From IMG/VR virus record IMGVR_UViG_3300029319_000428, positions 1 to 23,956 of that record: DNA of 23,956 nt. One strand, given 5' to 3'. Positions 1-23,956 of this stretch are shown in pieces. The notes under the pieces were generated by a model. It was given only the letters and a program-made list of their open reading frames with translations, ran no database searches and was not told the origin of the DNA. This DNA is from a virus. How positions within the stretch are numbered: the first letter of the stretch is position 1; every line of letters starts with the position of its first letter. A program made the translations under genes and the position numbers.

Positions 1-383
1 GGGCATTCAAAGATATCAACTTATCCTTCAAACGTCATCCTGTGACGAACGATGTGCTGACAATTCGTAATGAAGATGCGATTAAAAGGTCTGTAAGGAA
101 CATTATTTTCACAATTTTAGGTGAAAAACCATTTGAACCTAATTTTGGATCAGTAATCAACAATACTTTGTTTGATTTAAGCACAAATTTGAATGAAATT
201 CGTGTTTCGGATGAAATTAAACAATCTTTACTTAATTATGAACCAAGAATTGATAATATTGAGGTAACGACATCAATTTATCCTGATTCAAACGAAGTAA
301 ATTGCACCGTACAATATGATATTGTTGGAATTCCAGCACCAACACAAGAAGTAAACGTTCTCTTATTCCCAGCTAGAGTATAA
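1..383 (+). CDS. gp25: Baseplate wedge subunit gp25 (5'-truncated by window edge)
   Basis: This is the 3' part of a gene of the GPW/gp25 family, a small baseplate wedge protein. In T4, gp25 belongs to the conserved core linking the wedge to the tail tube and sheath initiation site, and it carries a lysozyme-like fold without known enzymatic activity. The frame is open from base 3 with no stop. It reads AFKDINLSFKRHPVTND before the family core, including the EDAIKRSVRNII helix, the FEPNFGS segment and the NYEPRID segment. The residues before GTG 42 look like the usual gp25 N-terminus, so the true start lies upstream of the window. The gene ends LLFPARV and its TAA overlaps the gp6 ATG by one base (TAATG), which suggests translational coupling. 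The family assignment is firm; only the missing start is uncertain. Confidence 0.9.
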   Translation, partial: AFKDINLSFKRHPVTNDVLTIRNEDAIKRSVRNIIFTILGEKPFEPNFGSVINNTLFDLSTNLNEIRVSDEIKQSLLNYEPRIDNIEVTTSIYPDSNEVNCTVQYDIVGIPAPTQEVNVLLFPARV

Positions 384-2440
384 TGGCTTTCGGACAATAT
401 GTTAATTTAGATTTTGATCAAATCAAGACATCCATCAGAGATTATCTGAGGGCAAATACTAATTTTACTGATTATGACTTTGAAGGGTCGAATCTTTCAA
501 TCATTATTGATGCGTTAGCATATAATACATACACGACTGCATATAATACAAATGTGGCAGCAAACGAGTGTTTTCTTGATTCCGCTACACTTCGAGAAAA
601 CGTTGTTTCACTTGCCAGAAATATTGGATACGTTCCAAGATCTCGTAGATCAGCAAGAGCAAGGATATCATTCATTGTAAGTGGACTTACAGAGACCTCA
701 ACACTTACAATAAACGCTGGTATCATTTGTAATGGTGCTGGAGCAAACACAAATTACATATTTTGCATTCCAGAGAATATTACAGTCCCTGTTGTGAATG
801 GAGTTGGTCAATTTGACAATATTGAGATATATGAGGGTAATTTTATATCACAAGAATTTACTGTTGACACTTCTTTATTCAATCAAAGATACATTCTTGA
901 TAATTCTTTCATCGACACCTCTACAATTAAGGTAAAAGTTAAACCATCCTCATCATCGACCTCTTCGGTCACATATAAACAGATAGATAATATTATTGGT
1001 ATTACATCAACGTCAAATTCATACTTATTACAAGAAATTGAAGATGAAAGGTATGAATTAATTTTTGGTGACAACGTTATTGGTAAAAAATTGTCAAATA
1101 GTAATGTTGTCACAGTCTCTTACATCACAACTGATGGAAAAGATGGAAATGGCGCTTCAGAATTTAGTTTTGTTGGAAATATTACAAATCAAGATGGTGG
1201 AGCAATAAATCCTTCTTTAATTGGTTTAGTTTCAACTGATGAAAAGTCAAGAGACGGTGATGAAATCGAGTCAATATCATCAATTAAGTATTTTGCACCA
1301 AGAATCTATTCTTCTCAGTATCGTGCAGTCACCTCCTCTGATTATGAATCAGTTTTAGGTTATATTTACCCTAACGTCGAATCTGTGACTGCTTATGGTG
1401 GTGAAGAAATGAATCCACCTCGATTTGGAAAAGTTTTTATCTCAGTTAAACCTCGAAATGGTGATTTTCTATCAGATGAAACAAAAAGAGAACTTATACA
1501 AAAATTAAAGAGTTATGCAGTTGCTGGTATAGTGCCAGAGTTCATTGATTTAAAATATTTGTATGTTGAGTTAACTACAAATCCATATTACAATCCTAGT
1601 TTGAATGATGATCCAGAAAATCTTAAAACTGGAGTTTCAAATGCTCTAACTCAATATTCACGTTCAATAGATGTCAATAAATTTGGTGGTAGATTTAAAT
1701 ATAGTAAAGCAGTATCATTAATTGATAGTGTTGATTCATCAATTACATCAAATATCACTCTGGTGACGATTCGACGTAATTTAAAAGCAGTTTTAGGTCA
1801 ATTTGCTCAATATGAGGTCTGTTTTGGTAATATGTTCCACACCCAAGAGTCTTCTTATAATGTGGTGTCTACAGGATTTACGATTGAAGGTGTGGTTGGA
1901 ACTGTTTACCTTGCAGATGAGGTAATTAACCGTGATAAAGGTCGAATATTTTTCTTTACATACACAGAAGGTGGAACTCCCAATATTGTAAAGAAAAATG
2001 CTGGAACAGTTGATTATATGCATGGTGAAGTTCTTATAGATACTTGTAATATAACTTCAACAGTAATTGAGAATGGTGTAATTGAAATTCAAGCAATTCC
2101 ACACTCAAACGACATTGTTGGTCTTCGAGATTTATATGTTAAGTTCGATATGACGAATACAACGATTAATATGATTCCAGATTTAATTTCATCAGGTGAA
2201 AACACATCTGGTTCAAGATTTGTTCACACTCACAGTTACTATACACCAACTTACACTAGAAAATCAAACTCCCCAGTAACAACTGGTTCTACACTTCTAA
2301 CATCGACAGCCTCTTCAACTGGAACCACAACAACAACTAGTGGCACAGTCGCCTCTTCTGGTGCATCTACATCAACTCCAAGTTCCTCCACACCTACCTC
2401 TTCTGGTGGTGGTGGATCTAGTTATGGTGGCGGATATTAA
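383..2440 (+). CDS. gp6: Baseplate wedge subunit gp6 (baseplate J-like)
   Basis: The 685-residue product is close to T4 gp6 (660). In T4, gp6 dimers join neighbouring wedges into the continuous inner ring of the baseplate. The N-terminus (MAFGQYVNLDFDQIKTSI, then NFTDYDFEGSNLSIIIDALAYNTY) is typical of gp6 in marine T4-like phages. A baseplate J-like region lies at about residues 312-440, from YRAVTSSDYESVLGYIYPNV to ELTTNPYYNP. Residues from about 629 to the end form a Ser/Thr/Gly-rich low-complexity tail ending GGGGSSYGGGY, which looks like an added flexible extension. The start is fixed by the TAATG overlap with gp25; there is no strong Shine-Dalgarno sequence, so coupling is likely. The stop overlaps the next gene in the same way. 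Identification rests on sequence character and on position between gp25 and gp7. Confidence 0.92.
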   Translation: MAFGQYVNLDFDQIKTSIRDYLRANTNFTDYDFEGSNLSIIIDALAYNTYTTAYNTNVAANECFLDSATLRENVVSLARNIGYVPRSRRSARARISFIVSGLTETSTLTINAGIICNGAGANTNYIFCIPENITVPVVNGVGQFDNIEIYEGNFISQEFTVDTSLFNQRYILDNSFIDTSTIKVKVKPSSSSTSSVTYKQIDNIIGITSTSNSYLLQEIEDERYELIFGDNVIGKKLSNSNVVTVSYITTDGKDGNGASEFSFVGNITNQDGGAINPSLIGLVSTDEKSRDGDEIESISSIKYFAPRIYSSQYRAVTSSDYESVLGYIYPNVESVTAYGGEEMNPPRFGKVFISVKPRNGDFLSDETKRELIQKLKSYAVAGIVPEFIDLKYLYVELTTNPYYNPSLNDDPENLKTGVSNALTQYSRSIDVNKFGGRFKYSKAVSLIDSVDSSITSNITLVTIRRNLKAVLGQFAQYEVCFGNMFHTQESSYNVVSTGFTIEGVVGTVYLADEVINRDKGRIFFFTYTEGGTPNIVKKNAGTVDYMHGEVLIDTCNITSTVIENGVIEIQAIPHSNDIVGLRDLYVKFDMTNTTINMIPDLISSGENTSGSRFVHTHSYYTPTYTRKSNSPVTTGSTLLTSTASSTGTTTTTSGTVASSGASTSTPSSSTPTSSGGGGSSYGGGY
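2269..2437 (+). repeat. Ser/Thr/Gly-rich low-complexity tail of gp6
   Basis: The last 57 or so residues of gp6 are almost all Ser, Thr, Gly, Ala and Pro, with runs such as TTTTTSGT and a final GGGGSSYGGGY. The DNA is correspondingly rich in ACA/TCA/TCC/GGT codons. No folded domain is apparent. A flexible linker or surface tail is the simplest reading. Confidence 0.75.
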
Positions 2441-5400
2441 TGATTGACACCTCAATACAAAGAGTCGAGATAAATCAGGTAATTGAAAATCAGTTACCTG
2501 AGTTTGTGCAGTCAGAAAGTCCACTTTTTGTGGACTTCATGAAACAATACTATATTTCTCAAGAATATCAGGGTGGATCAATTAATATTGCTGAGAATCT
2601 TGACAGATACACTAAATTGCAAACATATGTTGGTGCTGCACTCACTGAATACACAGGATTGTCCACTGATACTGAATCTTACTCATCTACAATTTTTGTA
2701 GATTCAACACATGGTTATCCTAGTAAGTATGGTTTGTTAAAAATAGATGATGAAATAATCACATACACAGGAATTGGAACTACATCATTTACTGGATGTA
2801 TTCGTGGATTCAGTGGTGTTGATGCGATGGATCAACCTACAAGACCTGATCTATTATCATTTAACACAAGTGTAGGAGTATCTCATACTGGTGGTAGTAA
2901 AGTTCATAACTTGTCTAATCTTTTTATTCGTGAGTTTTTTGGAAAGTTAAAAACAACGTATGCAAGTGGTTTTGAGAATCGTAAATTAAGTAGTGATATT
3001 GATCAAGTTAAATTTATTCGACAAGTTAAAGATTTTTATCGAACAAAGGGAACAGAGGAGTCATATAAAATTTTATTCAGAGCATTATATGGTCAAGAGG
3101 TAGATATTATAAAACCATCAGATTTTTTAATTAAACCATCTGATGCTGATTATGGTTTTGCACAAGATTTTGTAGTCAAGTCAATCACAGGCGATCCTCG
3201 TAATTTAAAAGGGTCAACTCTTTTTCAAGACGCAGATGATGATGATAAAAATATTCGAGGTGCTTCTGGTGCGATATCAGACGTAAAAGACTTTTTATAT
3301 GACGGTGAACATTACTATCAAATTAGTATTACACAAGATTCAATTGATGGCAACTTTATAGTTCCAGGCAGAACTCGTGTTACTGATCCCGTATCCATTG
3401 GTGCAACTGTGATTACAGTTGATACGACTGTCGGATTCCCTACAAGTGGTTCTTTATCTCTACCGTCAGCAACCACAGCTGGAATAGTAACTTATACAAG
3501 TAAAACTGCAAATCAATTTGTAGGATTGCCAACTGCTGTTGATGTCTTGAATATTGGTGATGACGTTCGATATAATAATGTTGCGTATGGATACTCTTTT
3601 GCAAATATATCAAAGAAAATTGAAGTTTTAATTACTGGTGTTTTAAAAGATTTTCCAATACCAGAAAAGGCATATTACTTTAATAAAGGTGATACAATTA
3701 AAGTTGGAACTTTCGGTATTAACAAAAGTTCTGAAGATTCAAACTTTGGATCTTGGGTTTATAATACGAGTGTCAAATTTACTCCAAAAACTATTGTAAG
3801 ACAATCAAGTAGTAGTTTTAGTATCGTAACTCTCTCCGCTCATGGATTTTTAGAAGAGGATGCAATAGAAGTTTTAGATGGTCAAAATACTTTATTAGGA
3901 GTTGGTCGTGTTTTAAGTGTTATCGATAGTTCCACATTAATATTAGGTGATTTGCCTGGCGTTGGTGAATTCAATATTGCTTTCATTAGAAGAAGAAATA
4001 AAAAAGGAAATAGTTCACTTCATACAAATATTAACAAATACACTACAGATATTCAAAATGCGTATGATAATGAAAGTGAGGGTAACTCTTATATTGCTTC
4101 ACCGTCAATACCAAGTTTAGGTAATGAACCTATAGTTGCACCAGATCGTTCTATAACATGGACTGGCGCCACTGGCGGCGACGTTATACAGTTGATACAG
4201 GTTACAGAGGGTGCTGCAGATCATGGATTTTATTCTGGAGAAGTTGTAACATATAACGTTATTAGTGGTTTCTTAGGACAGTTAATTGATGGTAAAAACT
4301 ATTACATAAGTCGTATTGATTCAAACAACATTCGTCTTGCAAACTCTTTACCTGATTTAATTAACGGTGATTTTGTGGATGCGACTGGAACTGGTACATT
4401 TAAAATATCCGTTCCAGATTTAGCAAATAAAAAATTAGATCATCAAAAACTATTAAAAAGAATTCCATTAACTCCTACATTTGATGGTGGTAAACGTGAA
4501 ACGATTCCAGGCACAACTGGAATGTTAGTAAATGGAACAGAAATATCAAACTATAAGTCAGGTGATGTTATATTTTTTGGTGGTGTTGAATCAATTGATG
4601 TTTTAGAGGGTGGATCTCAATATGATGTGATTAATCCACCAAAAGTGGATGTAGAAAGTTTAGCAGGAGCTGGTGTAAGTGCAACAGCTAATGTAAAAGG
4701 ACAATTTGAAAGAATTGATATCATAGATCCTGGCTTTGATTATGTTGCACCACCTGTGATTGAAATTAGTGGTGGTAACGGTAGAAATGCGATTGCAAGA
4801 TCAAGATTAAAACAAATTGATCATTTTGTTGACTTTGATGCATCATCAACTGGTAACGCAATTAACATTGCAAATGATACGATTGGTTTTGGAACATTTC
4901 ATAAGTTTCGTGATGGAGAAGCTGTAATTTATAAAACGTTTGGAACTGGTGCGATTGGTATTGCAAGTGCTGGTATTACAACAGATCAAATTCAAGAAAC
5001 TCCTGATCAAAGACTTGTTAATGATTCAATTTATTTTGTATCAAAAGTTAATCAAACAACTATTAAACTTGCAAATAATGAAAATGATGCGATAACAAAA
5101 TCAAACTTAATTAATCTTACTGGTTTTGCTGATGGATCACAAAGATTTGAAAGTTTAAGAAAGAAATTTGTTTTAGGTCAAATTATTATTGAGAATCCAG
5201 GCGAGGGATATGAAAACAAAAGAAGATTAATTCCCACAACTGGTATTAATACTTATTCAGATTTTATTGAATATAAGGATCATGGATTTAAAAATGGTGA
5301 GGTTATAAGATATTCAAATGATGGTATTAGAATTGGTGGACTTGATACAGATCAAGATTACTATGTTTTAAAAGTCAGTGATAATCGTTTTAGACTTGCA

Positions 5401-8400
5401 TCTGCTGGTATCGGAACTACTCTATCAGACGCTAACTATTTGTCCAAACAGTATGTTGGTTTGACATCTGTTGGTGATGGTGAACACATATTTAATTATC
5501 CACCAATAGTAGTGAGTGTTAAGGGAGTTATTGGAATTAACACTGCACACCCTGAGAACTATCATGCAACTGTAAATCCCATTGTAAGGGGTTCTCTGAC
5601 CTCTATAAACGTTGAAAAGGGTGGAATAGGGTATGGTGCATCCACAACCTTTAATTTTAGTATTCCTCCTCAAGTTCGTGTTTCATCGGGATCATCATCA
5701 GAATATAAAGCAATCGTATCTAACGGTAGAATACAATCTGTAATTGTCACCCGATCTGGTGGTGAATACACATCTGCTCCTGATTTGAAAATTTTAGGTG
5801 ATGGTGTAGGTGCAAAAATCATATCTTCGATTAGTGGTGGAAGTGTTGATAAAGTAACTGTGGACAATGGTGGAGTTGGATACACAACTGCAACTGTTGG
5901 AGTGGAGGAGATCATACCTGGCTCTGGAGGAGTATTTTTACCAAAAATCAGATCTTGGTCTGTTAATAACGTTAAAAGATATGAAGATATATTCTATGAT
6001 GATGATGGATTCTTAAGTCGTGGAGATAATGATGAGGGTATTAAATTTACATCTTTCTATGCACCTAGAGGACTAAGAAAAATATTAAAACAAAAAAATA
6101 GTGATGGAACAATCGATTATACATCAAATGACCTAAACCTATTGAATAATGCAGAGCAAGTTTCTTTAAATCACTCACCTATTATTGGATGGGCATATGA
6201 TGGTAATCCAATATATGGCCCTTATGGGTATGATCGTAAAGATGGTGGTATTGTAAGAATCATGAGATCTAGTTATTCTCTTAAAACAACAAGAGAAAAT
6301 GGGCCACCAATATCAGAGTTTCCACTTGGATTTTTCATTGATGACTATGAATATCTTGGAAATGGTGATCTTGATGAAAATAATGGTAGATTCTGCATCA
6401 CTCCTGATTATCCAAAAGGAACATTTGCTTACTTTGCAACGATTAATCCAAATGAAAACGAAACGAGTGGAACATTTAAGAACTTCCGTTCTCCAGTATT
6501 CCCATATTTGATCGGTGCAAATTATGCTGCAAAACCTGATGAGTGGAACTTTATTGAAACTAATAATCAAGATCTTGATTTAAATACTCTAGGTTTAAGA
6601 AGAAATACAAATCCATATAAACTTGATAGTTCTGGCGCTGAATATCAAGGAATACATGATAGTCGAAAGAAAGTTGATCAAGATATTGAAGTTAATTATG
6701 CATCATCTGGTGGAATTAATCAATATGAAATATTAAGTGCTGGATCTGGTTATCAAGTAAATGAAAAATTAAATGTAAAGAATTTAGATGAGGGCGCTGG
6801 TTTTGCTGCGAAAATATCTGTTATTGATGGAAAAGAAATTGTATCTATTGCATCTACCATTGTTAAAATTGAAAACATTGTATTTACATATAATAACTCA
6901 AATGGTAATGTTACTGGATTGTCATCACAACCACATGGTCTAGTCGTTGGTGATGTTATCACTGTTTCTGGACTCTCTACAGATAGTTTAAGACAGTTGG
7001 ATGGCAGACATAGCATCGGATTTAACACATCATTTTTACTATTAAACACAGGTATTGGAACCACTGCTGCAACTGGAATTGTTACAAGTATATCTGTAAC
7101 TGGCAACTTAACTCCACAAAGTATTGCGCCAAATGATATTATTGGAATCAACACAGAAAGAATGTTGGTTTTGAATGTTGATAATGTAAATGGTAAGTTA
7201 AGAGTTAAGAGAGAACAGGACGGAGTTCTTGGAACTGCTCATACAAGTACATCTCTTGTTACAGCATTAAATCGTGCAATTACGTTTAACTTAGGTATTA
7301 ACACTGATATTCAAACTAGAGTTAATGTTCCATATTTCTTTAATCCAACTGAAAGTGTTGCGATAGGAACAGCTTCTGGTGTTGGAATTGGATCAACAGT
7401 TAGATACTCATATCGTGTTGTGGGTGGTGGATCAACTGAAATATTTGTACCAACTCAAAATATATTCTTACAGGATCATGGATTTGAAACTGGAGATAAA
7501 CTCACATATTCAAGTGATGAGGGAACTCCTCTTTTAGTATCTAATGGAATAAATGCAGTACCTAATTTTAGATTAACTAATAACTCTCCAGTATTTGCAA
7601 TTAGAGAGAGTAAAGATTTACTAGGAATATCAACTAATGCTCTAGGTATTGGATCTACTGGAGGCATCACTGGTATTGGTTCAACAGCATATCGTTTATT
7701 CTTTGATGATTTTGGAAGTGGTCAAGCACATAGTTTTACACCAACAAAACCAGAAATCACTGGGTTTGTTGAAAAAGTGGTTGGAACTGTTGTTTGCAAG
7801 GAAGCACACAATCTAGCTGCAGCGGATCGTGTATCAATATCTTTAACTCCTGGCATTACAACATCATATCAAGTTGAATTTGATGATACGACAAGAAGAA
7901 CATTTATCAATCCTTTGAATTTTAGTGGTTCTGCTATTGATTTAGAATCAGATCAAATCACTATTCCAGACCACGGATATAAAACAGGAGATAAAATACT
8001 TTACAAATCCACTAGTCCAGCAAACCCACTATTTTCAAACTTTACATATTTTGTTGTAAGAATTGATAAAAATACAATTAAATTATCAGAATCTTCATTT
8101 AAGTCAAAGAAATTAATTCCAGATTGTATATCATTAACATCAACAGGATCAGGACATACAATTGCTTTAATTAATCCACCTATCTTCCTAACTCGTGGTT
8201 ACAAAGTTGGATTTGCTGTATCTGATTCTTCGTTAACACAAGTTGTATCTGGAAAGAGAACTCAAGTGTTCGATTTCCAACTCTTCAGAGACGCCAACTT
8301 TACAAATCCATATTTTAATAATAGTGAAGACGGTGGTTTCCAAGTAGTTGGTGTTGGAACTGTTGGAGTGACTACAACAGCGAGAGTTGATGTTTCTTTA

Positions 8401-11400
8401 ACAGAAAATACTCCAGATGACTTATTTTATAAATTAACACCTGTTAATTTAAATATTAACGCTCCATTTAAAAGAGATCCTATCATTGATACCGATGTTA
8501 TTAACAATTCTAGTTTAAAAATATCTGATAGTGAATATAATGGTAATTATACGGTCACTGGAATTGGAAGCACCACTTTCTCTTTTGTATTATTAAATCA
8601 ACCAGAAAAAGATGGATATACTAAAGAAGAGGCAGTTACTCTTAAATATTCAACTTCATCAACCACTGCATCAGGAGCAATCAATGCTTTAAAAATTACA
8701 TCCAAAGGAAAAAGATATCAAACCATTCCTGTTGTTACATCAATTGGATCTACAAATGGCGTTGGTGGTGTACTCAGATTAAATAGTGATCAAACTGGAC
8801 AATTAAGAAGATATACATTAAAAAATATTGGATTTGATTACTCAGCAGACAGAACAATACAACCATCTGTTCAATTACCTCAAATCTTAAGATTAGATAG
8901 ATTATCGAAGATATCAAGTATTGGAATTAGTTCTGGTGGTAAAAATTATCTTGAACCACCAAATATTGTAGTGATTGATCGTGTGACTGGTTCTGTCAAA
9001 AATGAAGTTATAACAGCTGTTGATATACAAGGAACATCTGTATCAGAAGTTAGAATACTAACAAACACAAACTCATTATATGATACAAATCCAAGAATTA
9101 TTGCTACTAACAATAATAATGGAATTAAAGTTAAAAACCTATCATACACAAGTGGAACTAATCTTGTAACTTTAACTCTTGAAGGATCATATGATTCTAC
9201 ATCATATCCATTTACTTTAGGTCAAAAACTTTATGTTGAGAATATAGGTATTGGATCAACAGGTAGTGGTTATAACTCAGCGGATTACAACTATGAACCA
9301 TTCGTAATTACAGGTGTAAACACAAATCCAGGCGGAGGAAATGCATCTGTTTCATACAATTTAGATTCATCAGTTACAAGCCCAGGCATTTTCAGTGGCC
9401 CTTCATCATCAGGTCAGGCGATACCATACGAAAATATTGCTCAATTTAATATTAGTGTAGAGACAAATCAATTTAGTGTTGGTGAAAAAGTAAGCACAGG
9501 TGATAAGATTGGAACTGTTGTGGCTTGGAATGAGAATAACAAATATCTAAAAGTGTTGTCAAATGATACATTTACCTCTGGTGAGTCTATCAATGGGTCT
9601 TCATCTAAATCAATTGCGATAATTGAACAGACCACAAAATTTAATTCTGTATTTAATGTGGAATCTGATTCTGAATTTAGAAGTGGATTTAGAAAAGAGA
9701 CTGGTAAGTTAAACACTGAGTTGCAAAAATTAGCAGATAATGACTACTATCAAACATTCTCATACTCTTTAAACAGTACAGTTGATTACAACACATGGAA
9801 AGATCCTGTTAATAGTCTTGGACATACTGTAGGATTTAGAAATTTTGCAGATGTAAGTATCGTATCAACGGCATCAACTGATGATAAGAATCGTAAAGAT
9901 GCCTCTGTTGGAGTATCATCTGCTGTCGCTGTGGTTGTTGCTGATTTAGTGAGTGAAGATGAATCAATACACAATACATATGATTTTGATTTAGTTTCAG
10001 AGAATTCTAAAAACATTGCTGGATTCTTTGCATCTGATGAAATTAATTTTGGTAACAAAATTTTAACTGATTATATTGAATCAAGAACAAATAGAGTAAT
10101 ATCAATAGACAGTGTAAGTTCTCAGTTTAATGATTTACCTCGTGCAACTGCGTTCTCTGATGTATTTGACTTTAACATTAATGACATTGACGGTATTAAA
10201 TTCTACGTCTTACTTTTTGATACTAGATTTTCTGGTGAAAAGGAAATAATTCAAGTTAATTTAATTCATGATGGATCCACTGGTTACATGATGAAATTTG
10301 GTCGTGTTGAAACTGCAATCGATCTTGGTGATTTTGACTTTGCAGTCTCAGGTGTTAATGGTAATTTAAGATTTGTTCCAGCAAAATCTAAGTTCAATAA
10401 TTATGCATTAAGATTATTTGCAATTGAAACATTCAAGAGTACACAAACTGGTATTAGTACACTATCAGTTGGCACAGGATACGATATAATTTCCACATCA
10501 GCTGGTATTGGATCTACAGATCCATCGCCTGTTCAAGTTGTAGGATTTGGATCAACTGCAATTACAACATCTAAGTTATTTGTGCAGACACAAGAATTAG
10601 GTGGTGATCAAAGAACTCAAATAAATGAGTTGGTTGTTTTGAATGATAGTGAGGAAGTCTATCTCCTAGATTATGCACAGATGACAAATGATAATCTCTC
10701 AGCAACTGATTCTCCAAGTGTAGGACTTGGAACATTTGGTGCAGATGTAAGATCTGGTATTACAAGTGTTTACTTTACACCTGTAACTGGTGTCGGTGTC
10801 ACAATGAGAGTTCATCAGGTTGCGATTGGAGGAACTGCATCTGGTATTGGAAGCACAACCATATCACTTACTGAAGTTTTAACTACAACAACAAATATTG
10901 CAGCAACAGGAACTCCACAACCAACAAGAATTAGTGGAATTAATTCCAACACATATACTGCCTTTGATGCATTAATTGAAATACATGATACAACAAATGA
11001 TCGTTATGCTGTCACTCAAGTAACTGCAATTCATGATAGTACTACTCCATACTTTACAGAGTTTGGTTATATGGATAACTTCTCTGTCAATCCTACTAGT
11101 TTCTCTGGTATCGGAACTGTTGGTGTCGGTTATTCATCCGCTTCTGGTGGTGATATTGAACTTCGTTTAACACCTCCAGCAAATACAGCAGTTACAACTA
11201 AGGTATTGCAATATAACTTTAATGAGACTGGAACAGGTGGCGTTGGTTTAGTAACATTTACAGATTCTAGATTAAAATCTGCTGAGGGATCATACACTGG
11301 AACAGAGAATGATATCAAGTTCTCATTCAATATGAAACATGCTGGTGATTCAATATTTCATAAAACATTCGACTCTGAAGATGAAGCAGTTGTTGATGTA

Positions 11401-14400
11401 ACAAATAATACATTTATAGTTAATAATCACTTCTTCCAGACTGGTGAGGAGTTGTCATACGATCCAATCGGTTCTGGAACAACCATGAATATTGGAATTG
11501 CAGCAACAGCGATCAGTGGAGTTGGTGTTACCACTAAAATGCCCTCTACAGTGTTTGCAGTTAAGATTGCAGAAAATAAATTTAAAGTTGCAAGAACAGC
11601 AGCAGAAGCACTTCAAACTGTACCCAAAGTTCTTGATCTTACAGCTGTTGGTGTTGGAACCACACAGTCATTTACTGCAAAGAATCTTAACTCTAAAGTT
11701 TTAGTAACTCTCGATAATAACATTCAAAGTCCTGTAATTCAATCTCCGATCAATGTCAAATTAACATTTGATGCAGAGTCAGAAACAGATTTTGTCACAC
11801 TAACAGGTATATCTTCATTCTTCTCAGGTGACATAATTAAAATTAATGATGAGTTTATGAAGGTTGATACTGTTGGTATTGGATCTACAAACCGAGTTCT
11901 TGTGAGAAGAGGTCAACTTAATTCTGCGATTGTGGATCACGATGCTGGTGATACTGTCACTAAGTTCTTAGGTAACTATCAAATTGTTAAGGATACCATC
12001 AACTTCACAGATGCACCAAAAGGTGAAAAGGGCCCATCTGGTTTAACAACTACATCTACATTTGTAGGTCGTGTGTTTACACATACTGGTATTCCTGGCG
12101 GTTCTCAGGAGACTTATACAAATAACTTTGTATTTGATACTGTAGAGGATCAGTTTACTGGAATCGCAACTAACTTTATTCTTAAGTCTGGTGGTGCAAA
12201 CGTTACTGGATTTGCAACAAACACAGGTGTTATTCTTCTTAATGAGATATTCCAAAATCCAAATGATGATTATAATATTGTTGAAACTGCTGGTATTACA
12301 TCTGTAAGTTTCACAGGTGTTGGAGTCACAAATAATTACGATGTAAATCTATCATCAGTTCCTAGAGGTGGTGTTATTGTTTCTGTTGGTGAAACTACAA
12401 ACTTTGGATATCAGCCATTAGTCGCTGCTGGTGGAACTGCAATTGTGTCTGCTGCTGGAACTATCACATCTGTATCAATTGGAAACAGTGGATCTGGATA
12501 TAGAGTGGGACTTCAAACAAACATATTAGTCAAAGCTATTACAAGTTCTGGTATTGTTACAATTGGAAAAGCGAACGTAAGTGCTGGTTTAGTTACATCT
12601 GTTACAATCACAAGTGGTGGATCAGGATTTAGTCAACTATCACCTCCAGATCTCGAATTTGAAAAACCACTTAATTATGAAAATATGAGATTGGTTGGTA
12701 GTTCCACAGGTATTGGTGCATCTGTATCAGTTCGTGTTGGTGCTGCGTCAAGTATAATTAGTTTCCAAATTACAAACTTTGGATACAATTATAGAATTGA
12801 TGATGTTCTTAAGATAGAGGAGGGTGGCCAAGCTGGTATATTAACAGATGCTAATAAAGTAGTTAAAGATTTTGAATTAACCGTTCTTGATACATTTAAT
12901 GATAGTTTTGCTGGATTTACATTCGGTGAACTAGAAAAGTTAAACAGTTTTGAAGATCTATTTGATGGCACTAGAAAGAATTTCCCACTCACAAAAACAA
13001 TTGGTGCGAGTGCAACACCAATTACATTAAGATCAGCGAAAGGATCTCCGATTCGAGTTGAAGATAATTGTTTAGTATTCTTAAATGATATTCTCCAAGT
13101 TCCTTTTGAAAGTTATATCTTTAATGGTGGATCTCAAATTACATTCTCTGAAGCACCAAAAGCAGATGATAGATTGAGAATTTATTACTATCGTGGATCT
13201 GATCATGATGTTATTGATGTTGATATTTTAGAGACAGTCAAGACTGGTGATAAGTTAACAATCAATAAATATCCTGATATTGGTTTAGATGCAATATTCC
13301 AACAAGAACCAAGAACAGTTACAGGTATCACCACATCTGATACAGTAACCACAAACACATACATTGATGCTGGTATTACAACAGACAGAACTGTTCAGAG
13401 ACCAGTCACTTGGAGAAAACAAACCGCAGATGTCGTTGTTAATAATATTGGAATTGGTAAAGATAGAACTGAATTAGAGGCTGGTGTTCGTCCAACCGCA
13501 TACATAATCAAAAATGTATCTGCTGGATCTACTGAGATATTTGTTGACACAGCTGGCCCTCTATTTGATCAAACAGATGATATTCCAGAGGTTCGTCAAA
13601 ATGTATTGATTGTCGATAGAACTGTCAAAACAGGAGTTGCAGCAACAGCTATTGTCTCTGGAACTGGTGGAATATCAACAGTTTCAATATCAGATGGTGG
13701 ATCAGGATATACTTTTGCACCTCATGTATCGATAGGTATTACAGCTGGTATCGGAACAGTTCATGCTGGCATTGGAACAACGTCAACAAATGCAACAGCG
13801 ATTGCAACTGTGTCTGGTATTGGAACAATATCTGCGATAACTATCATAAATGCTGGTGCTGGATATACAAATACAAACCCACCAGTGGTAATGGTTGAAA
13901 GAGAGATCGCTAACAAAGATAAACTTTCAAGTATTAAATATGACGGTGACTTTGGAGATATAGTTGGAATTGGCACATCGACTGTGGCTGGAATCGGAAC
14001 AGCATTACAATTTGATTTATTCATACCAAAAGACTCTGTTCTTCGTGATACATCAGTTATGTCATCTGCCGTAACTGTAAGTGGTATTCAATCTGGATAT
14101 TACTTTACTGTGTTTGATAGTAACGTAGGAAGTGGATTAACATCATATGAAAACGCTATTGGAACTTCTCCAGTGGGAATTGGAACTTCCTTTATAGATA
14201 ATATATACAAGGTGCATAGTGCTAAAAACATAACTGGTGATGCATATGGTATTGGAACAACCGTTGGTATTAACACAACTCTAAGAAGAGTGACTGTTAG
14301 TGTCAGTTCAACTGAAGGTATTGGTATCGGAAGTGGATTCAAAGGTCGATTCTCTTGGGGTCGTTTACATGACTTCGTTAAGGATGGCACTAGTGCCTTT

Positions 14401-14487
14401 ACTGCGATTAATGATGATGGTGTTACAGGTATTCTCACAGGGCCTGTAATCATCAGAACTAGGGATTTAAAAGAATCCTATAACTAA
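2440..14487 (+). CDS. gp7: Giant gp7-like baseplate wedge protein, 4015 residues, with embedded YHYH-like domain
   Basis: In T4, gp7 (1032 residues) is the outer arm of the wedge and binds gp10, gp8 and gp6. Here the first 230 or so residues look like the gp7-type wedge protein of marine T4-like phages: ENQLPEFVQSESPLFVDFMK, then the helical FIRQVKDFYRTKGTEESYKI segment and RALYGQEVDIIKPSDFL. The remaining 3800 residues are mostly beta-rich modules: HGF-type modules (from residues 594, 818, 947, 1678, 1843, 2995), GG-GY modules (716, 1052, 1427, 2081, 3338, 3740), three tandem copies at 2583-2927, and 'flNdi-q-P' modules (about 3230 and 3503). A YHYH-like domain lies at about 1243-1364. Thirteen exact GIGTT/GIGST motifs occur, and I count only five cysteines. 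No signal peptide or membrane segment is visible. The start is fixed by the TAATG overlap with gp6. The gp7 name rests on the N-terminus and gene order; the function of the insertions is unknown. Confidence 0.8.
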   Translation: MIDTSIQRVEINQVIENQLPEFVQSESPLFVDFMKQYYISQEYQGGSINIAENLDRYTKLQTYVGAALTEYTGLSTDTESYSSTIFVDSTHGYPSKYGLLKIDDEIITYTGIGTTSFTGCIRGFSGVDAMDQPTRPDLLSFNTSVGVSHTGGSKVHNLSNLFIREFFGKLKTTYASGFENRKLSSDIDQVKFIRQVKDFYRTKGTEESYKILFRALYGQEVDIIKPSDFLIKPSDADYGFAQDFVVKSITGDPRNLKGSTLFQDADDDDKNIRGASGAISDVKDFLYDGEHYYQISITQDSIDGNFIVPGRTRVTDPVSIGATVITVDTTVGFPTSGSLSLPSATTAGIVTYTSKTANQFVGLPTAVDVLNIGDDVRYNNVAYGYSFANISKKIEVLITGVLKDFPIPEKAYYFNKGDTIKVGTFGINKSSEDSNFGSWVYNTSVKFTPKTIVRQSSSSFSIVTLSAHGFLEEDAIEVLDGQNTLLGVGRVLSVIDSSTLILGDLPGVGEFNIAFIRRRNKKGNSSLHTNINKYTTDIQNAYDNESEGNSYIASPSIPSLGNEPIVAPDRSITWTGATGGDVIQLIQVTEGAADHGFYSGEVVTYNVISGFLGQLIDGKNYYISRIDSNNIRLANSLPDLINGDFVDATGTGTFKISVPDLANKKLDHQKLLKRIPLTPTFDGGKRETIPGTTGMLVNGTEISNYKSGDVIFFGGVESIDVLEGGSQYDVINPPKVDVESLAGAGVSATANVKGQFERIDIIDPGFDYVAPPVIEISGGNGRNAIARSRLKQIDHFVDFDASSTGNAINIANDTIGFGTFHKFRDGEAVIYKTFGTGAIGIASAGITTDQIQETPDQRLVNDSIYFVSKVNQTTIKLANNENDAITKSNLINLTGFADGSQRFESLRKKFVLGQIIIENPGEGYENKRRLIPTTGINTYSDFIEYKDHGFKNGEVIRYSNDGIRIGGLDTDQDYYVLKVSDNRFRLASAGIGTTLSDANYLSKQYVGLTSVGDGEHIFNYPPIVVSVKGVIGINTAHPENYHATVNPIVRGSLTSINVEKGGIGYGASTTFNFSIPPQVRVSSGSSSEYKAIVSNGRIQSVIVTRSGGEYTSAPDLKILGDGVGAKIISSISGGSVDKVTVDNGGVGYTTATVGVEEIIPGSGGVFLPKIRSWSVNNVKRYEDIFYDDDGFLSRGDNDEGIKFTSFYAPRGLRKILKQKNSDGTIDYTSNDLNLLNNAEQVSLNHSPIIGWAYDGNPIYGPYGYDRKDGGIVRIMRSSYSLKTTRENGPPISEFPLGFFIDDYEYLGNGDLDENNGRFCITPDYPKGTFAYFATINPNENETSGTFKNFRSPVFPYLIGANYAAKPDEWNFIETNNQDLDLNTLGLRRNTNPYKLDSSGAEYQGIHDSRKKVDQDIEVNYASSGGINQYEILSAGSGYQVNEKLNVKNLDEGAGFAAKISVIDGKEIVSIASTIVKIENIVFTYNNSNGNVTGLSSQPHGLVVGDVITVSGLSTDSLRQLDGRHSIGFNTSFLLLNTGIGTTAATGIVTSISVTGNLTPQSIAPNDIIGINTERMLVLNVDNVNGKLRVKREQDGVLGTAHTSTSLVTALNRAITFNLGINTDIQTRVNVPYFFNPTESVAIGTASGVGIGSTVRYSYRVVGGGSTEIFVPTQNIFLQDHGFETGDKLTYSSDEGTPLLVSNGINAVPNFRLTNNSPVFAIRESKDLLGISTNALGIGSTGGITGIGSTAYRLFFDDFGSGQAHSFTPTKPEITGFVEKVVGTVVCKEAHNLAAADRVSISLTPGITTSYQVEFDDTTRRTFINPLNFSGSAIDLESDQITIPDHGYKTGDKILYKSTSPANPLFSNFTYFVVRIDKNTIKLSESSFKSKKLIPDCISLTSTGSGHTIALINPPIFLTRGYKVGFAVSDSSLTQVVSGKRTQVFDFQLFRDANFTNPYFNNSEDGGFQVVGVGTVGVTTTARVDVSLTENTPDDLFYKLTPVNLNINAPFKRDPIIDTDVINNSSLKISDSEYNGNYTVTGIGSTTFSFVLLNQPEKDGYTKEEAVTLKYSTSSTTASGAINALKITSKGKRYQTIPVVTSIGSTNGVGGVLRLNSDQTGQLRRYTLKNIGFDYSADRTIQPSVQLPQILRLDRLSKISSIGISSGGKNYLEPPNIVVIDRVTGSVKNEVITAVDIQGTSVSEVRILTNTNSLYDTNPRIIATNNNNGIKVKNLSYTSGTNLVTLTLEGSYDSTSYPFTLGQKLYVENIGIGSTGSGYNSADYNYEPFVITGVNTNPGGGNASVSYNLDSSVTSPGIFSGPSSSGQAIPYENIAQFNISVETNQFSVGEKVSTGDKIGTVVAWNENNKYLKVLSNDTFTSGESINGSSSKSIAIIEQTTKFNSVFNVESDSEFRSGFRKETGKLNTELQKLADNDYYQTFSYSLNSTVDYNTWKDPVNSLGHTVGFRNFADVSIVSTASTDDKNRKDASVGVSSAVAVVVADLVSEDESIHNTYDFDLVSENSKNIAGFFASDEINFGNKILTDYIESRTNRVISIDSVSSQFNDLPRATAFSDVFDFNINDIDGIKFYVLLFDTRFSGEKEIIQVNLIHDGSTGYMMKFGRVETAIDLGDFDFAVSGVNGNLRFVPAKSKFNNYALRLFAIETFKSTQTGISTLSVGTGYDIISTSAGIGSTDPSPVQVVGFGSTAITTSKLFVQTQELGGDQRTQINELVVLNDSEEVYLLDYAQMTNDNLSATDSPSVGLGTFGADVRSGITSVYFTPVTGVGVTMRVHQVAIGGTASGIGSTTISLTEVLTTTTNIAATGTPQPTRISGINSNTYTAFDALIEIHDTTNDRYAVTQVTAIHDSTTPYFTEFGYMDNFSVNPTSFSGIGTVGVGYSSASGGDIELRLTPPANTAVTTKVLQYNFNETGTGGVGLVTFTDSRLKSAEGSYTGTENDIKFSFNMKHAGDSIFHKTFDSEDEAVVDVTNNTFIVNNHFFQTGEELSYDPIGSGTTMNIGIAATAISGVGVTTKMPSTVFAVKIAENKFKVARTAAEALQTVPKVLDLTAVGVGTTQSFTAKNLNSKVLVTLDNNIQSPVIQSPINVKLTFDAESETDFVTLTGISSFFSGDIIKINDEFMKVDTVGIGSTNRVLVRRGQLNSAIVDHDAGDTVTKFLGNYQIVKDTINFTDAPKGEKGPSGLTTTSTFVGRVFTHTGIPGGSQETYTNNFVFDTVEDQFTGIATNFILKSGGANVTGFATNTGVILLNEIFQNPNDDYNIVETAGITSVSFTGVGVTNNYDVNLSSVPRGGVIVSVGETTNFGYQPLVAAGGTAIVSAAGTITSVSIGNSGSGYRVGLQTNILVKAITSSGIVTIGKANVSAGLVTSVTITSGGSGFSQLSPPDLEFEKPLNYENMRLVGSSTGIGASVSVRVGAASSIISFQITNFGYNYRIDDVLKIEEGGQAGILTDANKVVKDFELTVLDTFNDSFAGFTFGELEKLNSFEDLFDGTRKNFPLTKTIGASATPITLRSAKGSPIRVEDNCLVFLNDILQVPFESYIFNGGSQITFSEAPKADDRLRIYYYRGSDHDVIDVDILETVKTGDKLTINKYPDIGLDAIFQQEPRTVTGITTSDTVTTNTYIDAGITTDRTVQRPVTWRKQTADVVVNNIGIGKDRTELEAGVRPTAYIIKNVSAGSTEIFVDTAGPLFDQTDDIPEVRQNVLIVDRTVKTGVAATAIVSGTGGISTVSISDGGSGYTFAPHVSIGITAGIGTVHAGIGTTSTNATAIATVSGIGTISAITIINAGAGYTNTNPPVVMVEREIANKDKLSSIKYDGDFGDIVGIGTSTVAGIGTALQFDLFIPKDSVLRDTSVMSSAVTVSGIQSGYYFTVFDSNVGSGLTSYENAIGTSPVGIGTSFIDNIYKVHSAKNITGDAYGIGTTVGINTTLRRVTVSVSSTEGIGIGSGFKGRFSWGRLHDFVKDGTSAFTAINDDGVTGILTGPVIIRTRDLKESYN
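2674..2820 (+). repeat. 'EIITYTG...RG' module, first copy (others about 3385-3540, 11785-11970, 22438-22650)
   Basis: The pattern is a short beta segment, then a Gly-rich turn, 'I-D/N-D/E-E-I/F-I-x-Y-T-G', then a 'V/I-R-G' segment and often a downstream H-x-x-G. Here it reads KIDDEIITYTGIGTT then CIRGFSG. At 11785 it reads KINDEFMKVDTVGIGST then VRRGQLNS and DHDAGD. In the DUF4815 protein it reads IGNEIISYTG then TRGID and HDSGEE. The 3385 copy is weaker. The match is by eye. Confidence 0.55.
6166..6530 (+). other. YHYH-like domain inside the gp7-like protein
   Basis: Residues about 1243-1364 carry the hallmarks I associate with the YHYH domain family: IIGWAYDGNPIYGPYGY, then DLDENNGRFCITPDYPKG and FPYLIG. 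The spacing of G-x-A-x-D-G-x-P-I-Y-G-P, L-D-x-x-N-G-R and P-Y-L-I-G fits that family. The name-giving Tyr-His-Tyr-His position reads FAYF here, so both histidines are gone. The domain follows a Gly-rich module and is preceded by a segment with FYAPRGLRKILKQ. Its role is unknown; in a baseplate protein, a structural or host-contact function is more likely than catalysis. Confidence 0.72.
10186..11220 (+). repeat. Three tandem copies of an about 90-120-residue module in the gp7-like protein
   Basis: Copy 1 (about 10186-10440) reads EIIQVNLIHDGSTGYMMKFG, later LRFVPAKSKFNNYALRLFAI. Copy 2 (about 10561-10830) reads TQINELVVLNDSEEVYLLDYA, later VYFTPVTGVGVTMRVHQVAI. Copy 3 (about 10948-11220) reads YAVTQVTAIHDSTTPYFTEFG, later LRLTPPANTAVTTKVLQYNF. 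The shared pattern is 'Q-x-x-x-L/A-x-x-x-D-S/G-x-x-x-Y-x-x-x-[FY]-[GA]', then a Gly-rich middle, then '[LVF]-x-[FL]-x-P-x-x-x-x-x-x-x-[LV]-x-[VL]'. The DNA is too diverged for a recent duplication. It is presumably a repeated beta domain. Confidence 0.65.
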
Positions 14488-14495
14488 CATAAATA
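14488..14495 (+). promoter_or_regulatory. Late promoter candidate (CATAAATA) upstream of gp8
   Basis: CATAAATA directly follows the gp7-like stop codon and differs by one base from the T4 late -10 element TATAAATA. Marine T4-like phages are reported to use a relaxed NATAAATA. It lies in the only sizeable intergenic gap (14488-14517), 22 bases from the gp8 ATG, so transcription would begin near 14501 and leave a short leader. This would let gp8 and the genes after it be transcribed independently of the 12-kb gene before them. Confidence 0.6.
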
Positions 14496-14517
14496 AAAAC
14501 AAAAAGTCTTTGATAAA

Positions 14518-16077
14518 ATGTCAGCAATTATAACTGATCAACTGCGTATATTAAACTCTGAGAATTTTGTAGCAGGGATAGCTTCAACTACGAACAGTTA
14601 TTATGCGTGGATTGGTCTTCCTAATCCTAGTGATTTTCAGTCAGATTGGAGTGAAAATCCACCCTCACCAAAAGATTCTTTTAGTGAGGAGAATGATTAT
14701 TGGGATACAATGATCGCTCTTAAGAAGTTGAATTCAGATGATATTGCAAGAGTCGTTAGAAAAATAACTTGGTCATCAGGTACAACATATGAAATGTATC
14801 GTGATGATTATTCCAGATCAAATTTATCACCACAAACTAGTTCAACTAATTTGTTTGATGCAAATTACTATGTGATGAATCAAAATTTCCGTGTTTATAT
14901 TTGCCTACAGAATGGAACAAACCCAGAGAACACATCTGGAAGACCATCTCTTGATGAACCATTATTCACAGATTTAGAGCCAAGATCTGCTGGTGCATCT
15001 GGAGACGGATATATTTGGAAGTATCTTTTTACGATTGATCCAAATAGTATTATTAAATTTGACTCCACAAGTTTTATACCTTTACCTCAAGATTGGTCAA
15101 CAAACAATGAGGTGGCTGCTGTAAGAAATAATGCTGCAACCAGTGGACAGTTAAAGATTGTCACAATCACAAATCGTGGTGTTGGTTATGGAACTGCTGC
15201 AACTTATAATAATGTTCCCATCAAAGGTGATGGAAGTGGTGGTAGATGTTCTGTAGTTGTAAACGCTGCTGGTAAAATTGACTCTGTTGAAATAACTAAC
15301 GGTGGATCTAACTACACTTTTGGTTCTGTCGGATTGAGTGATGTTGGATTAACAAACCCATCAGGATCGACTGATGCAAACTTCAACGTAATCATTCCAC
15401 CTCAAGATGGACATGGTGCTGACATTTATAGAGAGTTAGGTGCAAACCGTGTTTTGATATATTCACGTTTAGAGAATGATGAGTCAAACCCAGACTTTAT
15501 TACAGGAAACCAGTTCTCTCGTGTTGGACTTTGCAGAGATCCTCTTGCATTTGGATCAGATAATAAACTTACATTATCAAAGGCGAGTGCAGTCTATGCT
15601 TTAAAACTAATCGGTGCTGGATCTACAACCACAACATTCACTGCGGACTCAGAGGTTACTCAAGAAATTGGTATTGGATCAACTGCTGTTGGTAGAGTTA
15701 TCAATTATAACGCAACTACAGGAGTTCTTAAATATTGGCAAGATCGTAGACTTGCAATATCAACAGACGGAACTGCACCCAAATATGGATATGAGTTGTT
15801 TAGATTTAATGCTGACCCTGCAACTGGTGCTGGAACAACTATATTTGGTGGAACAAGTAATCTAAATATAGATACCAATTTCGGAACTTCTCTAGAGCCT
15901 GGTCTGTCTACGTCAATAAATAGTAGGACTTACAACTTAGGAATGAGTTTTGTAAAAGGTGTTGCTAACCCAGAGGTTGAAAAATATAGCGGTGATATCA
16001 TTTACGTTGATAACAGAGCTGCTGTTACTCGCAGTACACAGCAAAAAGAAGACATCAAGATCGTACTGGAATTTTAA
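14518..16077 (+). CDS. gp8: Baseplate wedge subunit gp8 (enlarged)
   Basis: In T4, gp8 is a 334-residue dimer in the outer wedge, where it binds gp7 and gp10. This product has 519 residues. Its N-terminal third fits the family in marine T4-like phages: NSYYAWIGLPNPSDF, a PP-S-P-K-D-S segment, NDYWDTMIALKKL, and the conserved DGYIWKYLF (T4 has DGYVWEYLF). The C-terminus QQKEDIKIVLEF is also typical. The extra length includes a GG-GY module at about residues 209-273 and a stretch with IGIGSTAVGRVINYN near residue 385, both resembling the flanking giant proteins. ATG 14518 gives the expected MSAIITDQLRILNSENF start; upstream is A-rich with no strong Shine-Dalgarno. A late promoter candidate precedes it, and six bases separate it from the next gene. 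Confidence 0.87.
   Translation: MSAIITDQLRILNSENFVAGIASTTNSYYAWIGLPNPSDFQSDWSENPPSPKDSFSEENDYWDTMIALKKLNSDDIARVVRKITWSSGTTYEMYRDDYSRSNLSPQTSSTNLFDANYYVMNQNFRVYICLQNGTNPENTSGRPSLDEPLFTDLEPRSAGASGDGYIWKYLFTIDPNSIIKFDSTSFIPLPQDWSTNNEVAAVRNNAATSGQLKIVTITNRGVGYGTAATYNNVPIKGDGSGGRCSVVVNAAGKIDSVEITNGGSNYTFGSVGLSDVGLTNPSGSTDANFNVIIPPQDGHGADIYRELGANRVLIYSRLENDESNPDFITGNQFSRVGLCRDPLAFGSDNKLTLSKASAVYALKLIGAGSTTTTFTADSEVTQEIGIGSTAVGRVINYNATTGVLKYWQDRRLAISTDGTAPKYGYELFRFNADPATGAGTTIFGGTSNLNIDTNFGTSLEPGLSTSINSRTYNLGMSFVKGVANPEVEKYSGDIIYVDNRAAVTRSTQQKEDIKIVLEF
15142..15336 (+). repeat. GG-GY module inserted in gp8
   Basis: Residues about 209-273 read QLKIVTITNRGVGYGTAA, then a Gly-rich stretch, then KIDSVEITNGGSNYTF. 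This is a back-to-back pair of the same module seen repeatedly in the gp7-like protein. As I recall it, T4 gp8 has no such segment, so this is an insertion relative to T4. Confidence 0.65.
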
Positions 16078-16083
16078 AGAATC

Positions 16084-19000
16084 ATGCCACAGGAAACCAA
16101 TCTAAACGTCAATCCATATTTTGACGATTTTGATAAAAATAAAAATTACTATAGAGTTCTTTTCAAGCCAGGCTCTCCTGTTCAAGCACGAGAATTAAGC
16201 ACTCTACAATCTATTTTACAAAATCAGATTGAACAATTTGGTACTCACTTTTTTAAAGAGGGATCAAAGGTAATTCCAGGCAACTTAAGTTATGATAATA
16301 ATTTTACATGTGTTCAAGTTGAAGATGCATTTCTAGGTATTCCAGTTTCTTTATACTTAAATCAATTAGTTGGATTAAGAATCACAGGTGCAAGATCAGG
16401 TGTTACTGCAACAATTAAAAAAATATTATCGAAAGAAGATTCAGATAGAGGGAACATAACTCTTTATATCAAGTACGAAAAATCTGGTGGTGATTTTACT
16501 ACTGAAAAATTTAGTGACGGTGAAAGTTTATCTGCAAGTAAAGATATAGTTTATGGCGCAAGTGTCATTGCTGCGAATGAACCCTTTGCAAACACCTTAG
16601 CATTTGGTGCGACTGCAACTGGATCTGCGATGTCAATCGGTGAAGGTGTATATTTTATTCGTGGAACTTTTGCTCAAGTTCAAAGTGAAACTTTAGTTTT
16701 AAATCAATATAATAATGTTCCATCTTATCGAATTGGATTTGATGTTCAAGAAGATTTTATTAGTGCAGATGAGGATACATCTTTAAACGATAACGCAGCT
16801 GGATTTACAAACTTTGCTGCTCCTGGCGCTGATAGACTTAGAATTGTTATCAGTTTAATGAAGAAAGACCTTGATGATACAAATGATCAAAACTTCATAG
16901 AAATTGCCCGTGTTCAACAAGGTGAGTTACAAACTTTTGTAAAGGAGACTCAGTATAATTTAATCAATGATACTCTTGCAGCTAGAACTTATGATGAATC
17001 TGGAGATTATTATGTAAAACCTTTTGAAGTTTTTGCAAAAGAATCACTAAATGATCAAATTGGAAACAAAGGAATATACACATCAGAACAAAAAACACAA
17101 TCAGGTAATATACCATCAGATGATTTAATGGTGATGCAGATATCGCCTGGAAAAGCATATGTAAAAGGATATCCAATTGAAAAGATATCAACAGGATTTA
17201 TTGATGTTCCAAAACCAAGATCAACAAAAACAATTGAACAAGAGGCTGTAACTTACTCAACTGGAGATCCTTTATTTGTAAATAACGTATTTGGATCACC
17301 AAGTTTAGGAATAGGAACAACAGCAACCGTTTCGTTAATTGACAGAAGAAGAGGAAATAATGGATCTGAAATAGGTCTTGCAAGATTATATGATTTTAAG
17401 GCTCAATCTGGGAGTTTTGTAAATGAAACCACTGAATATGAAACTCGTTTATTTGACATTAAAACTTTTACAAATATTAAAGTTGGAACTGCTATCACTT
17501 CATTAACTGCATCTGATCATATACAAGGTGCAAGAAGTGGTGCAACAGGATTTGTAAAATCGTCAGGGACTAATGTAAGTGATTTTAGTTTGATTGATGT
17601 TGCTGGTAGATTTGTTAAAGATGAATCTATTTTAATTAATGGTGTACAAAATGGAAGAGTAATTACAAAAGTTGATAGTTTTGGATTTAATGATGTTAAA
17701 TCACTTAAGAGCGCAGTTGGCGTGTCAACTTTTGAAGCGGATGTCGTTCTTGATGAAGCAGTTAAACTAACAAATTTGATTTCTGGTAATTTTAGATTAA
17801 GTAATAATAGTGGAAACACTGGTATCATTACTGCTTCTGGAAAAAACTTTGCTGGTATTGTTACATCAAATAGCATAGTAAGTTATACTGTGCCTGGCGA
17901 AACTTTACCAAGATTCAATCGTATCACTGGAGTGTCCACTGATGGTGATGAAATAAATGTTTCTGGTATCACATCTGTCACTGGTGTTTGTAACGGTGGT
18001 GTTTTAGATGGATTGATTCCTGGCTCACTTGATGTAAATGACCTTGTTCTTCGTAATACTAGTTTCCAAGTTGGTGCAAATAGTTTACTTACACCAGTCA
18101 GTCGTAAAAATATCGCAAGTCTTGATGTAACTACAACTAATTTACAATTTAGAAAACAATACTCTGATATAACTGTCGCCAATGGTGCTTTTACATCTCC
18201 AAACGCTGGTACAGATTTATTTTTCCAACCCTTTGATGAAGAGAGATATTTTATATCATACAATGATGGAAGAATTGAACCTTTAAAATCTAGTCAAGTT
18301 ACAATCGCTGCAGATAAGAAAACTGTATCTTTTGTAGGATTAAGTTCAGTATCAGGAAAGGCAAATCTTTTTGCAACAGTATTAAAGTCAAAAGTAAAAA
18401 ATAAACTCAAAAGAGTAAATGATGCGAATGTGGTTAATATTACACGTTCAACTTTAACATCATCTGGAATTGGTACAAACACATTAAATGATGGATTAAC
18501 AAACAGTAGAGTATTTGGTACAAGAGTTCAAGATAGAAAAATTTCTTTAAATGTCCCTGATGTTGCTCAGTTGCTAGCTGTTTTTGAATCTAATAATGCT
18601 GGTGATGCTGATTTACCAGCAGTAACACTCACCGCATATTCTGGCCCAAGTGGTAATAACTCGGATTTAATTGTTGGAGAGCAAATTATAGGTTTAGATA
18701 GTAATGCTGTCGGTTTGGTTGTTGAAAAACCCAACGTAAACACAGTTGGAATAGTGCTACTAAATCAAAATGTATTTTCTATTGGTGAAAAAGTTAAAGC
18801 ATCAAAAACTAATATAACTGCATTGGTAACAGCAACAACAGCTGGTGATCGTAATATCACTGATGAATTTAAGTTAAATCCAAATCAAAAAGCCACATAC
18901 TACGACTATTCATTTATTGAAAGAAAGAAGGAATTTGAACCACCTACAAATCGATTAAAAGTTGTATTTAAAAATTTCTTTGTAACTTCTGATGACACTG

Positions 19001-22000
19001 GAGATTTCTTTAATGCATCCAGTTATTCTGACGATTCTAGAAAGATAATTCCTATTGATAGAAACTATGATGTATATTTAAGCGATCTTATTGACATTAG
19101 ACCAAGAGTAGCTGAATATAACACATCATCAACTACTTCACCTTTTGATTTTGCATCAAGATCTTTTTCTTCACAAGGCGACAGTGTTCCAGATCCTTTA
19201 GTTCCCGAAGAAAACTTAATTGTAACTTATGATTACTATCAACCAAGAAAAGATAGAATATTCTTAGATAAAGCTGGTGATTTTATTTACGTTCAAGGTG
19301 TTCCATCAGATAATCCAAAAGAACCGCAAAATGTAGGAGATGCAATTGAAGTTGCTAAGATAGAACTTCCAGCATATTTGCGTAATATTGATCAAGTAAA
19401 AATGATCAGAACGAAACATAAACGTTTCACAATGGCTGATATCGGAAGACTTGAAAAAAGACTTGAGAGTGTTGAATACTACACTAGACTTTCACTTCTC
19501 GAAACTGATACTGCAAACTTAAATATTACAGATGCAAATGGATTAAGTAGGTTTAAATCAGGATTTTTTGTTGATAACTTTAAAAAACATGCGTCTCATC
19601 AAATTGATCATCCAGATTTTTCTGCAAGTACAGATGCAAAGAGAGGTTATCTAAGACCTGGCCACTATACCACATGTTTGGATCTAATAGTTGGTTCAAG
19701 ATCTTTCATTGGTATTGGAACAACTGCAAATCCAGATTTAGATCTTAATTACTTAGATGACATTGATGGAGATAACATCAAAAAAACTGGTCGTCTTCTT
19801 ACATTAGATTACACAGAAACAGAAATGTTGAAGCAGATATATGCTTCTAGAGTTGAGAATGTCAACCCATTCTTGATTGTATATTATTCTGGTGATATGA
19901 CAATTACTCCAGACTCTGATGTGTGGATGGATACAAAGAGAGTTGATGCAAGTATCACATACGATACATCTGCTTATGATAGTGCAATTTCACAGTTAGG
20001 AATTGATAAACAAACTGGATTCAGTGAAGTTAACTGGGGTGCATGGGAAACAAACTGGGTATCTGAAGAAGTATCAGAGACATACGTTGAAGAAACTGTT
20101 GAAGCATTAGGAAATATACACCCAGATGATTTACCAGAGGGTGTTCAGACAAATTTACAACACATTGCAAACTATAAAAAAGTTCTTGAATTAAATGGTA
20201 AGTGGGTTCCAAAAGGTGCTGGTGTGATATCTGGTGCTGAATTGATTACTAAAACTTTCCATCAAGATGTTGAAATAAATACTCAACAGTCGAGAGAAGG
20301 TATTCAATATAAAGTAACTCCTAAAATTAGTGAACAATCTTTAGGTGATAGAACATTAAGTCGTGATATCATTCCTTACATGAGAGAAAGAAATATTGAG
20401 ATCACCACTAATCGTATGAAGCCTAGAACTCAGTTCTATGTTTATTTTGACAACGTTGACGTAACTAGATTTACAACACCTAAATTACTTGAAATTGAAA
20501 TGATAAGTGGTGTTTTCCAAGTTGGAGATAGAGTTCACGGACATCATCCTGGCGCCTATCATAAAACATTCAACTTTAGACTCGCTGCGCCAAATCATAA
20601 AGAGGGCCCATACAATGCACCAACAAAAGTATTAACTGTAAATCCATATGATAATGAAGCACCAGTTCCAAATGTATATTCAACTTCATCTACTCTTTTG
20701 AATATTGATACATTTCATCTTGCAACACAAGTTTCTCAAAAATTTAATGGATACGGTGCGGTTGGCATGCATTTATATGGAAGTAGTGGAGCTCAGGCGA
20801 AAATAAAGAGTATGAGATTGATCACAGACACTCTTGGAAATTTAAAATGTTGTTATAATATACCAGATCCAAATGATAATTCAACTCCAAGATTTGAAAC
20901 AGGAACGAAAACTTTAAGATTAACAACAAGTCCAACTAACTCAACAGTTGCTGGAACTGTTACAGGATCTGCTGAAGCAAACTTCCATGCGAAAGGTGAA
21001 TTAGAAACTGTTCAAGAACAAATCTTAAATATTAAAACTCCACAAATCGAAAGATTAGGTGTTGAAGAACAAAGAGTTCTAAATGATAAGATTACAAGAA
21101 GAGTAGAAGGTTTACAAGGCGAAACTGAAATACTTGAGATTACTGGTGTTCAGTATTATGACCCTCTTGCACAAACTTTCCGTGTTGATGAAACTACTGG
21201 TGTATTCATTACATCTGTAGATGTATTCATGAGAGATAAGGATGAGGAGTTACCTCTCACATTACAGGTTAGAACTGTGGAAACTGGATTACCAACATCT
21301 AAGATACTACCATTTAGTGTTGTTGTTAAAGATCCAAGTGAGGTAAACGTATCAGAAGATGCATCTATTCCAACCACGTTTACTTTTGACTCTCCAGTTT
21401 ATCTTACAGGAGAACATGAATATGCTTTAGTTCTTGTGACACCAGCAGAAAACTATAACTGTTGGATATCAAGAATGGGTGAAGTTGACATATCAACTGC
21501 AAATCTTCCTGATGAACAACAGGTGTTAATTAGTCAACAACCATACTTAGGATCTTTATTTAAATCACAGAACGGTACAACATGGGATCCAAGTCAGTAT
21601 GAGGATATGAAATTTACTATTAGAAAGGCTGTATTTAATACAAGTCCCTCTGTTGGTAGATTTTTCAACGCAGAATCATCAGATGACGATGAGGGAATTA
21701 CTCCAAACTTACAATCAAATCCAATTAAAACTTTAGGTAGAAAAGCTATTGTTGGATTGGGTGTTACTATTCCTGATACTGCTGGACTTATACCTGGCGT
21801 TAAGATTGGTCAGTTTGGTAATGATGAGGCATCTGCACAACTTATCAATGTCGCTGGAGTTGCAACAGTTGGTGGCCCAAATGATATGACAATAATAAAT
21901 CCTGGCGTTGGTTATACACCCTCTAATGGATCTTTTGTGTATTCTGATATTCCAATGATTACTGAAACAGGTGAAGGAAGTGAGGCAGTTGGAAACGTTA

Positions 22001-23667
22001 CAGTTAATAATGGAGAAATAAGCTCAGTTACTCTTACAAACGGTGGTAAAAACTACGCAGTTGGAGACACTCTTGGAATTGGAACACTAGGTCTTGGAAA
22101 TGGAAGTGGCGCTGTTATTTCTGTTGGTTTAGTTACTGAAAGAAATAGTTTAGTAATTACTAATATTCAAGGTTCATTTAATACAGGTGTTGGAACAGTT
22201 GGATTTAATAATGGATCTGCTTTCCTTGGGTTAGACGGAACTACAGGTGTTGGAACTACAGCTGCTGGAAATATTGGAAGTGGGGTAACAATATCATCAT
22301 TTGATGTTGATACAACTGAAGATGGTTTACACTTTAGAGTTGATCATCGAGCACACGCTATGCATGCGTTTAACAATTTAGTTAAAATATCTGGTGTTGA
22401 ATCTGATATCACTTCGACTAAGTTAACAGCAGACTATGCCAATACCTCTACAGCAGATATATCTGTGGTGAATTCCTCTAACTTTGCAACGTTTGAAGGT
22501 GTAGGAGTTGGAACAACAAATCATGGTTATGCAATTATAGGAAATGAAATTATCTCTTATACTGGTGTTACGAACGGTGCTATTACTGGAGTTACCACAA
22601 GAGGTATAGACAACACAACCCCACAGACTCACGATTCTGGTGAGGAAGTTAAAAAATATGAGTTTTCTGGAGTTTCTCTTAGAAGAATTAACAAGACTCA
22701 TGATATGAACAGTCCAGCTGTAACAGTTCCAAATGATAAAGATTTAGACTTTTATCATATCAAACTTGACATGAGTAAAAATGGAACGAATAGAACTGCA
22801 AGTGGCCCATTCCCAGCTAAATTCTTCTCACAAACAAAACGAGGTGGTGGACTAGCTGTAGTAGCATCTCAAAATGTCCAGTTTGAAACAATAACACCAA
22901 ATATACAAACTATGACACCACCTGGCACAAATATTGGTGCTCGTGTAAGAACTGTATCTGCAACAAGTATTGATGGATCTGAACAGTCATTTGTAGATCA
23001 AGGATTCCAAGCGGTATCAGTAACAGGTCAAACACATTTTGAAACTCCAAGAATGGTTGCATCCAAACTTAATGAGGATCGTCAACTTGCTAATTTACCT
23101 GGCAACAAATCATTAACACTTGAAGTATTAATGACTTCTAATAGTCGTAACGTTTCACCTGTAATTGATTTAGATCGTGTCAGCACAGTTCTAACTACAA
23201 ATCGTGTTAATAGTCCTGTTTCTAATTTTGCAACTGATAGTCGTGTAAATGAAACAGGTCAAGATCCTTGTGCGTCAACATATGTTTCTAAGATGGTTGT
23301 TTTAAATAATCCAGCAACCAATATATTAGTTGAATTTGCTGCTTATCGAAGAACTGATTCTGATATTCGTGTATTCTTTAAAACAATATCAGAAGGATCA
23401 ACAGAAAATAGTTTAGATCGTAACTTTGAATTATTCCCAGGCCATGATAATATAGATCAAAATGGTGCGGTAATTAATCCTTCTAATAATAGTGGTCTTC
23501 CAGATGACCCAGTTCCAGCCTCTGTTGGTGCTGAATTTAGAGATTATAGTTTTACATCTAGAGAATTACCACCATTCACTAAGTTCCAAATTAAGATTGA
23601 TATGGTTGGAACTAATCAGGCACAACCACCATTAATTAAAGAACTTAGAGCAATCGCACTTGCATAA
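16084..23667 (+). CDS. DUF4815-type large virion structural protein, 2527 residues
   Basis: The N-terminus (NPYFDDFDKNKNYYRVLFKP, VQARELSTLQSILQNQIEQF, then FFKEGSKVIPGNLSY) matches DUF4815, a family of large phage baseplate or tail proteins of unknown exact role. Further family-like segments are SPGKAYVKGYPIEK near residue 351, a YDVYLSDLIDIRPRV segment near 990-1010, a predicted coiled coil around 1115-1145 (MADIGRLEKRLESVEYYTRL), a charged helix near 1640-1690, and a C-terminal beta domain from YYDPLAQTFRVDE (about 1691) to YNCWISRMGE (about 1790). A GG-GY pair (about 1933-2014) and an 'EIISYTG' module (about 2119) resemble the gp7-like protein. The position after gp8 is where T4-like phages keep gp9 and gp10, so a peripheral wedge or fibre-network role is inferred, not proven. 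AAAGA before the ATG is a weak ribosome site; the stop overlaps the next ATG (TAATG). Confidence 0.78.
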   Translation: MPQETNLNVNPYFDDFDKNKNYYRVLFKPGSPVQARELSTLQSILQNQIEQFGTHFFKEGSKVIPGNLSYDNNFTCVQVEDAFLGIPVSLYLNQLVGLRITGARSGVTATIKKILSKEDSDRGNITLYIKYEKSGGDFTTEKFSDGESLSASKDIVYGASVIAANEPFANTLAFGATATGSAMSIGEGVYFIRGTFAQVQSETLVLNQYNNVPSYRIGFDVQEDFISADEDTSLNDNAAGFTNFAAPGADRLRIVISLMKKDLDDTNDQNFIEIARVQQGELQTFVKETQYNLINDTLAARTYDESGDYYVKPFEVFAKESLNDQIGNKGIYTSEQKTQSGNIPSDDLMVMQISPGKAYVKGYPIEKISTGFIDVPKPRSTKTIEQEAVTYSTGDPLFVNNVFGSPSLGIGTTATVSLIDRRRGNNGSEIGLARLYDFKAQSGSFVNETTEYETRLFDIKTFTNIKVGTAITSLTASDHIQGARSGATGFVKSSGTNVSDFSLIDVAGRFVKDESILINGVQNGRVITKVDSFGFNDVKSLKSAVGVSTFEADVVLDEAVKLTNLISGNFRLSNNSGNTGIITASGKNFAGIVTSNSIVSYTVPGETLPRFNRITGVSTDGDEINVSGITSVTGVCNGGVLDGLIPGSLDVNDLVLRNTSFQVGANSLLTPVSRKNIASLDVTTTNLQFRKQYSDITVANGAFTSPNAGTDLFFQPFDEERYFISYNDGRIEPLKSSQVTIAADKKTVSFVGLSSVSGKANLFATVLKSKVKNKLKRVNDANVVNITRSTLTSSGIGTNTLNDGLTNSRVFGTRVQDRKISLNVPDVAQLLAVFESNNAGDADLPAVTLTAYSGPSGNNSDLIVGEQIIGLDSNAVGLVVEKPNVNTVGIVLLNQNVFSIGEKVKASKTNITALVTATTAGDRNITDEFKLNPNQKATYYDYSFIERKKEFEPPTNRLKVVFKNFFVTSDDTGDFFNASSYSDDSRKIIPIDRNYDVYLSDLIDIRPRVAEYNTSSTTSPFDFASRSFSSQGDSVPDPLVPEENLIVTYDYYQPRKDRIFLDKAGDFIYVQGVPSDNPKEPQNVGDAIEVAKIELPAYLRNIDQVKMIRTKHKRFTMADIGRLEKRLESVEYYTRLSLLETDTANLNITDANGLSRFKSGFFVDNFKKHASHQIDHPDFSASTDAKRGYLRPGHYTTCLDLIVGSRSFIGIGTTANPDLDLNYLDDIDGDNIKKTGRLLTLDYTETEMLKQIYASRVENVNPFLIVYYSGDMTITPDSDVWMDTKRVDASITYDTSAYDSAISQLGIDKQTGFSEVNWGAWETNWVSEEVSETYVEETVEALGNIHPDDLPEGVQTNLQHIANYKKVLELNGKWVPKGAGVISGAELITKTFHQDVEINTQQSREGIQYKVTPKISEQSLGDRTLSRDIIPYMRERNIEITTNRMKPRTQFYVYFDNVDVTRFTTPKLLEIEMISGVFQVGDRVHGHHPGAYHKTFNFRLAAPNHKEGPYNAPTKVLTVNPYDNEAPVPNVYSTSSTLLNIDTFHLATQVSQKFNGYGAVGMHLYGSSGAQAKIKSMRLITDTLGNLKCCYNIPDPNDNSTPRFETGTKTLRLTTSPTNSTVAGTVTGSAEANFHAKGELETVQEQILNIKTPQIERLGVEEQRVLNDKITRRVEGLQGETEILEITGVQYYDPLAQTFRVDETTGVFITSVDVFMRDKDEELPLTLQVRTVETGLPTSKILPFSVVVKDPSEVNVSEDASIPTTFTFDSPVYLTGEHEYALVLVTPAENYNCWISRMGEVDISTANLPDEQQVLISQQPYLGSLFKSQNGTTWDPSQYEDMKFTIRKAVFNTSPSVGRFFNAESSDDDEGITPNLQSNPIKTLGRKAIVGLGVTIPDTAGLIPGVKIGQFGNDEASAQLINVAGVATVGGPNDMTIINPGVGYTPSNGSFVYSDIPMITETGEGSEAVGNVTVNNGEISSVTLTNGGKNYAVGDTLGIGTLGLGNGSGAVISVGLVTERNSLVITNIQGSFNTGVGTVGFNNGSAFLGLDGTTGVGTTAAGNIGSGVTISSFDVDTTEDGLHFRVDHRAHAMHAFNNLVKISGVESDITSTKLTADYANTSTADISVVNSSNFATFEGVGVGTTNHGYAIIGNEIISYTGVTNGAITGVTTRGIDNTTPQTHDSGEEVKKYEFSGVSLRRINKTHDMNSPAVTVPNDKDLDFYHIKLDMSKNGTNRTASGPFPAKFFSQTKRGGGLAVVASQNVQFETITPNIQTMTPPGTNIGARVRTVSATSIDGSEQSFVDQGFQAVSVTGQTHFETPRMVASKLNEDRQLANLPGNKSLTLEVLMTSNSRNVSPVIDLDRVSTVLTTNRVNSPVSNFATDSRVNETGQDPCASTYVSKMVVLNNPATNILVEFAAYRRTDSDIRVFFKTISEGSTENSLDRNFELFPGHDNIDQNGAVINPSNNSGLPDDPVPASVGAEFRDYSFTSRELPPFTKFQIKIDMVGTNQAQPPLIKELRAIALA
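21880..22125 (+). repeat. GG-GY module in the DUF4815 protein
   Basis: The segment reads MTIINPGVGYTPSNG, then a Gly-rich stretch, then ISSVTLTNGGKNYAVGDTL and GNGSGAVISVGLV. It is the same paired module as in gp8 and the gp7-like protein, located between the C-terminal beta domain and an 'EIISYTG' module at about 22438-22650. Confidence 0.65.
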
Positions 23668-23900
23668 TGACAAATTACATACCAGTTGAAGGAAAGTCTG
23701 GATTTTATCGAGACTCTGAATCTACAGCAATTATCAATAAAGATAAAAAAGCTTATGCTGCATATATGCAAAGAAAGAAAGCTGTAGAAAGTAAAAATAA
23801 TGAGTTAGATCAAATGAAAGAAGATCTTGATAATGTGAAAGGTGAATTAGGTGAAATTAAAGGTCTTTTATCTACTCTTGTTCAAAAACTAAATAATTAG
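23667..23900 (+). CDS. Small coiled-coil protein, 77 residues, function unknown
   Basis: I do not recognise a named family, although small ORFs of the form 'V-E-G-x-x-G-x-x-R-D-x-x-x-x-A-I-I-N' are familiar from marine T4-like phages. Residues 1-33 carry YIPVEGKSGFYRDSESTAII then a Lys/Tyr/Ala-rich helix. Residues 47-75 form a textbook heptad register: L47, M50, L54, V57, L61, I64, L68, L71, L75, spaced 3-4 throughout, with charged residues between. An oligomeric coiled coil, probably a small virion or assembly factor, is likely. The start is fixed by the TAATG overlap with the preceding structural gene, implying coupled expression. No cysteine, signal peptide or membrane segment is present. 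Confidence 0.8.
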   Translation: MTNYIPVEGKSGFYRDSESTAIINKDKKAYAAYMQRKKAVESKNNELDQMKEDLDNVKGELGEIKGLLSTLVQKLNN

Positions 23901-23904
23901 AAAA

Positions 23905-23956
23905 ATGGCACAACAACAGGTAATCACTTTTGATCCAGATGTTGCCGTTCCAATGG
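23905..23956 (+). CDS. Start of a further late gene (3'-truncated by window edge)
   Basis: ATG 23905 begins four bases after the preceding stop and reads MAQQQVITFDPDVAVPM to the window end with no stop. The tight spacing and same strand suggest it belongs to the same late transcription unit. Seventeen residues are too few to name a product. Confidence 0.6.
   Translation, partial: MAQQQVITFDPDVAVPM

What the first reader, a model, noticed from the sequence alone, without database searches (positions are those of the whole stretch)
1..23956. GGWCC appears to be absent; every Gly-Pro pair avoids it by synonymous choice
Seen: reading the + strand (the site is palindromic) I found no GGACC or GGTCC in the window. 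I located all ten Gly-Pro pairs in the five main proteins: eight use GGC and two GGG for Gly (GGC or GGG at 6217, 6301, 9397, 12031, 13555, 14440, 18643, 20605, 21874, 22804), although Gly is otherwise mostly GGT or GGA. The GC-richer relatives GGCCC/GGGCC are present about ten times, so the avoidance is specific to W in the middle. Known: GGWCC is the AvaII-type target, and such systems are common in cyanobacteria. Inference: selection against a host restriction or nicking target, which could point to the host.
Basis: partly seen in the sequence, partly recalled or inferred. Interest (0 to 1): 0.62.

Follow-up and report, generated by a model that had tools for sequence, protein, structure and literature searches.

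The report
Ocean cyanophages purged of GGWCC sites
A whole group of uncultured ocean viruses related to T4-like cyanobacterial phages has lost every copy of the 5-letter DNA word GGACC/GGTCC, apparently because a bacterial cutting enzyme targets it; site loss is a known trick, but it is unusually complete here and hints at which host defences these viruses face.

Summary
The window has no GGWCC; codon-shuffled versions average 10.9 (minimum 6 in 1000). All ten Gly-Pro pairs use GGC/GGG, against 91% GGT/GGA for other glycines. The window is a fragment of an uncultured T4-like, cyanophage-related virus. It is a clade trait: 210 loci (1.66 Mb, overlapping homologues) contain zero GGWCC and 0/662 Gly-Pro pairs with GGW; more distant relatives are normal (393 sites in 0.72 Mb; 317/340). 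In a 92-kb composite of distinct genome regions GGWCC is 0 versus 48 expected, single-base variants are near expectation, and GGSCC is enriched fourfold. Selection therefore acts on the exact site, in all frames, not on codon pairs. Five further palindromes are (nearly) eliminated, and one sub-lineage has eliminated GTAC. Best explanation: GGWCC-type Type II restriction in the hosts. An intact SinI-type (GGWCC) endonuclease-methyltransferase pair lies in a picocyanobacterial genome itself depleted in GGWCC (39 vs 79); two Prochlorococcus-like genomes carry an 86% identical methyltransferase. These systems are rare in the genomes sampled, and no physical host link was found. Restriction-site avoidance is a known strategy; the scale and the open-ocean cyanophage setting are the interest.

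The parts
1..23956 (.). Region free of GGWCC on both strands (palindromic site)
   Evidence: 0 matches; codon-shuffle expectation 10.9 in coding sequence
42..383 (+). gp25-like baseplate wedge subunit
   Evidence: PHROG 261, E 6e-34
383..2440 (+). gp6-like baseplate wedge subunit; used for the clade tree
   Evidence: PHROG 219, E 2e-197; tree
2440..14487 (+). gp7-like giant baseplate wedge initiator (4015 aa); holds six of the ten Gly-Pro pairs
   Evidence: PHROG 2885; same position as gp7 in S-SM2 and P-SSM2
14518..16077 (+). gp8-like baseplate wedge subunit
   Evidence: PHROG 438, E 6e-165
16084..23667 (+). VrlC-like giant structural protein (2527 aa); holds four of the ten Gly-Pro pairs
   Evidence: PHROG 358; S-SM2 homologue annotated VrlC
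23667..23900 (+). small virion protein
   Evidence: PHROG 473, E 4e-25
6217..6221 (+). Gly-Pro pair coded GGC CCT
6301..6305 (+). Gly-Pro pair coded GGG CCA
9397..9401 (+). Gly-Pro pair coded GGC CCT
12031..12035 (+). Gly-Pro pair coded GGC CCA (overlaps GGGCC at 12030)
13555..13559 (+). Gly-Pro pair coded GGC CCT
14440..14444 (+). Gly-Pro pair coded GGG CCT
18643..18647 (+). Gly-Pro pair coded GGC CCA
20605..20609 (+). Gly-Pro pair coded GGC CCA (overlaps GGGCC at 20604)
21874..21878 (+). Gly-Pro pair coded GGC CCA
22804..22808 (+). Gly-Pro pair coded GGC CCA

Best explanation
Restriction-site elimination. A clade of lytic T4-like cyanophage relatives has been under sustained selection by GGWCC-specific Type II restriction (SinI/AvaII kind) in its hosts. 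Any genome carrying an unmethylated GGWCC was cut on entry, so synonymous changes (mostly GGT/GGA to GGC/GGG before Pro, plus changes in the other frames) removed every site and selection keeps removing new ones. Shown: complete, exact-site, clade-wide absence with a single main origin and partial depletion in the nearest sister group. Inferred: that the agent is a restriction endonuclease, that it is a host's, and that the hosts are picocyanobacteria of the Prochlorococcus type. My confidence in restriction as the agent is about 0.8; in a Prochlorococcus-type host, about 0.5.
For: 0 GGWCC in 210 clade loci totalling 1.66 Mb, against 393 in 44 outgroup loci (0.72 Mb); Gly-Pro 0/662 GGW versus 317/340. 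Non-redundant 92-kb composite: 0 vs 48.0 +/- 4.2, of which about 14 expected sites lie in the two frames that do not involve Gly-Pro. All one-base variants have ratios 0.72-1.08, and GGSCC 3.9. The tree puts all 42 full-length gp6 rows of the clade in one fully supported group with zero sites. The replication module shows the same: 0 vs 268 in 78 contigs. Several other Type II palindromes are eliminated too, and one sub-lineage has eliminated GTAC (0 vs about 180), which fits changing restriction targets. An intact RE_SinI (E 3e-40) plus C5-methyltransferase pair lies in picocyanobacterial genome G108, which is itself depleted in GGWCC (39 vs 78.9, z -5.5). The SinI-linked methyltransferase has 56-58% identical relatives in G108, G423 and G438. 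Site elimination in non-temperate dsDNA phages under Type II systems is documented (PMC6286503).
Against: The system is rare in sampled picocyanobacteria: RE_SinI in 1 of 400 and a close methyltransferase in 3 of 400 Cyanobiaceae genomes, and Prochlorococcus typically carries 0-1 restriction systems (PMC8262939). No clade phage was found inside 400 Cyanobiaceae genomes. G423 and G438, which carry the methyltransferase, are not significantly GGWCC-depleted and have a different, TdeIII-like endonuclease (weak match). Three loci close to the clade keep one GGWCC each (L047, L050, L467).
Confidence: 0.8

Rival explanations
1. The phages themselves encode a GGWCC-cutting nuclease used to degrade host DNA (Prochlorococcus has about one GGWCC per kb) or rival phages, and are immune because they carry no sites.
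For: It would explain why elimination is absolute and keeps across diverged members, and why a GC-rich sister group, probably with another host, is also depleted (4 vs 15.1 and 1 vs 13.2). Host genomes are full of sites (984 vs 985).
Against: No homologue of the SinI-type or TdeIII-like endonucleases or of the methyltransferase in about 39,000 ORFs of 461 viral loci. Several unrelated sites are eliminated, which would need several such enzymes. About half of the genome is still unseen, so this is not excluded.
Confidence: 0.07
2. Same mechanism, but the selecting host is not a Prochlorococcus-type cell: for example a restriction-rich marine cyanobacterium (filamentous or unicellular diazotroph) that these phages also infect.
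For: Close relatives of the methyltransferase occur in 39 of 386 cyanobacterial genomes across the phylum. Filamentous cyanobacteria such as Symploca and Leptolyngbya are depleted in GGWCC (4/16, 7/16, 7/25). The system is rare in picocyanobacteria.
Against: The closest isolates infect Synechococcus or Prochlorococcus. The clade shares CCGG, TTCGAA and CGCG absence with the Prochlorococcus phage P-SSM2, whereas the Symploca contigs have near-normal CCGG.
Confidence: 0.2
3. No selection on the site: codon-pair preference, tRNA context or mutational bias happens to remove GGW-CC.
For: In the window most of the expected sites are Gly-Pro pairs (9.0 of 10.9).
Against: Sites are also missing in the other two frames (about 14 expected in the composite) and outside coding sequence; one-base variants are normal; close outgroups of similar GC and Prochlorococcus genomes use GGW before Pro freely.
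Confidence: 0.02
4. Avoidance is a fossil of a past restriction system or of an earlier host and is not maintained now.
For: GGWCC systems are rare in sampled genomes. Site avoidance can persist as a trace of lost systems (PMC4687349).
Against: Members differ by up to about 19% in gp6 amino acids and would have regained sites by drift; three near-clade loci with single sites show that regain or recombination occurs but is rare.
Confidence: 0.08

Closest known systems
Restriction-site avoidance/elimination in non-temperate dsDNA phages (Rusinov et al. 2018, PMC6286503)
   Same: Exact Type II palindromes missing, lytic-type dsDNA phage, elimination below 0.1 of expectation
   Different: Here shown for an uncultured marine clade with unknown host, across 210 loci, with about six sites eliminated and lineage-specific turnover (GTAC)
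SinI (GGWCC) Type II restriction-modification system, Pfam RE_SinI PF09570 with a C5-methyltransferase
   Same: G108 carries an endonuclease above the family cut-off next to a C5-methyltransferase 57% identical to that of other SinI-type pairs
   Different: It lies in a candidate host, not in the phage; specificity is inferred from family, not measured
Kyanoviridae cyanophages S-SM2 and P-SSM2
   Same: Gene order gp25-gp6-gp7-gp8-VrlC-gp13-gp14; gp23 79% and gp43 72% identical; P-SSM2 also lacks CCGG and TTCGAA
   Different: Both have normal GGWCC (34 and 31 per 50 kb); the clade also lacks YACGTR

Membership tests
Restriction-site elimination (PMC6286503 sense) | Observed/expected below 0.1 with expectation above 15 | tested here: met
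   Composite 92 kb: 0 vs 32.7 (maximal-order Markov) and 48 (codon shuffle); the window alone has too low an expectation (5.7-13.8)
Restriction-site elimination (PMC6286503 sense) | Specific to the recognition word, not to its neighbours | tested here: met
   Single-base variants 0.72-1.08; GGSCC 3.9
Restriction-site elimination (PMC6286503 sense) | Host carries a cognate orthodox Type II system | tested here: inconclusive
   SinI-type pair in 1, close methyltransferase in 3 of 400 Cyanobiaceae genomes; no host proven for the clade
SinI-type restriction-modification (in G108) | Endonuclease of the RE_SinI family | tested here: met
   L553:8681-9313, E 3e-40, 138 bits vs cut-off 22
SinI-type restriction-modification (in G108) | Adjacent C5-cytosine methyltransferase | tested here: met
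   L553:9330-10499, PF00145 E 2e-64; 57% identical to SinI-linked methyltransferases
SinI-type restriction-modification (in G108) | Cuts and methylates GGWCC | not testable with these tools
   Needs expression or methylome data
Kyanoviridae | Core genes closest to, and nested among, cyanophage T4-like genomes | tested here: inconclusive
   Best hits all cyanophages or marine single-cell phages (gp6 up to 55%, gp13 63%, gp23 79%, gp43 72%); no rooted core-genome tree made
Kyanoviridae | Infects cyanobacteria | not tested
   Host unknown; psbA was not found in the parts of the genome seen

The most novel reading that the evidence does not exclude
The phages carry their own GGWCC-specific nuclease without a methyltransferase, used against host or competitor DNA, and protect themselves only by having no sites; the purge would then be self-immunity rather than evasion of host restriction.
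Probability: 0.07. Interest if true: 0.8.

Novelty: new member of a known kind. Interest (0 to 1): 0.5.

Why it matters
Prochlorococcus and open-ocean Synechococcus are described as nearly free of restriction systems, yet a widespread clade of their presumed phages has erased several Type II sites completely. Either restriction matters in the open ocean more than genome surveys suggest, or these phages infect other hosts. The set of missing sites is a barcode that can be matched to host restriction repertoires, so the host of an uncultured clade becomes testable.

Tried and rejected
Codon-pair or Gly-Pro effect: rejected by the other frames, single-base controls and outgroups. A general picocyanobacterial habit: rejected, Prochlorococcus loci have 984 GGWCC vs 985 expected, though mostly from one homologous region. 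A general cyanophage habit: rejected for GGWCC and true for CCGG/TTCGAA. An early reading that high-light Prochlorococcus also avoids YACGTR (54 vs 209) was dropped, because that number comes mostly from one homologous region and G423/G438 show 12/17 and 12/14. Host by integrated or captured phage contigs: nothing close in genome contigs or in 400 Cyanobiaceae genomes. Host by psbA: no psbA in the clade contigs fetched. Phage-borne GGWCC enzymes: none by sequence (positive control). tRNA genes: none in the parts searched. No structure prediction was run, as it would not bear on the question.

Full report
What was claimed and what is there. The claim is that GGWCC is missing from the window and that Gly-Pro pairs dodge it. 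A computed search confirms zero GGWCC and twelve GGSCC at ten places. All ten Gly-Pro pairs use GGC or GGG, whereas 649 of 710 other Gly codons are GGT or GGA. Shuffling synonymous codons among the same amino acids gives 10.9 +/- 1.6 sites, never fewer than 6 in 1000 shuffles, and 1.6 GGSCC where 12 are seen. Markov expectations range from 5.7 to 13.8.

What the window is. The record is a 26,139-base virus fragment with gp25-, gp6-, gp7- and gp8-like baseplate proteins and a giant VrlC-like protein, followed by gp13 and gp14 (identified by gene order and by tblastn hits to annotated neck proteins). The gene order is that of cyanophages such as S-SM2 and P-SSM2. The nearest isolates are all marine cyanophages, at 55% (gp6), 63% (gp13), 79% (gp23) and 72% (gp43) amino-acid identity, so the window belongs to an uncultured lineage without a known host.

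It is a clade trait. In 41 viral contigs with gp6 at least 81% identical there is no GGWCC, while relatives near 50% identity have normal counts. The same boundary appears with gp13: loci at 85% or more have none, those at or below 82% are normal. Walking along the genome through overlapping contigs extended this to the structural and replication modules; 78 replication-module contigs have 0 sites where 268 are expected in coding sequence. In all, 210 clade loci of 1.66 Mb hold none, against 393 in 0.72 Mb of outgroup. Gly-Pro pairs are 0/662 GGW in the clade and 317/340 in the outgroup. The clade loci overlap and are homologous, so the independent test is a 92-kb composite of non-overlapping regions: 0 sites versus 48.0 +/- 4.2 (codon shuffle) or 32.7 (Markov).

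It is selection on the exact word. In the composite about 14 of the 48 expected sites lie in frames that do not code Gly-Pro, and they are missing too. All twelve single-base variants occur at 0.72-1.08 of expectation, and GGSCC at 3.9 times. Prochlorococcus contigs have 984 GGWCC versus 985 expected (mostly one homologous region around psbA), and 99-kb samples of two Prochlorococcus-like genomes have 48 vs 52 and 43 vs 49. Codon-pair or mutational bias is therefore not a workable explanation.

History. A gp6 tree puts all 42 full-length clade rows in one group with full support and zero sites (FastTree, local support only). The nearest sister group is depleted but not empty (4 vs 15.1; 1 vs 13.2 in L583). 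Three loci close to the clade carry one site each, two of them in the same accessory glycosyltransferase-like gene; recombination or assembly chimerism could explain these. The clade has also eliminated CCGG (0 vs 54), TTCGAA (0 vs 25), YACGTR (0 vs 47), GTATAC (0 vs 15) and nearly CGCG (2 vs 36). CCGG, TTCGAA and mostly CGCG are also missing from P-SSM2 and from phages of marine single cells, so these are older or more general; GGWCC and YACGTR elimination set this clade apart. One sub-lineage has eliminated GTAC as well (nine loci, 0 vs about 180), while GTATAC reappears there. Gain and loss of whole palindromes between close relatives is what changing restriction pressure would produce.

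Who cuts. Pfam RE_SinI contains endonucleases that recognise GGWCC (family knowledge; SinI methylase and GGWCC are discussed in PMC10899764). SinI-type pairs were found in two cyanobacteria. Their methyltransferase, used as a query on 400 Cyanobiaceae genomes, found three close relatives (56-58% identity): G108, G423 and G438. In G108 the neighbouring ORF is an intact RE_SinI endonuclease (E 3e-40), and the genome sample itself is depleted in GGWCC (39 vs 78.9, z -5.5), which is the mark of a long-resident system (PMC4687349). G423 and G438 have an 86% identical methyltransferase next to a different endonuclease with a weak TdeIII match and are not depleted. By its psbA neighbourhood G438 is closest to high-light-type Prochlorococcus contigs and G108 to low-light-type ones (the ecotype labels are mine, from GC content and the contig titles). 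So a GGWCC-type system does exist among cells of the kind these phages should infect. It is rare in the sample, though: RE_SinI in 1 of 400 and the close methyltransferase in 2 of 266 of the genus of G423, against 39 of 386 cyanobacteria at large with a relative at E below 1e-100. Published surveys also put Prochlorococcus at 0-1 systems per genome (PMC8262939).

Limits. No physical link between a clade phage and any cell was found, no psbA was recovered from the clade, and about half of the genome is unseen. A phage-borne nuclease is not excluded, although no relative of the candidate endonucleases or methyltransferase occurs in 461 viral loci (with positive control). Whether the selecting host is a picocyanobacterium or a restriction-rich marine cyanobacterium remains open.

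Verdict. The finding is real, strong and correctly read in outline. Restriction-site elimination is a known phage strategy (PMC6286503), so this is a new member of a known kind; its completeness, the number of sites purged and its setting among presumed phages of nearly restriction-free cyanobacteria make it worth following.

Noticed in passing
window 1-23956 and clade loci: CCGG, TTCGAA, YACGTR, CGCG and GTATAC are also eliminated or nearly so in the clade; CCGG and TTCGAA are also missing in P-SSM2 and in marine single-cell phages, and CGCG in most of them.
   Followed up: partly
L025, L027, L029, L039, L111, L121 (27-kb record G004), L376, L384, L416: A sub-lineage has no GTAC at all (0 vs about 180 expected) while its relatives keep about a third of the expected number; GTATAC avoidance is relaxed in the same loci.
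   Followed up: partly
window 1-23956 and clade loci: The non-palindromic word CCTGC/GCAGG is depleted (38 vs 97 in the composite), strongly in the structural genes and less in the replication genes; it is normal in close outgroups.
   Followed up: partly
L553:8681-10499, L554:8194-10328, L555:8087-10221: In picocyanobacterial genomes G108 and G438 the GGWCC-type system sits directly after guaA; G423 and G438 share an identical 300-aa endonuclease candidate with only a weak TdeIII match, possibly a new endonuclease family.
   Followed up: partly
L583 and L587-L590 (GC 41-42%): A GC-rich sister group is strongly depleted in GGWCC (1 vs 13) but keeps TTCGAA at near-normal counts, so GGWCC avoidance seems older than the other losses in this lineage.
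   Followed up: partly
L273 (AG-345-O18 phage): A single-cell phage outside the clade is depleted in GGWCC (9 vs 25) without loss of GGCC, a possible second, independent case.
   Followed up: no
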